Assembly: GCF_028737315.1 (NCBI RefSeq)
Contig: NZ_JAQZAO010000010.1
Span: forward strand, 1-64,000
DNA from: Actinomycetospora lemnae
GTDB taxonomy: Bacteria; Actinomycetota; Actinomycetes; Mycobacteriales; Pseudonocardiaceae
Reading direction: 5' to 3'
DNA length: 64,000 nt
The position numbers and the translations under genes are program-made. Position 1 is the stretch's first letter. Each line of letters opens with the position of its first letter. Below the pieces are notes generated by a model. The model was not told the origin of the DNA, ran no database searches, and worked only from the letters and a program-made list of their open reading frames with translations. Below are positions 1 to 64,000 of this stretch, piece by piece.

Positions 1-1
1 C

Positions 2-931
2 GGCCTCCTGGCCCTCGTCGCGATCGTCGTGCACGCCGTCCGCGGGTCGTACCCGCGACAGCTGTTCGACCTGATCATGGGCTTCGACCGCTGGGTCCTG
101 CGCGTCGCGGCCTACGTGTTCCTGACGACGGACCGCTACCCGCCCTTCGTGCTCGAGCCGGGACCGCGCGAGCCGGGCGCACCCGCGACGACGGCGCCCT
201 CGCCCGCACCGTCGCCGCGTCCGGGCTGGACGGTGGGCCCGGTCCTGGGGCTCGCCCTCGGCGCGGTGCTGTGCCTCGGCGCGGTGGCGCCGGTGGTCGG
301 CGGGGTGACCGGGCTGGCGACCGACGCGGCGGGCCGCGACGCCACCGGCTACCTCACCACCCCGCCGACGGTCGTGACGGGCACGGGGTACGCGGTGCGG
401 TCCCCGGAGCTGCTGCTCGACCCGACCGAGCCGACGTCGTTCTCGCCCGGCGCCGCGCTGGGCGACGTGCGGGTGCGGGCCGCCGCGCTCGAGCCGGGAC
501 GCCCGGTGTTCCTCGGGATCGCCCCGCGCGACGCGGCCGACCGCTACCTCGCCGGCGTGGCCGTCGGCACGGTCGCCGAGGGCCGGGACGGCGACACGCG
601 GCCGCGTGTGGTCGAGCAGCCCGGCGGACCGCCGCCCGAGCAGCCCGCCGCCGCCGGCATCTGGGCCGCACAGACCTCGGGTCCGGGGACGCAGACCCTG
701 ACGTGGCGCCCGACGCCGGGCGACTGGGTGCTCGTCGTGCTCCAGCCCGACGGTCGCCCCGGGATCGACGTGGCCGCGGACGCCGGGGCCACCGTGCCCG
801 GCCTGCGAGCCCTCTCGCTGGCCCTGCTCGCCGCGGGCGCGGTGCTGGTCGCACTCGGGGCGACCGCGGTGACCGTGGCCGTGGCGACGGCGCACCGTCG
901 GGGACGGCCGACGGGCGAGCCGACGGCCTGA
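2..931 (+). CDS. DUF4389 membrane protein, 5' end cut by window edge
   Basis: The reading frame is open to the left edge, so the first visible GTG at 29 is probably internal. The N-terminal stretch (FDLIMGFDRWVLR, then YVFLTTDRYPPF) is the signature end of DUF4389 membrane proteins. A Pro/Ala linker and one hydrophobic segment follow (about window residues 75-100), then an extracytoplasmic-looking beta-rich domain, and a final hydrophobic helix before an Arg-rich tail. Function is unknown. It ends in a strong hairpin and shows no visible link to the genes that follow. Confidence 0.7.
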   Translation, partial: GLLALVAIVVHAVRGSYPRQLFDLIMGFDRWVLRVAAYVFLTTDRYPPFVLEPGPREPGAPATTAPSPAPSPRPGWTVGPVLGLALGAVLCLGAVAPVVGGVTGLATDAAGRDATGYLTTPPTVVTGTGYAVRSPELLLDPTEPTSFSPGAALGDVRVRAAALEPGRPVFLGIAPRDAADRYLAGVAVGTVAEGRDGDTRPRVVEQPGGPPPEQPAAAGIWAAQTSGPGTQTLTWRPTPGDWVLVVLQPDGRPGIDVAADAGATVPGLRALSLALLAAGAVLVALGATAVTVAVATAHRRGRPTGEPTA

Positions 932-933
932 GA

Positions 934-981
934 CGGACGACGGCCCCGCCTCCCCTGACGGGGAGGCGGGGCCGTCGTCCG
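934..981. terminator. Bidirectional hairpin terminator
   Basis: A perfect 22-bp inverted repeat (934-955 with 960-981) around a 4-nt loop TGAC lies between two convergent genes. The stem is very GC-rich and there is no clear U-tract on either side, as is common in actinomycetes. Confidence 0.85.
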
Positions 982-992
982 AGCGGGGCCGG

Positions 993-1787
993 CTACCAGA
1001 GCTCCCCCTCGGCAGCGTCGCCCGGCACGGCCTCGCACAGCTCGTCGAGGACCGGCCCGCCGGCGTGGACGGGTTCGAGACCCGTGAGCTGGAAGCGCAG
1101 GACCTCGCGGGTGGGCCCGGGCCCGTCGAGGCGCCACCCGAGGATGCCGGTGCTCGGCACGGTCAGGCCGTGGAACGTGCGGTGCTCGAGGATCTCCGCG
1201 CCGAAGGGCACGTCGCGGAAGAAGCCGGTGCGGTCGGGGTCGCCCCAGCGGACGGTGGTGATCCGGCGGGGCAGGCCGCCGCGGTGCAGGGTGAGGCGCA
1301 CCTCGACCGGGGCCCCCGCGACCGCGAACGCGACGGAGGCCGTGTCGCGGTCCTCGACGCTCCAGCGGGCGTGCTCCGCGGGGAGCAGCACCGGGGGCAC
1401 CCACATCGCGCTCAGTGCGGCGTGCGCGAGGTCGGCCCGCGCGAGGTCCGGGCCGACCAGCGCGGGGTGCACGCCCAGGCCGAGCACGGTCGTGGCGCGC
1501 CGCGCGCGGCCCGCGACCCAGGAGTCGACGACGCGCAGTCCCCCGGCCACCCGCACCTCGCGGAAGTAGCCGTGGGTCGGCAGCGTCACCTCGTGCCCGC
1601 GGTAGGGCCACCAGGTGCGGCCGACGCGCACGACGCCCCGGGTGCGCAGGCGCGCACCGATCACGTCGCGGGCCGACGGCGCCACCGAGTGGTCCCGGTA
1701 CCGCGCCGCGATCGCCGGGTGGGTGTCGGGCTCCTCCTCGAGCACCGGCCCCGTGCCCTGGGCCCGCCGCTCGTCCGTCGCCACCAT
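993..1787 (-). CDS. Conserved hypothetical protein, possibly DUF6544-like
   Basis: 264 aa from an ATG at 1787, chosen because GGAGGAGGA sits just upstream; the frame stays open further upstream but without a better start. The protein is soluble, with no signal peptide or membrane helix. It has a Trp/Arg-rich beta pattern (RVGRTWWPYRGHEVT, GDPDRTGFFRDVPFG, ILGWRLDGPGPTREVLRFQ) resembling proteins annotated DUF6544/DUF6920. That assignment is from memory and weak. It is divergent from the CBS gene at 1946, with a DosR-like box between them. Confidence 0.55.
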   Translation of the reverse strand: MVATDERRAQGTGPVLEEEPDTHPAIAARYRDHSVAPSARDVIGARLRTRGVVRVGRTWWPYRGHEVTLPTHGYFREVRVAGGLRVVDSWVAGRARRATTVLGLGVHPALVGPDLARADLAHAALSAMWVPPVLLPAEHARWSVEDRDTASVAFAVAGAPVEVRLTLHRGGLPRRITTVRWGDPDRTGFFRDVPFGAEILEHRTFHGLTVPSTGILGWRLDGPGPTREVLRFQLTGLEPVHAGGPVLDELCEAVPGDAAEGELW

Positions 1788-1896
1788 CGTGTCCTCCTCC
1801 GTCGCGCTCTGCGTGGCCCCCAGCGTCGGTCGCGGGACGGGGGCGCCGGCAGGGCCGGCGGCGTCGTGTGGTGACCCCGGGCGGCCTGTCATCTCC

Positions 1897-1910
1897 GGGC
1901 CCTCCGGCCC
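1897..1910. promoter_or_regulatory. DosR-like box, exact match
   Basis: GGGCC-CTCC-GGCCC followed by T fits GGGNC-N4-GNCCC exactly. It lies 36 nt before the CBS gene start (1946) and 110 nt before the divergent gene start (1787). Confidence 0.65.
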
Positions 1911-1945
1911 TGCTCGCACCGATCGCGCCCGACGACCGTCGGGTC

Positions 1946-2404
1946 ATGACCACGCCGCCCGTGACCACCGCGACCAGCGCCGCGAGCGCCCCGCCCGAGG
2001 CCCTCGACGACGACCAGCCGGTGGGTTTCCTCATGGGTCCGCTCGCGCCGCTCGAGGTGCCGGCCACCACCCGGGTGAGCACCGCCCTGCACCGGCTGCG
2101 CGCGCTCGGCACCGACCACCTGGTGGTCCGCGGGCACGGGCCGGTGCGGGCCGTGAGCGAGGTCGACCTCCTGCGCCACCTGCTCGACGGCGGGGCCCGA
2201 CCCGCACGTCAGCTGGACACGGTCGGCGCGCTCGCGACGCGCGTGCCGACGGTCGCGCCCACGGTGCGCCGGTCGCGGGCCGCGGAGCTGATGCTCGCCG
2301 AGGGCCACGCGCTGCTGATCGTCGTCGCCGACGGCGAGCCGTGCGGCGTCCTCGACGCCCGGACGCTGCTGCGCAGCGTGGCGGAGCGCTTCCGCCGGCG
2401 GTGA
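1946..2404 (+). CDS. CBS-domain protein
   Basis: 152 aa, soluble. After a ~28-residue Ala/Thr-rich leader it carries two CBS-like repeats (about residues 30-80 and 90-148), seen as two beta-alpha-beta units ending VVRGHGPVRAVSEVDLLRHLL and LIVVADGEPCGVLDARTLLRSV. Stand-alone CBS pairs usually bind adenosyl ligands and sense energy state. No catalytic domain is attached. A DosR-like box lies 36 nt upstream of the ATG, close enough to cover a promoter or imply a very short leader. Confidence 0.75.
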   Translation: MTTPPVTTATSAASAPPEALDDDQPVGFLMGPLAPLEVPATTRVSTALHRLRALGTDHLVVRGHGPVRAVSEVDLLRHLLDGGARPARQLDTVGALATRVPTVAPTVRRSRAAELMLAEGHALLIVVADGEPCGVLDARTLLRSVAERFRRR

Positions 2405-2405
2405 C

Positions 2406-2443
2406 CCCCTGGCGGTTCCCCGTCCCCGAGCCGCCCTCAGGGG
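2406..2443. terminator. Candidate hairpin terminator between convergent genes
   Basis: CCCCTGGCGG (2406-2415) pairs with 2431-2443 with a small bulge. It sits between the convergent ends at 2404 and 2437 and overlaps the minus-strand stop codon. Confidence 0.45.
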
Positions 2444-3231
2444 AACAGGCGGAGCGCCGCGTGCCCGACCCCGGTCTCGTGCTCCGCGGCGGCGAGCGTC
2501 GCGGCCCGGACCGCGGCGTCGTCGAAGGCCTCGACGTGCGCCTCGACCTGCAGTCCGCGCAGGGCGGCCTCGACGACCGCCCGCTCGAGCACGACGCCGG
2601 CCAGCACGGCCTCGCGCACGCCGTCGACGTGGGTGCACACCGCCAGCACGGGGTCGCGGCGCCACGGCAGATCCAGCGTGAGGGTGTCGGCCGGGACGGT
2701 CGCCGGGGTCCGCCAGGCCGGGACGCCGTCGCGGGTCGGTCCGTTGAGCAGGTGCAGCCAGGCCCCGCGGGAGGCCGCGGCGTGGGCGACGTCCACGACG
2801 CGCGACGCGTCGGCCGGCGCGGCGTAGCGCGGCGAGGCCGCACCGCCCGGGCGGCGGTCGACCCGCCGGCGGACCAGGTCCATCGGGGTCGCGGGGCGGC
2901 GCCGCGTCGCGGACACCGCGGCGAGCGGCCGCGCGTCGGCGTCGGTGGCGACGACCGTGCGGGGCGCCCACCCGAAGGAGCGCAGGGCGTTCTCCACGGC
3001 CCCGACGAGGCGGCCGGCGTGCACCAGCACGTGGTGCGCCGGGACGTCCGCCGGAGACGGGGCTCGACCGTGGAGAGCCGCCGGGTCGAGGGTGAGCTCG
3101 ACCCGGCGGTCGCGCACCGACACCGCGCACGCGGGCGCCCCCGGCTCGGCCAGGGGCTCCAGGGCGTGCAGCAGGGCAGCGACCTCCGTGGGGCTCCACC
3201 GCTCGGACGACCGGGTACGCGTCGCGCTCAT
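2437..3231 (-). CDS. Degenerate Acg/Rv2032-like nitroreductase-fold protein
   Basis: 264 aa. Its order of elements parallels the Acg family: a helical start (VAALLHALEPL), RVELTLDP, then LVGAVENALRSFGWAPRTVVAT in the position of the family's CGAALHHLRLALAARGW segment, then an RRRPATPMDLVRRRVDRRP block. The family's FMN-binding S-x-x-N-(T/S)-Q-P-W motif, intact in the paralogues at 25912 and 34273, is missing, and the C-terminal half is short. It may have lost flavin binding or be a decoy/partner subunit. It is divergent from the CBS-Usp gene at 3360 and shares an intergenic box. Confidence 0.6.
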   Translation of the reverse strand: MSATRTRSSERWSPTEVAALLHALEPLAEPGAPACAVSVRDRRVELTLDPAALHGRAPSPADVPAHHVLVHAGRLVGAVENALRSFGWAPRTVVATDADARPLAAVSATRRRPATPMDLVRRRVDRRPGGAASPRYAAPADASRVVDVAHAAASRGAWLHLLNGPTRDGVPAWRTPATVPADTLTLDLPWRRDPVLAVCTHVDGVREAVLAGVVLERAVVEAALRGLQVEAHVEAFDDAAVRAATLAAAEHETGVGHAALRLFP

Positions 3232-3287
3232 GCCTGGACCGTGCCCGGGTGCGCGGGCGCGCCCCAGGGCCGGACGTCACCGTCGTC

Positions 3288-3301
3288 GGGCCCTCCGTGC
3301 C
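3288..3301. promoter_or_regulatory. DosR-like box, one mismatch
   Basis: GGGCC-CTCC-GTGCC lies between divergent genes starting at 3231 and 3360, 57 and 58 nt away. Confidence 0.45.
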
Positions 3302-3359
3302 CCCGGCACCCGGTCCGGTGGCCCTGCCGCGGCCGTGGGAACCCTCGGACGATCGCGGC

Positions 3360-4238
3360 ATGGACACCGCCTCCGGCCCGCGCAGGGCCCGCGACCTCAT
3401 GACCAGCCCCGTGCTCACGGTGCCGCCCGACGCGCCCCGCGCGGCCGTCGCGGCGCTGCTCGTGTCCCACGGCATCGCGTCGGCCCCCGTCGTCGACGCC
3501 CGCGGCCGCCTGCTCGGCGTCGTGGACGAGCGGCGGCTCGTCGGGGCCGCCGACGACGCGCCCGCCGCGGAGCTGATGACCCACGTCCCCACCGCCGACC
3601 CCGACACCCCGGTCGACGAGCTCGTGGACCGCCTCCTCGACGCCGGCTGCCGTGCCGTGCCGATCCTCCGGGAGGAGATCCCGGTCGGTGTCGTCAGCCG
3701 GCGCGACGTGCTGCGCCGCGTGGCCCGCGGCGAGCTGGACGTGCACGGGTCGCACGTCGCGGCGGATGCGCCCGTGGTCGTGGGCGTGGACGGGTCCGAC
3801 GAGTCCGTGCAGGCCCTGCGCTGGGCGGCCGGGGTCGCGCAGGCGGAGGGAGTACCGCTGGTGGCCCTCACCGCCTCCGGCCCGCCCGACCTCTACGGCA
3901 CCACCGGCGACCTCGCGCAGGCCGCACGCCGGCTGTTGGAGGGCGCGGTGCGTCGCGCGCTCGGCGACGACGCCGCGGAGCGGGTCCGGCTGAGACTGGA
4001 GGTCCGCGAGGGCCGGCCCGCGCGCGTGCTGCTGCGCGCGAGCGAGGACGCCCGCATGCTCGTGCTCGGCACCCGCCACGTCGAGGGCCTGGGCGACCCG
4101 CCCGGGGGCTCGGTGACGGCACGGCTGGTCAGCCGCGCCTGGTGCCCGGTCGTCGCCGTGGTGCCGGTGCCGGAGCACGCGCCGGCCGGACACGCGGCGG
4201 ACGCGGTCAGCGCCGGCTGGGGTGGTCAGGCCCGGTGA
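3360..4238 (+). CDS. CBS-CBS-UspA fusion protein
   Basis: 292 aa. A tandem CBS pair (about residues 10-125: ARDLMTSPVLTVPPD ... ELMTHVPTADPDTPVDELV ... VGVVSRRDVLRRVARGEL) is fused to one UspA domain (about 138-270, starting APVVVGVDGSDESVQALRWA). The Usp nucleotide loop is altered (GTRHVEGLGDPPGGS instead of G-x2-G-x9-GS). Both parts of such proteins typically bind adenine nucleotides, so an ATP/AMP-sensing role is likely. Its 3' end overlaps the convergent gene at 4207-4809 by 32 nt. Confidence 0.85.
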   Translation: MDTASGPRRARDLMTSPVLTVPPDAPRAAVAALLVSHGIASAPVVDARGRLLGVVDERRLVGAADDAPAAELMTHVPTADPDTPVDELVDRLLDAGCRAVPILREEIPVGVVSRRDVLRRVARGELDVHGSHVAADAPVVVGVDGSDESVQALRWAAGVAQAEGVPLVALTASGPPDLYGTTGDLAQAARRLLEGAVRRALGDDAAERVRLRLEVREGRPARVLLRASEDARMLVLGTRHVEGLGDPPGGSVTARLVSRAWCPVVAVVPVPEHAPAGHAADAVSAGWGGQAR

Positions 4239-4809
4239 AGCGGCGCCACGCCTCGTCCCACGCCCGCAGCCGGGCCCGGTCGAGCAGCCAGCGCAGGCCG
4301 GCGAGGAGGGCCGCCGAGAGCAGGAGGTCGCCGAGCAGGATGACGAGCGCGGTCGCGACACCCTGGGTGACGGGGAGGCCGGGGTCCATCGGCTCGCCGG
4401 TGGGCCGGTCGGCGGCGTCCACCCACAGCACCCGGGTGTCACCGGGCCGGGCCCGCTCGGGGACCCGCACGACCGCCTCACGGGTGGTGCCGTCCGCGGC
4501 GGTCCACCGGACGGGCGCGCGCACCTCGTCCACGACCACGTCGGGACGGCGCGACACCTGACGCGGGTCCGCCATCACCTCGCCGACGACCTGGTGACGC
4601 TCGGCCCGTTGCGCGGCGACCTGCGGTGCCAGGTCCGCCGTCACCTGGCTACCGACGGCCAGCGCCACGGGCACCGCGAGCAGACCGACGAGCAGCAGCA
4701 CCCAGCGCGCCGCCACCTCGACGCGGTCACTGCGCCGCCGCAGCGTCGAGCGCTTCGGCACGAACAGCCCGATCGCGCGGTGCACCGCTCCTGTCCCCGT
4801 CGTGCTCAC
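4207..4809 (-). CDS. Rv1733c-like two-helix membrane protein
   Basis: 200 aa from a GTG at 4809 with GGAGGAGG upstream. Topology: a basic N-terminus (RSTLRRRSDRVEVAARW), TM1 about residues 32-52, an extracytoplasmic region about 55-140 (PVRWTAADGT, RPGDTRVLWVDAADRP), TM2 about 150-172, and a basic tail LRAWDEAWRRFTGP. This is the layout of mycobacterial Rv1733c, a DosR-regulated protein of unknown function. A same-length paralogue lies at 32917-33519. It is divergent from cydA and probably under the box at 4931. Confidence 0.75.
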   Translation of the reverse strand: MSTTGTGAVHRAIGLFVPKRSTLRRRSDRVEVAARWVLLLVGLLAVPVALAVGSQVTADLAPQVAAQRAERHQVVGEVMADPRQVSRRPDVVVDEVRAPVRWTAADGTTREAVVRVPERARPGDTRVLWVDAADRPTGEPMDPGLPVTQGVATALVILLGDLLLSAALLAGLRWLLDRARLRAWDEAWRRFTGPDHPSRR

Positions 4810-4930
4810 CGTGGCCGCCTCCTCCGTCGATGCGGGACGGAGTCGAGCGTGGGCGGGCGCAGGGGCCGTCGGCACGGGCGGCGGGCCCGTCCCCGACGGG
4901 CGGTCGGCCCGTCCGTCGGGGACCACCGGC

Positions 4931-4944
4931 AGGACCTTCGACCC
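4931..4944. promoter_or_regulatory. DosR-like box, one mismatch
   Basis: AGGAC-CTTC-GACCC followed by T lies in the 216-nt gap between the Rv1733c-like gene (start 4809) and cydA (start 5026). Its position 81 nt before cydA suits control of the bd oxidase operon. Confidence 0.6.
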
Positions 4945-5025
4945 TGATCATGAGCGGGCCCGCCCCGGCACCGTTCCTGCCGATCCCCGCGTCCGGTGCG
5001 GGGCAGGACGCGGGAGGCCCCCGAG

Positions 5026-6426
5026 ATGGCGCTGGACCTGGCGCGCTGGCAGTTCGGCGTGACGACCGTCTACCACTTCCTGTTCGTGCCGCTGACGATC
5101 GGCCTGTCGCTGCTGGTCGCGGGCATGCAGACCGCCTGGGTCCGCACCGGCGACGAGCGCTGGCTGCGGATGACGAAGTTCTGGGGCAAGCTCTTCCTGA
5201 TCAACTTCGCCATGGGCGTGGTGACCGGGATCGTCCAGGAGTTCCAGTTCGGGATGAACTGGAGCGACTACAGCCGCTTCGTCGGCGACGTCTTCGGGGC
5301 ACCGCTGGCGATCGAGGGGCTGCTCGCCTTCTTCCTCGAGTCGACCTTCCTCGGCCTGTGGATCTTCGGGTGGGGCCGGCTGCCGAAGAAGGTGCACCTG
5401 GCCACCATCTGGGCCGCCGCGATCGGCACCCTGCTCTCGGCCTACTTCATCCTCGCGGCCAACTCGTGGATGCAGCACCCGGTCGGGTCCTGGGTCAACC
5501 CGGTCACCGGGCGCGCCGAGCTCACCGACTTCGGCGCGGTCCTGACGAACTCCACCGCGGTCGGCGCCTTCACCCACACCATCACCGCGGCGTTCCTCAC
5601 CGCCGGCATGTTCGTCCTGGGCATCTCGGCCTGGCACCTGGCGCGGGGGAACGAGACGCGGGTGTTCCGCTCCTCGCTGCGCCTGGCGCTGGTGACCGTG
5701 CTCGTCGCCGGCGTCGGCACGGTGGTCACCGGCGACGTGCAGGCCCGCCTCATGACCGAGCAGCAGCCGATGAAGATGGCCGCCGCCGAGGCCCTGTGGG
5801 ACACGAGCTCGCCGGCGTCGTTCTCGCTGTTCACCATCGGCAGCCTCGACGGCTCGCAGGAGGTCTGGAGCGTCCGCGTGCCGAAGGTGCTCTCCTTCAT
5901 GGCCACCGGTGACCCCGACGGCACGGTCGAGGGGATCAACGACGTCCAGCGGGCCTCCGAGGCGCAGTTCGGACCGGGCGACTACCGGCCCAACGTGCCC
6001 GTCGCCTACTGGACCTTTCGCGTCATGATCGGCTTCGGCGCCCTCGCGATGCTCCTCGCGCTGGCCGGTCTGTGGCTGCAGCGCGGGGGTCGCGTGCCCG
6101 CGTCGCGGTGGTTCACCTGGGCGGCGCTGGCCGGCATCGGGTTCCCGGTCGTCGCCAACGCCGTCGGCTGGATCTTCACCGAGATGGGCCGCCAGCCGTG
6201 GGTCGTGTACGGCACCCTGCGGACCGCCGACGGCGTCAGCCCCTCGGTCGGCGCCGCCACCGTCGCCACCTCGCTGATCGTGTTCACCGTGCTCTACGGC
6301 GTGCTCGCCGTGGTCGAGGTGACCCTGCTCGTCCGCTACGCCCGCAAGGGGCCCGACCCCCTGCCCTCGCCCGACGAGGACGCGCCGAGCACGCCGGCGC
6401 CGCGTCCGCTCGCCGTCGCGTACTGA
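5026..6426 (+). CDS. cydA: Cytochrome bd ubiquinol/menaquinol oxidase subunit I
   Basis: 466 aa integral membrane subunit of the bd-type terminal oxidase, which oxidises quinol and reduces O2 at high affinity. The haem ligands are recognisable: His17 (VYHFLFVPLT), His184 (GAFTHTITAAF) and Met387 within GWIFTEMGRQPW, the CydA hallmark. The ATG at 5026 follows GGGAGG. The Q-loop looks short, as in Gram-positive CydA. It is first in a cydA-cydB-cydDC operon, 31 nt before cydB. Confidence 0.97.
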   Translation: MALDLARWQFGVTTVYHFLFVPLTIGLSLLVAGMQTAWVRTGDERWLRMTKFWGKLFLINFAMGVVTGIVQEFQFGMNWSDYSRFVGDVFGAPLAIEGLLAFFLESTFLGLWIFGWGRLPKKVHLATIWAAAIGTLLSAYFILAANSWMQHPVGSWVNPVTGRAELTDFGAVLTNSTAVGAFTHTITAAFLTAGMFVLGISAWHLARGNETRVFRSSLRLALVTVLVAGVGTVVTGDVQARLMTEQQPMKMAAAEALWDTSSPASFSLFTIGSLDGSQEVWSVRVPKVLSFMATGDPDGTVEGINDVQRASEAQFGPGDYRPNVPVAYWTFRVMIGFGALAMLLALAGLWLQRGGRVPASRWFTWAALAGIGFPVVANAVGWIFTEMGRQPWVVYGTLRTADGVSPSVGAATVATSLIVFTVLYGVLAVVEVTLLVRYARKGPDPLPSPDEDAPSTPAPRPLAVAY

Positions 6427-6457
6427 CCCCCGGCGACCCGGGAGAAGTGAGGACATC

Positions 6458-7507
6458 GTGTTCGGCCTCGCGCTGACCGACATCTGGTTCCTGCTCATCG
6501 CCCTGCTCTGGACGGGCTACTTCGTCCTCGAGGGCTTCGACTTCGGCGTCGGCGCCCTGCTGACCCTGCTGGGCCGCGACGAGGTCGACCGCCGCCGGGT
6601 CGTCAACACCATCGGCCCGCTCTGGGACGGCAACGAGGTGTGGCTGCTCGTGGCCGGCGGCGCGACCTTCGCGGCGTTCCCCGAGTGGTACGCGAGCCTG
6701 TTCTCGGGGTTCTACCTGGCGCTGCTGGTGCTGCTGGTCGCCCTCATCGGACGCGGGGTGGCCTTCGAGTACCGCGGGAAGGTCGACGACGACACGTGGC
6801 GCCGACGGTGGGACGCCGTCATCGTCGCGACCTCGGCGATCCCCGCGCTGCTGTGGGGCGTGGCGTTCGCCAACATCGTCGCGGGGGTCCCGCTCGACGC
6901 CCAGCACGAGTACACCGGCACGCTGCTGACGCTGCTCAACCCCTACGCGCTGCTCGGCGGCCTGACCACGCTGCTCGTGTTCCTGCTCCACGGCGCGGTG
7001 TTCGTCGCGCTGAAGACCGACGGCGAGCTGCGCCGGCGGGCCCACCGCCTGGCCCTGCGCCTCGGGCTGGGCGCGGTGCCGGTGGCCGCCGGCTTCCTGG
7101 TCTGGACCGAGCTCGCCCACGGCGGCGGCTGGACGTGGATCAGCGCGGTCGTCGCGGCCGTGGCCCTCGTCGGCGCGGTCCTGCTGGTCGGGCGGCAGCG
7201 CGAGGGCTGGGCGTTCACGCTGACCGCGGCGACGATCGTGGCCACGACGGTGACGCTGTTCGGCTCCCTCTACCCCGCGGTCCTGCCGTCGTCCACCGAC
7301 CCGGCCGGCACGCTCACGACGACCAACGCCGCCTCGACGCCGTACACGCTGCAGATCATGACCTGGGTCGCGCTCGCGGTGACCCCGGTCGTGCTGGCCT
7401 ACCAGGCCTGGAGCTACTGGGTGTTCCGCCGGCGCCTGACCCGCGACGACATCCCGCCGGCCACCGGCCTGCCCCCGCGCGAGCGGCGGCCGCGGGTGCC
7501 GCGGTGA
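6458..7507 (+). CDS. cydB: Cytochrome bd oxidase subunit II
   Basis: 349 aa with about eight to nine predicted membrane helices. The N-terminus (WFLLIALLWTGYFVLEGFDFGVGAL) and GPLWDGNEVWLLVAGGATFAAFPEWYA are CydB hallmarks. It partners CydA in the quinol oxidase. The start is GTG. Its stop overlaps the start of cydDC (GTGA at 7504-7507), indicating translational coupling. Confidence 0.97.
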   Translation: MFGLALTDIWFLLIALLWTGYFVLEGFDFGVGALLTLLGRDEVDRRRVVNTIGPLWDGNEVWLLVAGGATFAAFPEWYASLFSGFYLALLVLLVALIGRGVAFEYRGKVDDDTWRRRWDAVIVATSAIPALLWGVAFANIVAGVPLDAQHEYTGTLLTLLNPYALLGGLTTLLVFLLHGAVFVALKTDGELRRRAHRLALRLGLGAVPVAAGFLVWTELAHGGGWTWISAVVAAVALVGAVLLVGRQREGWAFTLTAATIVATTVTLFGSLYPAVLPSSTDPAGTLTTTNAASTPYTLQIMTWVALAVTPVVLAYQAWSYWVFRRRLTRDDIPPATGLPPRERRPRVPR

Positions 7508-10500
7508 AGCCGCTGGACCCCCGCCTGCTGCGCCACGTCCGCCCGGCCCGCACCTTTGTGGTGCTCGCGGCCGCGGCGGGCGTGGCCACGGCCGGGCTGG
7601 TCGTCGTCCAGGCGGACCTGCTCTCGCGGGTGGTGGCCCGGGCGTTCCTGGACGGCGCGCCGCTCGCGGCCCTGACGACCCTGCTGGCGGGCCTCGTCGT
7701 CGTGGTCGCCGGGCGGGCGCTGCTGGCATGGGCCACCGAGGCCGCCGCCGTGCGGGCGAGCGCCCGCGTGATCGGGCAGCTGCGGGCCGACCTCGTCGAC
7801 CTCGTCCTGCGACTCGGCCCGCGCGACCCCCGCCTGCCCTCGACCGGCGAGCTCGGGACGCTCGCCACCCGCGGGATCGACGCCCTCGACGGCTACCTGC
7901 GCCGCTACCTGCCCACCCTGCTGCTGGCCACGACGGTCCCGCTGCTGGTCGGGGTGCGGCTGCTGACCGCCGACTGGCTCTCCGCGGTGATCGTGGCCGT
8001 CACCGTGCCCCTGATCCCCCTGTTCATGGTCCTGGTCGGCCTGCGCACCCGCGACGACACGGCGCGGCGCTGGCGGGCCCTCGCGGTGCTGGGCCACCAC
8101 TTCCTCGACCTCGTCGCCGGCCTCGACGTGCTGGTCGCCTTCGGTCGCGCCGGCGCCCAGGCCGGGCGGCTGCGCGCCGTCGCCGCCGAGTACCGGCGGG
8201 CCACGATGCGGACGCTGCGGGTGGCCTTCCTGTCCGCGCTGGTGCTCGAGGTGCTGGCGACGCTCTCGGTCGCCCTGGTCGCGGTGTCGGTGGGCCTGCG
8301 CCTGGCCGAGGGTCGCCTCGACCTCGCCACCGGGCTGCTGGTGATCATGCTGGCGCCGGAGATCTACCTGCCGCTGCGCGCGGTCGGCGCCCGGTTCCAC
8401 GACAGCGCCGAGGGCCTGGCCGCCGCCGACGAGGTGTTCGCGGTGCTGGGGACGGAGCCGGCGGGCCCGGGGGGCGCCCGCCGGCCCGCGCCCGACCCGT
8501 CGCGGGTCCCGGTGCACCTCGAGCGGGTCGGCGTCGACGGACGCAGCGGCCCCGTGCTCGACGACCTCTCCCTGACCGTGGCCCCCGGCGAGGTCGTCGG
8601 GCTGCGCGGCCCGAGCGGCGCGGGCAAGTCGACGCTGCTCGACCTGGTCACGGGCCTGCGTCGCCCCGACCGCGGCCGGGTGCTCGTCGGCGGGGTCCCG
8701 CTCGACGAGCTCGACCCCGCCGCCTGGCGCGCCCGGATCGCGTGGGTGCCGCAGCGACCCGTGCTCGTCGCGGGCACGGTCGCCGACAACGTCCGCCTCG
8801 GCGCCCCCGAGGCTCCCGACGCGGCGGTCGCCCGCGCCGTCCGGGTCGCCCGCGTCGACCTGGCGCTCGACGCCCCCGTCGGCGAGCGGGGCGCGGGGCT
8901 CTCCACCGGTCAGCAGCGCCGTGTCGCCCTGGCCCGCGCGCTGCTCGCCGACCGTCCCCTGGTCCTGCTCGACGAACCCACCGAGGGCGTCGACGCGGAG
9001 ACCGAGGCGGCCCTGCTGGCGTCCCTGCCCCACGCCCTCGCCGGCCGCAGCGCGATCGTCGTCAGCCACCGCCCCGACGTCCTCGCCGCCTGCGACCGGG
9101 TCGTCGACCTCGCCGGCCTCCTCACGGCCCCTGCCGCTGTCCCTGCCGCTGTCCCTGCCGCTGCCCCGACGACTGCCCCGACGGCGCCGCGGTCCGCGGC
9201 CGGACCGTCGCCGGCGGCCGAGGAGCACGACGCGCCGACGCCCGCCGCCGGTCGTGGGTCGGGTGCGCTGCGGTGGTTCGCCGCCGCCGCCCGCCCCCGC
9301 GCGGGCCGGCTCGCGGTCGCGGTCCTGCTCGGCGCCGGGGCGCTGGGCAGCGCGGTGGCGCTGACCGCCACGTCCGCGTGGCTGATCTCCGCGGCCGCGC
9401 TGCAGCCGCCGCTGCTGACGCTGATGGTCGCGATCGTCGCGGTGCGCGCGTTCGGGCTGGCCAAGGGCGTCCTGCGCTACCTCGAGCGGCTGGCGTCCCA
9501 CGACGCCGCCCTGCGCCTCGGCGCCGACCTGCGCGTGCGGGTCTGGCGGGCCCTCGTGCGCCGCGGCCCGGCGGCGACCGCCGCGCAGCGCCGCGGCGAT
9601 CTGCTGTCCCGCCTCACCGGCGACGTCGACGCCCAGCAGGACGTGCTGATCCGGACCGTCGTGCCCGCGGCGTCCGCGCTGCTCGTCGGCGCCGCGCTGG
9701 TCGGTCTGTTCACCGTCCTGCTCCCCGAGGCCGGCCTCGCCCTCGCGCTGGGCCTGCTCCTCGCGGGCGTCGTCGCCCCGCTGCTCGGCGTCCTCGCCGG
9801 CCGGCGCGCCGCGCGGACGACCGCCACGGCCCGTGCCGCGGTGGCCACCGGCACCCTCGAGCTGCTCGACGGTGCCGCCGACCTCCTCGTCCTGGGTGCC
9901 GCGGACCGTCGCCGTCGCCGGCTCGCCGCCCACGACACCGAGCTCGCCGGCCGTCTGGTGTCGCAGGCGGGTGGAGCGGGCGTCGGCGCGGGCCTCGGGG
10001 TCCTCGGGCTGGGTCTCGCGATGGTCGCCGCGACGGTCCTCGGCGTGCTCGCGCTGACCGACGGCCGGCTGGCGCCGACGGCCCTCGCGGTCCTGGCGCT
10101 CACGCCGCTGGCCGCCGCCGAGCTCGTCGCCGGGCTGCCCGACGCCGCGACGCGTCTCGCCGAGGCGGTCCCGGCCACCCGCCGGCTCGCCGGGCTCGAG
10201 GCGGCGCCCGCGCCCGTCGTCGACCCGCGCCGACCCGCGGCCGTGCCGGCCGACCCGGTCGTGGCGGCCGAGCAGCTCGCCGTCCGCTGGCCGGACGCGA
10301 CACGCGAGGCGGTCAGCGGGGTGTCGTTCGCGCTCCCGCCCGGCGAGCGGATGGTGCTCGCCGGCCCGTCGGGCGCAGGCAAGAGCACGGTGCTCGCCGC
10401 GGTCCTGCGCACCCTGGCGGCGGCCCGCGGCGCGGTCACCCTCGACGGCCGCGACACCGCGACCATGGCGGCCGAGGACGTGCGCGCCCACATCGCGTGG

Positions 10501-10962
10501 TGCGGGCCGGCCGCGCACCTGTTCGACAGCACGCTGCGGGAGAACCTGCGCCTCGCCCGGCCCGCGGCGACCGACGAGGAGCTCGTCGACGCCCTGCGGC
10601 GCGCCCGTCTCGGCGGGTGGTTCGCGTCGCTGCCCGCGGGGCTCGACACGCCGCTGGGCGAGCACGGCGGCCCGGTGTCCGGGGGCGAGCGCCAGCGGCT
10701 CGCGGTGGCCCGGGTGCTGCTCGCCGACCGCCCCGTGCTCGCCCTCGACGAGCCCACCGCCCACCTGGACGCGCCCACGGCCACGGCGCTCGCCGGTGAG
10801 ATCGGCGAGATGAGCCGCGGCCGGACGACCATCGTCGTCTCCCACCGACCGGCGGAGTTCCCGGACCTGCCCGTGGTCACGATCGGGGCGACGCGTGACG
10901 GGTCGGCCGGGCGCCGACGGGCGGCCTCGCCGCTCGCCGCCGTCACGCGAGGGCGTCGATGA
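7504..10962 (+). CDS. cydDC: Fused CydD-CydC thiol/haem ABC exporter
   Basis: 1152 aa. Two complete ABC half-transporters are fused: CydD (TMD about 1-310, NBD about 340-540) and CydC (TMD about 600-860, NBD about 915-1130). Walker A GPSGAGKST occurs near residues 369 and 954; signatures are LSTGQQRR and VSGGERQR; Walker B runs LVLLDEPT and LALDEPT. CydDC exports cysteine/glutathione-type thiols and is needed to assemble cytochrome bd. The two halves are joined by an Ala/Pro/Thr linker that holds a short DNA repeat. Fusion is usual in actinobacteria. The 3' end overlaps convergent ackA by 20 nt. Confidence 0.95.
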   Translation: MKPLDPRLLRHVRPARTFVVLAAAAGVATAGLVVVQADLLSRVVARAFLDGAPLAALTTLLAGLVVVVAGRALLAWATEAAAVRASARVIGQLRADLVDLVLRLGPRDPRLPSTGELGTLATRGIDALDGYLRRYLPTLLLATTVPLLVGVRLLTADWLSAVIVAVTVPLIPLFMVLVGLRTRDDTARRWRALAVLGHHFLDLVAGLDVLVAFGRAGAQAGRLRAVAAEYRRATMRTLRVAFLSALVLEVLATLSVALVAVSVGLRLAEGRLDLATGLLVIMLAPEIYLPLRAVGARFHDSAEGLAAADEVFAVLGTEPAGPGGARRPAPDPSRVPVHLERVGVDGRSGPVLDDLSLTVAPGEVVGLRGPSGAGKSTLLDLVTGLRRPDRGRVLVGGVPLDELDPAAWRARIAWVPQRPVLVAGTVADNVRLGAPEAPDAAVARAVRVARVDLALDAPVGERGAGLSTGQQRRVALARALLADRPLVLLDEPTEGVDAETEAALLASLPHALAGRSAIVVSHRPDVLAACDRVVDLAGLLTAPAAVPAAVPAAAPTTAPTAPRSAAGPSPAAEEHDAPTPAAGRGSGALRWFAAAARPRAGRLAVAVLLGAGALGSAVALTATSAWLISAAALQPPLLTLMVAIVAVRAFGLAKGVLRYLERLASHDAALRLGADLRVRVWRALVRRGPAATAAQRRGDLLSRLTGDVDAQQDVLIRTVVPAASALLVGAALVGLFTVLLPEAGLALALGLLLAGVVAPLLGVLAGRRAARTTATARAAVATGTLELLDGAADLLVLGAADRRRRRLAAHDTELAGRLVSQAGGAGVGAGLGVLGLGLAMVAATVLGVLALTDGRLAPTALAVLALTPLAAAELVAGLPDAATRLAEAVPATRRLAGLEAAPAPVVDPRRPAAVPADPVVAAEQLAVRWPDATREAVSGVSFALPPGERMVLAGPSGAGKSTVLAAVLRTLAAARGAVTLDGRDTATMAAEDVRAHIAWCGPAAHLFDSTLRENLRLARPAATDEELVDALRRARLGGWFASLPAGLDTPLGEHGGPVSGGERQRLAVARVLLADRPVLALDEPTAHLDAPTATALAGEIGEMSRGRTTIVVSHRPAEFPDLPVVTIGATRDGSAGRRRAASPLAAVTRGRR
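9128..9165 (+). repeat. 12-bp tandem repeat in the CydD-CydC linker
   Basis: About three copies of a CCTGCCGCTGTC unit encode the (A)AVP linker between the two transporter halves. The repeat is in frame, so copy-number change would alter linker length only. Confidence 0.6.
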
Positions 10963-12052
10963 CCTCACGGGCGATGACGAGGTCCTCACGGGCGTGCACC
11001 ACCACCGTGCGCGCCGTCGCGCCGGGCGCCGACACGTCGCCCTCCGCGCCGTCGACCGCCGCCGCGTCGGCGCGCGGGTCGACGGCGAGGCCGAGGAAGC
11101 CGAGCCCCTCGACCACGCGGCGTCGCAGCACCGGGGCGTTCTCCCCAACCCCGCCGCTGAACACCAGCACGTCGACCCCGCCGCAGGCCGCCGCCATCGC
11201 CGCGAGCTGCCCGCGGGCCCGGTGCACCCAGACGTCGACGGCGAGCTGCGCGTCCGGTTTTCCCGCCTCGCCGGCGGCGAGCACGCGCCGCATGTCGGCC
11301 TCCCCGGCGAGGCCCACCAGGCCCGAGGCGTGGTCGAGGGCGTGGTCGACCTCGGCGGTCGGCACGTCGGCGTGGAGCGTCAGCCACGCCACCGCCGACG
11401 GGTCGAGGTCGCCGCACCGCGTCGCCATCACCAGCCCGGCCGTGGGCGTGAACCCCATCGTCGTGTCCACCGAACGGCCGCCGCGGACCGCGCAGGCCGA
11501 GGCGCCGGAGCCGAGGTGTGCCACGACCACCCGGAGCTCGTCGAGCGGCCGGCCGACGATCTCCGCCGCCCGCGTCGAGCCCCACGCGTGCGCGAGCCCG
11601 TGGAACCCGTACTTGCGCATCCCGTGCTCGGCGCGCCAGGTCGCGGGCACCGCGTAGGTGCTCGCCGCGGCCGGCATCGTCGCGTGGAAGGCCGTGTCGA
11701 AGCAGGCCACCGACGGCACGTCCGGCAGCGCCTCGGCCACCGCGCGCAGGCCCGCGACGGCGGGCGGCTGGTGCAGCGGGGCGAGCACGGTGAGGCGGGC
11801 GATCCGCGCGAGCACGTCCCCGGCGACGACCACCGGCGCGGTGAAGTCGGCACCTCCGTGCACCACCCGGTGCCCCACGGCGTCCACGCCGCCGGCCGCC
11901 CGGGCGAGCCGGTCGACGGCGTCCTCGAGCGCGCCCTCGGCCGGTCGCCCGCGCGGGGCGTCGAGGTCGGTTCGGTGCGTCACCACGCCCTCGGGCTCGA
12001 CCACGCGCAGCTTGACACTGCTCGACCCCGCGTTGACGACGAGGACCCGCAT
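10943..12052 (-). CDS. ackA: Acetate kinase
   Basis: 369 aa, slightly shorter than the usual ~400. Interconverts acetyl phosphate + ADP and acetate + ATP. Family motifs are all present: NAGSSSVKLRV at the start, HRVVHGG, FDTAFHATMP, YGFHGLAH, HLGSGASACAV and FSGGVGENAP. The start ATG (12050-12052) overlaps the phosphoketolase stop as TGATG, so the two are translationally coupled and form a route from xylulose-5-P/fructose-6-P through acetyl-P to ATP. The gene end overlaps cydDC by 20 nt on the opposite strand. Confidence 0.95.
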   Translation of the reverse strand: MRVLVVNAGSSSVKLRVVEPEGVVTHRTDLDAPRGRPAEGALEDAVDRLARAAGGVDAVGHRVVHGGADFTAPVVVAGDVLARIARLTVLAPLHQPPAVAGLRAVAEALPDVPSVACFDTAFHATMPAAASTYAVPATWRAEHGMRKYGFHGLAHAWGSTRAAEIVGRPLDELRVVVAHLGSGASACAVRGGRSVDTTMGFTPTAGLVMATRCGDLDPSAVAWLTLHADVPTAEVDHALDHASGLVGLAGEADMRRVLAAGEAGKPDAQLAVDVWVHRARGQLAAMAAACGGVDVLVFSGGVGENAPVLRRRVVEGLGFLGLAVDPRADAAAVDGAEGDVSAPGATARTVVVHAREDLVIAREVIDALA

Positions 12053-14571
12053 CAGCCCGGTCGCCCCGCGCCCGCGTCCTCCCGGACGTCGGCCAGCGGG
12101 TCGTGCTGGTCGGGGCCGACGCGGACGTCGTCGGGGAAGTCCGACGCGGTGTCCGCGGACGCGCCGGGCCGTCCCGCCCGCCCGTCCGGATCCCCGGAGC
12201 CCGTCCACACCCAGTCCCGCACGTCGGGCCGGTCCTCCCCGTGGCGGCGGGTGTACTCGCGGCAGGCGAGCCGCTCGTCGGCCATCCGCTGGCGCAGCCC
12301 GGCGTGGCGCACCCCCAGCCCCGGCACCCGGTCGATCACGTCCATGACCAGGTGGAAGCGGTCGAGGTCGTTGAGCATCACCATGTCGAAGGGCGTCGTG
12401 GTCGTGCCCTCCTCCTTGTAGCCGCGCACGTGCAGGTTGGCGTGGCCGGTGCGGCGGTAGGTCAGCCGGTGGATCAGCCAGGGGTAGCCGTGGTAGGCGA
12501 AGATGATCGGCTTGTCCGGCGTGAACAGGGCGTCGAACTCCCGGTCGGGCAGCCCGTGCGGGTGCTCGGTCGGGTCCTGGAGCCGCATGAGGTCCACGAC
12601 GTTGACCACACGCACCTCGAGGTCGGGCAGGTGGCGGCGCAGCAGGTCGACCGCGGCGAGGGTCTCCAGCGTCGGGACGTCCCCGGCGCACGCCAGCACG
12701 ACGTCGGGCTCGGCGGAGTCGTCGTTGCTGGCCCACTCCCACACCCCGAGCCCGCGGGTGCAGTGCGCGACCGCCTCGTCCATCCCCAGCCACTGCGGCG
12801 CGGGCTGCTTGCCGGCGACGATGACGTTGACGTAGTCCCGGGTGCGCAGACAGTGGTCGGCGGTGGAGAGCAGGGTGTTCGCGTCCGGCGGCAGGTACAC
12901 CCGCACGAGCTCGGCCTTCTTGTTCACCACGTGGTCGATGAAGCCCGGATCCTGGTGGGAGAAGCCGTTGTGGTCCTGGCGCCACACGTGCGAGGTGAGC
13001 AGGTAGTTCAGCGAGCCGATCGGCCGCCGCCACGGGATGTCCCGGGTGACCTTCAGCCACTTGGCGTGCTGGTTGAGCATCGAGTCGACGATGTGGATGA
13101 ACGCCTCGTAGCAGGTGAACAGCCCGTGTCGCCCGGTGAGCAGGTAGCCCTCCAGCCAGCCCTGACACATGTGCTCCGACAGCATCTCCACGGCGCGGCC
13201 CGTCGGGGCCAGGTGGTCGTCACCGTCGACGATCTCCCCGTCGAACTGCCGGTCGGTGACCGCGAAGACGTCCTGCAGGCGGTTGGAGGCGATCTCGTCG
13301 GGCCCGAAGACGCGGAAGTTCTCGGGGTTCTGCCGCACGACCTCCCGGATCCAGCCGCCCATCACGCGGGTGGCCTCCGCGACGGGCCCGCCGGGGCGGT
13401 CCACCGCGACGCCGTGGTCGCGGAAGTCGGGCAGGCGCAGGTCACGCAGCAGCTCGCCGCCGTTGGCGTGGGGCGTGGCGCTCATCCGCCGATCGCCGCC
13501 GGGGTGCAGGTCGGCGAGCTCGGGACGCAGCCGGCCGTCGTCGTCGAAGAGCTCCTCGGGCCGGTAGGAGCGCATCCACTGCTCGAGCTGCGCCCGGTGC
13601 TCCGCGTTGTCGCGGGTCCCGGCCAGCGGCACCTGGTGCGCCCGGTAGGTGCCCTCGACCCGTTGCCCGTCGACCTCGCGGGGCCCGGTCCAGCCCTTCG
13701 GCGTGCGCAGGACCAGCATCGGCCAGCGCGGGCGCGGCACCTCGCGGCCGGCGGCCTCGGCCTCGGCGGCCTCGCGACGGATGCGGGCGATCTCGTCGAC
13801 GATCTCGTCCATCGTGTCGGCCATCCGCCGGTGCACCGCCGCGTGGTCCTCGTCGAGACCGGCCTCGACGACGGAGGGCCGGTAGCCGTAGCCCGTGAAC
13901 AGCGCGAGCAGCTCGTCGTCGGGGATGCGCGCCAGCACCGTCGGGTTCGCGATCTTGTAGCCGTTGAGGTGCAGGACCGGCAGCACCGTGCCGTCGTGGA
14001 CGGGGTGGCAGAACTTGTTCGCGTGCCACGCGGTGGCCAGCGGCCCGGTCTCGGCCTCGCCGTCCCCGACGACGCAGGCCACGAGCAGGTCGGGGTTGTC
14101 GAAGACGGCGCCGTAGGCGTGGGCCAGGGAGTAGCCCAGCTCGCCGCCCTCGTGGATCGAGCCCGGGGTCTCGGGCGCGACGTGGCTCGGGATACCGCCG
14201 GGGTAGGAGAACTGGCGGAACAGCGTCCGCATCCCCTCCTCGTCGGCGGTGACGTGGGAGTACCGCTCGGAGTAGGTCCCCTCGAGGTAGGCGGCGGCGA
14301 CCACCGCCGGACCGCCGTGGCCGGGCCCCGAGACGAACAGCGGGTCGAACTCACCGCGTCGGGCCACGCGGTTGAGGTGGGCCCATAGGAAGGTCTGGCC
14401 CGGCGTGGTCCCCCAGTGGCCGAGGAGACGAGGCTTCACGTGGTCCGCGGCCAACGGTTCGCGCAGCAACGGGTTGTCCCGCAGGTAGATCTGGCCCACG
14501 GCCAGGTAGTTCGCCGCACGCCACCAGGCGTCCAGCAGGGACAGGTCGGATCGGTCGTCGCTCATCGCCAC
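12052..14571 (-). CDS. xfp: Xylulose-5-phosphate/fructose-6-phosphate phosphoketolase
   Basis: 839 aa, TPP-dependent. Cleaves X5P or F6P with phosphate to acetyl phosphate plus GAP or E4P. Visible family motifs: [27 protein letters not shown], the TPP-binding [19 protein letters not shown], and [21 protein letters not shown]. The C-terminus has about 45 extra Asp/Gly-rich residues. The start may be GTG at 14571 or the internal ATG at 14565. It lies between a small gene (26 nt upstream) and ackA and would give oxygen-independent substrate-level ATP. Confidence 0.95.
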
Positions 14572-14596
14572 GGGGACCGGCTACCCCGTCCGCCCG

Positions 14597-14830
14597 TCAC
14601 GCGGCCCTCATCGTGCGGACGTCCCGGAGAATCCTCGCGCACGCCGCCTCCGCTGCCGGGTCGACGGAGAGCCAGCCGCGCAGCCGGCTCGCCGCGGAGG
14701 CGTCGCCGTGCTCGGCGAGCACGAGGAGCTCGACCAGCGCGTCCCGCCAGTTCGCGATCTCGGGCGGGGCGGGGCTGACCGAGGACAGCGGGGCGCTCGT
14801 GGCCGGTCGCGCGGCGTCGGTGATGGTCAT
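14597..14830 (-). CDS. Small hypothetical protein
   Basis: 77 aa from an ATG at 14830 with AGGAGG seven nt upstream. A Pro/Ser-rich N-terminus is followed by an amphipathic helical region (NWRDALVELLVLAEHGDASAASRLRGWLSVDPAAEAACARILRDVRTMRAA). No known domain recognised. It is the likely first gene of the xfp-ackA operon. Confidence 0.7.
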   Translation of the reverse strand: MTITDAARPATSAPLSSVSPAPPEIANWRDALVELLVLAEHGDASAASRLRGWLSVDPAAEAACARILRDVRTMRAA

Positions 14831-14982
14831 CGGGCCTCCTGGGACGCCGCGCGCGGGCGCGGACGGACGCGGTGGTGCGACCCTGCTCGTGCTCTGGTCG
14901 CTCCCCGCACGGTGCCGGACCGGGCACCGCGGGCGGCAGGGACGACGGCCCGCCGGAGGCGGGCTCGGTGGCACGGGTGATC

Positions 14983-14996
14983 GGGACGTTGGTCCG
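14983..14996. promoter_or_regulatory. DosR-like box, one mismatch
   Basis: GGGAC-GTTG-GTCCG lies in the 219-nt gap between the xfp-ackA operon (start 14830) and the winged-helix gene (15050). A second, poorer GGGAC half-site starts at 15001. Confidence 0.5.
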
Positions 14997-15049
14997 TGGC
15001 GGGACGGCCTATGATCGCCGGGCCGGACACGCCAGCACGGAAGATCGTC

Positions 15050-15376
15050 ATGACCTCGTCGTCGCGGGGTGAGGTGCCCTCGTGGACGTTCCTCACCAAC
15101 CACGGACACGTCCTCGTCGCGCTCGCCCGGGACCCGCACCGCCGGCTCCGTGACGTCGCCCTCGAGGTCGGCATCACCGAACGCTCCGCCCAGTCGATCG
15201 TGGCCGACCTCGAGGCCGCCGGGTACCTGCGGCGCGTGCGGGTGGGGCGGCGCAACCGCTACGAGGTCGAGACCGCCCGGCCCCTCCGCCACCCCGCCGA
15301 GCGGGACCACCAGGTCGGCGAGCTGCTCGGTCTGTTCACGGGCGACAGCGACCGTCCGGACGCGCAGGACCCCTGA
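15050..15376 (+). CDS. Winged helix-turn-helix regulator
   Basis: 108 aa. The segment HVLVALARDPHRRLRDVALEVGITERSAQSIVADLEAAGYLRRVRVGRRNRYEV is a MarR/ArsR-type winged helix: helix-turn-helix followed by a beta wing. There is no receiver or ligand domain, so it is not the DevR/DosR response regulator. It is divergent from the fermentation operon and convergent with a Usp gene. Targets cannot be told from the sequence. Confidence 0.8.
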   Translation: MTSSSRGEVPSWTFLTNHGHVLVALARDPHRRLRDVALEVGITERSAQSIVADLEAAGYLRRVRVGRRNRYEVETARPLRHPAERDHQVGELLGLFTGDSDRPDAQDP

Positions 15377-15404
15377 CAGGTGCAGGGGGATCGGGTGCGC
15401 CGGC

Positions 15405-16178
15405 CTACGCGCCGCCCGTCCGGTGCCCCGGCCCGGCCGCACCGTCGGCGCCGACACCGGCGAGCGGCGTCGGGGGCACGACCACGACGGGGCAGACGGC
15501 GTGCCGGACCACGTCCGGGGTCACGTGGTGGTGGAACCACCCGTCGTCGACGCCGAGGACGAGGACCTCGGCCCCGCGCGCCCGGTCCAGCAGCGCACGA
15601 TCCACGTGGTGCCCGCCCGTCACCCGGACCGCGGCCATCGCCGTCCCCCGCCGCGCGGCCCGGTCGGCGGCGAAGCGCCAGGCGCCGGTGCAGCCGGCGG
15701 TGCCGTCGTCGCCGACGAGCACGGGGGCGTGGTCCCCGTGCGGCGCGGCCGGGTCGTAGCCGGCGGGCACGACGACCAGCGGGACGTCGACGTGCCCGGC
15801 GAGACCCCGGACGACGCCGCCGATCAGGCGGTCCCCGACGGGCCCGAGGCCGTCGCTGCCCACCACCACGAGCTCCGCCCGCCGCGCCTGGTCCCGCAGG
15901 ACCGGCACCGGTCCGCCCCGGATCGTCGTCGCCTCGACCTCCAGACCCGGCGCGACGTCGCGGGCGATCGCAGCGGCGGTCTGCAGCGTCTGCCGGGCCC
16001 GTCCCCGCAGGGCGGGAGCGACCACCAGCCCCCACCCGGGGTGGTGGCCGACGGGCAGCACCAGGGCGTGCACGAGCCGCAGCCCCAGGTCCCGGTCCCG
16101 CGCCTCCCGCGCCGCCCAGCGCACGACCCGCTCGTCGGGCTCGAAGCCGAGCCCCACGACCACCACACCACACGCCAC
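15405..16178 (-). CDS. Tandem universal stress protein with His-rich second loop
   Basis: 257 aa, two Usp domains (about 1-135 and 145-245). GTG at 16178 chosen for the GGAGG upstream. Domain 1 keeps a Usp ATP loop (GSDGLGPVGDRLIGG). In domain 2 the loop is replaced by GVDDGWFHHHVTPDVV, lacking the G-x2-G-x9-G(S/T) pattern. The same His-rich replacement occurs in the paralogue at 19032-19940, so these two form a subfamily. ATP binding is expected in domain 1 only. Confidence 0.85.
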   Translation of the reverse strand: MACGVVVVGLGFEPDERVVRWAAREARDRDLGLRLVHALVLPVGHHPGWGLVVAPALRGRARQTLQTAAAIARDVAPGLEVEATTIRGGPVPVLRDQARRAELVVVGSDGLGPVGDRLIGGVVRGLAGHVDVPLVVVPAGYDPAAPHGDHAPVLVGDDGTAGCTGAWRFAADRAARRGTAMAAVRVTGGHHVDRALLDRARGAEVLVLGVDDGWFHHHVTPDVVRHAVCPVVVVPPTPLAGVGADGAAGPGHRTGGA

Positions 16179-16264
16179 GACCCACCTCCGCGTCCGACGG
16201 GACCTGGGCCCGACCCTCCGCCGGCGGGCCCGGGGCCCGGCAGGGGCGCACGCCCCGTCCGGGC

Positions 16265-16299
16265 GGGACGTCCGGCCGGCGGCGGGCGACCTCCGGCCC
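16265..16299. promoter_or_regulatory. Pair of DosR-like boxes, 21 bp apart
   Basis: GGGAC-GTCC-GGCCG (16265-16278) and GCGAC-CTCC-GGCCC (16286-16299) each have one mismatch and start 21 bp apart, two helical turns. They lie between a Usp gene starting at 16178 and the 92-aa gene starting at 16349. Confidence 0.6.
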
Positions 16300-16348
16300 T
16301 CGATCCCGTCGCCGCGACGGGGTCTGCTCGGGTCGGAGAGGAGCCACC

Positions 16349-16627
16349 ATGGACACCGCGCCCGCCCGCCGACCCACCGAGGCCGTCGATCTCGTGTCGC
16401 GCGTCGTCGTCCTGCGCCGCCGCGGCGCCCCCCGCGTGACGGTGCTCGCGGCGATGGACCAGGCCCGACGGTCGCTGGACCACGAGACCCACCACGCCGT
16501 CCGCCGCACGCTGACGCGGATCCTGCGGGCCCTCGACAACGGCCTCGACGCCGGGCCCAGCCTGGACGCGGCCCTGCGGCTCGCGGACCGCGACGTGCGT
16601 CGCCCGCCGGCGGGGCCGGTGCCCTGA
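16349..16627 (+). CDS. 92-aa conserved small protein, copy 1
   Basis: 92 aa, all-helical and basic, with GGAGAGGAG before the ATG. It aligns along its whole length with the 92-aa product of 39676-39954; shared positions include RRPTEA/RRRTEA, DL-S-VV-L-RR, LAA-DQAR-SL, VRRTLT and DAALR-A-RD--RPP. I recognise no named family. Both copies sit directly downstream of paired DosR-like boxes. Confidence 0.75.
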   Translation: MDTAPARRPTEAVDLVSRVVVLRRRGAPRVTVLAAMDQARRSLDHETHHAVRRTLTRILRALDNGLDAGPSLDAALRLADRDVRRPPAGPVP

Positions 16628-16652
16628 GCACCGGCGACGGTGTCGGGCGGTC

Positions 16653-17537
16653 TCAGGACGAGCGCGGCCACCACGACCGGCGGGGTGGCCCCGGCGGCGG
16701 GACGACGAGGACGGGGCAGCGCGCGCGGAGGGTCACCGCCCCGACGGGCGAGGCGGCCACGCTCGCCAGCACCCGGCCCCGCGCCGACCGACCGAGGACC
16801 AGGAGCCGCGCCCGGGCGGAGAGGTCGACCAGCGCGAGGGCGGGATCGCCCTCGGCGACCTGCACCTCGACCGGGACCTCGGGATGGATCACCCGCCAGG
16901 CCGCGAGGCGGTCCCTCCAGTACTCGCCCTCGTCGTCGGGGGTGTCGTCGAAGGGGTCGCCGCCGACCGGGGCCTCGAGGGTCCACGGGGACGGGGCCCG
17001 CAGGCGCACCGCGAGCAGCGGCGACCCGCGGTGCGCCGCGGCCGCGAAGGCGGTGGCGACGGCCTCGTCAGCGGTGCGGGGCGCGAGCGCCAGGACGACC
17101 GGACCGTGGGTGTGCGTCGGCTCGTCGGGGATCACCGCGACCGGCTCGTAGGCGGCGTCGACCAGCTCGTCGACACCGGCGAGGCGCTGGGGCACGACGA
17201 GCATCCCGCTCCCCGCGGCGGCGCGGGCGAGCCGGTCGGCCAGCGACGACGCGCCCACGACGGGCGCGAGCACCGGGCGGACCAGGCGGGCGAGGAGCCC
17301 GACCGGCCCGCCGCGCGGTGCGTCCGGCTCGTCGGGAGGGGGCTCGACGAGGAGCTCGAGGCGGGCGCCGGTGCGCCGCGCCTGCCGGCGGGCCCAGGCG
17401 ACCACCGCGTGCCGGCCCGGGCCCGCCGGCGCGAACGCGCGCACGACCGCGGCCGGACGTCGCCGCGGATCCCGGCCCGCCGTGTCCTCCGCGTCGCCCC
17501 GGCGACCGGGGGCGCCGGCCGCGGAGCGGTTCCTCAC
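16653..17537 (-). CDS. Tandem universal stress protein, first domain degenerate
   Basis: 294 aa from a GTG at 17537 overlapping the upstream Usp stop (GTGA). The N-terminal Usp domain lacks the usual VVVGVDGS start and glycine loop (AAVVRAFAPAGPGRHAVVAWARRQA). The C-terminal half (about 155-290) keeps a beta-alpha pattern ending LLVLGRSARGRVLASVAASPVGAVTLRARCPVLVVPPPG, with an imperfect ATP loop. Possibly a non-nucleotide-binding partner of the Usp encoded just upstream. Confidence 0.75.
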   Translation of the reverse strand: MRNRSAAGAPGRRGDAEDTAGRDPRRRPAAVVRAFAPAGPGRHAVVAWARRQARRTGARLELLVEPPPDEPDAPRGGPVGLLARLVRPVLAPVVGASSLADRLARAAAGSGMLVVPQRLAGVDELVDAAYEPVAVIPDEPTHTHGPVVLALAPRTADEAVATAFAAAAHRGSPLLAVRLRAPSPWTLEAPVGGDPFDDTPDDEGEYWRDRLAAWRVIHPEVPVEVQVAEGDPALALVDLSARARLLVLGRSARGRVLASVAASPVGAVTLRARCPVLVVPPPGPPRRSWWPRSS

Positions 17538-18514
17538 GGTGCCGCGGCGTGGACGCGCTCGGCGGATCGGGGCCGGTGCCGGACGCCGGGCGGGGGCACG
17601 ACGGCGACGGGGCACGGGGCGCGGTGCACCACGGCGCGGCTCACCGAGCCGAGCAGCAGGCCGGCGAAGCCTCCGCGGCCCCGCGTCCCGACCACCAGCA
17701 GCCGCGCGCCGCGCGCCGTCTCCAGCAGGGCGCGGGCCGGGCGGGAGCGCGTGACGACCGTCGTGACCTGCAGGTCCGGATGGGTCGCGGAGCGACCGGA
17801 GAGCTGCTCGACCAGCACCCGCCGCTCGTCCTCGGTGATCGCGTCGAGGTCGATGAACGCCTCGGGCACGGTCTCGATGAGGGGGTCCGACCAGGTGTGC
17901 ACCGCGACCAGCGGACGTCCCTCCGCGTCGGCGACCGCCACCGCGAAGTCGATGGCGGCGTCGCTGGCGGGCGATCCGTCGACACCGACGACGACCGGCG
18001 CGTCGGGGCCCGGGCCCGCCGTCCCGCGGACGATGACGACCGGGCCCTCCGCGTGGGAGGCCACCGTGGACGCGACCGAGCCCAGCAGCGCGCCCCCGAG
18101 CCCGTCGGCGCCCTGCTCGCCGACCACGAGCAGCCCCGACCCCGCGCGCTCCATCAGCGCCTCGGCGGCGGGACCGTCGACCAGCTCCTCGCTGACCGCC
18201 ACCGCGGGCGCCTCGGCCCGCGCGGCCTCGACCGCCCGGGCGAGCTCGTGGCGGGCCTGGGCCTCGATCTCGTGCTGGTAGCGGCGCCAGAGCGAGGCGT
18301 CGGCCAGCAGGGTGGGGTCGACGGCGCCGTAGGCGAGCACGACGTGCAGCCCCCGCCCCGTGGAGGCGGCGGTGCGGGCGGCCCAGCGCACGGCCGCCAG
18401 CGACGACTCCGAGCCGTCGGTGCCGACCACCACCGGCCCGCCGGGGCCGGCGCCGTGGCCGTCGCCCCCGCCGCTCGGGGCGGTCGTCGGGCCGCGGTCG
18501 CGTTCCTCGTCCAT
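17534..18514 (-). CDS. Tandem universal stress protein
   Basis: 326 aa, ATG at 18514 behind GGAGGAGAG. Two intact Usp domains: VVVGTDGSESS with GEQGADGLGGALLGS, and VVVGVDGSPAS with GTRGRGGFAGLLLGS, both fitting G-x2-G-x9-GS, so two ATP-binding sites are expected. A Gly-rich ~25-residue leader precedes domain 1. It is the first gene of a two-gene operon with the degenerate Usp downstream, behind boxes at 18586-18621. Confidence 0.9.
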   Translation of the reverse strand: MDEERDRGPTTAPSGGGDGHGAGPGGPVVVGTDGSESSLAAVRWAARTAASTGRGLHVVLAYGAVDPTLLADASLWRRYQHEIEAQARHELARAVEAARAEAPAVAVSEELVDGPAAEALMERAGSGLLVVGEQGADGLGGALLGSVASTVASHAEGPVVIVRGTAGPGPDAPVVVGVDGSPASDAAIDFAVAVADAEGRPLVAVHTWSDPLIETVPEAFIDLDAITEDERRVLVEQLSGRSATHPDLQVTTVVTRSRPARALLETARGARLLVVGTRGRGGFAGLLLGSVSRAVVHRAPCPVAVVPPPGVRHRPRSAERVHAAAP

Positions 18515-18585
18515 GGCGTTCTCTCCTCCGGTTCGCGCTGGATTCCTCGTCGACGAGCCTCGCCCGCCGACGCCGGTGATCGCCC

Positions 18586-18621
18586 GGGCCGTCCGGGCCC
18601 CGCGTGCGGGCCGTTGGTCGT
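18586..18621. promoter_or_regulatory. DosR-like box pair, imperfect
   Basis: GGGCC-GTCC-GGGCC (18586-18599, one mismatch) and GGGCC-GTTG-GTCGT (18608-18621, two mismatches) are spaced 22 bp, 72 nt upstream of the Usp start at 18514. Confidence 0.45.
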
Positions 18622-18645
18622 GGTGCGTCCGACGGCGCGGCGGCG

Positions 18646-19035
18646 TCAGGCGCGGACGCGCCCCCGGCTCGCTCCTCGCTGCTGGTCCGCGCGCAGGGCC
18701 ACGACGGTCAGGAGCCAGGTGACGACGACGCTCGCGACGAACACCGCGACCAGGACGGGTCCGAGCGTGGGCACGAGGCCCCAGACGAGCGCGACGACAC
18801 CGATCACGAAGGTGGAGCCGCCGGCGATCACCAGGGCCGGCGTGCCCAGCGGGACGACGGAGACGCTCGCGATCGCGGCCACCGCCACCACCGCGAGCCC
18901 GAACCCCGCCATGTCGCGCGGGTCGGCGACGAGCCACGCCGAGCCCGTGGCGACGAACACGACGTACTGGACGGCGAGCAGCGCCACCAGCAGGTCGACG
19001 AGCAGGGCGCGCGGCGTCCGCAGCACGGCGGTCAC
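18646..19035 (-). CDS. Small four-helix membrane protein
   Basis: 129 aa, GTG start overlapping the upstream Usp stop (GTGA), with GCAGGAGGTG upstream. Four hydrophobic helices are visible (about 12-30, 45-62, 68-88, 92-112), with a positive C-terminal tail. It resembles in size and topology the membrane proteins at 39126-39530 and 58759-59097. Function unknown. Coupling to a Usp suggests a shared job or simply co-regulation. Confidence 0.75.
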   Translation of the reverse strand: MTAVLRTPRALLVDLLVALLAVQYVVFVATGSAWLVADPRDMAGFGLAVVAVAAIASVSVVPLGTPALVIAGGSTFVIGVVALVWGLVPTLGPVLVAVFVASVVVTWLLTVVALRADQQRGASRGRVRA

Positions 19036-19940
19036 GAGCGCACCTCCTGCGACACGCGCGTCGCGGTCGACGCGACGACGTCGGGCGGGGGTGGCGGCAC
19101 GACGATCACCGGGCACGACGCGTGCAGGACGAGACCCGGTCGCGTCGGGTGGTGGGGGTGGCGCCAGCCGTGCTCGCCGATCCCGAGGACGACGAGCTCG
19201 GCCCCGCGCGCCTGGTCGGCGAGGACCCGGTCCGCGCGCTCCTCGGCCAGCACGACCCGCACCGAGGGCGGGCGGTCGGGGCCGAGCGCGGGGACGTCCT
19301 CGGACAGCAGCCGGGCGTCGCGGCCCGCGCGCACCACCACCAGCGGCGCCCCGCGCCTCGAGGCCCGCGCGGCCGCGAACCGCAGGGCCGCCCGCGCGCC
19401 CGGGGACCCGTCGTCGCCGACGACCACCGGGGCGGCGCCGCCCGCACGGTCGCGCACCCGCGGGTCGCAGCCCCGGGGCACGACCGCGACCGGTACGTCG
19501 ACGTGGCCGACGAGACCGCGACCGATGCCCCGCAGTGCGAGGTCCACGAGACGGGGCAGGCCGTCGTTGCCGACGACCAGCAGCGACGCCGACCGGGCCT
19601 GCGCCCGCAGCACGCCGACGGGATCGCTCTCCACCAGGTCCTCGCTCACCGCGATCCCCGGGGCGACGGCCTGCGCGGCCTCCCGCATCTCCCGGAGCTC
19701 GCGCCGCGCCAGCGACCGCAGGCCGGTCCTGACGTCGATGCCGACCAGGCCGCCGTGCCCGCCCCGCGGGACGACCAGGCCGAGCACCAGGCGCAGCGGC
19801 ACCCCGCGGTCCCGCGCCTCGGCGGCCGCCCACCGGACGGCGGTCTCCCCGTGGCCCTCGAGGGACACCCCGACGACCACGGCCCCACCGCGGTCGTGGC
19901 CCCGCTCGTCGATCCTCGTCCCCGACCCCGCGTCGGACAT
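19032..19940 (-). CDS. Tandem universal stress protein with His-rich second loop
   Basis: 302 aa, ATG at 19940 behind GAGGAGGTG. Domain 1 (VVVGVSLEGHGETAVRWAA) ends with an ATP loop variant GNDGLPRLVDLALRG. Domain 2 (VVVGDDGSPGARAALRFAA) has GIGEHGWRHPHHPTRPGLVL where the ATP-binding glycine loop should be, paralleling the protein at 15405-16178. The two also share a distinctive first domain (VRWAA-EARDR-LRLV--LV-P). A His-rich surface could bind metal; that is inference. Confidence 0.85.
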   Translation of the reverse strand: MSDAGSGTRIDERGHDRGGAVVVGVSLEGHGETAVRWAAAEARDRGVPLRLVLGLVVPRGGHGGLVGIDVRTGLRSLARRELREMREAAQAVAPGIAVSEDLVESDPVGVLRAQARSASLLVVGNDGLPRLVDLALRGIGRGLVGHVDVPVAVVPRGCDPRVRDRAGGAAPVVVGDDGSPGARAALRFAAARASRRGAPLVVVRAGRDARLLSEDVPALGPDRPPSVRVVLAEERADRVLADQARGAELVVLGIGEHGWRHPHHPTRPGLVLHASCPVIVVPPPPPDVVASTATRVSQEVRS

Positions 19941-19993
19941 CGGCCCACCTCCTCGTCGCCCCCAGCCTGCTGGCCGCGGCCCCCCCGACGGCA

Positions 19994-20007
19994 GGGCCGG
20001 AGGGCCC
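19994..20007. promoter_or_regulatory. DosR-like box, exact match
   Basis: A-GGGCC-GGAG-GGCCC lies 54 nt upstream of the Usp start at 19940. Confidence 0.7.
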
Positions 20008-20052
20008 GGGCGGCCGGGACCGGCCGTCGCCGGCGACCGGGCCGACCGGTGA

Positions 20053-20556
20053 TCAGGCCCCGTGCCCGTCGGGCACCACCCGCACGGGGCAGGACGCGTG
20101 CAGGACGCAGCCCCACCCGACCGAGCCGAGCAGCGCGCTCGCGACCGCCCCACGCCCCCGGTGCCCGACGACGAGCTCGTCGGCGTCCGCGGCCGCGGCG
20201 ACCAGGACGTCCGCGGCGTCGCCCGGCACGACCTCGACCGTGACGGCCGGGCGGACCAGGTGCTCGCCACCCAGCTCGTAGGCGACGTCGGTGACCATGC
20301 CCCGCACCGCCCCTGACAGCGACTCCTCGATCTCGGCCCGGCTGGGCAGGGGTGTGGGCGCCGCCGGCAGGCGCCACTCGGGCGGCTCGTACACCGCGAC
20401 CACCCGCAGGCGCGCCCCGCGCCGCGCGGCGGAGCGCATGGCGTCGACCAGGGCGGCCCGCGAGCCGGGCGAGCCGTCGACGCCCACCACCACCGTCGGC
20501 CGGTGCTGCCCGGCCGGCGGTCCCGCCGGGCGCTCCCGGTCGGCCGTCGTCCTCAT
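20053..20556 (-). CDS. Single-domain universal stress protein
   Basis: 167 aa. Starts VVVGVDGSPGSRAALVDAM after a 20-residue leader. The ATP loop GHRGRGAVASALLGS is intact and the end CPVRVVPDG is typical. The ATG overlaps the PRTase stop (ATGA at 20553-20556), so it is the last gene of the long operon that probably begins at 25069. Confidence 0.92.
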   Translation of the reverse strand: MRTTADRERPAGPPAGQHRPTVVVGVDGSPGSRAALVDAMRSAARRGARLRVVAVYEPPEWRLPAAPTPLPSRAEIEESLSGAVRGMVTDVAYELGGEHLVRPAVTVEVVPGDAADVLVAAAADADELVVGHRGRGAVASALLGSVGWGCVLHASCPVRVVPDGHGA

Positions 20557-21203
20557 CGGCGCACCTCGCCCACGGCCCGCTCACGCAGGATCGCGACGAC
20601 CTCGGCGTCGTCGACCCGGTGGAAGTCGACGTAGCTCCCGGCCACGTCGTGGAACGAGGCCGGGCGCGCGAGGACGACGAGCTCGTCCACGTCCTGCGCG
20701 AGGACGTCCACGGCGGCCGGAGCGCCCACGGGCACCGCGAGGACCACCCGTCGGGCGCCCCGGGCGCGGAGCACGGCGACGGCGGTCCGCACGGGCGTGG
20801 CCACGGCGATGCCGTCGGTGACCAGCACGACGGTGCGCTCCCCGATCGGGACGGCGGGGCGTCCGCCGCGGTAGCGCCGGACGAAGCGGTCCACGGCGGC
20901 CCGCTCGCGGCGCACCGCCTCGGCCAGCTCGTCCTCGCCGACGCCCAGCGCGCGGACCAGACCGTCGTCGAGGGCCAGCGCGCCGTCCTCGCCGGCGGCG
21001 CCCAGGACCAGCCGGGACCGGGCGGGGACGCGGATCTCCCGCGTCACGACCACGTCCAGCGGGGCGCCCAGCACCGCGGCGACGGGCACGGCGACGGGCA
21101 CACCGCCGCACGGCGTGCCGAGGACCACGACGTCCTCGTCGGCGAGGTGGCCGAGCCGCCGGGCCAGGCGCATCCCCGCGTCGCGGCGATCGATGAAGGT
21201 CAT
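20553..21203 (-). CDS. Phosphoribosyltransferase-family protein
   Basis: 216 aa. A type I PRTase fold with VVVTREIRVPARSRLVLGA in the hood region and VVLVTDGIAVATPVRTAVAVLRARGA at the PRPP loop (family form VDDGxxTGxT; here the first Asp is Thr). Similar PRTase proteins occur in the mycobacterial DosR regulon (Rv0571c, N-terminal part of Rv2030c). Substrate unknown. The altered loop leaves catalysis uncertain. Confidence 0.8.
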   Translation of the reverse strand: MTFIDRRDAGMRLARRLGHLADEDVVVLGTPCGGVPVAVPVAAVLGAPLDVVVTREIRVPARSRLVLGAAGEDGALALDDGLVRALGVGEDELAEAVRRERAAVDRFVRRYRGGRPAVPIGERTVVLVTDGIAVATPVRTAVAVLRARGARRVVLAVPVGAPAAVDVLAQDVDELVVLARPASFHDVAGSYVDFHRVDDAEVVAILRERAVGEVRR

Positions 21204-21264
21204 CACCGTCGCCCCCGTGGCGCCGGGTCGAGCGGTCGGCGGGGGTGCCGCCGGGCGGCGGGCC

Positions 21265-21792
21265 TCACGGTGCTCCCCCGGCCGGCACGGCCACCTCCGC
21301 CGCGAGCGCGGCACCCCAGGCCCTCGCCCGCTCGAGCTCGCCGTCGAGCAGCGGGCCCTCCGAGCCCGCCACCCAGAACGTGTGGGGCGCGTCGCCGACG
21401 GTCAGCCCGCGGCGGTGCAGCCGGCGGGCGATGGCGCGCGCCGCGGAGCCGGGGACGCGGGGCCGCACGACGCGGGTGTCGAACGCCGCCCCGACGGTGC
21501 CGGGCCGGTCGCGCAGCGACTCCAGCCACTCGCGCACTCCGGGCCCCTGCGACACGGTCGCCCGCCCGGCCTTCGCCGCCGCGTCCTGCCGTGTCGCCGG
21601 CCGGGTCATGCCGAAGGCGTGCGTCGGCCCGCCCACGACGAGGAGGGCGACGTCGTCCCCCGGCTCCGCCGGTGCCGCGCCGACCTCCACCACCTCCACG
21701 GGCACGTGCGCCGTGATGCCCTCGGCGATCGCGCGGGCCACCGCCTCGGTGTTGCCGTACATCGACTCGAAGACCACCAGGGACCGGGACAC
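21265..21792 (-). CDS. Flavodoxin-like protein
   Basis: 175 aa, GTG start behind AGGAGGAGG. The N-terminus VVFESMYGNTEAVARAIAEGI is the FMN phosphate-binding loop (S/T-x-T/Y-GNT) of flavodoxins, and LLVVGGPTHAFGM matches the second FMN contact. The C-terminus has the WVAGSEGPLLDGELERARAWG pattern. Likely an FMN-binding electron carrier or redox sensor in an operon of stress genes. Confidence 0.85.
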   Translation of the reverse strand: MSRSLVVFESMYGNTEAVARAIAEGITAHVPVEVVEVGAAPAEPGDDVALLVVGGPTHAFGMTRPATRQDAAAKAGRATVSQGPGVREWLESLRDRPGTVGAAFDTRVVRPRVPGSAARAIARRLHRRGLTVGDAPHTFWVAGSEGPLLDGELERARAWGAALAAEVAVPAGGAP

Positions 21793-21822
21793 GATCCACC
21801 TCCTCCTGTGTCGGGCTCTGTC

Positions 21823-23307
21823 TCAGACCTCGACGACCGTCCACGTGGCGTGCGGGCGGCGGGTGCGCACGGCGGCGAGCGCGGCGTCCACGGCGGCGTC
21901 GACGGTGCCGCCGGTGTCGATCGCCGTGGCCTCGAGCCACGGGTCGGCGTCGGCCGCCATGACCGCGGCGACCAGCGGGGTGGCGTCGGACGCCGACCCG
22001 CGCCGGCGGCGGATGCGCTCGTCCGCGACCGCGCGCGGCGCCTCGCAGCGCAACGACGTCAGCGCCGCCGAGGCGCGCGCCGCCAGGGCCGTCGCGGCCT
22101 CGCGGGGCGCCGCCGCGGTCCACGAGGCGTCGAGCACCACCGACTCCCCCAGGCCGAGGAGCTCCTCGGCCCGGTGCAGCAGCTCGCCGTAGGTCGCGGC
22201 GGTGTGCTCGGCGCCGTAGAGGCCCGTGCCGTAGTCGGCCGCGGCGCCCGTCGACGGGTCGAGGCCGGCGATCTCCTTGCGGACGCGGTCGCTGGACAGC
22301 AGCGTCGCCCCGAGCCGGTCGGCGAGCCCGCCGGCGACCGTGGTCTTGCCCGTCCCGGGCAGACCGCCGACCAGCACCAGGCGGACCCGGCCGTCGTCGA
22401 GGTGCGCGGCGGCGAGGTCGAGGAGGTCGCGGGCGAGCTCGGCGCCCTCGCCGCCCTGGTCGACCCGCACGCACGTCACCGACGAGCGCACCGCCGCCCG
22501 GTAGGCCGTGAGGTGGTGGCGCAGCGCGGGCGGCGCGGGGTCGTCGGCGAACTCGGCGTACCAGCCGAGGAAGCGCTCGGCGAGCCCGGCGTTCCCCAGG
22601 CGTTCGAGGTCCATCGCGAGGAAGGCGGCGTCGTCGAGCCCGTCGACGTAGCGCAGGTGGTCGTCGAACTCCAGGCAGTCGAGCACCACCGGGCCGTCGG
22701 GCAGGCAGAAGACGTCGTCGGCGAGCAGGTCGCCGTGGCCGTCGACCACCCGGCCCTCGCGGCAGCGCCGCTCGAACAGGGCGCGCCGGCCGTCGAGGAA
22801 CGCCCCCGCGGCGGCGGCGACGTGGTCGACGACGTCGGCGGGCAGGATCGTGCCGGCGTGCCGGCGCAGCCCGTCGAGGACGCCCGTCCACCGGGCGCGG
22901 GCGGCGTCGACCGTCCCCTCCCGGTCCACGGCCGGGCCGCGCGCGGCGGTGCTGTGGAAGGCCGCGAGGCGCCGGGCGAGCGTGCGGAGCTGGTCGTCCA
23001 CCGGCTCGCCGGCCCGCACGAGCGCGGCCAGGCGCCGCTCGGCGGGCATCCGCCGCATCGCCACCAGGTACTCGCAGGCCATCCCGTCGGGACCGAGCAG
23101 GCTCTCGAGCCCGAGGTAGGCCTCGGGGCTCAGCCGCCGGTTGAGGGCGATCTCCCGCAGGCACGCCTCCCGCCGGCGCTCGAGGGTGGTGAAGTCGCAG
23201 AACCCCAGGTCGACCGGCTTCTTCATCTTGTGCACGCGGTCCCCGGCGAACCACAGGACGGCCGTGTGGGTCTCGACGACCGCGGGGGCGAGGCCGGGAC
23301 CGGTCAC
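21823..23307 (-). CDS. APH-like/P-loop kinase fusion (Rv2004c-like)
   Basis: 494 aa from a GTG overlapping the upstream stop (GTGA). The N-terminal half (about 1-310) resembles aminoglycoside phosphotransferase-fold kinases (VVDGHGDLLADDVFCLPDGPVVLDCLEFDD, the HxDxxxxN-like and second-Asp motifs). The C-terminal half (about 325-490) is a P-loop kinase with Walker A GGLPGTGKTT. This arrangement matches Rv2004c of the mycobacterial DosR regulon. The substrate is unknown; the APH motif reads HGDLLADD rather than HGDLxxxN. Confidence 0.82.
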   Translation of the reverse strand: MTGPGLAPAVVETHTAVLWFAGDRVHKMKKPVDLGFCDFTTLERRREACLREIALNRRLSPEAYLGLESLLGPDGMACEYLVAMRRMPAERRLAALVRAGEPVDDQLRTLARRLAAFHSTAARGPAVDREGTVDAARARWTGVLDGLRRHAGTILPADVVDHVAAAAGAFLDGRRALFERRCREGRVVDGHGDLLADDVFCLPDGPVVLDCLEFDDHLRYVDGLDDAAFLAMDLERLGNAGLAERFLGWYAEFADDPAPPALRHHLTAYRAAVRSSVTCVRVDQGGEGAELARDLLDLAAAHLDDGRVRLVLVGGLPGTGKTTVAGGLADRLGATLLSSDRVRKEIAGLDPSTGAAADYGTGLYGAEHTAATYGELLHRAEELLGLGESVVLDASWTAAAPREAATALAARASAALTSLRCEAPRAVADERIRRRRGSASDATPLVAAVMAADADPWLEATAIDTGGTVDAAVDAALAAVRTRRPHATWTVVEV

Positions 23308-24182
23308 CGCGAGCCCTCCGTCGCGCCCACCGCGGCGCCGGCGGGGTCCAGGCCCCCGGGCCCGAGGACGGCGACCGCGCACGGGGCTCCCGTGAGCACC
23401 GAGCGTGCCGTGGATCCCGGCCCGCGCAGCGAGGCGGCGCCGTCACGGCGGTGGCCGACGACGACCTCGTCGGCGCCCGCGGCACGCTCCAGCAGGGCGC
23501 GGGCCGGGCGGTCGACGACCACCTCGGTGCGCACCGGCACGTCGGGACCGAAGCGGAGCGCGGCGGCGACGACCCGGTCCAGGCCGCGCCGGGCCGCCTC
23601 GAGGTCGGCCTCGCCGACCTCGGCGCCCCCGGCGTCCTCCGGGGGCGGGACGACGCGCACGGCCTCGAGCGGGACACCGAGGTCGGCCGCGGTGCGCACC
23701 GCGTGGGCGAGCACCGCGGGCGCCGAGGGCCCGTCGTCGACACCGACCACGACGGCCCGGCGGGCGACGGCGCCGCGCGGGGTCGGCCCGCGGTACTCGG
23801 GGATGACGAGGACGGGACACGGCGCGGCCGTGATCACGCGCTCGGTGGTGTGCCCCGCCTCGCTGCCCAGACGCCGGTGCCGGTCGCCGAGGACCAGCAC
23901 CGAGCCCGGTTCGCAGGCGCCGACCAGGACGTCGGTGATGTCGCCGGCCCGGCACAGGAGCTCCACCGCGAGGTCGGGTGCCGTGCGGGTGAGGTAGGAC
24001 TCGGCGCGGCGTCCGGCGTCGTCGTACCAGGCCGCCAGGGGCGTCTCGGGGCCGTGGGCGTGCACGAGGACCAGCGGTCCGCCGCGGCGGCGGCCCTCGC
24101 GGACCGCCCGGTCGAGCACGCGCAGGCGCAGCAGCCCGTCGTCGACACCGATCACCACGGGGGCCGGCGCGGGGGCGCGCAT
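23304..24182 (-). CDS. Tandem universal stress protein, both loops degenerate
   Basis: 292 aa, start overlapping the upstream stop (TGATG). Two Usp folds (VVIGVDDGLLRLRVLDRA and VVVGVDDGPSAPAVLAHA). Neither keeps the ATP loop: domain 1 has GDRHRRLGSEAGHTTE and domain 2 GHRRDGAASLRGPGSTA. Probably not ATP-binding in the usual way. It is the second gene of the operon headed by the Usp at 25069. Confidence 0.82.
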   Translation of the reverse strand: MRAPAPAPVVIGVDDGLLRLRVLDRAVREGRRRGGPLVLVHAHGPETPLAAWYDDAGRRAESYLTRTAPDLAVELLCRAGDITDVLVGACEPGSVLVLGDRHRRLGSEAGHTTERVITAAPCPVLVIPEYRGPTPRGAVARRAVVVGVDDGPSAPAVLAHAVRTAADLGVPLEAVRVVPPPEDAGGAEVGEADLEAARRGLDRVVAAALRFGPDVPVRTEVVVDRPARALLERAAGADEVVVGHRRDGAASLRGPGSTARSVLTGAPCAVAVLGPGGLDPAGAAVGATEGSR

Positions 24183-25069
24183 CACACGCCCTCCTCGGCC
24201 CACACGCGGTCGGACGCCACCCAGCGCTCGGCCGCACCGGCGGGCAGCACGGCGACCGGGCACGGCGACGCGCGCACGACCCGCTGGCTGGTGGAACCGA
24301 CCAGGGTCCCCGCCAGCGCGCCCCGCCCGCGGCACCCGAGCACGATCAGCGCGGCGCCCTCCCGGGCCTCGCGGAGGATCTCCTCGCCCGGGTCCCCGCG
24401 GTCGAGCACCTCGTGGATCCGGACGCCCGGGTAGCGGGTCGCCAGCCCGGCCCGCGCCTCGGCGAGGACGCGCCGGCGCTCGTCGGCGTCGGTGTCCGCA
24501 CCGTGCCGCGGGGCGACACCGACGGCCGTCACGCGCACGTGCCAGCGGTCGGCGACGTCGGTGGCGAAGGCGACGGCTCCGTGCGACTCGGGCGAGCCGT
24601 CGACGCCGACGAGGACGGGGCCGTCGTGGCGCTCGTCGGGATCCCAGCGTGGGGGGACGACGACGACCGGGCAGGCGGCCCGGGCCATGGTGTGGACCAG
24701 CGTGCGACCGAGCGTGAGGTCGAGGGCCCCGTCGAGGTGCCGCGTCCCGACGACGAGCAGGTGCGCCCGGCGGGCCACCGCGACCAGCGCCGGCCCGGCC
24801 ACGCCGTCGACCACCGACAGCCGCGGCGTGAGCCCGGGCGCCGCCGCCTCGGCGATGCGGCGGGCCTGGCCCAGCAGGGACAGCGCCCGGCCGGTCGGGG
24901 CGCGCAGCTCGTCGGGGTCACGGTGGGACGGCGGCAGCACCTGGACGAGGTCGAGCGGCAGGCGCCGGCGATCGGCCTCGCGGGCCGCCCACCCCACCGC
25001 CCGCAGCGTCCCCGCATCGCCGTCCACACCGACGACCACCCCGGCGGGTGGCACCGAGCGATCGATCAT
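24182..25069 (-). CDS. Tandem universal stress protein
   Basis: 295 aa, ATG behind GGAGG. Domain 1 starts VVVGVDGDAGTLRAVGWAA and has a modified loop (GTRHLDGALDLTLGR). Domain 2 starts VLVGVDGSPESHGAVAFA and has an intact loop (GCRGRGALAGTLVGS). It is the first gene of a probable seven-gene operon (25069 to 20053: Usp, Usp, APH/kinase, flavodoxin, PRTase, Usp) joined mostly by overlaps or gaps under 62 nt. Confidence 0.88.
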   Translation of the reverse strand: MIDRSVPPAGVVVGVDGDAGTLRAVGWAAREADRRRLPLDLVQVLPPSHRDPDELRAPTGRALSLLGQARRIAEAAAPGLTPRLSVVDGVAGPALVAVARRAHLLVVGTRHLDGALDLTLGRTLVHTMARAACPVVVVPPRWDPDERHDGPVLVGVDGSPESHGAVAFATDVADRWHVRVTAVGVAPRHGADTDADERRRVLAEARAGLATRYPGVRIHEVLDRGDPGEEILREAREGAALIVLGCRGRGALAGTLVGSTSQRVVRASPCPVAVLPAGAAERWVASDRVWAEEGV

Positions 25070-25153
25070 TGTCCAGCCTCCTCCGGGCGGCCTCGCCGCC
25101 GCGTTCGTCGTGTGGGTGGGCCCAGCATCCGGCGCTCGGCCCCCTGCCCGTCA

Positions 25154-25167
25154 GGGCCGGAGGTCCG
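25154..25167. promoter_or_regulatory. DosR-like box, one mismatch
   Basis: A-GGGCC-GGAG-GTCCG lies 85 nt upstream of the operon-heading Usp start at 25069. Confidence 0.55.
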
Positions 25168-25209
25168 TCCGGGCCGGGCCGTGTGCCGCGGCACGGGGCC
25201 GCGGGCGTG

Positions 25210-25746
25210 TCAGGCGGTCGGGCCGACCGGGAGCGGTCCGGCGACGACGGCCGGGTCGTCCTGCGCGGCCTGCTCGTGCGGCACCGGCGCCGGGGGCACG
25301 ACCGTGACCGGGCACGGCGCGTGCAGCACCGCCGAGAGCCCGACCGACCCGAGCACGGCGCTGCGCAGCCCGCCGCGGCCTCGGTGACCGACCACGAGCA
25401 TCGCCGCGCCCTGCGCCTCCTGCGTCAGGACGAAGGCGGCGGGGCCGGTGACCGCGACGACCGTGACCGGCACCGCGCGGTGCGTCGGGTCGAGCTCGGC
25501 GCGCATCTTCTCCACGTGCTCACGGGCCGTGTCCTCGACGGCCGCCCGGATCTCGCCGCTGTCGGCGATCAGCGGGTAGCCGTACGTGGTCATCCAGGCG
25601 TCCGGGGGCTCGTGGGCGACGACCACGCGCACCGCCGCCCCCCGGCGTGCGCCCTCGGCGATCGCCCAGCGCACCGCGGCCTCCGCGTGCCGCGAGCCGT
25701 CGAACCCCACGACGATCGTCCCGCCGTCGTCCTGCGTCGTGTCCAT
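25210..25746 (-). CDS. Single-domain universal stress protein
   Basis: 178 aa. IVVGFDGSRHAEAAVRWA at the start, intact ATP loop GHRGRGGLRSAVLGS, and a Pro-rich tail. Closest in the window to the single-domain Usps at 20053, 44182 and 46108. Separate transcription unit, divergent from the nitroreductase at 25912 across a perfect box. Confidence 0.92.
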   Translation of the reverse strand: MDTTQDDGGTIVVGFDGSRHAEAAVRWAIAEGARRGAAVRVVVAHEPPDAWMTTYGYPLIADSGEIRAAVEDTAREHVEKMRAELDPTHRAVPVTVVAVTGPAAFVLTQEAQGAAMLVVGHRGRGGLRSAVLGSVGLSAVLHAPCPVTVVPPAPVPHEQAAQDDPAVVAGPLPVGPTA

Positions 25747-25843
25747 TCCCCGTCCACCCCTCGGTTCGTCGGAGCCGCTGATCGGGGACCACCCTCACGC
25801 CGCGACGCCCTCCGGCACCGGAGGCGGACGGTCCCTCCGTGCC

Positions 25844-25857
25844 GGGCCGTCGGTCCC
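25844..25857. promoter_or_regulatory. DosR-like box, exact match
   Basis: GGGCC-GTCG-GTCCC followed by T lies 55 nt before the nitroreductase start (25912) and 98 nt before the divergent Usp start (25746). Confidence 0.7.
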
Positions 25858-25911
25858 TGGTGAGCGGCCCGCCACGGACCGACGCTGGTCACCGAGATCG
25901 AGGAGGACGGC

Positions 25912-26913
25912 GTGGCCGCAGCAGGAGGCACCGTGACGACGCGCGAGGGCTGGACATCCGGGACGACGGACGTCGTCCAGCTCCTGCGTGCCGGGGCGAG
26001 CGCGCCGTCGAGCCACAACAGCCAGCCCTGGCGACTGCGGTGGCACCACGACGCGGTCGAGGTCCACGGCGACCCGGACCGGCGGCTCGCGGTCGCCGAC
26101 CCCGACGCCCGGGAGCTGCGGCTGGCGTGCGGCGCCGCCCTGGTCAACGTGCGGCTCGCGGTGCGCGCGCAGGGCCGACGGGCCCACACGCAGCTGCTGC
26201 CCGACCCGGCCGACCGCTGGTTCCTCGGGAGGGTGCGCCCGGGCTCGGCCCTGCCGCCGTCGGCGTGGGAGAGCGAGCTGGCGGCCGCGATCCCGCGTCG
26301 GCACACCGACCGCCACCCCTTCGACGGGCGACCGCTCCCGGCCGTGCTGCGCGACCACATGGGCCGGGCGGCGGCACGGGAGAGCTGCCGGCTGGTGTTC
26401 CTCACCGAGACCGGCGAGCGGCGCCGGCTGCGCGACCTCACGTCGCGGGCCCACCGGCAGCAGCGCGCGGATCCCGCCTTCGTCGCGGAGTGGGAGCACT
26501 GGATCGGCCACGCGGCGCGGGAGGAGGACGGGCTCCCCCGCGCCCACGCGGCGCACGCCCCGCGGGCCGACGACGCCTGGCGTCCCCGGGACTTCGGCGA
26601 CGTGGTCGCCGACAGCGACCGCACCGCGCACCACGTCGGCCTCGAGGACGAGCCGACCGTCGCCGTCCTGCTCTCCTACGACGACGGCGCGCTCGCCCAC
26701 CTGCGCGCGGGGGCGGCGATGCAGCAGGTGCTGCTCACGGCCACGGCGCACGGGGTGGGGTCGTCGTTCGTCGCGCCACCGCTCGAGGTCGCCGCCGTGC
26801 GCGACGAGGTGCGCGCCCTGCTCGGCGGGGTGCTCTGGCCGCAGGTGATCCTGCGCCTGGGGTGGGGTCGGCCGGTGCCGCCGACCCCGCGCCGCCGTCA
26901 CCCCGACGTCTGA
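25912..26913 (+). CDS. Acg/Rv2032-family nitroreductase-fold flavoprotein
   Basis: 333 aa from a GTG at 25912 (GAGGAGG upstream); a second GTG at 25933 also has AGGAGG. The FMN-binding start SAPSSHNSQPWRLRW, the RELRLACGAALVNVRLAVRAQGR block and RRHTDRHPFDGRPL are Acg-family hallmarks. Family members such as Rv2032 are DosR-induced and bind FMN, with little known nitroreductase activity. The stop TGA abuts the convergent histidine kinase stop (TGATCA at 26911-26916). Confidence 0.87.
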   Translation: MAAAGGTVTTREGWTSGTTDVVQLLRAGASAPSSHNSQPWRLRWHHDAVEVHGDPDRRLAVADPDARELRLACGAALVNVRLAVRAQGRRAHTQLLPDPADRWFLGRVRPGSALPPSAWESELAAAIPRRHTDRHPFDGRPLPAVLRDHMGRAAARESCRLVFLTETGERRRLRDLTSRAHRQQRADPAFVAEWEHWIGHAAREEDGLPRAHAAHAPRADDAWRPRDFGDVVADSDRTAHHVGLEDEPTVAVLLSYDDGALAHLRAGAAMQQVLLTATAHGVGSSFVAPPLEVAAVRDEVRALLGGVLWPQVILRLGWGRPVPPTPRRRHPDV

Positions 26914-31512
<4,599 letters not shown>

Positions 31513-31516
<4 letters not shown>

Positions 31517-31541
31517 CAGGACCGTTGCGGCTCGGACGATG
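31513..31541 (+). promoter_or_regulatory. Possible housekeeping-type promoter
   Basis: A perfect TTGACA (31513-31518) overlaps the upstream stop codon. A weak -10 (ACGATG, 31536-31541) follows after 17 nt, about 44 nt before the GAF gene start. No exact DosR-like box lies here, unlike most promoters in the window. Confidence 0.35.
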
Positions 31542-31584
31542 TGGTTCGTCCTCCGTACAGATTCGGCCGCCCGGAAGGGGTGCC

Positions 31585-32913
31585 GTGCCCGACCGCCCTG
31601 AGTCCACGACCCCCTCGGAGGGCCTCGCCTTCCCCACGGTGGCGCGGCTCGAGCTCGACGACCTGCTCGACCAGCTCATCGACCGGGCCACCGAGGTCAA
31701 GCTCACCCAGGGCCGGCTGCGCGGGCTGCTCGACGCCGTGCACCACATCACCGCGGGACACGAGCTCGACGACCTGGTCGCGCGGATCGTCGAGAACGCG
31801 CGGGGCCTGGTGCGCGCGCGGTACGCCGCGCTCGGCATCGTGCGCGACGGCCGCCTCATCCGCTTCGTGCACATCGGCATGGACGCCGGCACCGTGGCCC
31901 GGATCGGCGCGCTGCCCCAGGGGAAGGGGGTGCTCGGCGAGCTCATCGAGCACCCGCAGCCGCTGCGTCTCGACGACCTCTCCACCCACCCGTCGGCCGT
32001 CGGCTTCCCCGCCGACCACCCGCCGATGCGGTCGTTCCTCGGCGTTCCGCTGCTCGCGAGCGGCACCGTCTACGGGAACCTCTACGTCACCGAGAGCGAG
32101 CACGACGGCGGCTTCGGCGCCGACGACGAGCAGCTGCTGACCGCGCTGGCCGGGGCTGCCGGGATCGCGGTCGAGAACGCCCTGCTCCTCGACGCCGAAC
32201 GTCGCCGCGCGCGGTGGCAGGCGGCCTCCGCGCAGTTGGCCAGCAGCCTGCTCGCCGGGGACCTCCCGCCCTCCGACGAGCTCGAGCACCTGCTCGAGAC
32301 CGCGGTGGACGTGGCCCGGGCCCACGGTGCGGCGATCACGGAGGTCCGCGACGCCGACCCGACCACCGCCCACGTCGCGGCGGCGGCCGGACACCTCGCG
32401 CACTGGGCCGGGCGCACCGCGGAGGTCGGCGGGTCCATCACCCGGACGGCCCTCGACGCCGAGGGCCCGGTGCTCGTCGCCGACGCGACGACCGATCCCC
32501 GCACCACCGGCGTGGTCGAACGGGCACCGGAGGTGCGCTCGGTGCTGGCCGTGCCCCTGGACGCGTCGGCGTCCGGCTCCCGGTCCGTGCTCGTGCTGAC
32601 TCGGACCGAGGACGACGAGGTGTTCGGCCCGGTCGAGGCGGAGATGCTGCTCTCCTTCGCCGCGCACGCCACCACCGCCATCGAGCTCGGCCGCGGCCGG
32701 CGCGACCGCGAGGCCGTCCGGGCCCTGGAGGACCGCGAGCAGCTGGTCCTGTCGCTGTCGGAGCAGGTGCTCCAGCGCGTCCAGCGGGTGGGGCTCGCGC
32801 TCACCGCCGCCGCCTCGGGCGCCGAGCCGGCCCTGCGCGACCAGCTCCTCGCCCAGGTCGCCGAGCTCGACGACGTCACCCGAGCGGTGCGCGACACGGT
32901 GTTCCCGCGCTGA
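31585..32913 (+). CDS. GAF-GAF protein with degenerate, kinase-dead C-terminus
   Basis: 442 aa, GTG at 31585. Two GAF domains align with those of the DevS-like kinase: GAF-A keeps HPSAVGFPADHPPMRSFLGV with His145 at the presumed haem-ligand position. The segment after GAF-B (REQLVLSLSEQVLQRVQRVGLAL) aligns with the HisKA_3 helix [23 protein letters not shown], but the phospho-acceptor His is Ser392. The protein ends about 50 residues later with no ATPase domain. It cannot autophosphorylate; it could bind gas or redox ligand and pair with the real kinase. Confidence 0.85.
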   Translation: MPDRPESTTPSEGLAFPTVARLELDDLLDQLIDRATEVKLTQGRLRGLLDAVHHITAGHELDDLVARIVENARGLVRARYAALGIVRDGRLIRFVHIGMDAGTVARIGALPQGKGVLGELIEHPQPLRLDDLSTHPSAVGFPADHPPMRSFLGVPLLASGTVYGNLYVTESEHDGGFGADDEQLLTALAGAAGIAVENALLLDAERRRARWQAASAQLASSLLAGDLPPSDELEHLLETAVDVARAHGAAITEVRDADPTTAHVAAAAGHLAHWAGRTAEVGGSITRTALDAEGPVLVADATTDPRTTGVVERAPEVRSVLAVPLDASASGSRSVLVLTRTEDDEVFGPVEAEMLLSFAAHATTAIELGRGRRDREAVRALEDREQLVLSLSEQVLQRVQRVGLALTAAASGAEPALRDQLLAQVAELDDVTRAVRDTVFPR

Positions 32914-32916
32914 TCG

Positions 32917-33519
32917 TCAGCGTCGGCTCTCCTTGTCGGGTCCGGCGAAGCGGCGCCAGGCGTCGTCCCACGCCCGCAGCCGCGCCCGGTCGAGGACCCA
33001 GCGGAGCGCGGCGAGCAGCAGCAACGAGACGACCAGCTCGGCGAGGACCAGGCAGACGGTCACGAAGACGCCCTGGGCGGCCGGCTGGTCCGCGCGCATC
33101 GGCGGCGGCGTGGGCCGGTCCCGGCCGTCCACCCACAAGACCGCGACGTCACCGGGCCGCGCGCCGGACGGCACGTCGGCCCGGGCGACACGCTCCGTGC
33201 CGTCCGCGGCGATCCAGCGCACGGGCGCCCGCCACACCGCGGTGACGGCGTCGTCCTGCCCGTCGGCGAGGCGCTCGGGCTCCGCGGTGACCGTGGCGGT
33301 GACCTGGTGCCGCTCGGCCTGCTGCACGGCGACCTGGGGTTCGAGCCGCGCGGTGGTCTCGCTGCCGACGGCGAGCGCCACGGGGAGGAAGAGCAGGCCC
33401 AGCAGCAGGAGGAGCCAGCGCGCCCCCACCTCGATGCGGTCGCTGCGCCGGCGCAGCTCGGAGCGTCGCGGCACGAAGGCGCCGATCCACCGCCGGGTCG
33501 CCTCGGTCGTCCTGTCCAT
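32917..33519 (-). CDS. Rv1733c-like two-helix membrane protein, copy 2
   Basis: 200 aa, exactly the length of the paralogue at 4207-4809, and similar throughout: a basic start RSELRRRSDRIEVGARW, TM1 about 34-52, an extracytoplasmic domain with PVRWIAADGTERVARADV and RPGDVAVLWVDGRDRP, TM2 about 148-170, and an LRAWDDAWRRFAGPD tail. Rv1733c of the mycobacterial DosR regulon has the same layout. ATG at 33519 behind GGGAGG. Its end is 3 nt from the convergent GAF gene's stop. Confidence 0.78.
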   Translation of the reverse strand: MDRTTEATRRWIGAFVPRRSELRRRSDRIEVGARWLLLLLGLLFLPVALAVGSETTARLEPQVAVQQAERHQVTATVTAEPERLADGQDDAVTAVWRAPVRWIAADGTERVARADVPSGARPGDVAVLWVDGRDRPTPPPMRADQPAAQGVFVTVCLVLAELVVSLLLLAALRWVLDRARLRAWDDAWRRFAGPDKESRR

Positions 33520-33642
33520 GGTGAGCCGCCTCCCGCTGCTCCTCGTGTCTCGAGGTGTCTCGAGGACGAGCGTCGGACTGCTCCGGGTGCCGCAGCACTG
33601 CCGGCGGACCCCGCGACGCCGGACGGCAGACCTGATCCGACC

Positions 33643-33656
33643 GGGACCATCGGCCG
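33643..33656. promoter_or_regulatory. DosR-like box, one mismatch
   Basis: GGGAC-CATC-GGCCG lies 124 nt upstream of the Rv1733c-like gene start (33519), just past the end of the next gene. Confidence 0.45.
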
Positions 33657-33660
33657 GTCC

Positions 33661-34083
33661 TCACCCGCCCTCGGTCGGGTCCAGCGCGAGCTGCCGGCCG
33701 GTGATCCGGTGCGCGGTGATGCGCACGACGTGGGCGCCCCGCCGGCGGACCCAGGGCCGGTGCGCCACGTCGATCACGGAGATGAGCTCGTCGACGTCGG
33801 TGACCACCTCGGCGCGCCCGACCACGAGCACGCTCCAGCCGGTGTGGGTGTCGGCGTCGACCTCGTCCACCTCGAAGGCCACGAGGTCGCGCCGCCGGGC
33901 GGCCTCGAGCTTCGGTCCCGGGCCGGTGCGCACGATGATCGAGCTGCCGTGCCGGAGGAAGTTCACGGGGTGCGCGGCGGGTCCCGCGTCCTCGGTGAAG
34001 ACCATGCGCCCGACGGGGACGCTGTCGAGCAGGCGGTGGCACTCGGCCACCGTCATCTCGTCGGTCTCGCGGCTCCTCGTCAT
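33661..34083 (-). CDS. Pyridoxamine 5'-phosphate oxidase-fold flavin protein
   Basis: 140 aa, ATG behind GGAGG. The split-barrel pattern (ECHRLLDSVPVGRMVFTEDAGPAAHPVNFLRHGSSIIVRTGPGPKLEAA ... VAFEVDEVDADTHTGWSVLVVGRAEVV) matches PPOX-family proteins that bind FMN or F420, found repeatedly in mycobacterial dormancy regulons. Substrate unknown. A paralogue is at 43190-43603. Divergent from the nitroreductase at 34273 across two perfect boxes. Confidence 0.85.
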   Translation of the reverse strand: MTRSRETDEMTVAECHRLLDSVPVGRMVFTEDAGPAAHPVNFLRHGSSIIVRTGPGPKLEAARRRDLVAFEVDEVDADTHTGWSVLVVGRAEVVTDVDELISVIDVAHRPWVRRRGAHVVRITAHRITGRQLALDPTEGG

Positions 34084-34153
34084 CGCGTGCCTCCGATCTC
34101 GTGCCTGCCCCCGCCGGTGCGCCGAACGTGGTGCGCCTCGCCCTCCCGGTTGA

Positions 34154-34188
34154 GGGACCCACGACCCGGATCGCGGGTCGATCGGCCC
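34154..34188. promoter_or_regulatory. Tandem exact DosR-like boxes, 21 bp apart
   Basis: GGGAC-CCAC-GACCC (34154-34167) and GGGTC-GATC-GGCCC (34175-34188) both match GGGNC-N4-GNCCC exactly and start 21 bp apart, on one face of the helix. They lie 71 nt from the PPOX start (34083) and 85 nt from the nitroreductase start (34273). Confidence 0.75.
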
Positions 34189-34272
34189 GTTCCGCGAGGC
34201 ACTTCGTGCCTGGTGGCCGACGTCCTCGCGCGCGCACCGTCGAGGGCGGCGACGAGAGACGAGGAGACCGGC

Positions 34273-35352
34273 ATGGAGACGCGCCGCGAGACCGGGGCGC
34301 TGTCCGTGGCCCCGGAGGGCGGACGGTCCGGGACGACGACGAGCCCCCGGGAGGCGGTGCTCGCCGCGCTCGAGGACTCGCTCCGGGCGCCGTCGGAGCA
34401 CAACACGCAGCCCTGGCGGTGGACCCTGCTGCCCGACCGTCTCGAGCTCGCGGTGGACCCGCACCGGCGGCTGCCGTTCACCGACGAGCGCGGGGAGGGC
34501 GCGCTGCTCGCCTGCGGCGCCGCGCTGCACCACCTGCGTCTCGGTCTCGCCGCCCGCGGCTGGACCCCGCTGGTCCGTCTCGACCGGGAGGGCCCGCCGC
34601 AGCGTCGCGTGGCGGAGGTTCGCTGGCTGGCGGCCGACACCGTCCCCGAGGACGCGCGCCGGCAGGCCGCCGCGATCGAGCGCCGCCGGACCGATCGCCG
34701 CCGCTACGCCGCCGATCCCGTCGACCCCGGCGTCGTCGACGAGCTCGTCCGGGCCGCACGGGCCTTCGACGGCGGCCTGCACGTCGTCTCCGGCCACGCC
34801 CGCCGCTCCCTCGTCGACGCCATGCGCGACGCCGCCCTCCTCCAGCTCGACCGGCCCGGGTACGCCGCGGAGCTGCAGCGCTGGACACACCGCTACGCAG
34901 GTGGGGCCGACGGGATCCCCCACGGCGCCCGGCTCGCCGAGCCGCACCTCTACGACGACCTCGTGCTGCGGTGGTTCCCCGGCGGAGGCCTCCACCAGCC
35001 CCGCGGCGGCACCGACCACGAGGACGCCTCCACCCTGCTCGTCCTGACCGCCGACGGCGCCGACGGCGCCGACAGCGCCGACAGGCACACGGCCTCGGTC
35101 GTGCGCGCGGGCGAGGCCCTGAGCGCGGTCCTCCTCGAGGCGACGAGCCACGACCTCGCCGCGACCCCCATCACCCAGGTCCTCGAGGTCGACGAGACCC
35201 GCGAGCGCGTCCGCCGGCTCGTCGGGGGCCACCCGGTCGTCGTCCTGCGGGTCGGCCGGCCCGTGCCGGACGCCCCGCCGCCCCCACGCACCCCGCGCCG
35301 CGACCTCGCCGCGGTCCTGGTCGACCGGGGCGCCGAGCAGGACACCCGGTGA
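34273..35352 (+). CDS. Acg/Rv2032-family nitroreductase-fold flavoprotein
   Basis: 359 aa, ATG behind GAGGAGA. The FMN-binding motif RAPSEHNTQPWRW is intact, followed by LLACGAALHHLRLGLAARGWTP and RRRTDRRRYAADPV. An acidic ADGADGADSAD insertion near residue 260 is encoded by a short DNA repeat. The stop overlaps the GTG of the GH65 gene (GTGA), so redox flavoprotein and glycan phosphorylase are co-translated, an unusual pairing. Confidence 0.88.
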   Translation: METRRETGALSVAPEGGRSGTTTSPREAVLAALEDSLRAPSEHNTQPWRWTLLPDRLELAVDPHRRLPFTDERGEGALLACGAALHHLRLGLAARGWTPLVRLDREGPPQRRVAEVRWLAADTVPEDARRQAAAIERRRTDRRRYAADPVDPGVVDELVRAARAFDGGLHVVSGHARRSLVDAMRDAALLQLDRPGYAAELQRWTHRYAGGADGIPHGARLAEPHLYDDLVLRWFPGGGLHQPRGGTDHEDASTLLVLTADGADGADSADRHTASVVRAGEALSAVLLEATSHDLAATPITQVLEVDETRERVRRLVGGHPVVVLRVGRPVPDAPPPPRTPRRDLAAVLVDRGAEQDTR

Positions 35353-37823
35353 CCGAGCCGGACATGTGGACGCTCGTGCTCGACGGCTGGGACCCCGCCG
35401 ACGAGGGGCGCCGGGAGGCGCTGTGCACGCTCGGCAACGGCTACCTCGGCACCCGGGGCGCGCTGCCGGAGAGCAGCGCCGACGGCGTGCACTACCCGGG
35501 CACCTACGCCGCCGGCGTCTTCAACCGGCTGTCCGACGTGATCGACGGGGTGGCGGTCGAGAACGAGAGCATGGTCAACCTGCCGAACTGGCTCGACCTG
35601 CGGATCGCGGTGGAGGACGGTGCCTGGCTCGACCTGGCGAGCGTGCGGGTGCTGGAGCACCGCGAGCAGCTGGACACGGCACGCGGGGTGCTGCACCGCA
35701 CCACCCGGTTCGTCGACGGCGCGGGCCGGCACAGCCGGCTGGACCAGCGCCGGTTCGTGCACCGCGAGCGGCGGCACCTGGCCGGGCTGCACACGGCGTT
35801 CGTCGCCGAGGACTGGAGCGGCCGGCTGACCGTCGCGTCCGGGGTGGACGGCACGGTGACCAACAGCGGGGTGGCCCGCTACCGCCACCTCTCCGGGCGG
35901 CACCTCGAGGTGCTCACGGCCGAGGAGACCGGCGACGACACCGTGCTGCTGATCGCCGCCACCACGCAGTCACGGCACCGCATCGCCGTCGGCGCCCGCA
36001 CCCGGGTGACCGTCCCCGTCGACACGCCCGTCGCCCGCGTGCCGGATCGGGCGGAGGGCCGCATCGGCCACCGCCTGACCCTCGAGGTCCGTGCCGGCGA
36101 GGCCGTGGAGATCGAGAAGATCGCCGCGGTCGTCACCTCGCGGGACGTGGCGATCGCCGAGCCCGGTCTGGCCGCGACCGCGCTGCTCGCCGAGGCCCCG
36201 GGCTTCGAGGAGCTGCTCGCCGAGCACACCCGGAGCTGGGGCCGGCTGTGGCGACGATGCCGCATCGAGGTGCTCGACGGCACCAGCCCGCCGCCCGTGG
36301 AGACCGTGCGCGACCTGCGGCTGGCCGGGTTCCACGTGCTCCAGACCGTGTCCCGGCACGACCTCGACCTCGATGCCGGCATCCCCGCCCGGGGCCTGCA
36401 CGGCGAGGCCTACCGGGGCCACGTGTTCTGGGACGAGCTGTTCGTGCTCCCGGTCCTCGTGCTGCGGTTCCCCGCGCTCGCCCGCGCCCTGCTGCTCTAC
36501 CGGGTCCGCCGCCTCGACGCGGCGCGTCGGGCCGCGCGGGCGGCCGGTCACCGCGGGGCGATGTTCCCGTGGCAGTCGGGCAGCGACGGCCGCGAGGAGA
36601 GCCAGCGGCTGCACCTCAACCCGCTCTCGGGCCGGTGGCTGCCCGACGTCAGCGACCGGCAGCGCCACATCGGGCTCGCGGTCGCCCACAACCTCTGGCA
36701 GTACGTCCAGGCCACCGGCGACCTGGCCTTCCTGACCGACGAGGGCGGCGCCGAGGTGCTCCTCGAGGTCGCCCGGTTCTTCGCCGACCTGGCCGAGCAC
36801 GACCCGGCCGACGGCCGCTTCCACATCCGCGGGGTGATGGGCCCCGACGAGTACACGACCCGCTACCCCGGGTCGGACCGTCCCGGCATCGACGACAACG
36901 CCTACACCAACGTCCTGACCGTGTGGGTCCTCCAGCGGGCCCGGGAGCTGCTCGACCTCCTGCCGCCGTCCCGGCGCGACGAGCTGACGGCGACCCTCGA
37001 CCTGGGCCCGGCCGAGCTGCGGCACTGGCGCGAGGTCGGCGAACGCATGGCCGTGCCGATCCACCCCGACGGCGTGATCAGCCAGTTCGCGGGCTACCGC
37101 GATCTCCCGGAGCTCGACTGGGACGCCTACCGGCGGCGCTACGGCGACCTGCAGCGCCTGGACCGGATCCTCGAGGCCGAGGGGCGCTCGGTGGACGACT
37201 ACCAGGCCTCCAAGCAGGCCGACGTCCTCATGCTCTTCTACCTCTTCTCCGCCGACGAGCTCCGCGACCTGCTCGGCGGTCTCGGCTACGCCCTGCCGCC
37301 CGAGGCGATCCCCCGCACGATCGACCACTACCTGGCCCGGACCGCTCACGGCTCCACCCTCAGCGCGCTGGTGCACGCCTGGGTGCTCGCCCGGGCGCAC
37401 CGCGAGGAGGCGCTGGACCACTTCGACCGCGTCGTGCGCAGCGACGTCGCCGACCTGCAGGGCGGCACCACCGCCGAGGGTGTGCACCTCGGCGCGATGG
37501 CCGGGGCCGTGGACGTGGTGCAGCGCTGCTTCGCCGGTGTGGAGACCCGCGGCGACGTGCTCCGGTTCAACCCGCACTGGCCGGGGCGCTTCGGCGTGCT
37601 CGAGCTGGCTCTGCAGTACCGCGGGCGGCCGCTGACCGCGCGGGTGACCGACCGCGAGGTGTGCGTGTCCGCCGACGCCGGCCCCGGGGGTCCGGTCCGC
37701 GTCGCCGTCGGGGACGAGATCCGCGACCTGTGGCCCGGGGAGACGGTGCGGCTGCGGGTCCCGGGAGCGAGCGGTGTGGGCCGCCGGGCGTGGGGTCAGC
37801 GCGAGGGACTCGTCGCTCCGTGA
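35349..37823 (+). CDS. Glycoside hydrolase family 65 (trehalose/maltose-type phosphorylase)
   Basis: 824 aa, close to the usual GH65 length. N-terminal beta-sandwich (LCTLGNGYLGTRGALPE) and (alpha/alpha)6 barrel. The catalytic acid is probably Glu501 in RGVMGPDEYT, and AHGSTLS fits the phosphate-binding site. GH65 enzymes phosphorolyse alpha-glucobioses such as trehalose, maltose or kojibiose to a glucose phosphate, saving an ATP. Substrate cannot be fixed from the sequence. Similar to mycobacterial Rv3401. Confidence 0.9.
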   Translation: MTEPDMWTLVLDGWDPADEGRREALCTLGNGYLGTRGALPESSADGVHYPGTYAAGVFNRLSDVIDGVAVENESMVNLPNWLDLRIAVEDGAWLDLASVRVLEHREQLDTARGVLHRTTRFVDGAGRHSRLDQRRFVHRERRHLAGLHTAFVAEDWSGRLTVASGVDGTVTNSGVARYRHLSGRHLEVLTAEETGDDTVLLIAATTQSRHRIAVGARTRVTVPVDTPVARVPDRAEGRIGHRLTLEVRAGEAVEIEKIAAVVTSRDVAIAEPGLAATALLAEAPGFEELLAEHTRSWGRLWRRCRIEVLDGTSPPPVETVRDLRLAGFHVLQTVSRHDLDLDAGIPARGLHGEAYRGHVFWDELFVLPVLVLRFPALARALLLYRVRRLDAARRAARAAGHRGAMFPWQSGSDGREESQRLHLNPLSGRWLPDVSDRQRHIGLAVAHNLWQYVQATGDLAFLTDEGGAEVLLEVARFFADLAEHDPADGRFHIRGVMGPDEYTTRYPGSDRPGIDDNAYTNVLTVWVLQRARELLDLLPPSRRDELTATLDLGPAELRHWREVGERMAVPIHPDGVISQFAGYRDLPELDWDAYRRRYGDLQRLDRILEAEGRSVDDYQASKQADVLMLFYLFSADELRDLLGGLGYALPPEAIPRTIDHYLARTAHGSTLSALVHAWVLARAHREEALDHFDRVVRSDVADLQGGTTAEGVHLGAMAGAVDVVQRCFAGVETRGDVLRFNPHWPGRFGVLELALQYRGRPLTARVTDREVCVSADAGPGGPVRVAVGDEIRDLWPGETVRLRVPGASGVGRRAWGQREGLVAP

Positions 37824-37892
37824 GGTCGGCCGTCCGCGGGTGCTGCCCGGCCTCGGGCGGCCACTGGTCCTGTGACCAGGAGGACGCGCGAC

Positions 37893-37906
37893 GGGACCTT
37901 GTGCCC
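37893..37906. promoter_or_regulatory. DosR-like box, one mismatch
   Basis: GGGAC-CTTG-TGCCC followed by T lies 36 nt upstream of the acyltransferase GTG at 37942. Confidence 0.55.
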
Positions 37907-37941
37907 TGCGGTCCGGCGACGCGGGGGGCCAGGGTGACCTC

Positions 37942-39111
37942 GTGGCGGGAGGCGGGACACGAGTGCGCGGCGATCGGTTGCCGCACCTGGACGCCCTGAG
38001 GGCGCTGCTGGTCGCCTGGGTGATCGGCGGTCACGCGCTGCTCGGGTACACCGCCGTCGGTGGCTGGGCGTACGACGAGGTCAACGAGGTCGCCTTCGCG
38101 CCGGCGACCGAGCTCGCGCTGGTCGCGGTCCTCGGGCCGTCGGGGCTGTTCGTGATCGGCGTGCTCTTCTTCATCGCGGGCCTCCTCGTCGAGCAGGCGG
38201 TCGAGCGACACGGCCGGTCGCGCTACACCCGCGACCGCGTCGTACGACTCGGCCTGCCGTGGCTCGCGTCCGCGCTCCTGGTGTGGCCGGCCTCGGTGTG
38301 GCTGGCGTACACCGCGGCCGACCGGCGGGTGTCCTTCTGGTGGGTGCTCGCCCACCGCGATCCGTTGCTCGACTCCGGGTCCCTCTGGTTCGCGCTCGTG
38401 CTGCTGGTGTTCTCGGTGGCGTTCGCGCTGGTGTGGCCGTGGACCGCGGTGCGGAGCGGCCGGCCCGCCCGGCTGACGGGGAGGCACGTCGTGGCGACGG
38501 CGGTGCTCGTCGCGGCGACGTCGTTCGTCGTCCGGCTGTGGTTCCCGGCGCGCAGCGGACAGGTCGCCGACCTGCACCTGTGGCAGTGGCCGCAGTGTCT
38601 CGGGCTGTTCGTCCTGGGCGTCGCGGCGGCCCGCTCCGGCTGGCACCGCCACGTCCCGGGACGGGTCCGGCGGGTGTGCGGCGCGGTGGCGCTCCTGACC
38701 TTCGTCCTCCTGCCGGTGCTCGCCCTGGCGAGCGGGCTGCGCGACGTGGGCCGCGACGCGACCTCTTACCTCGGGGGGTGGCACGTGGAGGCGCTCGCCA
38801 CCGCGGGGGTCGAGGGGATCCTGGTCGTCGCCGGCGCGGTCTGGCTGGTGGGCCTGGCCGAACGCCGGTGGCGCGACGGTGCACCGGGGACACCCCGGTG
38901 GACGCGGGGGGCCTTCGCCGCGTTCGTGATCCAGGGTCCCGTGCTCCTGGCCCTCGCGAGCGCCGTGCGGCCGCTCGACCTCCCGGCCGAGGTCAAGGGG
39001 CCGCTCGTCGCCACCCTCGGGATCACGGCGTGCTTCTGGCTCGGCCGACGTCTCCCGGCCCTCGGCGGCGGGCGCACCACGCCCGCCCCGGCACCGGCCG
39101 CCGGGACGTAG
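37942..39111 (+). CDS. Acyltransferase 3-family membrane protein
   Basis: 389 aa with about ten hydrophobic helices. The N-terminal RLPHLDALRALLVAWVIGGHALLGY carries the conserved LDxLRxxxxxxVxxxH signature of acyltransferase family 3, which O-acylates surface glycans, lipids or peptides at the membrane. The Arg-rich ERHGRSRYTRDRVVRLGLPWL segment is also typical. Acceptor unknown. Own transcription unit behind a DosR-like box. Confidence 0.85.
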   Translation: MAGGGTRVRGDRLPHLDALRALLVAWVIGGHALLGYTAVGGWAYDEVNEVAFAPATELALVAVLGPSGLFVIGVLFFIAGLLVEQAVERHGRSRYTRDRVVRLGLPWLASALLVWPASVWLAYTAADRRVSFWWVLAHRDPLLDSGSLWFALVLLVFSVAFALVWPWTAVRSGRPARLTGRHVVATAVLVAATSFVVRLWFPARSGQVADLHLWQWPQCLGLFVLGVAAARSGWHRHVPGRVRRVCGAVALLTFVLLPVLALASGLRDVGRDATSYLGGWHVEALATAGVEGILVVAGAVWLVGLAERRWRDGAPGTPRWTRGAFAAFVIQGPVLLALASAVRPLDLPAEVKGPLVATLGITACFWLGRRLPALGGGRTTPAPAPAAGT

Positions 39112-39125
39112 CCCGGGAGAGGTCG

Positions 39126-39530
39126 TCAGGCCTGGTCGTCGTCGCCCGGGGGCTCTCGCCACGACGTGAGGTGGTGGATGGTCGCGAGCGCCCAGAGCAC
39201 CACGGTGAGCACGACGAGGACCGCGAGCATCACCTGGCTACCGGTGACCAGGGTCCCCACCGCCGCGAGCGCGGCGAGCCCGCCCAGCGCGGCGAGCGGG
39301 CGCATGACCGCGAGCTCCCGCGCGGCCGTCCGCCAGGAACCGCCCACCACCGCCGCCGTCAGCCCGAGGACGAGCACGACGACGGCGGTGGCCCGCGTGT
39401 CGGCCAGTGGCCAGGTCGTCTCCGGGACCGACGCCATCGCGAAGGCCGCGACGGCCGCGACCACGAGGAACGCGGCGACGACGTCGTTGCGTGTCACGGC
39501 GCCCGCGCGGCGCCGTCCGGTGGAGGACAT
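39126..39530 (-). CDS. Small four-helix membrane protein
   Basis: 134 aa from an ATG at 39530. Four hydrophobic helices (about 17-34, 45-62, 75-90, 98-118). The C-terminal motif VLVVLTVVLWALATIHHLT closely matches LVLLTVVLWLLATLRHLT in the protein at 58759-59097, so the two are paralogues. Function unknown. Divergent from the 92-aa gene across two boxes. Confidence 0.75.
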   Translation of the reverse strand: MSSTGRRRAGAVTRNDVVAAFLVVAAVAAFAMASVPETTWPLADTRATAVVVLVLGLTAAVVGGSWRTAARELAVMRPLAALGGLAALAAVGTLVTGSQVMLAVLVVLTVVLWALATIHHLTSWREPPGDDDQA

Positions 39531-39565
39531 GGCTGCACTCTGCGGCACCCGCGCAGCCGGCAGCA

Positions 39566-39602
39566 GGGACACAGGGCCCGCCCTGCGAGGGACCTGCGGC
39601 GC
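39566..39602. promoter_or_regulatory. DosR-like box pair, 23 bp apart
   Basis: A-GGGAC-ACAG-GGCCC (39566-39579, exact) and GGGAC-CTGC-GGCGC (39589-39602, one mismatch) lie 36 nt from the membrane-protein start (39530) and 74 nt from the 92-aa gene (39676). Confidence 0.65.
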
Positions 39603-39675
39603 CGGGCGGGCGACCGGGAGGACCTCGACCCGGGGCGCCGACGGGAGTGCGCTGAGGTCCCCGAGAGGAGCCCCC

Positions 39676-39954
39676 ATGGACATGCCCGAGCGTCGCCGTA
39701 CCGAGGCCTTCGACCTCGCCTCCCAGGTCGTGGCCCTGAGCCGTCGGGAGGTGCCGCGGGCGACCCTGCTCGCGGCCGTGGACCAGGCCCGCAGCTCGCT
39801 GCGCCGTGAACCCGACCGCGACGTCCGGCGCACCCTGACCTGGGTGGTCGGTGCGGTCGAGCAGGGCGAGCAGGCCACCGCCTGCATCGACGCGGCCCTG
39901 CGCGTCGCCGCGCGCGACCTGCAGCGCCCGCCGTCGACCAAGGACCCGCGCTGA
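39676..39954 (+). CDS. 92-aa conserved small protein, copy 2
   Basis: 92 aa, the same length as and about half identical to the product of 16349-16627 (RRTEAFDLASQVVALSRREVPRATLLAAVDQARSSL and VRRTLTWVV). Predicted helical, basic and soluble. Both copies start with an acidic/Met-Asp tip and end in a Pro-rich tail (LQRPPSTKDPR). No named family recognised. Confidence 0.75.
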   Translation: MDMPERRRTEAFDLASQVVALSRREVPRATLLAAVDQARSSLRREPDRDVRRTLTWVVGAVEQGEQATACIDAALRVAARDLQRPPSTKDPR

Positions 39955-39966
39955 GTCAGCCCCGTG

Positions 39967-40146
39967 TCAGCCCGTCCGACCGAGGACGTCGTCGATGAGC
40001 TCCTCGATGGGGCGCAACGGCCGGTAGCGCGCCCGGGCCGCGGGGGACGGGAGCGGGGGGAACGCCTCGGGCGCCGACTCGTGCCGGGGAGCCGGCGGGC
40101 CGGGAGCCGGTCCCGTCGAGTCCGCTGACGACGCGTCCTGGTCCAC
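39967..40146 (-). CDS. Small hypothetical protein
   Basis: 59 aa from a GTG at 40146 with GGAGGAGG four to five nt upstream. The N-terminal 40 residues are Pro/Ala-rich and probably disordered; the end RPIEELIDDVLGRTG looks helical. Too short for family recognition. The strong RBS and the exact box 72 nt upstream are the main evidence that it is real. Confidence 0.6.
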   Translation of the reverse strand: MDQDASSADSTGPAPGPPAPRHESAPEAFPPLPSPAARARYRPLRPIEELIDDVLGRTG

Positions 40147-40217
40147 GGGACCTCCTCCGGATGACGTCGACGGCGTCGTGCGCTGCCCAGGGTCACCGTG
40201 GGGGGACCCGCCGTGCA

Positions 40218-40231
40218 GGGCCGAAGGTCCC
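40218..40231. promoter_or_regulatory. DosR-like box, exact match
   Basis: A-GGGCC-GAAG-GTCCC, the best consensus form, lies 72 nt upstream of the 59-aa gene start (40146). Confidence 0.72.
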
Positions 40232-40321
40232 GAGCCGGACGCCCACGGCCGGCCCCGACCGCTCCCCCACCGGGGCGAGCCGGGCGCCGGCGTCCGCGGG
40301 GCCGGTCGGTCCCGTCGTCTC

Positions 40322-40335
40322 GCGACCCTCGGCCC
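40322..40335. promoter_or_regulatory. DosR-like box, one mismatch
   Basis: GCGAC-CCTC-GGCCC followed by T lies 37 nt upstream of the P-type ATPase GTG (40372), which has no clear RBS. A short-leader or leaderless transcript is possible. Confidence 0.55.
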
Positions 40336-40371
40336 TGGGTGGTCGGTCCCGGCCGTCGCAGGCTCGGATCC

Positions 40372-43137
40372 GTGCCGAGGACCGCGGGAGGACCGCCGAC
40401 AGCCGCCGCGGACGGGCACCACGTCGGCGCGGTCACCGACCTCGACGCCCCCCTCGAGCGCCTCTGGCACGAGCTGCGCTCCGGGCCCGAGGGGCTCGAC
40501 GAGCGCGACGCCGCCCGCCGCCTCTGGGTGCAGGGGCCCAACACGCTGCCCACCCGGCGGGCGGCGTCCTGGCCGCGGGCCCTCGGCCGCCAGGTCGTCC
40601 ACCCCCTCGCGCTGCTCCTGTGGGCGGCGGCGGGACTCGCGCTCCTGGCCGGCACCCCGGTGCTCGCCGCGGCGATCGTCGTCGTGGTGGTGCTCAACGC
40701 CGTCCTCGCGTTCTGGCAGGAGCAGCACGCCGAGCACGCCGTCGCCGCGCTCGAGGCGTACCTGCCGGCGCGTACCCGGGTGCTGCGCGGTGGCGCCGCC
40801 CGGGAGATCCCGGCGGCCGAGGTCGTCGCCGGTGACGTCGTCCTGCTCACCGAGGGTGCGGCGGTCCCGGCCGACGGGCGCCTCGTGGCGGGCGCCGTCG
40901 AGGTCGACATGAGCGCGCTGACCGGCGAGTCGGTGCCGGTGGCCCGGCGGGCCGGTGTCCACCCGCCCGGGCCCGTCCTCGAGGCCCCGGACCTCGTCTT
41001 CCGCGGCACGACCTGCACGGTCGGCACGGCACGGGCGGTCGTCACCGGCATCGGCGCGCACACCGAGATCGGCCGCATCGCGGCCCTGACCGGTCACGTC
41101 GGGCACCGCGAGAGCCCGCTCGAGCAGCAGGTCCGGCGCGTCGCGTGGCTGATCGCCGCCGTCGCCGTCGGGACCGGCGCCGCGTTCCTGCCGATCGGGC
41201 TGCTCGCCGGGCTGTCGTTCACCGCGGCGCTGGTGTTCGCGATCGGCCTGCTGGTCGCGAACGTCCCGGAAGGGCTCCTGCCCACCATCACCCTCGCGCT
41301 CGCGGCGGGCGTGCGCTCGCTCGCGCGCCACGGCGCCGTCGTCCGCCGGCTGTCGGCGGTCGAGACCCTGGGGTCCACCACGGTCATCTGCACCGACAAG
41401 ACCGGCACGCTGACCGAGAACCGCATGCACCCGCAGGCCCTGTGGACCGCGGGCGGCGGGCGCGGCGACCCCGACCGCGACGCCGCCGCGGCCCCGGTGC
41501 TCGCCCGGGTCGCCCAGCGGTGCAGCGACGCCGACCTGCCCGATCCCGCTCGCGGGACCGGGTCCGGCGACCCCACCGAGCTCGCCCTGCTCGCCGTGGC
41601 CGCGGCCGCCGGCCTGGACACCCGCGCCGCCACGCGCGCCCGCGACCGCCGCGCGGACCACGCGTTCGACCCCGTGCACCAGCGCATGACCACCGTCGAC
41701 GACACCCCCGAGGGTCTCGCGGTGCACACCAAGGGCGCGGTGGAGGCCGTCCTCACCCGCTGCACGGCGATCCGGCGGGGCCGTGACGTCGCGGCGCTGG
41801 ACGCGGTCGCCCGCGAGGAGGTCCTGCGCGCCACCGACGGGCTCGCCGCGGAGGGGCTGCGGGTGCTGGCGCTCGCCGGTCGATCGGCGACGCCGGCCGA
41901 CCTCGCGGGGCCCCGCGAGGAGGTGGAGTCCGGGCTCGTGCTCGAGGGGCTCGTCGGCCTCATGGACCGGCCGCGGGCGTCGGTCCCGCCCGCCGTGGCC
42001 CGCTGCCACGCCGCCGGGATCCGGGTGCACGTCGTGACCGGCGACCACCCGGTCACCGCCGCGGCCGTCGCGCGGTCGGTCGGCATCGGGGCCCACGGGT
42101 TGCGCGTGGTGGGCGGCGACGAGCTCGCGCGCCTGCGGGAGGCCGAGCTCGACGCCCTGCTCGCCACCGGCGACGAGATCGTCTTCGCCCGCGTCGCCCC
42201 CGAGCAGAAGCTGCGCGTCGTCGAGGCCCTCGAGCACCTCGGGGAGGTCGTGGCCGTCACCGGCGACGGCGTCAACGACGCGCCGGCGCTGCGGCGGGCC
42301 GACATCGGCGTGGCCATGGGCGCGTCCGGCACCGACGTCGCCCGCGAGGCGGCGACGATGGTGCTCACCGACGACGACTTCGCGAGCATCGAGCGGGCCG
42401 TGGCGGCCGGACGGCGCGTGTACGACGACGTGCGCAAGTTCGTGGTCTACATCTTCGCCCACGCCGTGCCCGAGGTCGTGCCGTTCCTGCTGTTCGCCCT
42501 CTCCGGGGGCGCGATCCCCCTCGGGCTGACGGTGCTGCAGATCCTCGCGATCGACCTCGGCACCGAGACCCTGCCCGCCCTGGCCCTCGGTCGTGAGCCC
42601 GCCGAGCCCGGCGTGATGGAACGGCCGCCGCGACCGCGGTCCGAGGGCGTCATCCGGCCGCGGATGCTGTGGCGGGCCTGGGGGCTGCTCGGCATCACCT
42701 CGGCCGTCCTGACGACCGGGGCGTTCCTGCTCGTGCTGCTGCGCGGCGGGTGGACCCCGGGCGCGCCGACCGGCCCCGGCACCGTCCTGCACCCGGTCTA
42801 CCTCGAGGCCACCACCGCCACCTTCGTCGGCATCGTCGCCTGCCAGATCGGGACCGCCTTCGCCGCGCGCACCGAGCACGCGTCGCTGCGCTCGGTGGGC
42901 CTCGGCTCCAACCCGCTCCTGTGGTGGGGCATCGCCTTCGAGGTCCTCGTCACCGCCGCCTTCGTCTACCTGCCCGTCGCACGCGACGTCGTCGGCACGG
43001 CGCCGCTCGACGCGCCGACCGTCGCCCTGCTGCTCGTCTGCGCCCCGATCGTCTGGGGCGTCGACGAGATCGACCGGTGGCGCCGCCGCCGGCGCACCAC
43101 CACGACCCCGTCCCCTCACGAGAGGAGAACGCCGTGA
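40372..43137 (+). CDS. P2-type cation-transporting ATPase, Na/K-ATPase-like core
   Basis: 921 aa. Actuator motif ALTGESVPV, phosphorylation site ICTDKTGTLTENRM (Asp342), hinge VTGDGVNDAPALRRADIG, and a P2 cation N-terminal domain. M4 reads VANVPEGLLPTITLALA, and the M5-M6 region (HAVPEVVPFLLFALSGG and LQILAIDLGTETLPALALG) resembles P2C Na+,K+/H+,K+-ATPases more than P2A Ca2+ pumps. A DosR-regulated P2 pump, CtpF, exists in mycobacteria. The transported ion is not decidable here. The stop overlaps a 19-codon ORF. Confidence 0.9.
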   Translation: MPRTAGGPPTAAADGHHVGAVTDLDAPLERLWHELRSGPEGLDERDAARRLWVQGPNTLPTRRAASWPRALGRQVVHPLALLLWAAAGLALLAGTPVLAAAIVVVVVLNAVLAFWQEQHAEHAVAALEAYLPARTRVLRGGAAREIPAAEVVAGDVVLLTEGAAVPADGRLVAGAVEVDMSALTGESVPVARRAGVHPPGPVLEAPDLVFRGTTCTVGTARAVVTGIGAHTEIGRIAALTGHVGHRESPLEQQVRRVAWLIAAVAVGTGAAFLPIGLLAGLSFTAALVFAIGLLVANVPEGLLPTITLALAAGVRSLARHGAVVRRLSAVETLGSTTVICTDKTGTLTENRMHPQALWTAGGGRGDPDRDAAAAPVLARVAQRCSDADLPDPARGTGSGDPTELALLAVAAAAGLDTRAATRARDRRADHAFDPVHQRMTTVDDTPEGLAVHTKGAVEAVLTRCTAIRRGRDVAALDAVAREEVLRATDGLAAEGLRVLALAGRSATPADLAGPREEVESGLVLEGLVGLMDRPRASVPPAVARCHAAGIRVHVVTGDHPVTAAAVARSVGIGAHGLRVVGGDELARLREAELDALLATGDEIVFARVAPEQKLRVVEALEHLGEVVAVTGDGVNDAPALRRADIGVAMGASGTDVAREAATMVLTDDDFASIERAVAAGRRVYDDVRKFVVYIFAHAVPEVVPFLLFALSGGAIPLGLTVLQILAIDLGTETLPALALGREPAEPGVMERPPRPRSEGVIRPRMLWRAWGLLGITSAVLTTGAFLLVLLRGGWTPGAPTGPGTVLHPVYLEATTATFVGIVACQIGTAFAARTEHASLRSVGLGSNPLLWWGIAFEVLVTAAFVYLPVARDVVGTAPLDAPTVALLLVCAPIVWGVDEIDRWRRRRRTTTTPSPHERRTP

Positions 43138-43193
43138 AGGCCTGGTGCCTGGAGGAACGGAAGACCGACGCAGCCCCGGCGAGGCGGCCGTGA
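43134..43193 (+). CDS. 19-codon ORF coupling the ATPase and PPOX genes
   Basis: GTG with AGAGGAG seven nt upstream; its start overlaps the ATPase stop (GTGA, 43134-43137) and its stop overlaps the next gene's GTG (GTGA, 43190-43193). The peptide (MKAWCLEERKTDAAPARRP if GTG is read as Met) resembles the first residues of Zn-alcohol dehydrogenases (M-(K/R)-A-W/F-x-L/V ... P-L-R). It may be a coupling peptide or the stump of a deleted dehydrogenase. Confidence 0.4.
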   Translation: MKAWCLEERKTDAAPARRP

Positions 43194-43603
43194 CCACGAC
43201 GGAGCACGGGCTCGTCGAGCCGCTCGGGCCGGCCGAGGGCCGGGCCCTGCTGATGACCGCCGAGATCGGGCGCCTCGCGTTCACCGACGGGCACGGACCC
43301 ACGGTGGAGCCCTTCGCCTTCGCGCTGGACGACGCGGCGATCGTCCTCGCCGTCGGGGCGCGCAGCGGCGCCCGGGCGGCGGTCGGGCAGACGGTGGCGT
43401 TCGAGGTCGACGAGATCGACGTCGTCCGGCGCACCGGGTGGTCGGTGGTGGCGGTCGGCACGCTGCACCGCGCCGGCCCGGAGGTCCGCGCCCGTCCCGA
43501 GCCCTGGCCGGACACGGTCGACGACGGCGAGCGGGCACTCCTCGTCCTGACCGTCGAACGGATCTCCGGGCGCCGCCTGCGCCGCGAGGTCCGGCGCGGC
43601 TGA
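43190..43603 (+). CDS. Pyridoxamine 5'-phosphate oxidase-fold flavin protein, copy 2
   Basis: 137 aa from a GTG at 43190 with GAGG upstream; a GTG at 43145 is a possible earlier start. Split-barrel pattern (EGRALLMTAEIGRLAFTDGHGPTVEPFAFALDDAAIVLAVGARSGARAAV ... VAFEVDEIDVVRRTGWSVVAVGTLHRA) parallels the PPOX protein at 33661-34083. Predicted to bind FMN or F420. Translationally linked to the ion pump through the 19-codon ORF. Confidence 0.82.
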   Translation: MTTTEHGLVEPLGPAEGRALLMTAEIGRLAFTDGHGPTVEPFAFALDDAAIVLAVGARSGARAAVGQTVAFEVDEIDVVRRTGWSVVAVGTLHRAGPEVRARPEPWPDTVDDGERALLVLTVERISGRRLRREVRRG

Positions 43604-43626
43604 GTGAGCCCGCGGGGCCGTGACGA

Positions 43627-43672
43627 ACGAACGGCGCCCCCGCTGCTCCGGGGCAGCGAGGGCGCCGTTCGT
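43627..43672. terminator. Bidirectional hairpin terminator
   Basis: A 20-bp stem (43627-43646 with 43653-43672) with one mismatch and a 6-nt loop TCCGGG separates convergent transcripts ending at 43603 and 43718. Confidence 0.8.
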
Positions 43673-43717
43673 CGCGCGAGGGCGCGCGTGCCGGGTGAGC
43701 CGGCGCGCCCGCACGGG

Positions 43718-44185
43718 TCAGCTCGGTGCGGGCACCACCGTCACCGGGCAGCGGGCCCGCAGCACGCAGCCCAGCGCGACGGGACCGGTGAGGCGTCCGT
43801 GGCGCGCCCCCCGGCCCCGGTGCCCGACCACGAGGAGGTCCGCGTCGGCCGCGACGTCGACGAGGACGTCGGCGGGCGGACCCGCCACGCCCACGACCTC
43901 GACCGCGCCGTCGGGCGACGGCTGCCCCGCCGCCGTGCGCTCGGCGACGACCTCGTCCACGAGCGCGCGGGCCCGCGTCGTGGCCCCGTTGCCGGGGTCG
44001 GGCGTGGGCGGGCGGTGGTCGAGGGCGAACAGGTCGGCCCAGTAGTCCCTCGGCAGGTAGGACACGACGACGCGCACCCCCGCGCCGCGACGTGCCGCCT
44101 CGCCCAGGGCGTGGTGCAGGGCGGCGCGCGACCCGTCGGAGCCGTCGACCCCGACGACGACGGCGTGGTCCTCCGCCGCCGTCAC
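43718..44185 (-). CDS. Single-domain universal stress protein
   Basis: 155 aa, GTG start overlapping the upstream stop (GTGA). VVVGVDGSDGSRAALHHALGEAA at the start. The ATP loop is varied (GHRGRGARHGRLTGPVA, with GP instead of GS). Last gene of a five-gene operon running from 46587 down to here. Confidence 0.88.
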   Translation of the reverse strand: MTAAEDHAVVVGVDGSDGSRAALHHALGEAARRGAGVRVVVSYLPRDYWADLFALDHRPPTPDPGNGATTRARALVDEVVAERTAAGQPSPDGAVEVVGVAGPPADVLVDVAADADLLVVGHRGRGARHGRLTGPVALGCVLRARCPVTVVPAPS

Positions 44186-44676
44186 GAGCCGGCCGCCGCG
44201 GCGGTGCGGGCGCGCTCGGCGCCACCATCGGTGATGGCCGCCCGCACGACGGTCACCGGGCACGGAGCGTGGAGCACGCAGCCCAGACCGACGGACCCGA
44301 GGAGGGCCGAGCGGAACGCCCCGCGCCCCCGGTGACCGACCACGAGCAGGTCGGCCCCGCGCGCGGCGGCGGCCAGCACCGGGGTCGGGCGGCCGAGCCG
44401 CGCGACGACGTCGACGGGGACGTCCCGCTCGTCCGCGAGGACGTCCAGCGCGTGCTCCCGGGCGCGGCGCTCGGTGCTCTCCCGCACCTCCTCGGGGTTG
44501 ACGGGGATCGACTCCACGTCGATCGCGGTCAGCGCCGGCACGTCGCACGCGGCGACCGCGAGGACGCGGCCGTGCCGTCGGCGCGCCTCGGCCACCGCGT
44601 GGTGCAGCGCCGCGTCGGCGTCGGGCGAACCATCCACACCGACGACGATCAGCGGGGCCGTCGTGTCGTCATCCAT
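44182..44676 (-). CDS. Single-domain universal stress protein
   Basis: 164 aa, ATG behind GGAGGAC and overlapping the previous gene's end by 8 nt. IVVGVDGSPDADAALHHAVAEA and an intact ATP loop GHRGRGAFRSALLGS. Mid-operon, coupled on both sides. Confidence 0.9.
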   Translation of the reverse strand: MDDDTTAPLIVVGVDGSPDADAALHHAVAEARRRHGRVLAVAACDVPALTAIDVESIPVNPEEVRESTERRAREHALDVLADERDVPVDVVARLGRPTPVLAAAARGADLLVVGHRGRGAFRSALLGSVGLGCVLHAPCPVTVVRAAITDGGAERARTAAAAGS

Positions 44677-45664
44677 CGTCGTGTCCTCCGTCGGAGTCGG
44701 GGGTCGCCGTGGTCGTCGGACCGGTCGACCCCGGGGTGTCGGGATCGGCGGCGGGAGCAGGGTCCGGCGGCACGACCGCCACCGGGCACGGGGCACGCAG
44801 GACGGCGCCGTGGGCGACCGACCCGAGCAGCCAGCGCGCGAGGGCACCGTGGCCGGTCCGCCCGACCACGACCACGGCCGCGCCCAGCTGTTCGGCGACG
44901 TCGACCAGCGCCATGGTCGGGTCCTCGGCCCGCACGACCGTGTCGACGTGCGGGACGGGGCGGCTGCGCGCCTGTTCCTTCACGATCTCGTGCACGAACC
45001 GTTCGACGCGGGGGCGCAGCGCGTCGCGCACGCCGGCCAGCGTGGGACCCGGCAGCGGACGGAACCCGACGGTCGTCGGTGGCGGCGCGATACCGGTGAC
45101 CGCGAGGACACGGGTCTCCCGGCGCACGCCCTCGTCCAGCGCGTGGCGCAGGGCGGCCGCGGACCCGGCTGAGCGGTCCACGCCGACGACGACGGGTCCG
45201 TCGGGTCCCGGCGCACGCGGCCGCACCACGAGCACCGGGCAGGAGGCCAGCGCGAGCACCCGCAGGCCGGTCGACCCGAGGACGGCGCTGCCCAACGGCC
45301 CGCGCCCGCGGTGGCCGACCACGAGGAGCGAGGCGTCGCGGGCGGCCTCGGCGAGCACCGGCGCGGGCGAGCCCGGCAGCGCGCGGACCGCGAGCGGGAC
45401 GTCGCGGAGCTCGGGCGACAGCGGCGTCCGGGCCTCGTCGGCGAAGCGCTGCGCCTGCTCGCGGACCGCCGCGGCCATCCGGTCCGGGTCCGGGAGGTCG
45501 GCTCCCGAGTCGTCGCCGTCCGCCCACGAACCGGCCGCCGGGAAGGCGGTCACGGCGGTGACGGGCTCGGCCCGCCGACGGCCCTCCTCGAGGGCCTCCG
45601 CCAGCGCGATGGCGGCGGCGGGCGAGCCGTCGAGACCCACCACGATCCCCCGGGTGGGCCTCAC
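44669..45664 (-). CDS. Tandem universal stress protein
   Basis: 331 aa from a GTG at 45664 overlapping the upstream stop (GTGA). Both Usp domains have intact ATP loops (GHRGRGPLGSAVLGS and GRTGHGALARWLLGS). A Pro/Thr/Asp-rich disordered tail of about 30 residues follows. With 17534-18514 it is one of the two tandem Usps here with two good nucleotide sites. Confidence 0.9.
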   Translation of the reverse strand: MRPTRGIVVGLDGSPAAAIALAEALEEGRRRAEPVTAVTAFPAAGSWADGDDSGADLPDPDRMAAAVREQAQRFADEARTPLSPELRDVPLAVRALPGSPAPVLAEAARDASLLVVGHRGRGPLGSAVLGSTGLRVLALASCPVLVVRPRAPGPDGPVVVGVDRSAGSAAALRHALDEGVRRETRVLAVTGIAPPPTTVGFRPLPGPTLAGVRDALRPRVERFVHEIVKEQARSRPVPHVDTVVRAEDPTMALVDVAEQLGAAVVVVGRTGHGALARWLLGSVAHGAVLRAPCPVAVVPPDPAPAADPDTPGSTGPTTTATPDSDGGHDDG

Positions 45665-46098
45665 GGCTGCCCCTCGCCGAGCAGGGCGGCCAGCATCCCG
45701 CCGGTGGTCACCACCTGCCACGTCGTCTCGGGTCGCGGCCGGACGGGCAGGGCCGGCAGACCGGTGCCCAGCAGGCGCCGGCCGGCGTGGCGCACGGAGT
45801 CCTCCGCGTCCAGCGTCTCGACCCCGCAGGGGCGGTCGAGGACGTCACGGACGGTCGTGCGGTGCTGGACGAGCGGCCCCCCGGCCGGCCAGCGCTCGGC
45901 GAGCCCCCCGGCGGTGACGACGGCGATCGGGTGTCCGTCGCGCACGACGACGCCGCAGAGGTCGGGGTCGTGGTGGAGCCGGGCCCAGGCCTGCGCGACG
46001 GGCGTCGACTCGGTGATCAGCGTGGCCGGGCGGGCGATCGGGTCCACCGGACCGTCGAGGTCGACCGGCACCGCTTCGCCGAGGGTCGAGGTGGACAC
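45661..46098 (-). CDS. CBS-domain-like protein
   Basis: 145 aa, GTG start. Two divergent CBS-like repeats (about 20-70: TLITESTPVAQAWARLHHDPDLCGVVVRDGHPIAVVTAGGLAERW, and about 80-140). Weaker match than the CBS proteins at 46720 and 51748, and no extra domain. It sits between Usp genes in one operon, with overlaps downstream and a 9-nt gap upstream. Confidence 0.7.
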   Translation of the reverse strand: MSTSTLGEAVPVDLDGPVDPIARPATLITESTPVAQAWARLHHDPDLCGVVVRDGHPIAVVTAGGLAERWPAGGPLVQHRTTVRDVLDRPCGVETLDAEDSVRHAGRRLLGTGLPALPVRPRPETTWQVVTTGGMLAALLGEGQP

Positions 46099-46107
46099 GC
46101 CGGCCCC

Positions 46108-46587
46108 TCACGCCGCGACCGGCTCGGGGACGACGGTCACCGGGCAGCTCGCGTGGAGCACGCAGCCCAGGCCGACGGAGCCCAGCATCATGCTGCCGAA
46201 CGCGCCCCGACCGCGGTGGCCGACGACGAGCTCGTCGGCGCCCCGGGAGAGGTCGACCAGGACCTCGGCCGGCCGCCCCGGCACGGCCTCGACCGTCACC
46301 TCCGGCAGCGCCGCGTCCCACTCCGTCTGCTCCAGGACGTCGTCGACCATCGCGCGGGCCGCCCCCAGCTCCTCGTCGCGCAGCGTGTCGGGATCGGGCA
46401 GCGGGATCGCCGACGCGGACCCGTAGCCCCAGGCCGCCCACATCTCCGGCGGCTCGTAGACGGCGACGGCGCGCACCCGTCCGCCCCGGCGAGCCGCGGT
46501 GCGGATGGCCTCCTGCAGCGCGAGCCGCGACCCGTGCGACCCGTCGATCCCGCAGACGATGACGCCGGCCTGACCGTTGTCGGTCAT
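46108..46587 (-). CDS. Single-domain universal stress protein
   Basis: 159 aa, ATG behind GAGGGAAG. IVCGIDGSHGSRLALQEAI and an intact ATP loop GHRGRGAFGSMMLGS. The VAVYEPPEMWAAWGYG segment is shared with the Usp at 20053 (VAVYEPPEWRLP). It is the first gene of the operon ending at 43718, with an exact DosR-like box 103 nt upstream. Confidence 0.92.
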   Translation of the reverse strand: MTDNGQAGVIVCGIDGSHGSRLALQEAIRTAARRGGRVRAVAVYEPPEMWAAWGYGSASAIPLPDPDTLRDEELGAARAMVDDVLEQTEWDAALPEVTVEAVPGRPAEVLVDLSRGADELVVGHRGRGAFGSMMLGSVGLGCVLHASCPVTVVPEPVAA

Positions 46588-46689
46588 GTCTTCCCTCCCT
46601 CGGTGCGGCCTCGTGCCGCGGGTCCACCCTCACGCAGGCGGCACCGTGGGGAGCAGAGGCGGACGGTCCGCGGTCCGTCCCGCCCCGAG

Positions 46690-46703
46690 GGGTCGAAGGT
46701 CCC
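46690..46703. promoter_or_regulatory. DosR-like box, exact match
   Basis: GGGTC-GAAG-GTCCC lies 103 nt upstream of the Usp start at 46587. A weaker copy (CGGTC-CGCG-GTCCG) lies at 46664-46677. Confidence 0.68.
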
Positions 46704-46719
46704 GGTCCCCCGGCCCGGC

Positions 46720-47151
46720 TCAGCAGTCCTCGAGCAGGAAGCCGACGACGTCGCGCATCGACACGATCCCGACGATCGGGCCGGTCGGCGGGTCCTCCCC
46801 CTCGCCGTCGCCCCGGACCAGGACGTGGCGGACCGCGGCGTCGATCATGAGGCGGGCCACGTCGAGCACCGTGGTGTCCTCGTGCGCGGAGACCAGGTCG
46901 ACCGTCATGAGGTCGGTGGCCTGGGTGTCGAGGTCGCCGCCGCTCGCGATCACCGCGACGAGGTCACGTTCGGAGACCACGCCGACCGGTTCGTGCCCGT
47001 GCTGCACGACCACCACGCCGATCTCGTCCATCGCGAGCTCCTCGGCGACCTCCTGCAGCGTGGCGTCGGGCGGCACGGTGGCGAGGTCGCGCGTCGCCAA
47101 CCGGTGGATCGGGGTGGTCTCCCGCGCGGGACGGGCGACGGTCGGGGCCAT
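46720..47151 (-). CDS. Stand-alone CBS-pair protein
   Basis: 143 aa. Two clear CBS repeats: LATRDLATVPPDATLQEVAEELAMDEIGVVVVQHGHEPVGVVSERDLVAVIA and LMTVDLVSAHEDTTVLDVARLMIDAAVRHVLVRG ... VGIVSMRDVVGFLLED. Proteins of this type bind AMP/ATP/SAM-like ligands and include the DosR-regulated Hrp1 (Rv2626c). Divergent from the DUF4010 gene across two boxes. Confidence 0.92.
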   Translation of the reverse strand: MAPTVARPARETTPIHRLATRDLATVPPDATLQEVAEELAMDEIGVVVVQHGHEPVGVVSERDLVAVIASGGDLDTQATDLMTVDLVSAHEDTTVLDVARLMIDAAVRHVLVRGDGEGEDPPTGPIVGIVSMRDVVGFLLEDC

Positions 47152-47211
47152 GTCTCCTCCTGGGGCCGGGTCTCGACCCCCGACGCTGGGCGCCGCCGGG
47201 CGGCGCCGGAA

Positions 47212-47247
47212 GGGACGACGGTCCGCACGGGCCGGGACCTCCGTCGT
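47212..47247. promoter_or_regulatory. DosR-like box pair, 22 bp apart
   Basis: A-GGGAC-GACG-GTCCG (47212-47225, one mismatch) and GGGAC-CTCC-GTCGT (47234-47247, two mismatches) lie 61 nt from the CBS gene start (47151) and 84 nt from the DUF4010 gene (47331). Confidence 0.5.
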
Positions 47248-47330
47248 CGCCGCCGTGACCCCGGGCCCTGGCCCGCCGACGCGGCGCCGTGGCCGACTGT
47301 CTGGCGCGAACGGCGGTGGAGGAGGCCCGG

Positions 47331-48662
47331 GTGGACACCGTCACGGCGCTCGCCCACGTCGCCACCGCGATCGCGATCGGGCTGATGGTCGGGCTGGAGC
47401 GCGAGCGCAGCGCCCGCCACGACGATCCCCGACCCAGCGCCGGCGCCCGGACGTTCGCGCTCATCGCCGTCGCCGGTGCCGTGGCGGCCGCCCTCGGCGG
47501 CGCGGTGGCGGTGGCCGGTCTGGTCGCGGTGACGGTGCTGCTCGTCGTCGGGTACGTGGTCGGTGCGCGGGCCGGGACACGGGGTGAGCCCGACCTCGGG
47601 GCGACGACCGAGGTCGCCGGCATCGGCACCTACCTCCTCGGTGCGCTCGCCTGGACCCGGCCGTCGTGGGCGGTGGCGGTCGGGGTCGGCGTCGTCGTGG
47701 TGCTGGCGGCCAAGCGCCCGCTGCACCACCTCGCCCGGCACCTCGTCACCGACCAGGACGTCGTCGACGCGCTGCGGCTGTTCGTCGTCGCCCTGGTCGT
47801 CCTGCCCCTCCTGCCCGACCGGCCGCTGGGCCCGTACGGCGTGCTCAACCCGTCACGGATCTGGCTGCTGGTCGTCGCCCTCACCGTCGTCGGGTGGGTC
47901 GGCTACCTGGGGGTGCGGGCGCTCGGCGAACGGCGGGGACTGCTGCTCGTCGGCTTCCTCGGCGGCTTCGTGTCGGCCTCGGCGACGACCCTGGTCCTCG
48001 CCCACCACCGGCGCGAGGGCGAGACGACGCCGGCCCCGGCCGTGATGCCCGCCGTCCTCGCCGCGAACGTGGCGACCCTGGTGCAGCTCGTCGTCGTGGT
48101 CGGGGTCGCGGCCCCGCAGGTGGCGCTGCCGCTGCTGCCCGCCGCGGGCGCCGGGATCCTCGTGCTCGGCATCGAGATCGCCTGGCTGTGGCGCCGGCGA
48201 CCCGCCGAGCCCTCACGCGCCGAGCCCTCACCCGCCGAGTCCTCACCCGCCGAGCCACCCGCCGAGCCCGCGCCCGCCGACGCCTCCGGGGACCGGGACC
48301 CCGTGGCCGCCCGCCCCCTCTCGCTGCGGGCGACGGTGTCGCTGGCCGCGATCCTCGTGGTGCTCCTGCTCGCCACCCGCGCCGCGGCCGACCTGGCCGG
48401 TGACCGTGGTGTCGCGGTCGTCGCCCTCGTCGGCGGCCTCGCCGACGCGCACGCCGCCGCCGTGGCCGCGGCGAGCCTCGCCGGCCCGGTGATCCCGGTC
48501 GGCGCGGCCGTCGCGGCGATCGGGCTGGCCCTGGCCGCCAACACGGCGACGAAGCTCGTCCTCGCCCTCGCGGCCGGCGGACGCCGGTTCGCGGGGCACC
48601 TGGCGCTGCTGCTCGCCGCCCCGGTCACGGCGGTCGCGGCCGGGATCGTGGCGGTCCCGTGA
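47331..48662 (+). CDS. MgtC/SapB-DUF4010 family membrane protein
   Basis: 443 aa from a GTG at 47331 directly behind GGAGGAGG. The N-terminus HVATAIAIGLMVGLERERSARHD is the MgtC/SapB signature (GLxxGxERE), followed by about a dozen hydrophobic helices and the DUF4010 region. A charged Pro/Glu/Ser insert (about residues 287-315) is coded by short repeats. MgtC-like proteins act in magnesium and phosphate stress; DUF4010 function is unknown. Confidence 0.85.
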   Translation: MDTVTALAHVATAIAIGLMVGLERERSARHDDPRPSAGARTFALIAVAGAVAAALGGAVAVAGLVAVTVLLVVGYVVGARAGTRGEPDLGATTEVAGIGTYLLGALAWTRPSWAVAVGVGVVVVLAAKRPLHHLARHLVTDQDVVDALRLFVVALVVLPLLPDRPLGPYGVLNPSRIWLLVVALTVVGWVGYLGVRALGERRGLLLVGFLGGFVSASATTLVLAHHRREGETTPAPAVMPAVLAANVATLVQLVVVVGVAAPQVALPLLPAAGAGILVLGIEIAWLWRRRPAEPSRAEPSPAESSPAEPPAEPAPADASGDRDPVAARPLSLRATVSLAAILVVLLLATRAAADLAGDRGVAVVALVGGLADAHAAAVAAASLAGPVIPVGAAVAAIGLALAANTATKLVLALAAGGRRFAGHLALLLAAPVTAVAAGIVAVP

Positions 48663-48684
48663 ATCGTCGGACGGCGACCCCCGG

Positions 48685-49569
48685 TCAGGAGGCCGGCGCC
48701 TCCGGCTCGTCGGCCGCGCTCGGCGTGTCCTCGAGCAGCGGCGCCAGCGGGGCGTCGCCGAGCACGTTGGTGATGATCTCGGTGAACGCGTCGGGATCGG
48801 TGATCAACCAGCTGTGGGTGCCCTCCACCGTGCGCACCTCGACGTCGCCGAGGGCCAGCCGCAGCGCGGTGAGGGAGGCCTCGGGGAGGACGCGGTCCTG
48901 CCGTCCCCACACGACGACCACGGGCAGCCCGCGCCGGCGGAGCTCGTCGAGCTCGGCGCGCAGGTCGGCGGTCCGGGCGAGCTCGGCGACCTTCCAGACC
49001 GCGAACGGGTTGCGCAGGGCGTTGGTCGCCGCGTCGGAGACGATGACGGGCACGACCCGACCGAGGGCCCAGGCCGGGCCGAGGTCCTCCTGCAGGTGCA
49101 GGCCCCAGTCCCACCAGGGCCGCTCCGACATCATGCGGGGCCCGGCCGGGCCGGCCGCCCAGACCGCGCCACCGATGCTGTTGACCAGCACGAGGCGGGA
49201 CACGACCTCCGGCGTGTCGTGCGCGAGGCGCACCCCGACGCCGCCGCCGAAGGAGTGGCCGACGACCGTCACGGGCGTGTCCTCGCCGACCGACCCCAGG
49301 AACCGCGTCACCCAGCGGGCGTAGCCGGCGAGCGTGGCCTCGGCCGGGGGCAGCTCGGCGGTGCCGCCGAAGCCGGGCAGGGCCGGGGCGACCACGCGGG
49401 CACCGCGGTCCGCGATCCGGGCGAGGCCGTCACGGTAGGAGGCCGGGCTCAGCGCCCAGCCGTGCAGGAACAGCACGACCGGCCCCTCCCCCGCGCTCCA
49501 CCAGACCACCCGACGGCCGTCGACCACGCCCTCGTGCCGGTGGCGGACCGGGCCGCGCGCCTCGCTCAC
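48685..49569 (-). CDS. Alpha/beta-hydrolase
   Basis: 294 aa from a GTG overlapping the upstream Usp stop (GTGA). VVLFLHGWALSPASYRDGLA (oxyanion HG motif), nucleophile elbow VVGHSFGGGVG, acid in VVWGRQDRVLPE, and His in VEGTHSWLI complete a catalytic triad. The lipase/esterase-type substrate is unknown. The C-terminal tail is acidic. Confidence 0.88.
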   Translation of the reverse strand: MSEARGPVRHRHEGVVDGRRVVWWSAGEGPVVLFLHGWALSPASYRDGLARIADRGARVVAPALPGFGGTAELPPAEATLAGYARWVTRFLGSVGEDTPVTVVGHSFGGGVGVRLAHDTPEVVSRLVLVNSIGGAVWAAGPAGPRMMSERPWWDWGLHLQEDLGPAWALGRVVPVIVSDAATNALRNPFAVWKVAELARTADLRAELDELRRRGLPVVVVWGRQDRVLPEASLTALRLALGDVEVRTVEGTHSWLITDPDAFTEIITNVLGDAPLAPLLEDTPSAADEPEAPAS

Positions 49570-50060
49570 GGCGTCGGTGCCGCGGCCGGGACGAGCGGCA
49601 CCTCCGGCAGCACGGTCAGGGGGCAGTCCGCGTGGCGCAGGCACCACCACCCGACCGAGCCGAGCAGCGTGGTGGCCGCCCGGCCGCGTCCCCGGTGGCC
49701 CAGCACGAGCAGCGCGGCGCCGGCGGCCGCGTCCGCGAGCACCGGGCCGGGGTCGCCGGCCACCGCCCGGACCTCGAAGCGCGGCAGCGCGCGGTCGGGG
49801 TGCTCGACGCGCTCCGCCGCGAGCACCTCGTCGACGACGGCCCGGGCGGCCGCCTCGGTCGCGGCGGCCACGTCGTCCCGCTCGGCGACGACCGGGATGC
49901 GCGCGAGCACCGCCAGGCGCTCCGGTGACATGAACGCGGTGACGACCTCGAGCGTCCCGTCGCGCCGGCGGGCCTCGTCGAGGGCGTACCTCAGGGCGGC
50001 CCGGGCACCGACCGAGTCGTCGAGCCCGACCACCACACGCCCCGCGTCATTGCCCGTCAT
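49566..50060 (-). CDS. Single-domain universal stress protein
   Basis: 164 aa from the ATG at 50060; in-frame GTGs at 50066 and 50069 are alternatives nearer GGAGGGG. VVVGLDDSVGARAALRYALDEA and an intact loop GHRGRGRAATTLLGS. It heads a two-gene operon with the hydrolase, 68 nt below an exact box. Confidence 0.9.
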   Translation of the reverse strand: MTGNDAGRVVVGLDDSVGARAALRYALDEARRRDGTLEVVTAFMSPERLAVLARIPVVAERDDVAAATEAAARAVVDEVLAAERVEHPDRALPRFEVRAVAGDPGPVLADAAAGAALLVLGHRGRGRAATTLLGSVGWWCLRHADCPLTVLPEVPLVPAAAPTP

Positions 50061-50127
50061 GACCACCACGTCCCCTCCGCACGCGCGTCTGCCCGGTCAC
50101 GGTGCGGTGACGGCGTGACCCGGGGCA

Positions 50128-50149
50128 GGGCCCACGGTCCCGTCGGCCC
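50128..50149. promoter_or_regulatory. DosR-like box, exact match, plus overlapping copy
   Basis: A-GGGCC-CACG-GTCCC (50128-50141) is exact. An overlapping copy GGTCC-CGTC-GGCCC (50136-50149) has one mismatch. Located 68 nt upstream of the Usp start at 50060. Confidence 0.68.
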
Positions 50150-50170
50150 GGCCCCGACGGCCCGCGGCGA

Positions 50171-51169
50171 TCAGGGCACGAGGACCGCCGCGCCGGTGAC
50201 CCGGTCGGCCGCGAGGTCGGCGAGCGCCGCCCCGGCCGCGTCGAGGGGGTAGGGCACCGTGGTCACCTCGAGGTGGTGCTCGGCGGCGACGCGCAGGAAC
50301 TCGCGGGCGTCGGCGCGGGTGTTCGACGTGACGCTGCGCAGCGTGCGCTCCTGGAAGAGGTGGCGCTGGTAGTTCAGCACCGGGACGTCGGTGAGGTGGA
50401 TGCCGGCGAGGGCCAGCGTGCCGCCCCGGTCGAGGGCCTCGAGGGCCGGCGGCACCAGCTCGCCGGCGGGCGCGAACAGGATCGCCGCGTCGAGGGGCTC
50501 CGGCGGCGGGTCCGCGGCGCCCTGGGCGGAGGCCGCCCCGAGGCGCAGGGCCAGCTCCCGGGCCTCGGGGCTGCGGGTCATGACGTGCACCGTCGCCCCC
50601 TGGGCCAGCGCGACCTGGCTCGCGAGGTGGGCGCTGCCACCGAACCCGTAGACCCCCAGCCGTCCGCCCCGGGGCAGTTCGGCACGGCGCAGGGCGTGGA
50701 AGCCGATGATGCCGGCGCACAGCAGCGGGGCCAGCTCGGCGTCGGTGTAGCCGCTCGGCAGGCGGTGGGCGAAGTCGGCCGGCACGGTCGCGCACTCGGC
50801 GTACCCGCCGTCGGCGTCCCAGCCGGTGTAGAGCGACGCGGGGCAGAGGTTCTCGTCGCCGCGCCGGCAGTACCGGCAGGTCCCGCAGGTCCGGCGCAGC
50901 CAGGCGATGCCGACACGGTCGCCGGGGACGAAGCCCGTGACGTCCTCCCCGACCCGCTCGACGCGCCCGACGACCTCGTGCCCGGGGACCACACCCGGCC
51001 GGTGCACCGGCAGGTCCCCCTCGGCCACGTGCAGGTCGGTGCGACACACCCCGCACGCCAGGACCGCCACGAGCAGCTCGTCACGCCCGGGCTCGGGCAC
51101 GGGCTCGTCCACCCGCTCGAGCGGCCCCCCGGCCGCCGGGCCCGGACGCGTCACGCGGAACGCGCGCAT
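50171..51169 (-). CDS. Zinc-dependent alcohol dehydrogenase
   Basis: 332 aa MDR-family enzyme. Catalytic zinc ligands Cys42 (CGVCRTDLH) and His64-Glu65 ([13 protein letters not shown]). Structural zinc cluster [18 protein letters not shown](P)-binding [16 protein letters not shown]. It oxidises alcohols or reduces aldehydes, so it could dispose of reducing equivalents without oxygen. Its start ([11 protein letters not shown]) resembles the 19-codon ORF at 43134. Confidence 0.93.
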
Positions 51170-51228
51170 GCGCCTCTCCTCCCCGCTCGATCATCGGCAC
51201 GGTCCTCGGGCCGCGAGGCCGACGGACA

Positions 51229-51242
51229 GGGCCGGCGGGCCC
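51229..51242. promoter_or_regulatory. DosR-like box, exact match
   Basis: A-GGGCC-GGCG-GGCCC lies 60 nt upstream of the alcohol dehydrogenase start (51169) and 109 nt before the SHOCT gene. Confidence 0.68.
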
Positions 51243-51350
51243 GGGCGGACGTGTCGATGGTCGCTGTCCGCAGGGCCCTCCGCCGCTCCCGCGCGCGTCG
51301 CCCGCGCGGGAGCGTGGCCCGGCACCGGATCGGGCGAGGAGGACACCGTG

Positions 51351-51599
51351 ATGTGGGGCTACGGCTGGGACGGCGGGTGGATGGTCCCGCTGATGGGCGT
51401 CAGCGCCGTGCTGTGGTGGGTGCTGGTCGTGGCGATCGTCGTCGGCGTCGTGCGCTGGCTGCGGGTCGCGCCGGGCGGGACCTCCGGCGGCCCGGGGCCG
51501 CGCGGCGAGGCCCGGGACATCCTCGACCGGCGCTTCGCGCGGGGCGAGATCGACGCCGACGAGTACGCCGAGCGCCGCCGTGTCCTGAGCGGTGGCTGA
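51351..51599 (+). CDS. SHOCT-domain small membrane protein
   Basis: 82 aa. A Trp/Gly-rich start (MWGYGWDGGWM) leads into one membrane helix (about 14-36) and a C-terminal SHOCT motif (ARDILDRRFARGEIDADEYAERRRVL). A GTG three nt upstream is an alternative start. SHOCT domains mediate oligomerisation; no specific role is known for this type. Confidence 0.85.
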   Translation: MWGYGWDGGWMVPLMGVSAVLWWVLVVAIVVGVVRWLRVAPGGTSGGPGPRGEARDILDRRFARGEIDADEYAERRRVLSGG

Positions 51600-51659
51600 C
51601 CGGGCGCCGATCGCCGGCCCGCCGACGGTCACCCCGCGAGCCCTTCGGGTCGCGCCCGC

Positions 51660-51673
51660 GCGACCAACGGCCC
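51660..51673. promoter_or_regulatory. DosR-like box, one mismatch
   Basis: GCGAC-CAAC-GGCCC followed by T lies 75 nt upstream of the CBS gene start at 51748. Confidence 0.55.
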
Positions 51674-51747
51674 TGGGCCGTTCCGCCGCCGGCGGGCTGC
51701 ACTGCCCCCAGGCCGCGCCGAAGCGGCCCGACACCCAGGAGGTCCCT

Positions 51748-52197
51748 GTGAAGGTCCGAGACATCATGAGCCACCCGGTGGTGAGCGTGCGGCCGGACAC
51801 CCCGGTCTCCGAGGCCGCCTCCCTGATGGTCGAACGCGGGTTCTCGTCGATGCCGATCGAGGACGACGCCGAGGGTCTGGTCGGCATCGTGGGCGAGGCG
51901 GACCTCGTGCGGGGCCGCATCCCGGCGCAGGACGGCGGCACCGCGGCCGCGCACGCCGGCCGCGTCGGTGACGTCATGACCCGCTCGCCGATGACCTGCG
52001 AGCCCGGTGCCGACGTCGCCGACGTCGTCGGCACGATGCTCGACCACCGGCTCCGCGCGGTCCCGGTCGTGGAGGGCGGGCGGCTGGTCGGCATGCTCGC
52101 CCGCCGCGACGTCCTGCGCTGCGTCGCGCAGGGCGAGCTCACCTCGGCGGAGGTCTGGCGGCACCGGTTCGGCCTGGTCGACCACGAGCGCGGGTGA
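51748..52197 (+). CDS. Stand-alone CBS-pair protein
   Basis: 149 aa, GTG behind AGGAGGT. Two typical CBS repeats (VRDIMSHPVVSVRPDTPVSEAASLMVERGFSSMPIEDDAEGLVGIVGEADLVRG and VGDVMTRSPMTCEPGADVADVVGTMLDHRLRAVPVVEGGRLVGMLARRDVLR). The tail ELTSAEVWRHRFGLVDHERG is unusual. Likely adenine-nucleotide sensor without attached effector. Confidence 0.93.
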   Translation: MKVRDIMSHPVVSVRPDTPVSEAASLMVERGFSSMPIEDDAEGLVGIVGEADLVRGRIPAQDGGTAAAHAGRVGDVMTRSPMTCEPGADVADVVGTMLDHRLRAVPVVEGGRLVGMLARRDVLRCVAQGELTSAEVWRHRFGLVDHERG

Positions 52198-52211
52198 CGC
52201 GACCCTCGGCG

Positions 52212-52257
52212 CGGACGGGCCCGGCCCCGCTCGACGAGCGCGGTCCGGGCCGATCCG
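52212..52257. terminator. Candidate hairpin terminator
   Basis: CGGACGGGCCCGG (52212-52224) pairs at 11 of 13 positions with 52245-52257, and the loop holds a second short stem (GCTCGACGAGC). It separates the convergent ends at 52197 and 52304. Confidence 0.55.
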
Positions 52258-52303
52258 TGTCGAGGCCTGCCCGAGGATCGGCGGGGCGCCTCGCACCCGC
52301 CCG

Positions 52304-52519
52304 TCAGGAGACGCCGCGCACCGCGGGGTGGTGGGGGTGCTCCTCGACCCGGGCGTCCGGCCCGGGGAAGACGAGACTGCGGTGGTCGTCGTCGAGCCAC
52401 CGCACCCAGAACGGCGGGCTGCCGTCGGCGTGCTCGACGCCCACGATCTGCCCCTGCCGCCGCGGTGACTCGTCGGTGAGCCCCTCCACGATCAACCAGT
52501 TCCCGACCCGCGCCTGCAT
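52304..52519 (-). CDS. DUF1918 small protein
   Basis: 71 aa, ATG behind GAGGAGG. The motif sequence MQARVGNWLIVEG, RQGQIVGVEHADGSPPFWVRWLDDDHRSLVFPGPDARV is the compact SH3-like beta barrel of DUF1918. Family members occur in actinobacterial stress regulons. Function unknown. Divergent from the VOC-PfkB operon across a pair of boxes. Confidence 0.9.
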   Translation of the reverse strand: MQARVGNWLIVEGLTDESPRRQGQIVGVEHADGSPPFWVRWLDDDHRSLVFPGPDARVEEHPHHPAVRGVS

Positions 52520-52580
52520 CCCGGACCTCCTCGTCGACGGTGCCTCCCCCCGAGCGTCGCGCGCCGGGGGCGCCGGTCCA

Positions 52581-52617
52581 GGGACCTCCGACTCGGCCGC
52601 GACGGGACCCGAGGCCC
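52581..52617. promoter_or_regulatory. DosR-like box pair, 23 bp apart
   Basis: A-GGGAC-CTCC-GACTC (52581-52594, one mismatch) and GGGAC-CCGA-GGCCC (52604-52617, exact) lie 62 nt from the DUF1918 start (52519) and 69 nt before the VOC gene (52686). Confidence 0.65.
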
Positions 52618-52685
52618 CTGTCCGCCGGCGGCCTCGGCACGACCGTGGAGGGCGACGAGCCGACGACGGATGACGAGGAGACGCC

Positions 52686-53051
52686 ATGAGCAACCCGGTC
52701 CTGCACTTCGAGATCGGGGGCGCCGACGGCGCGCGCTCCCGCCGGTTCTACGCAGAGCTCTTCGGCTGGTCGGTGACGACCGAGGACCACGGCTACGGCG
52801 TGGTCTCCACCGGCGGCAGCACCGGCATCGGGGGCGGCATCATGCAGGCCCCCGACGGCGTGCGGCCGTGGGTCACCGTGTACGTCCAGGTCGACGACCT
52901 CGAGAAATCGCTCGAGCGCGCCGAGGAGCTCGGCGGCAGCCGGATCATGGGTCCGGCGCCGATCGGCGACATGGGCGAGGTCGCCATGTTCGCCGACCCG
53001 GACGGCAACCCCATCGGCCTGCTCCGGCTCGCCCCGGAGGAGGCGCCGTGA
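52686..53051 (+). CDS. VOC-family (glyoxalase-like) protein
   Basis: 121 aa. VLHFEIGGADGARSRRFYAELFGWSVTTEDHGYGVVST and GEVAMFADPDGNPIGLLRL give the paired beta-alpha-beta-beta-beta repeats of vicinal-oxygen-chelate proteins. Not a classical glyoxalase I. Substrate unknown. First gene of an operon whose next three genes all start on the previous stop (GTGA, ATGA, ATGA). Confidence 0.88.
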   Translation: MSNPVLHFEIGGADGARSRRFYAELFGWSVTTEDHGYGVVSTGGSTGIGGGIMQAPDGVRPWVTVYVQVDDLEKSLERAEELGGSRIMGPAPIGDMGEVAMFADPDGNPIGLLRLAPEEAP

Positions 53052-54061
53052 CGGCGGTCGTCCCGCGGGACGTCCTGTGCGTCGGCGACGTCGTCACCGA
53101 CACCGCGATCGAGCTGATCCGGGACGACAACACGATCACCTACACCGACGACGACGGCCCGTGGCTCGCCATGCGCTCGGGCGCGAAGCTGCCGTTCGCC
53201 GGGTTCCGCGACTTCGACGCGGCAGGCAACGCCGCGAACGCGGCCGTGGCCTGCACGCGCCTGGGCCTGGACGCGGCGATCGCCACCGACGTCGGCAAGG
53301 ACGACACCGGGCAGCGCATCGCGGCGCGCCTGCTCGAGCACGGCGTCGACACCGGCCTCGTCCACGTCCACCCCGACCAGCAGAGCAACCACCACTTCGT
53401 GCTCCGCCACGGCGCCGAGCGCACGATCCTCGTCAAGCACCACGAGTTCGCCTACCGGTGGCCGGACCCGGATCCCCCGCCGCGGTGGGTCTACTTCAGC
53501 TCGTTGTCCGAGCACGCCGACGCCTACCAGGACGAGATCGCCCGCTGGCTGGGCGCGCATCCCGACGTCCGGCTGGCCTTCCAGCCCGGGACGCTGCAGA
53601 TCCGGGCGGGCGTCGCCCCGCTGCGTGCGGTCTACGCGCGCAGCGAGGTCGTGATCATGAATCGCGAGGAGGCCGTGACGGTCACCGGCGGCGACCACGC
53701 CGACGTGCACGACCTCCTCGCACGCCTCCACGCCCTGGGCCCGTCGAAGGTCGTCGTCACCGACGGCCCCGACGGCGCGTACGCCGCCGACGGCGAGGAG
53801 CACCTCTGGATGCCCACCTACCCGGACCCCGGCCCGCCGGTGGAGCGGACCGGCGCCGGTGACGCGTTCGCGTCGACGCTGGTGGCGGCACTGGTCCGGG
53901 GCGAGACCTTCCGGACGGCGCTGCGGTGGGCTCCCGTCAACGCGATGAGCGTCGTCCAGCGTGTCGGCGGGCAGGCCGGGCTGCTGCCCCGGGCGCAGCT
54001 CGAGGCGCTCCTGGACCGGGCGCCGGAGGGCTACGGCCCGGTGCCGTACGCACGGCCATGA
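53048..54061 (+). CDS. PfkB-family sugar kinase
   Basis: 337 aa. Ribokinase fold with FDAAGNAANAAVACTRLGLDAAIATDVGKDDTG near the start and the catalytic/anion-hole motif VERTGAGDAFASTLVAAL (Asp base) near the end; NREEAVTVTGG and VVVTDGPDGAYA are family features. It phosphorylates a sugar or nucleoside. PfkB (Rv2029c) is a DosR-regulon member in mycobacteria. The long acidic N-terminal segment (ELIRDDNTITYTDDDGPW) is unlike PfkB proper, so the substrate is open. Confidence 0.9.
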   Translation: MTAVVPRDVLCVGDVVTDTAIELIRDDNTITYTDDDGPWLAMRSGAKLPFAGFRDFDAAGNAANAAVACTRLGLDAAIATDVGKDDTGQRIAARLLEHGVDTGLVHVHPDQQSNHHFVLRHGAERTILVKHHEFAYRWPDPDPPPRWVYFSSLSEHADAYQDEIARWLGAHPDVRLAFQPGTLQIRAGVAPLRAVYARSEVVIMNREEAVTVTGGDHADVHDLLARLHALGPSKVVVTDGPDGAYAADGEEHLWMPTYPDPGPPVERTGAGDAFASTLVAALVRGETFRTALRWAPVNAMSVVQRVGGQAGLLPRAQLEALLDRAPEGYGPVPYARP

Positions 54062-55413
54062 CGGACACGCAGGCCGTGGGGAGACCACGGAGACCACGGA
54101 GACCACGGCCCGGCCCGGGCCTGGTCCCGCTCGGCCGCGTGGCCGGCGTCCCCGTCGCGGCGCACTGGAGCGTGCTGGGCATCGTGGCGCTGCTCGCCCT
54201 CGTCATGGCGCGCTCCGAGCTCCCGCTGCTCGCGCCCGGCCGCGGTCCGCTCGCGTACGCGCTCGCCGGGGTGTCGGTCGCGGTCCTGCTCATGGCGTCG
54301 CTCCTCGCCCACGAGGTGGCCCACGCCCTGGTGGCGCGGGCGTCGGGCGCGGAGGTCGAGGGCATCACGCTCTGGCTGCTCGGCGGCGCGACCCACATGC
54401 GCGGCGAGCCGGAGCGACCGGGGGCGGAGCTGCGGATCGCGGTGGTCGGCCCGCTGGTCAGCGCGGCCCTCGCCGCGCTCGCCGGACTCGGCACGGTGCT
54501 CGCGCGGCCGGTGGCCCCCGACCTGGTGGTCGCGGTCCTCGTCGAGCTGGCCCTGGTGAACCTCGTGCTGGCGGTGTTCAACCTCCTGCCGGCCGCGCCC
54601 CTCGACGGGGGGCGGGTGCTGCGGGCGACGCTGTGGGCGCTGCGGGGCGACCGGTGGTCGGCCGCGATCGCCGCCGCACGGTCCGGCCGCGTGCTCGCGG
54701 CGCTCCTCGTCGTCGGCGGCCTCGTGCTCGCCCTCGGGGTGGGGCTGGGTGGGCTCTGGCTCGCCCTGGTCGGCTGGTTCATCGGCGTCGCCGCCGGCGA
54801 GGAGGAACGGCGCGCGCGGGAGGGCCGCGTCCTCGACGGGGTCACCGTCGGCGAGGTCGCCACGCCCGCGCCGGTGGTGCTCGCGGACGACGCCTCCCCC
54901 GGGTCGTTGGCCGCGGCGGCGAGCGCGCCCCACGCCGCGGCCGGGGGTGTCCTGCTGACCGGACCCGGCGGTGGCCCGTCCGGCTACGTGCCCCCGGAGC
55001 GGCTGCGGCTCCTCACCGCGGGGCCCGGCGGCCCGCGCGCGAGACGGCGGCCCGTCGTCGTACCGCCGTCCCGGTTGGCGACGGTACGTCCGGACGACGC
55101 GCTCGCCCGGTTCCTCGGCGACCTCGCGTCCCCCGGGGGCCGGCTCGTCGTCGTCGACGACGGCGTGCCCGTGGGTGTCGTGTCCCGGGCCGAGGTGGAG
55201 GAGCTCCTGCGGAGCGCGGGGACGTCCTCCCCCCGACCGCCGGACGCTCGGTCGGACACCGCGGAGCGCCGCGACCCGGGGGCCGACGAGCCCCCGCCGC
55301 CGGACTGGTGGTGGCACGGAGGACCGCGACGACCACCCGGAGAACCCGTTCCCGGCACGACACCGACGTGGGCCGCGTCCGCGGCCCGCGACGACGAGGG
55401 AGATCGATTATGA
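54058..55413 (+). CDS. Site-2 protease (M50) with CBS-like tail, Rip3-like
   Basis: 451 aa, ATG overlapping the PfkB stop. Intramembrane metalloprotease: HEVAH (His85, Glu86, His89) in TM2-3 and NLLPAAPLDGGR with Asp183 as third zinc ligand; about six membrane helices to residue 250. The C-terminal part (about 260-390) holds two degenerate CBS-like repeats (ATVRPDDALARFLGDL, PVGVVSRAEVEELL), then a disordered Pro/Asp tail. Rv2625c/Rip3 in the mycobacterial DosR regulon has this layout. It probably cleaves a membrane-bound regulator; the target is unknown. Confidence 0.92.
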   Translation: MTDTQAVGRPRRPRRPRPGPGLVPLGRVAGVPVAAHWSVLGIVALLALVMARSELPLLAPGRGPLAYALAGVSVAVLLMASLLAHEVAHALVARASGAEVEGITLWLLGGATHMRGEPERPGAELRIAVVGPLVSAALAALAGLGTVLARPVAPDLVVAVLVELALVNLVLAVFNLLPAAPLDGGRVLRATLWALRGDRWSAAIAAARSGRVLAALLVVGGLVLALGVGLGGLWLALVGWFIGVAAGEEERRAREGRVLDGVTVGEVATPAPVVLADDASPGSLAAAASAPHAAAGGVLLTGPGGGPSGYVPPERLRLLTAGPGGPRARRRPVVVPPSRLATVRPDDALARFLGDLASPGGRLVVVDDGVPVGVVSRAEVEELLRSAGTSSPRPPDARSDTAERRDPGADEPPPPDWWWHGGPRRPPGEPVPGTTPTWAASAARDDEGDRL

Positions 55414-55679
55414 TCCACACCGAGCAGTGGACGACGTCCATCGACATCGAGGAGCACGAGAAGACCACCCACGCCGTGGCGCGCCTCCACACCCGGGACG
55501 CGACGGCGCTCGAGGGTCGCGGGACGGCGCGGCGCAACCCCGCCGACCGCGACGTGCCCGAGATCGGGGCGGAGCTCGCGGTGGCGCGGGCGCTCGGCGA
55601 CCTCCAGCACCGCCTGCTCGAGGCCGCGATCGGCGACATCGAGCGGGCGACCGGCCAGCCGGTCGAGCTCCAGGGGTGA
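55410..55679 (+). CDS. Rv1738-like DUF1876 protein
   Basis: 89 aa, ATG overlapping the protease stop (ATGA). TEQWTTSIDIEEHEKTTHAVARL, then ALEGRGTARRNPADRDVPEIGAELAVARALGDLQHRLLEAAIGDIERATGQP is the DUF1876 pattern. Rv1738 is among the most strongly hypoxia-induced mycobacterial proteins and its fold resembles ribosome hibernation factors. Last gene of the VOC-PfkB-protease operon. Confidence 0.92.
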   Translation: MIHTEQWTTSIDIEEHEKTTHAVARLHTRDATALEGRGTARRNPADRDVPEIGAELAVARALGDLQHRLLEAAIGDIERATGQPVELQG

Positions 55680-55755
55680 TCGGCGCCGCCCCCACGTCGC
55701 CGTGACCGGTGGCGTCCGGCCGCGGTCCGACGCAAGGACGGGTCCCGGCGGGGAG

Positions 55756-55769
55756 GGGCCGTCCGCCCC
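55756..55769. promoter_or_regulatory. DosR-like box, exact match
   Basis: GGGCC-GTCC-GCCCC followed by T lies 60 nt upstream of the proteasome-activator start at 55829. Confidence 0.65.
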
Positions 55770-55828
55770 TGGTCCCGTGCCCGCGGCGGGGCGGATCCTC
55801 GAGCGGTCGACGAACGCCTGGAGGAGAC

Positions 55829-56416
55829 ATGGTCGTGACGAGCCAGGACCACGGGACCGACGGCCGCGGCGAGGCCGCGGGCGCCGCCACGAGCGCGCCG
55901 GTCACGGGTCCCGTCGTCCACGACACCCGGCGCTGGTCGCGTGACGGTGCCCCGCCGGCCGTCCCGGCCCCGTCCGTGCCGCGGGCGGTCCGCGCCGAGC
56001 CCGAGGCCGCCGCGGACACCGACCGGGAGGTCATCGACGCCGGACCGCTCCTGCGGATCGGCACCATGATCCGCAAGGTGCTCGAGGAGGTCCGGGAGAC
56101 CCCGCTCGACGAGGGTGCCCGGCAGCAGGTCCGCGATCTGCGCACCCTGGCCGTCGACGAGCTCGTCACCCACCTCGGTCCCGAGCTGCGGGCGGAGCTC
56201 CAGGCCCTCGACGTCGGCCTGCCCGCCGACGAGGTACCGAGCGACCTGGAACTGCGGATCGCCCAGGCCCAGCTCGTCGGCTGGCTGGAGGGCCTGTTCC
56301 AGGGCGCCCAGATGGCGTTCGCCGCCGAGCAGATGGCTCAGCGCTCGCAGCTCGAGCGGCTGCGGCAGGAGGCGCAGCAGCGCGAGGCCCGACCGACGTC
56401 GGCGCCCTACCTGTAG
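55829..56416 (+). CDS. bpa: Bacterial proteasome activator (Bpa/PafE-type)
   Basis: 195 aa. After a disordered ~65-residue start, the helical core (IRKVLEEVRETPLDEGARQQVRDLRTLAVDELVTHLGPELRAEL, then ELRIAQAQLVGWLEGLFQGAQMAFAAEQMAQRSQLERLR) matches Bpa/Rv3780. The C-terminus APYL fits the HbYX-type tail that docks on the 20S proteasome. It forms ATP-independent rings that feed unfolded proteins to the proteasome. It lies under its own exact box, unlike the usual proteasome locus. Confidence 0.92.
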   Translation: MVVTSQDHGTDGRGEAAGAATSAPVTGPVVHDTRRWSRDGAPPAVPAPSVPRAVRAEPEAAADTDREVIDAGPLLRIGTMIRKVLEEVRETPLDEGARQQVRDLRTLAVDELVTHLGPELRAELQALDVGLPADEVPSDLELRIAQAQLVGWLEGLFQGAQMAFAAEQMAQRSQLERLRQEAQQREARPTSAPYL

Positions 56417-56460
56417 TCCCCGGTCCGGCCCGAGCCGGAGAGAGACGGTGGTCGAGAGAG

Positions 56461-56760
56461 ATGGAGAAGGACGCGGTGGCCGCGGTGGAGGCGGTGCTCG
56501 GTCGGCTCGACGACCTGATCGACCTCGTGCGGCGGGTGGAGGTCCGTCTCGAGCACCTGGAGCGACGGCAGGCCGGCCCGGTGGGGCTCGGCGACGACGA
56601 GGTCGGGCGACCGCACCGCCTCGCCGTCCCCCTCGAGGGCGAGCGCCCCGTCGGCTCGCTCGTCGACGACGGTGCCGAGGACGTGTTCCTCGACGCCGCC
56701 CGCCGGGACCTGTCCGGCGATCTCCCCCGCGACCTCCCGGGCCGGGCGGGAGCGACCTGA
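56461..56760 (+). CDS. Small coiled-coil hypothetical protein
   Basis: 99 aa. The N-terminal 40 residues form a likely coiled coil (AVEAVLGRLDDLIDLVRRVEVRLEHLERRQ). The rest is acidic and partly disordered with an FLDAARRDLSGDLPRDLPG tail. No family recognised. It is 44 nt behind bpa, probably the same transcript, and ends at a hairpin. Confidence 0.65.
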   Translation: MEKDAVAAVEAVLGRLDDLIDLVRRVEVRLEHLERRQAGPVGLGDDEVGRPHRLAVPLEGERPVGSLVDDGAEDVFLDAARRDLSGDLPRDLPGRAGAT

Positions 56761-56762
56761 GC

Positions 56763-56808
56763 GCACGCCGAGGTCGGGCCGCCGACCGGCGACCCGACCT
56801 CGGGGTGC
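56763..56808. terminator. Bidirectional hairpin terminator
   Basis: An 11-bp stem (56768-56778 with 56793-56803), extended by four pairs beyond one mismatch, lies between the convergent ends at 56760 and 56840. Confidence 0.7.
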
Positions 56809-56839
56809 GGGCTCGGGGTGCGGACGACGCCGCGGGCCG

Positions 56840-57307
56840 TCAGCCCTTCTCGATCGGGATGGTCGTGGGCTCGGGGCCCTTCTCCACCGCGGGCATCGGG
56901 ATCCGGACCGTGAGCATGCCGTCGGTGTAGGACGCCGTCACGGCCGCCGGGTCCACCCCCTCCGGCAGGGGCAGGCGGCGGGCGAAGGTCCCGTAGCGCA
57001 GCTCGTGCCGGTGGTAGCCCTTGTCCTCGGTGTCCTCGGTGATCCTGCGCTCGGCACGCAGGTCGAGGAGCCCGTTGTCGATGGTCAGACGCAGGTCCTT
57101 CTCCGGGTCGATGCCCGGGATCTCCGCCTTGATCACGAGGTCGCCGTCCTCGCGGTACTCGTCGACCTTGATGATCTCCTCGGGGGCCTGCATCGCGGGC
57201 CGGTCCCACATGCGGGCCGGGAACGCCCGCATCCAGTCGTCGAACATGCGGTCGAACTGCCGGAAGACGTCGCCCGAGGTCATGGGCGCGCGTCGGGTGA
57301 TTGCCAT
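56840..57307 (-). CDS. Small heat-shock protein Hsp20/alpha-crystallin
   Basis: 155 aa, ATG behind GGAGG. N-terminal Phe/Arg/Met-rich segment (DVFRQFDRMFDDWMRAFPARMW), alpha-crystallin domain about 45-140 (IKVDEYREDGDLVIKAEIPGIDPEKDLRLTIDNGLLDLRAERR, YGTFARRLPLPEGVD) and the C-terminal IxI/V-type TTIPIEKG. ATP-independent holdase; the mycobacterial counterpart HspX/Acr is a hallmark DosR target. An exact box sits 50 nt upstream. Confidence 0.95.
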   Translation of the reverse strand: MAITRRAPMTSGDVFRQFDRMFDDWMRAFPARMWDRPAMQAPEEIIKVDEYREDGDLVIKAEIPGIDPEKDLRLTIDNGLLDLRAERRITEDTEDKGYHRHELRYGTFARRLPLPEGVDPAAVTASYTDGMLTVRIPMPAVEKGPEPTTIPIEKG

Positions 57308-57356
57308 GGTCTCCACCTCCGCCACCGAGGCTGTGGCGGCGCGGTGCGCGTCTCCA

Positions 57357-57370
57357 GGGACGAACGGCCC
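57357..57370. promoter_or_regulatory. DosR-like box, exact match
   Basis: A-GGGAC-GAAC-GGCCC lies 50 nt upstream of the hsp20 start (57307) and 106 nt before the divergent pseudokinase gene. Confidence 0.72.
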
Positions 57371-57475
57371 GCCGTGGACCGGTATCCCGTCCCGTCCGTG
57401 ACGGTGCCGGCGGCCGTGTCGCCCTCTCCGGCTCCCGGCCACGCTCCCGGTAGCCGAATCGTGGGGGGGATCGTC

Positions 57476-58750
57476 GTGCACCTGGTCGAGCAACAGGCCG
57501 CCACGGACCCGGCGATCGAGGACGCCGACGCGCCGCTCGTCGGCGCGCGCTACCGGCTCGTGCGGCTGCTGACCGCCGACCGACGGCGACGGGTGCACGA
57601 GGCGTGGGACACGCGCCTGCAACGCGCCGTCGCCCTCGTGCTGGTCGCGCCCGCGCCCGGGACCGATCCCGGACCGACGCTGTCGCTCGCCCCGACGGCA
57701 CCGGTGCACCTGCACCGGCCCGGTCTCGCCGAGCTCTACGACGGCGGCGTGCACGACGGCGAGGTCTTCCTGGTCTGCCAGCGCATCCCGGGACCGACGC
57801 TCGAACAGCGGCTGTCGACGCGCTGGACGGTGCCCGAGCTCGCCGAGCTCGCGCGGGCCGTGGCCCGCACGCTCGCCGAGGTCCACCGGCACGGCGCGGC
57901 CCACGGAGCCCTCACGCCGGGCCGTGTCCTGCTCGGCGGACCCCACCCGGTCATCGCCGAGTGCGGTGTCGCGGACCTCGTCGAGCAGTGGTCCGGGCTC
58001 GCCGACGACAGCCCCTACCGGGCGCCCGAGCAGGCCACGGGCCGCACCGGTCCCGCCGCGGACGTCTTCGCGCTCGGCCGGATGCTCCTCGACGCGCCGG
58101 TGCGTCGCCCCTTCGCCGCGGATGCGCGCGCCCTGCACGCGCTGGCCGCCCGGATGACCGTGGTCGCGCCGGACGAGCGTCCCGACGCCGTCGAGGTGGC
58201 CTCGACGCTGGCCGCGATCCTGGCCGCGTCCCGTGGCGGCCCGGGGGACGGCCGCCTGACGAGGGGGCGGACGCGCCGGCGGCTCGCCCGCACGGTCGCC
58301 GCGGGCGCGGTGCTCGGGGGGATGGTCCTGGGGGCCTCCACGGCCGTCGCCCTCCTCGGGGACCCGGCCCCGGGTGGGTCGGCCCTCGTCGCGCCGCCCG
58401 CCCCGCCCGTCGCCGCGGCGCCCAGCACCACCGGGCTCCGACCCGACGCGCCCGCCCCGACGACGAGGGTCCGGGCGACACCCCGGACCGACGGCGTCTC
58501 CCCCGTCGCGGCGACCCGGTCGTCCGCGTCCGGCGGCACGGTCGAGCCGGCGCCGCCCGACGTCGTGCCGACCGACGGGGAGCCCGGCACGACGCGCCCG
58601 TCGACCACCCCGTCGACCACCCCGTCGACCACCCCGTCGACCACCCCGTGGACGACCCCGTCGACCACCGAGCGCCCCACCACGAGCGAGCCGAGCGAGC
58701 CCACCGAGCCCACCGAGCCCACCGAGGCCGGCCCGGACACCGGCTCCTGA
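57476..58750 (+). CDS. Membrane-anchored Ser/Thr pseudokinase
   Basis: 424 aa from a GTG at 57476 (GTG 57461 also possible). A PknB-like kinase fold (about 23-255) followed by a membrane helix (about 274-297) and a Thr/Pro-rich external tail with PST repeats. Key residues are gone: no glycine loop (LLTADRRRRVHEAWD), the VAxK Lys is Val55, HRD reads His143-Gly-Ala, DFG reads Glu162-Cys-Gly. The fold markers YRAPEQATGRTGPAADVFALG remain. Probably a catalytically dead, cell-wall-facing receptor or scaffold. Confidence 0.82.
   Translation: MHLVEQQAATDPAIEDADAPLVGARYRLVRLLTADRRRRVHEAWDTRLQRAVALVLVAPAPGTDPGPTLSLAPTAPVHLHRPGLAELYDGGVHDGEVFLVCQRIPGPTLEQRLSTRWTVPELAELARAVARTLAEVHRHGAAHGALTPGRVLLGGPHPVIAECGVADLVEQWSGLADDSPYRAPEQATGRTGPAADVFALGRMLLDAPVRRPFAADARALHALAARMTVVAPDERPDAVEVASTLAAILAASRGGPGDGRLTRGRTRRRLARTVAAGAVLGGMVLGASTAVALLGDPAPGGSALVAPPAPPVAAAPSTTGLRPDAPAPTTRVRATPRTDGVSPVAATRSSASGGTVEPAPPDVVPTDGEPGTTRPSTTPSTTPSTTPSTTPWTTPSTTERPTTSEPSEPTEPTEPTEAGPDTGS
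58598..58669 (+). repeat. 12-bp tandem repeat coding PSTT
   Basis: Six tandem copies of CCGTCGACCACC (the fifth diverged to CCGTGGACGACC) encode a Pro-Ser-Thr-Thr repeat in the extracytoplasmic tail of the pseudokinase. Confidence 0.85.
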
Positions 58751-58758
58751 ACGAGGCC

Positions 58759-59097
58759 CTACCGCGGCCCGGTGAGGTGGCGCAGCGTCGCCAGCAGCCA
58801 CAGCACCACCGTCAGCAGCACGAGGGCGAACAGGGCGGCGGGGCTGCCGGACACCATCGTCACCACGGCGACGATCCCCGTGAGCAGACCCAGCGCGGCG
58901 GGCGCCCGCATCGCCGCCGGCGCGATCGGTCCGCCCCAGGCCCCACCGACGCCCGCGGCCGCCACGCCGAGAGCCGTGACCAGCAGCGCGGTCCCGCGCA
59001 CGCCGTCGAACGGCGCGAGCACCGTCGTGCTGCCCAGCAGCCACACGACGACCGCCGCGAGCACCAGGAGGCCGGCGGCGACGTCCCGGGGCCTCAC
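58759..59097 (-). CDS. Small four-helix membrane protein
   Basis: 112 aa, GTG overlapping the upstream stop (GTGA). Four hydrophobic helices nearly fill the sequence; the end LLTVVLWLLATLRHLTGPR matches the paralogue at 39126-39530. Function unknown. Coupled to the RafH-like hibernation factor. Confidence 0.75.
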   Translation of the reverse strand: MRPRDVAAGLLVLAAVVVWLLGSTTVLAPFDGVRGTALLVTALGVAAAGVGGAWGGPIAPAAMRAPAALGLLTGIVAVVTMVSGSPAALFALVLLTVVLWLLATLRHLTGPR

Positions 59098-59963
59098 GGC
59101 GCCGGACGGGGCCCACCCGCCTCCGCGCCCGCCTCCGCGCCGGCCTCCACGTCGGCCTCCACGTCGGCCTCCACGTCGGCCTCCACGTCGGCCTCCACGT
59201 CGACGAGCACCGCGCGTCCCCGGTCGTCGAGGTGCACGACCCGGGTGCGGCCGCGCTCGGGGTCGTGGAAGAAGAGGAACGGCCAGCCGGAGACGCGCAG
59301 GTGCTCGACCGCCTCCTCCGGGCTGGCCGTGCGCGCGGGGTCGGGGCTGACCGTCAGGCCGTCCCGCTCCGACGCGGCCGGGGCCGAGCCGTCGGACAGG
59401 GCCAGCCGACGCCCGGTGGCGCCGACCCGGTAGACGACGGCGCGCCGGCCCGTGGTCCGCTCGACGAAGAGGTGGAAGGCCTCGTCGCGGGCCTCCATGA
59501 CGGCCACCGCGTCGGTCACGGAGGTCGGCACGGCCTGGACGACGTCGTGGCGGTCGACGGCCGCGTCCGGCTCCCGCCCGCTCTCGGGGGCACCGGTGCG
59601 GTGGTGCCGGCGCCGGGCGTGGACGTCACCGACGCGCCGGCGGAGCCGATCGACGAGCAGGTCCACCGCCTCCCGGGGCTCGCTGCCGACGACGTGCACG
59701 TGGAGGCGGCGACCGGCGAGGTCGACGTGCGCGCTCGCCACCACCGGCCGCTCCCGCGCCGGGTCGTCGTGGCGGACCACGCGGACGCGGGCCGCCCCGA
59801 TCGGGTGGACGCCGTGGTCGAGGGCGTGCAGGACCTTGTCGCGGACGTACGGGGCGAGGTCCCGGGCGATCGTCCCGCGCAGCTCCACGACGGGCGGGGC
59901 GACGCGGTCGGCGGCGGACGGCGTGGCGTGCGGGACCGGACGGTCGGTGGCGTGGGGAGTCAT
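59094..59963 (-). CDS. RafH/Rv0079-like ribosome hibernation factor
   Basis: 289 aa. An N-terminal HPF/YfiA-like domain (about 25-115: VELRGTIARDLAPYVRDKVLHALDHG ... SAHVDLAGRRLHVHVVGSEPREAVDLLVDRLRRRV) and two C-terminal HPF dimerisation-type repeats (EAFHLFVERTTGRRAVVYR and WPFLFFHDPERGRTRVVHLDDRGR). This matches the DosR-controlled factor RafH (MSMEG_3935/Rv0079), which stabilises idle ribosomes in hypoxia. The C-terminus carries an EADV repeat. An exact box lies 36 nt upstream of the ATG. Confidence 0.85.
   Translation of the reverse strand: MTPHATDRPVPHATPSAADRVAPPVVELRGTIARDLAPYVRDKVLHALDHGVHPIGAARVRVVRHDDPARERPVVASAHVDLAGRRLHVHVVGSEPREAVDLLVDRLRRRVGDVHARRRHHRTGAPESGREPDAAVDRHDVVQAVPTSVTDAVAVMEARDEAFHLFVERTTGRRAVVYRVGATGRRLALSDGSAPAASERDGLTVSPDPARTASPEEAVEHLRVSGWPFLFFHDPERGRTRVVHLDDRGRAVLVDVEADVEADVEADVEADVEAGAEAGAEAGGPRPAP
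59119..59202 (-). repeat. 12-bp tandem repeat coding EADV
   Basis: Seven consecutive 12-bp units (five identical GCCTCCACGTCG at 59143-59202, two diverged before them) encode an acidic Val-Glu-Ala-Asp tail on the hibernation factor. Confidence 0.85.
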
Positions 59964-59998
59964 GCCGGGACGGTGACCCGACCCGCCGGAGCGCGGCA

Positions 59999-60012
59999 GG
60001 GTCCTTGGGCCC
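59999..60012. promoter_or_regulatory. DosR-like box, exact match
   Basis: A-GGGTC-CTTG-GGCCC lies 36 nt upstream of the hibernation-factor start (59963). A 3-nt-spacer variant (GGGAC-GGT-GACCC) is at 59967-59979. Confidence 0.7.
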
Positions 60013-60062
60013 GGTGCCCCGTCCCGGGCGCACGGGCCGGGAGCGGGTCGGAGGACCCGGGG

Positions 60063-62408
60063 TCAGTCCCGGCCCCGGACGCTCCCCCGCGCGGCGTCGA
60101 GCAGCACCCGCCGCTCGGCGTGCCCGATCGCGGCCCGGACCGCGTCGACGGCGTGCGGGTCCACCGACACCGCGTCGATCCCCGCCCGGACCAGCACCTC
60201 GACGAACTCCGGCCGGCGCGTCGGCGCCTGGCCGCACAGCGACGTCGGCACCCCGCGGCCCCGCGCGGTCGCGATGATCCGCTCGATGGCGTCGACCACG
60301 GCGGCGTCGCCCTCGTCGTACACCTCGGCACAGCGCTCGCTGTCCCGGTCGACCCCGAGCATCAGCTGGGTGAGGTCGTTGCTACCGATCGAGACCCCGT
60401 CGATGCCGGCGGCGAGGTACTCCGGCAGCCGGTACACGACCGAGGGCACCTCGGCGGTCAGCCACCGCTGCAGGCCGCGCTGTCGCCCGAGCGGTCCGGC
60501 GTCGACGATCTCGAGGCACGCCTCGAGCTCCCAGCGCGTCCGGACGAACGGCAGCATCACGTGCAGGTTCGGCGACTGCTCCCGGACGCGGGCGAGGGCG
60601 CGCAGCTCGAGCGCGAACACCTCCGGCTCGCGCAGGTACCGGTAGGCGCCCCGGAAGCCGATCATCGGGTTGCTCTCCACCGGCTCGTGCCGGTCGCCCC
60701 CGACCAGCCCCCGGAACTCGTTGCTGCGCAGGTCGGTGGTCCGGTAGAGCACGGGGCGCGGGGCGAACGCCCGGGCGATCGTCCCGACCGAGGCGGCGAC
60801 CTGGTCGACGAACGCCTCCTGGTCCCCGCGGGCCACCACCTCCCGCGGGTGCACCCCGCCGAGCGCCGCCGTCAGGAGGAACTCGGCGCGGAGCAGCCCG
60901 ACGCCGTCCACGCCGGGCCGGGCCGCGACGCGCTCGGCCGCCTCGGGCAGCGCGAGGTTGACGTGGACCTCCGTGCCGAGCGCGGCGACCCCACCGCCCG
61001 GCACCTCCGGGGCGGCGCCGGCCGCACCCGCCGGGCGCGTGAGCGCGCCGGCGGGCCGGGTGGCGACGACGCCCGTGCCCGCGCCGTCGGTGTCGACCGC
61101 GCCGGCGAGGACCTCGCCGGTGCTGCCGTCGACGGTGACGACCCGCCCGTCGGTCAGCACGCTCGTGCCCTCGCGGGTGCCGACGACGCAGGGCACGCCC
61201 AGCTCGCGCGCCGCGATCGCGGCGTGGCACGTCGCGCCCCCGGTGTCGGTGACGATCGCGCCGGCGCGGCGCAGGGTGGGCAGCCAGTCGGGGTTGGTCA
61301 GCGGGGCGACGAGCACCTCGCCCGGCTGCAGCGCGGCGCCCTCGTCGGGCGTGCGCAGGACCCGGACCCGCCCCGTGACGCGCCCCGGTGTCGCCGGGAG
61401 GCCGCGCAGCAGGGCCGCGGCGGCGCCGCGCGAGCCGTCGTCGAGCCCGGTCGTGACCGGGCGGGCCTGGACGAGCCACAGGCGCTCGCCGGCGAACGCC
61501 CACTCCACGTCCTGGGGCCGCCCGTAGTGGGCCTCCACGCGGCGGGCGAGGGCCGCGACCGCGACGATCTCGTCGGGTCGCAGGACGGGCGCGGCCCCGC
61601 GTTCAGCGTCGAGGGGCACCGTGAGGTCGGCGCCGTCGGGCCCTCGGACGACCTGGTGGGTCTGGGTGCCGACGCGCATCGAGCGCAGCCGCCCGTCCCC
61701 GTCGACCTCGTAGGTGTCCGGCTCGACCGTGCCGCCGACCACGACCTCGCCCTGGCCGAACGCCGCCTCGATCAGCACGCGTCCGCGCTCGCCGGTGCGG
61801 GGGTCGGCGGTGAACGCGACGCCCGCGCGGTCGGCGGGCACCATCGCCTGCACCACGACCGCGATGGCCGGCTCGCTCCGGAACCCGCGGGCCGCGCGGT
61901 AGGCGACGACCCGCGCGCCGAACAGCGACGCCCAGCAGTCCACGATCCGCCGCGCCAGCTCGTCGCCGTCACGGACGTTGGTGAACGAGGCGTTCATGCC
62001 GGCGAAGGACGCCTGCGCGCCGTCCTCGCCGACCGCCGACGAGCGCACCGCGACCACGGGCTCGCCCAGGGCCTTCCACGCCGCGTGGACGTGCTCGGCG
62101 AGCGCCGGGGGCATCCCCGCCGCGCGGACGCGGTCGGCGAGCGCCGCGCAGAGGTCGGGCAGGCGGTCGGCCGGCGCCTCGAGCGCCTCCGCGTGCCCGG
62201 CCGCGAGCGCGGCGCGCGCACCGGCGGCCTCCATCGCCGACCGGTAGCCGTCGGCCGGGAGGACGAACCCGTCGGGGACGGGGAAGCCCGCGGCGATCAG
62301 CTCACCGAGGTGGGCGGCCTTGCCCCCGACCTCCTCGGCGTCGGTGGCGCGCAGGTCGCCCAGGGGCCGCACGACGCCCGTCGCCGGCCGCTCGGTGGTG
62401 GTGCTCAA
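60063..62408 (-). CDS. ppsA: Phosphoenolpyruvate synthase
   Basis: 781 aa, normal length. Pyruvate + ATP + H2O to PEP + AMP + Pi. N-terminal ATP-grasp (EVGGKAAHLGELIAAGFPVPDGFVL, VAVRSSAVGEDGAQASFAGMNASF), swivelling domain with phospho-His395 (DTGGATCHAAIAARELGVPCVVGT), C-terminal TIM barrel (GVGLLRAEFLL, GSNDLTQLMLGVDRDSE, SLCGQAP with the acid/base Cys). The start is TTG at 62408, supported by GGGAGGACA upstream and alignment of the N-terminus. It would recycle pyruvate into gluconeogenesis. Confidence 0.93.
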   Translation of the reverse strand: MSTTTERPATGVVRPLGDLRATDAEEVGGKAAHLGELIAAGFPVPDGFVLPADGYRSAMEAAGARAALAAGHAEALEAPADRLPDLCAALADRVRAAGMPPALAEHVHAAWKALGEPVVAVRSSAVGEDGAQASFAGMNASFTNVRDGDELARRIVDCWASLFGARVVAYRAARGFRSEPAIAVVVQAMVPADRAGVAFTADPRTGERGRVLIEAAFGQGEVVVGGTVEPDTYEVDGDGRLRSMRVGTQTHQVVRGPDGADLTVPLDAERGAAPVLRPDEIVAVAALARRVEAHYGRPQDVEWAFAGERLWLVQARPVTTGLDDGSRGAAAALLRGLPATPGRVTGRVRVLRTPDEGAALQPGEVLVAPLTNPDWLPTLRRAGAIVTDTGGATCHAAIAARELGVPCVVGTREGTSVLTDGRVVTVDGSTGEVLAGAVDTDGAGTGVVATRPAGALTRPAGAAGAAPEVPGGGVAALGTEVHVNLALPEAAERVAARPGVDGVGLLRAEFLLTAALGGVHPREVVARGDQEAFVDQVAASVGTIARAFAPRPVLYRTTDLRSNEFRGLVGGDRHEPVESNPMIGFRGAYRYLREPEVFALELRALARVREQSPNLHVMLPFVRTRWELEACLEIVDAGPLGRQRGLQRWLTAEVPSVVYRLPEYLAAGIDGVSIGSNDLTQLMLGVDRDSERCAEVYDEGDAAVVDAIERIIATARGRGVPTSLCGQAPTRRPEFVEVLVRAGIDAVSVDPHAVDAVRAAIGHAERRVLLDAARGSVRGRD

Positions 62409-62453
62409 CGCTGTCCTCCCGGGTCGTGGGCGGCACCCCGCGGCGGCCGCCCG

Positions 62454-62882
62454 TCAGGGCGCGGCCGCCGGCGCGGCGCCCTCGTCGTGGGTCGTGCCGG
62501 CGGTGTGCGGCAGGGCCTCGAGCCAGGAGACGGCCTCGTCGAAGCCGTCCTCGCCGAAGACGCGCATCGGGAAGGACACGAGGAAGCTCGCGAGGTGGGC
62601 GAACTCGTCGACCCACCTGATGTCGCTGACGAGCGCGTAGCCCTCGATGGAGCGCCACAGCCGCGGGTGGCGCATCCACGCCTCGGCCTTGCCCCACACC
62701 GCGCCGGCCGTGAAGCCCTCGTACTCCGGTCCCATCCGCAGCAGGATCCGCAGGCGACGGCCCTCGCCCTCGGCCTCGGCCAGGAGCGGCTCCACCGTCG
62801 CCGCGTAGTCGTCCGCCGAGATCCGGCCGACGGCGTCGAAGCCCGCGATCCGGTCCGGGAGCCCCGGGATCTTCCGCAACAT
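62454..62882 (-). CDS. SpoIIAA/STAS-like protein
   Basis: 142 aa, ATG behind ACAGGAGGC. The pattern VGRISADDYAATVEPLLAEAEGEGRRLRILLRMGPEYEGFTAGAVWGKAEAWMRHPRLWRSIEGYALVSDIRWV, then FPMRVFGEDGFDEAVSWLEAL is that of STAS/SEC14-like (SpoIIAA-like) single-domain proteins. Role unknown. It precedes ppsA by 45 nt, likely the same transcript. Confidence 0.85.
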   Translation of the reverse strand: MLRKIPGLPDRIAGFDAVGRISADDYAATVEPLLAEAEGEGRRLRILLRMGPEYEGFTAGAVWGKAEAWMRHPRLWRSIEGYALVSDIRWVDEFAHLASFLVSFPMRVFGEDGFDEAVSWLEALPHTAGTTHDEGAAPAAAP

Positions 62883-62970
62883 GTCCGCCTCCTGTCGTCG
62901 GGGCGGCCGCGGCCGGCAGGCGCGCCGCGACCTCGTGACGAGCCTCGGCCGCGCGGCAGGGCCCTCGGCA

Positions 62971-63003
62971 GGGTCGAACGACCGGCCGAGGGTCCCCGCG
63001 CCC
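62971..63003. promoter_or_regulatory. DosR-like boxes, one mismatch each
   Basis: A-GGGTC-GAAC-GACCG (62971-62984) and GGGTC-CCCG-CGCCC (62990-63003) start 19 bp apart, 89 nt upstream of the SpoIIAA-like start (62882). Confidence 0.5.
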
Positions 63004-63019
63004 GGGGACCTCCGGTCCG

Positions 63020-63802
63020 TCAGCCGGCGGCGCCGGCCGGCACCTCGCCGTCCCGACGCGCGTCCTCCTCGGCGGCCCAGGCGATCGCCGCGTCCAGGTC
63101 CGCGGACGGGAAGTGGCGGACGACCGGGTGCAGCGCCCTGTCGGCGATCGTCGCGCCCACGGTGGGGACGGTGCCGTCGACGGCGAGCGCCAGCCGCCGG
63201 ATGCGGCGCTGGTGCCCCGCCACGAAGCCGAGGTGGCGCCACAGCGCGGCGACGTTCTCCCAGCCCGGCACGCCGGGTGCGTGCAGGACCAGGCCGCGCA
63301 GCTCCGGTGTGGTCCCCAGCTGCTCGTCGACGACGGCGGCGAGGGCGTCGATGTCGGCGGCCTGCAGCGGGCGGTCGGCCTCGACCACGACCACGCCGGT
63401 CCCGGGTCCGGTCCGCGTCCGGATGCGGGGCGCCTCGGGCAGGGAAAGCAGCCACGCCACGGCGTCCTCGCGCTCGGCGATGCCGAACACGCGCAGCGGG
63501 TACGGCACCGCGAAGGCGGCGAGACGGCACGCGGTGCGGATCCAGGAGACGTCGGTGACGACCGCGCACGCCGCGAAGCGCCCGATCGCGCGCACGCCGA
63601 GCCGGAGGTCCTCCCACAGCGCCGGCGGGGTGAGCCCGGTGTAGTCGTCCTCGACCTGGCAGAGGATGCGCATCCGGCGGTCCGTGCGCTCGGTCTCCTG
63701 CAGCATCGGGAGCACGACCCGGTCGTACTCGCCGCGGGTCAGCACCCCCGCTGCGCGGACGGCGACGATCTCGGGCGGCACGTCGGTCATCTTCTCGAGC
63801 AC
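63020..63802 (-). CDS. Tandem SpoIIAA/STAS-like protein
   Basis: 260 aa from a GTG at 63802 with GAGGAGGAA upstream. Two SpoIIAA-like domains: about 1-125 (GVLTRGEYDRVVLPMLQETERTDRRMRILCQVEDDYTGLTPPALWEDL) and about 130-240 (ADIDALAAVVDEQLGTTPELRGLVLHAPGVPGWENVAALWRHLGFVAGHQRRIRRLALAVDG). The first is close to the single-domain protein at 62454. Function unknown. Confidence 0.82.
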   Translation of the reverse strand: MLEKMTDVPPEIVAVRAAGVLTRGEYDRVVLPMLQETERTDRRMRILCQVEDDYTGLTPPALWEDLRLGVRAIGRFAACAVVTDVSWIRTACRLAAFAVPYPLRVFGIAEREDAVAWLLSLPEAPRIRTRTGPGTGVVVVEADRPLQAADIDALAAVVDEQLGTTPELRGLVLHAPGVPGWENVAALWRHLGFVAGHQRRIRRLALAVDGTVPTVGATIADRALHPVVRHFPSADLDAAIAWAAEEDARRDGEVPAGAAG

Positions 63803-63902
63803 GGTTCCTCCTCGACCGGTCAGCGGGCCCGGTGGCGGGTCGCCCGTCGGCCAGCCCACCGCGGAGAGCGGTCGGAGCCAGGGGCGGTCGGGCCCCGATC
63901 GG

Positions 63903-63990
63903 GCGCCGAAGGGCCCGGGAGGGAAGGGCGAGGGGCCGATGGTCCCGGGCCGGCGCGACCAGTCGGGCGGACGGCCGGTCCCTCCGACCC
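63903..63990. promoter_or_regulatory. Cluster of three DosR-like boxes at right edge
   Basis: GCGCC-GAAG-GGCCC (63903-63916, one mismatch), GGGCC-GATG-GTCCC (63933-63946, exact) and GGTCC-CTCC-GACCC (63977-63990, one mismatch). The region upstream of 63802 runs to the window edge without a gene and probably serves a further divergent gene. Confidence 0.6.
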
Positions 63991-64000
63991 TGCCCGGTCC

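Follow-up and report, generated by a model that had tools for sequence, protein, structure and literature searches.

Does the inverted repeat GGGNC-N4-GNCCC, which recurs between the genes of this stretch of Actinomycetospora DNA, represent the operator of a single regulator, and if so, of which one?

The motif is enriched in the intergenic DNA of one region

In the window, that is, the whole stretch of 64,000 nucleotides that was analysed, we found 24 matches to the motif, 19 of which are intergenic and five coding (starts at 18012, 26172, 35249, 41560 and 55021). The gene calls were home-made, so that start codons and gap limits are approximate; they yielded about 5.25 kb of intergenic DNA instead of the about 4.9 kb of the original prediction. 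All 16 starts listed there carry the motif and are intergenic, the box at 57357 provided that the Hsp20 start is placed at 57307. However, the count of exactly 16 was too low, as matches at 16243, 60007 and 60045 had been missed, and the one-mismatch copies, described as about as many, amounted to 54 (the control set, 40.35 kb of intergenic DNA, has 118).

The count over the whole window would on its own be weak evidence against a chance GC-rich palindrome in DNA of 77% G+C, because 4 of 100 dinucleotide shuffles reached 24 matches (16.6 +/- 4.5 expected). Control intergenic DNA, on the other hand, showed no such excess. We counted 18 exact sites in 5.1 kb of window intergenic DNA (3.52 per kb, before the Hsp20 start was fixed) and seven sites in 40.35 kb from 20 control stretches of 20 kb (0.17 per kb), a roughly 20-fold higher density in the window. 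An equal density elsewhere, named beforehand as the finding that would speak against the motif, was thus not seen. In addition, among the variants tried the enrichment was limited to the 4-base spacer and to these arms: in the same intergenic DNA, spacers of 0-3 and 5-12 gave 0-6 matches each and 15 other G/C arm permutations gave 0-7 each. Composition was rejected as an explanation through the control stretches, the spacer scan and the arm permutations; as the box before devR is moreover conserved between species (see below), we give chance practically no weight. The motif in the window's intergenic DNA is real and lies far above chance.

The enrichment extends as far as about C1:107 kb, with 16 exact sites in 6.3 kb of intergenic DNA at C1:64-107 kb and a single one in 5.8 kb at C1:107-144 kb. 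Ten further stretches of the same genome, a non-random sample picked by pattern match, USP match or C1 extension and used in no test, contained 15 intergenic core matches, and four of the ten had none. Most of the sites found are gathered in a single island that spans about 107 kb; probable satellites occur on C7, C14 and C24.

A box precedes roughly two in three gene groups

To score promoter gaps, we used a position weight matrix (PWM) trained on 175 sites from 11 other genomes of the genus, with strong sites defined as those of at least 10 bits. Because it was seeded with the originally proposed core and the training promoters are related by descent, this PWM is independent of the letters of the window, but not of its history. 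Strong sites were present in 21 of 32 promoter gaps of the window, in 13 of 21 at C1:64-107 kb and in 2 of 16 at C1:107-144 kb, compared to 3 of 178 control gaps and 2 of 26 gaps in stretches from two species without devR. For the island as a whole (34/53) against the control (3/178), Fisher's test gave P = 1e-23. No strong site (at least 10 bits) was found in the remaining 11 window gaps; a lax threshold was passed by 25 of the 32, but also by 33 of the 178 control gaps. Exact boxes precede 24 of 45 putative unit heads, while a one-mismatch box is a weak marker (39/45 in the window, 80/242 in the control). The boxes therefore stand ahead of about two thirds of the window's gene groups, and the statement that they unite nearly every transcription unit went too far. 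Box centres lie 31-147 nt from the start codon, which corrects the range of mostly 28-110 nt given before. The boxes and selected genes of the window are as follows.

1897-1910, box (exact core, PWM 15.5 bits) between 993-1787 (-) and CBS-domain gene 1946-2404 (+)
4931 (core), one-mismatch PWM site of 15.0 bits in gap 4786-4995, before the cytochrome bd oxidase genes
4996-10962 (+), genes for both cytochrome bd oxidase subunits (I, II) and for a double ABC transporter, CydDC-like from its surroundings
10943-14565 (-), acetate kinase and phosphoketolase
16243-16256, exact core match; the best PWM site of the gap is a different one, 16263
19994-20007, box (exact core, PWM) upstream of USP gene 19032-19940 (-)
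25844-25857, box between USP gene 25210-25746 (-) and nitroreductase-family gene 25933-26913 (+)
26914-28677 (-), DevS homologue with GAF, a second region matching GAF chain 2vjw, HisKA_3 and HATPase
28705-28718, box lying between devS (-) and the genes 28826-31516 and 31585-32913 (+)
28826-31516 (+), GNAT plus CoA-binding/CoA-ligase/ATP-grasp protein
31585-32913 (+), kinase-less DevS paralogue; two GAF domains, DHp-like tail
34154-34167, first box of a tandem pair between PNPOx-like gene 33661-34083 (-) and nitroreductase-family gene 34213-35352 (+)
34175-34188, second box of the pair, 21 bp from the first
39566-39579, box between 39126-39497 (-) and 39676-39954 (+)
40218-40231, box of 17.8 bits (shared maximum of the window by PWM) ahead of P-type cation ATPase gene 40372-43137 (+)
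46690-46703, box upstream of USP gene 46108-46587 (-)
50128-50141, box upstream of USP gene 49566-50069 (-)
51229-51242, box between 50171-51169 (-), judged dehydrogenase-like on inspection, and 51348-51599 (+); a weaker second site lies 22 bp away
52604-52617, box between 52304-52519 (-) and 52686-53051 (+); stronger PWM site with core at 52581
55756-55769, box upstream of bacterial proteasome activator-family gene 55829-56416 (+)
56840-57307 (-), Hsp20/alpha-crystallin family gene
57357-57370, box upstream of the Hsp20 gene
59999-60012, box upstream of 59094-59963 (-), S30AE C-terminal domain protein (ribosome-associated)
60007 (start), core match overlapping the 59999 box
60045-60058, another core match within this gap
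60063-62372 (-), PEP-utilising enzyme (PEP synthase/PPDK-like); no PWM site was found in its 81-bp gap
63933-63946, box upstream of SpoIIAA-like gene 63020-63802 (-); its gap extends beyond the window end and was left out of both PWM gap sets

The operator GGG(A/C)C-N4-G(G/T)CCC is thus present ahead of regulon genes, and the content found is of the regulon type (USPs, nitroreductase-family, Hsp20, PPDK-like and WS/DGAT genes).

Box anatomy and paired sites

From the sites we derived the operator consensus CAGGGMC-N4-GKCCCG. A frequent flanking A...T had been proposed to extend the core to 16 bp. The flank is indeed common on one side, 25 of the 35 intergenic sites of the island having a left A or a right T; the two-sided extension was rejected, both ends being present in only 1 of the 35. 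Beyond position 0, the five to six flanking bases hold 0.01-0.11 bit per position. Many similar cores in one region could also be copies of a dispersed repeat, either REP-like or a mobile element, but conservation ends at the box, and we consider such an origin highly improbable.

Inverted G/C repeats with a 4-base loop are able to fold, and the boxes have this form, so that they might act as RNA hairpins (terminators or attenuators) rather than as operators. However, the variable pair N4-N11 is Watson-Crick in just 9 of 35 sites, the sites lie upstream of start codons, many within divergent gaps, and second sites occur at helical spacing. Judged from the flank information and the N4-N11 pairing, hairpins are as hard to credit as a REP-type repeat.

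Primary and secondary sites are closely packed at some promoters. In the island, nine second sites were observed at 21-23 bp (1.9 expected) and eight at 43-45 bp (1.6 expected), in spacing windows chosen after the pooled counts had been seen, which also contain smaller bumps at 8, 12-14, 35, 46 and 59-60 bp.

A DevR ortholog is encoded within the island

The gene for a DevR ortholog lies at C1:74091-74732, at a distance of 10 kb from the window, and one of the island's boxes is at C1:74894. In the PDB the ortholog best matches DevR chain 3c3w (residues 1-209, E 5e-88), with which the helix stretch MFLAEKTVKNYVS is identical. It retains the phospho-Asp D54 as well as K179, K182 and N183, the residues given as base contacts of M. 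tuberculosis DosR in PMC4082495. At E <= 1e-40 the genome contains only one other DevR match, which is 40% identical.

The genome gives about 50 matches to the GerE domain, so some other regulator of the NarL type could use these sites as well. Related response regulators can share similar half-sites, and the boxes might then be operators of a different NarL/LuxR-family protein. We regard this as very unlikely: the genome's sole close homologue of DevR is encoded within the island, its gene is preceded by a conserved box, its helix stretch is that of 3c3w, and the boxes cluster around devR in other taxa as well. In loci around devR we counted 27 sites at spacer 4 in Nocardia (1-6 at other spacers), 40 in Mycobacteriaceae (2-10) and 37 in Streptosporangiales (2-9), whereas the loci of some other genera had few sites. 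The boxes are thus very probably the operators of the DevR (DosR/OsdR)-type regulator at C1:74091-74732, predicted to drive a low-oxygen/dormancy programme.

DevS and a kinase-less paralogue

The DevS homologue (26914-28677) is, as predicted from its sequence, a haem-GAF sensor kinase. Its best structure matches are of GAF-A, namely 2vzw, which we take to be DosT, and the DevS entries 2y8h, 2y79, 4ynr and 2w3d. It keeps the His of HPPM and a Tyr 22 residues further on; roles of a proximal His and a distal Tyr in the haem-GAF sensor are described in PMC4082495. In this genome devS and devR are 45 kb apart and not adjacent; adjacency is the usual arrangement, but we do not regard it as a defining trait of such regulons.

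The freshest item of the analysis lies next to devS: a conserved, kinase-less paralogue of DevS. No HATPase domain match was found in this protein (31585-32913), and Ser replaces the phosphoacceptor His in its DHp-like tail. It would be a DevS-derived haem-GAF protein that lost the ATPase domain and the phosphoacceptor His, while two GAFs and the DHp-like dimerisation tail were kept. Its gene, probably in one operon with 28826-31516, is divergent from devS and may be served by the same box. It is conceivable, if rather doubtful, that the paralogue is a third player in the dormancy switch, a dead-kinase brake that pairs with DevS or soaks up the gas ligand.

From the enrichment, geometry, conservation, regulator and sensor orthology and co-occurrence observed directly, we infer binding, direction of regulation and signal as follows. 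Low oxygen (or NO/CO) would cause DevS to phosphorylate DevR, whose dimers would bind CAGGGMC-N4-GKCCCG boxes, sometimes two or more on the same helix face, spaced by 22 or 44 bp. Bound DevR would then switch on USPs, nitroreductase-family flavoproteins, cytochrome bd oxidase, phosphoketolase and acetate kinase, as well as Hsp20, the ribosome-associated S30AE-type protein and wax-ester/diacylglycerol acyltransferases.

Conservation and co-occurrence in relatives

Both devR and devS occur in the same 13 of 18 genomes and are adjacent in G002, G006, G008, G009, G010 and G016. An exact box was found upstream of devR in all seven congeners in which it is separate from devS, whereas no devR box was found in the five scored genomes with devR directly behind devS. 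Before devS of these devSR-operon genomes, the box is exact in G002, G006 and G008 and has one mismatch in G009; for G016 only the second devS copy was scored, without a box. Overall, 10 of 13 devS rows had an exact box, and in two, that of G003 and that of the second copy in G016, no box was found even with one mismatch allowed. At the sequence level, a putative autoregulatory operator is therefore present before devR or the devSR operon.

Among intergenic sites of the relatives, 109 had spacer 4, compared to 6-32 at spacers 0-3 and 5-10, and spacer 4 gave the top count in 17 of 17 stretches around devS or devR (11 genomes). USP matches (E <= 1e-10; six genomes) numbered 30 here and 22 in the other of two split-devR genomes, nine in a devSR-operon genome and four in each of three genomes without devR/devS. 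Across the genomes compared, devR, devS and a large USP gene set either all occur or are all missing.

Genome-wide counts of CAGGGMC-N4-GKCCC in the 18 genomes, each followed by that of the backward-pattern control, show a tendency in the expected direction, but the groups overlap too much and coding background dominates.

Split devR: G000 44/37, G001 36/28, G003 40/40, G004 38/36, G007 35/36, G012 30/41, G015 25/35
devSR operon: G002 32/47, G006 20/45, G008 22/50, G009 27/50, G016 28/34
Without devR: G005 24/37, G013 21/49, G017 17/54
Drafts: G010 7/33, G011 23/35, G014 7/23

Comparison with known systems

The mycobacterial DosR consensus is AT-centred. The nearest published match to our consensus is instead that of OsdR of S. 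coelicolor, AGGGCCGATCGGCCCT, a 16-nt palindrome with binding in EMSA (PMC5069765). OsdR (SCO0204) targets USPs, a nitroreductase and PPDK, its core regulon lies within one chromosomal region (SCO0167-SCO0219), and osdR has its own site (PMC5069765). The system described here is alike in its palindromic box, one-region clustering, USP/nitroreductase/PPDK content and site at the regulator's own gene. It differs in the about 107 kb that the boxes cover, in the distance between devS and devR (osdR-osdK is an operon), in the additional kinase-less DevS paralogue and in the one-sided flank (A or T'). Since the OsdR consensus and regulon are already published, this is a further case of a known kind of system. 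Among the matches listed from the open-licence PMC literature, a weak form of absence, no paper covered a DevR regulon in Actinomycetospora or the kinase-less DevS paralogue.

The original assignment to a DosR/DevR-type operator is supported by the nearby DevR ortholog, the DevS homologue in the window and the regulon-like content, and also by the conserved devR box of congeners, the second-site spacing and the OsdR consensus (PMC5069765). Going by sequence alone, a DevR-type regulon can apparently form one large island in Actinomycetospora. The mycobacterial DevR regulon is scattered across several loci, with devR-devS as an operon. If Actinomycetospora is harmless, it would be well suited to work on how dormancy regulons are built up and lost. 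The consensus can be tested directly, as can the phasing of 22/44 bp and the kinase-less sensor.

With M. tuberculosis DevR/DosR, the system shares an orthologous regulator with the same contact residues, a haem-GAF sensor, and Hsp20, USP, nitroreductase and wax-ester/DGAT-type genes, whereas the boxes here are richer in G/C, both within the spacer and at position 4. For the tgs1-Rv3131 probe of M. tuberculosis, whose oligo is given in PMC3029386, the P and S sites lie 22 bp apart in our alignment.

A DevR-type box is concentrated in intergenic DNA

The genome comprises 6.06 Mb in 30 contigs, with a G+C content of 77.4%. Genes were called with a home-made GC-frame scorer, so that gene limits are approximate. 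Very long open frames of up to 1470 aa, such as 59232-63644 (+), lie opposite better-scoring genes; these frames are probably spurious and a product of the 77% G+C.

We found 24 matches to the box GGGNC-N4-GNCCC across the window, a modest excess over the 16.6 +/- 4.5 obtained after dinucleotide shuffling of the whole window. The signal resides in intergenic DNA, not in the whole-window count. All 16 sites of the original prediction were recovered and all are intergenic, but the count is not exactly 16, as had been stated: three more intergenic boxes start at 16243, 60007 and 60045, and five further matches lie inside genes. Once the start of the Hsp20 gene was corrected, 19 boxes were counted in 5.25 kb of intergenic DNA. 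When 13 spacers (0-12) and 16 G/C permutations of the arms were compared, a spacer of 4 with GGGNC/GNCCC arms was the sole outlier.

Before that correction, the window had an intergenic box density of 3.52 per kb; the value was 2.52 in the adjoining C1:64-107 kb (C1 being the contig that the window opens) and 0.17 in C1:107-144 kb. Density elsewhere in the genome did not equal that of the window, since 20 control stretches of 20 kb, whose positions were set before any motif was counted there, also gave 0.17 per kb. Coding density ranged from 0.09 to 0.16 per kb across the four sets. We refer to this box-rich region, which covers about the first 107 kb of C1, as the island.

An exact box preceded 24/45 putative unit heads in the window, 15/30 in 64-107 kb, 1/25 in 107-144 kb and 8/242 in the control. 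We also built a weight matrix from other species only, using the originally predicted core as seed and 175 sites and 184 gaps of 17 stretches in 11 genomes; the gap straddling the window end, with the site at 63933, was counted in neither set. Sites of at least 10 bits were present in 21/32 promoter gaps of the window, 13/21 of 64-107 kb, 2/16 of 107-144 kb and 3/178 of the control, and in 2/26 gaps in stretches of two devR-less species. At 6 bits, 25/32 gaps in the window were marked vs 33/178 in the control. Thus about two thirds of the promoter gaps at 10 bits, rather than nearly every transcription unit, carry the box.

Shape of the box and likeness to OsdR sites

Alignment of 35 intergenic island sites gave the consensus CAGGGMC-SNNS-GKCCCG. 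Position 0 is A or C, A or C is favoured at position 4, positions 6 and 9 are G/C, and hardly any information lies beyond the box. The A...T flank predicted to extend it was found on at least one side in 25 of these sites, but on both sides in a single one. An RNA stem is disfavoured, because N4 and N11 are complementary in only 9/35.

For OsdR of S. coelicolor, the published 16-nt consensus is AGGGCCGATCGGCCCT, with 43 predicted sites ahead of 27 units and a core regulon around SCO0167-SCO0219; sites were proven by EMSA, and OsdR also binds targets of M. tuberculosis DevR (PMC5069765). Allowing up to two mismatches and including genes, we counted 28 copies of AGGGCC-N4-GGCCCT in the window (shuffles 11.4 +/- 3.3; none of 100 reached 28). 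Since the OsdR consensus and regulon are published, the system described here is of an already known type. What distinguishes it is how far the island extends, that devS and devR are separated, and a DevS paralogue that lacks the kinase.

Probable regulator and sensor genes

C1:74091-74732 (-), devR, response regulator
26914-28677 (-), devS, sensor in the window, with GAF, HisKA_3 and HATPase domains by Pfam
31585-32913 (+), kinase-less DevS paralogue with two GAF domains and a haem-GAF signature, ending after a DHp-like tail

The devR product matches the DevR chain 3c3w of M. tuberculosis over residues 1-209 (E 5e-88). It is 87-90% identical to its counterparts in Actinomycetospora soli and A. 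callitridis, which very probably places the organism in Actinomycetospora. The genome has only one other match at E <= 1e-40, which is 40% identical. D54, K179, K182 and N183 are all present, the last three being base-contacting residues (PMC4082495). The HPPM His of the devS product is followed 22 residues later by a Tyr, a spacing equal to that of His149 and Tyr171 in DosS (PMC4082495). Residues 235-387 form a second region matching GAF chain 2vjw. The top PDB matches were GAF-A structures of DevS, plus 2vzw, a DosT structure.

Conservation of the box with devS and devR

Of 18 genomes of the genus, the same 13 have both genes, with identities of at least 84% for devR and 63% for devS; the devR of G010 is partial, at a contig end. 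Both are absent from G005, G011, G013, G014 and G017, with G011 84% and G014 83% complete. Among six genomes examined, matches to universal stress proteins (USPs) numbered 30 here, 22 in G001 and 9 in G008, while the devR-less genomes G005, G013 and G017 had 4 each.

Across 17 stretches surrounding devS or devR (11 genomes), spacer 4 gave 109 intergenic hits vs 6-32 at spacers 0-3 and 5-10, and the highest count in 17/17 stretches. Three stretches from two devR-less species yielded one spacer-4 hit in 7.3 kb.

devS and devR lie 45 kb apart here and are also separate in six other congeners; they are adjacent in G002, G006, G008, G009, G010 and G016. The box precedes devR only where devR is separate from devS. 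Stand-alone devR had an exact upstream box in 7/7 genomes, at a distance of 75-168 bp from the start and amid sequence that has otherwise diverged, and the second devR copy of G004 had one at -136. No box preceded devR directly behind devS in 5/5 genomes scored. An exact box was found upstream of 10/13 scored devS genes and one with a single mismatch in G009; none was found upstream of the G003 devS and the second G016 copy, the main G016 devS lying outside the scored set.

Among 77 of 80 loci from other genera (three odd bins dropped; gene masks cruder at lower G+C), boxes cluster near devR in Nocardia, Mycobacteriaceae, Streptosporangiales and, at low numbers, Amycolatopsis. Loci of the Rhodococcus-group, Lentzea, Nakamurella, Nocardiopsaceae and Xylanimonas yielded only one site each. 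A contig filed as a Bifidobacterium breve MAG (CAMCWJ010000075.1), whose DevR shares 67% identity with the query, is probably misbinned.

Spacing of second sites

With island and relatives pooled, and pairs of strong sites entering twice, second sites peaked 21-23 bp from a strong site (47 counts, 28 at 22 bp), with 0-5 counts at each offset of 15-20 and 24-29 bp and smaller bumps at 8, 12-14, 35, 44, 46 and 59-60 bp. The island alone had 9 second sites at 21-23 bp, where 1.9 were expected, and 8 at 43-45 bp, where 1.6 were expected, P values being indicative only because these windows were picked after viewing the pooled data. By our scoring, the P and S sites of the tgs1-Rv3131 probe (oligo given in PMC3029386) also align 22 bp apart; the S site matches 5/8 core positions, and chance positions in the oligo score as high.

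The kinase-less DevS paralogue

No HATPase match was found in the product of 31585-32913. Its stop codon has the same position in the seven closest copies, this genome included; the phosphoacceptor His is replaced by Ser in those seven and by Asn in G008 and G002. All copies but that of G002 (8/9) retain the HPPM His, and dN/dS against this genome was low, at 0.19-0.30 in six comparisons. Matches at E <= 1e-70 occur in 13/18 genomes of the genus, two of them split into two pieces (G016:C14:127811-129037 and the second G007 copy, G007:C43:39702-40849). When the best 17 candidates per genome were scored in 100 genomes sampled from the family, matches outside the genus at the same threshold were at most 42% identical and sat in open frames of at least 558 aa, which would fit full-length kinases. 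The weight matrix found no box in the paralogue's own 68-bp gap; the gene probably shares the box at 28705 via the upstream gene. This protein may have a tuning role.

Gene content of the island and off-island boxes

A Pfam scan of 30 proteins showed that the window encodes cytochrome bd I and II, acetate kinase, phosphoketolase and a PEP-utilising enzyme; two nitroreductase-family and two PNPOx-like proteins; a double ABC transporter and a P-type ATPase; and Hsp20, CBS, USP, proteasome activator-family and S30AE C-terminal proteins. The next 43 kb encode two WS/DGAT proteins, an AMP-binding ligase, a second Hsp20 and a thioredoxin. Divergent to Hsp20, an open frame at about 57420-58750 (+) appears protein kinase-like by eye and would share the Hsp20 box; the competing minus-strand gene call is probably spurious.

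Off the island, intergenic boxes were observed at C24:366404 and 367018, C7:65305 and 66452, C14:58867, 60452 and 60517, C3:116027, and C1:175601 and 177225. Genes near them resemble, by eye, CBS-domain, PNPOx-like, phosphoribosyltransferase-like and sulfide-quinone-reductase-like genes, with USP matches near the boxes on C3 and C24, and are possible further members of the regulon.
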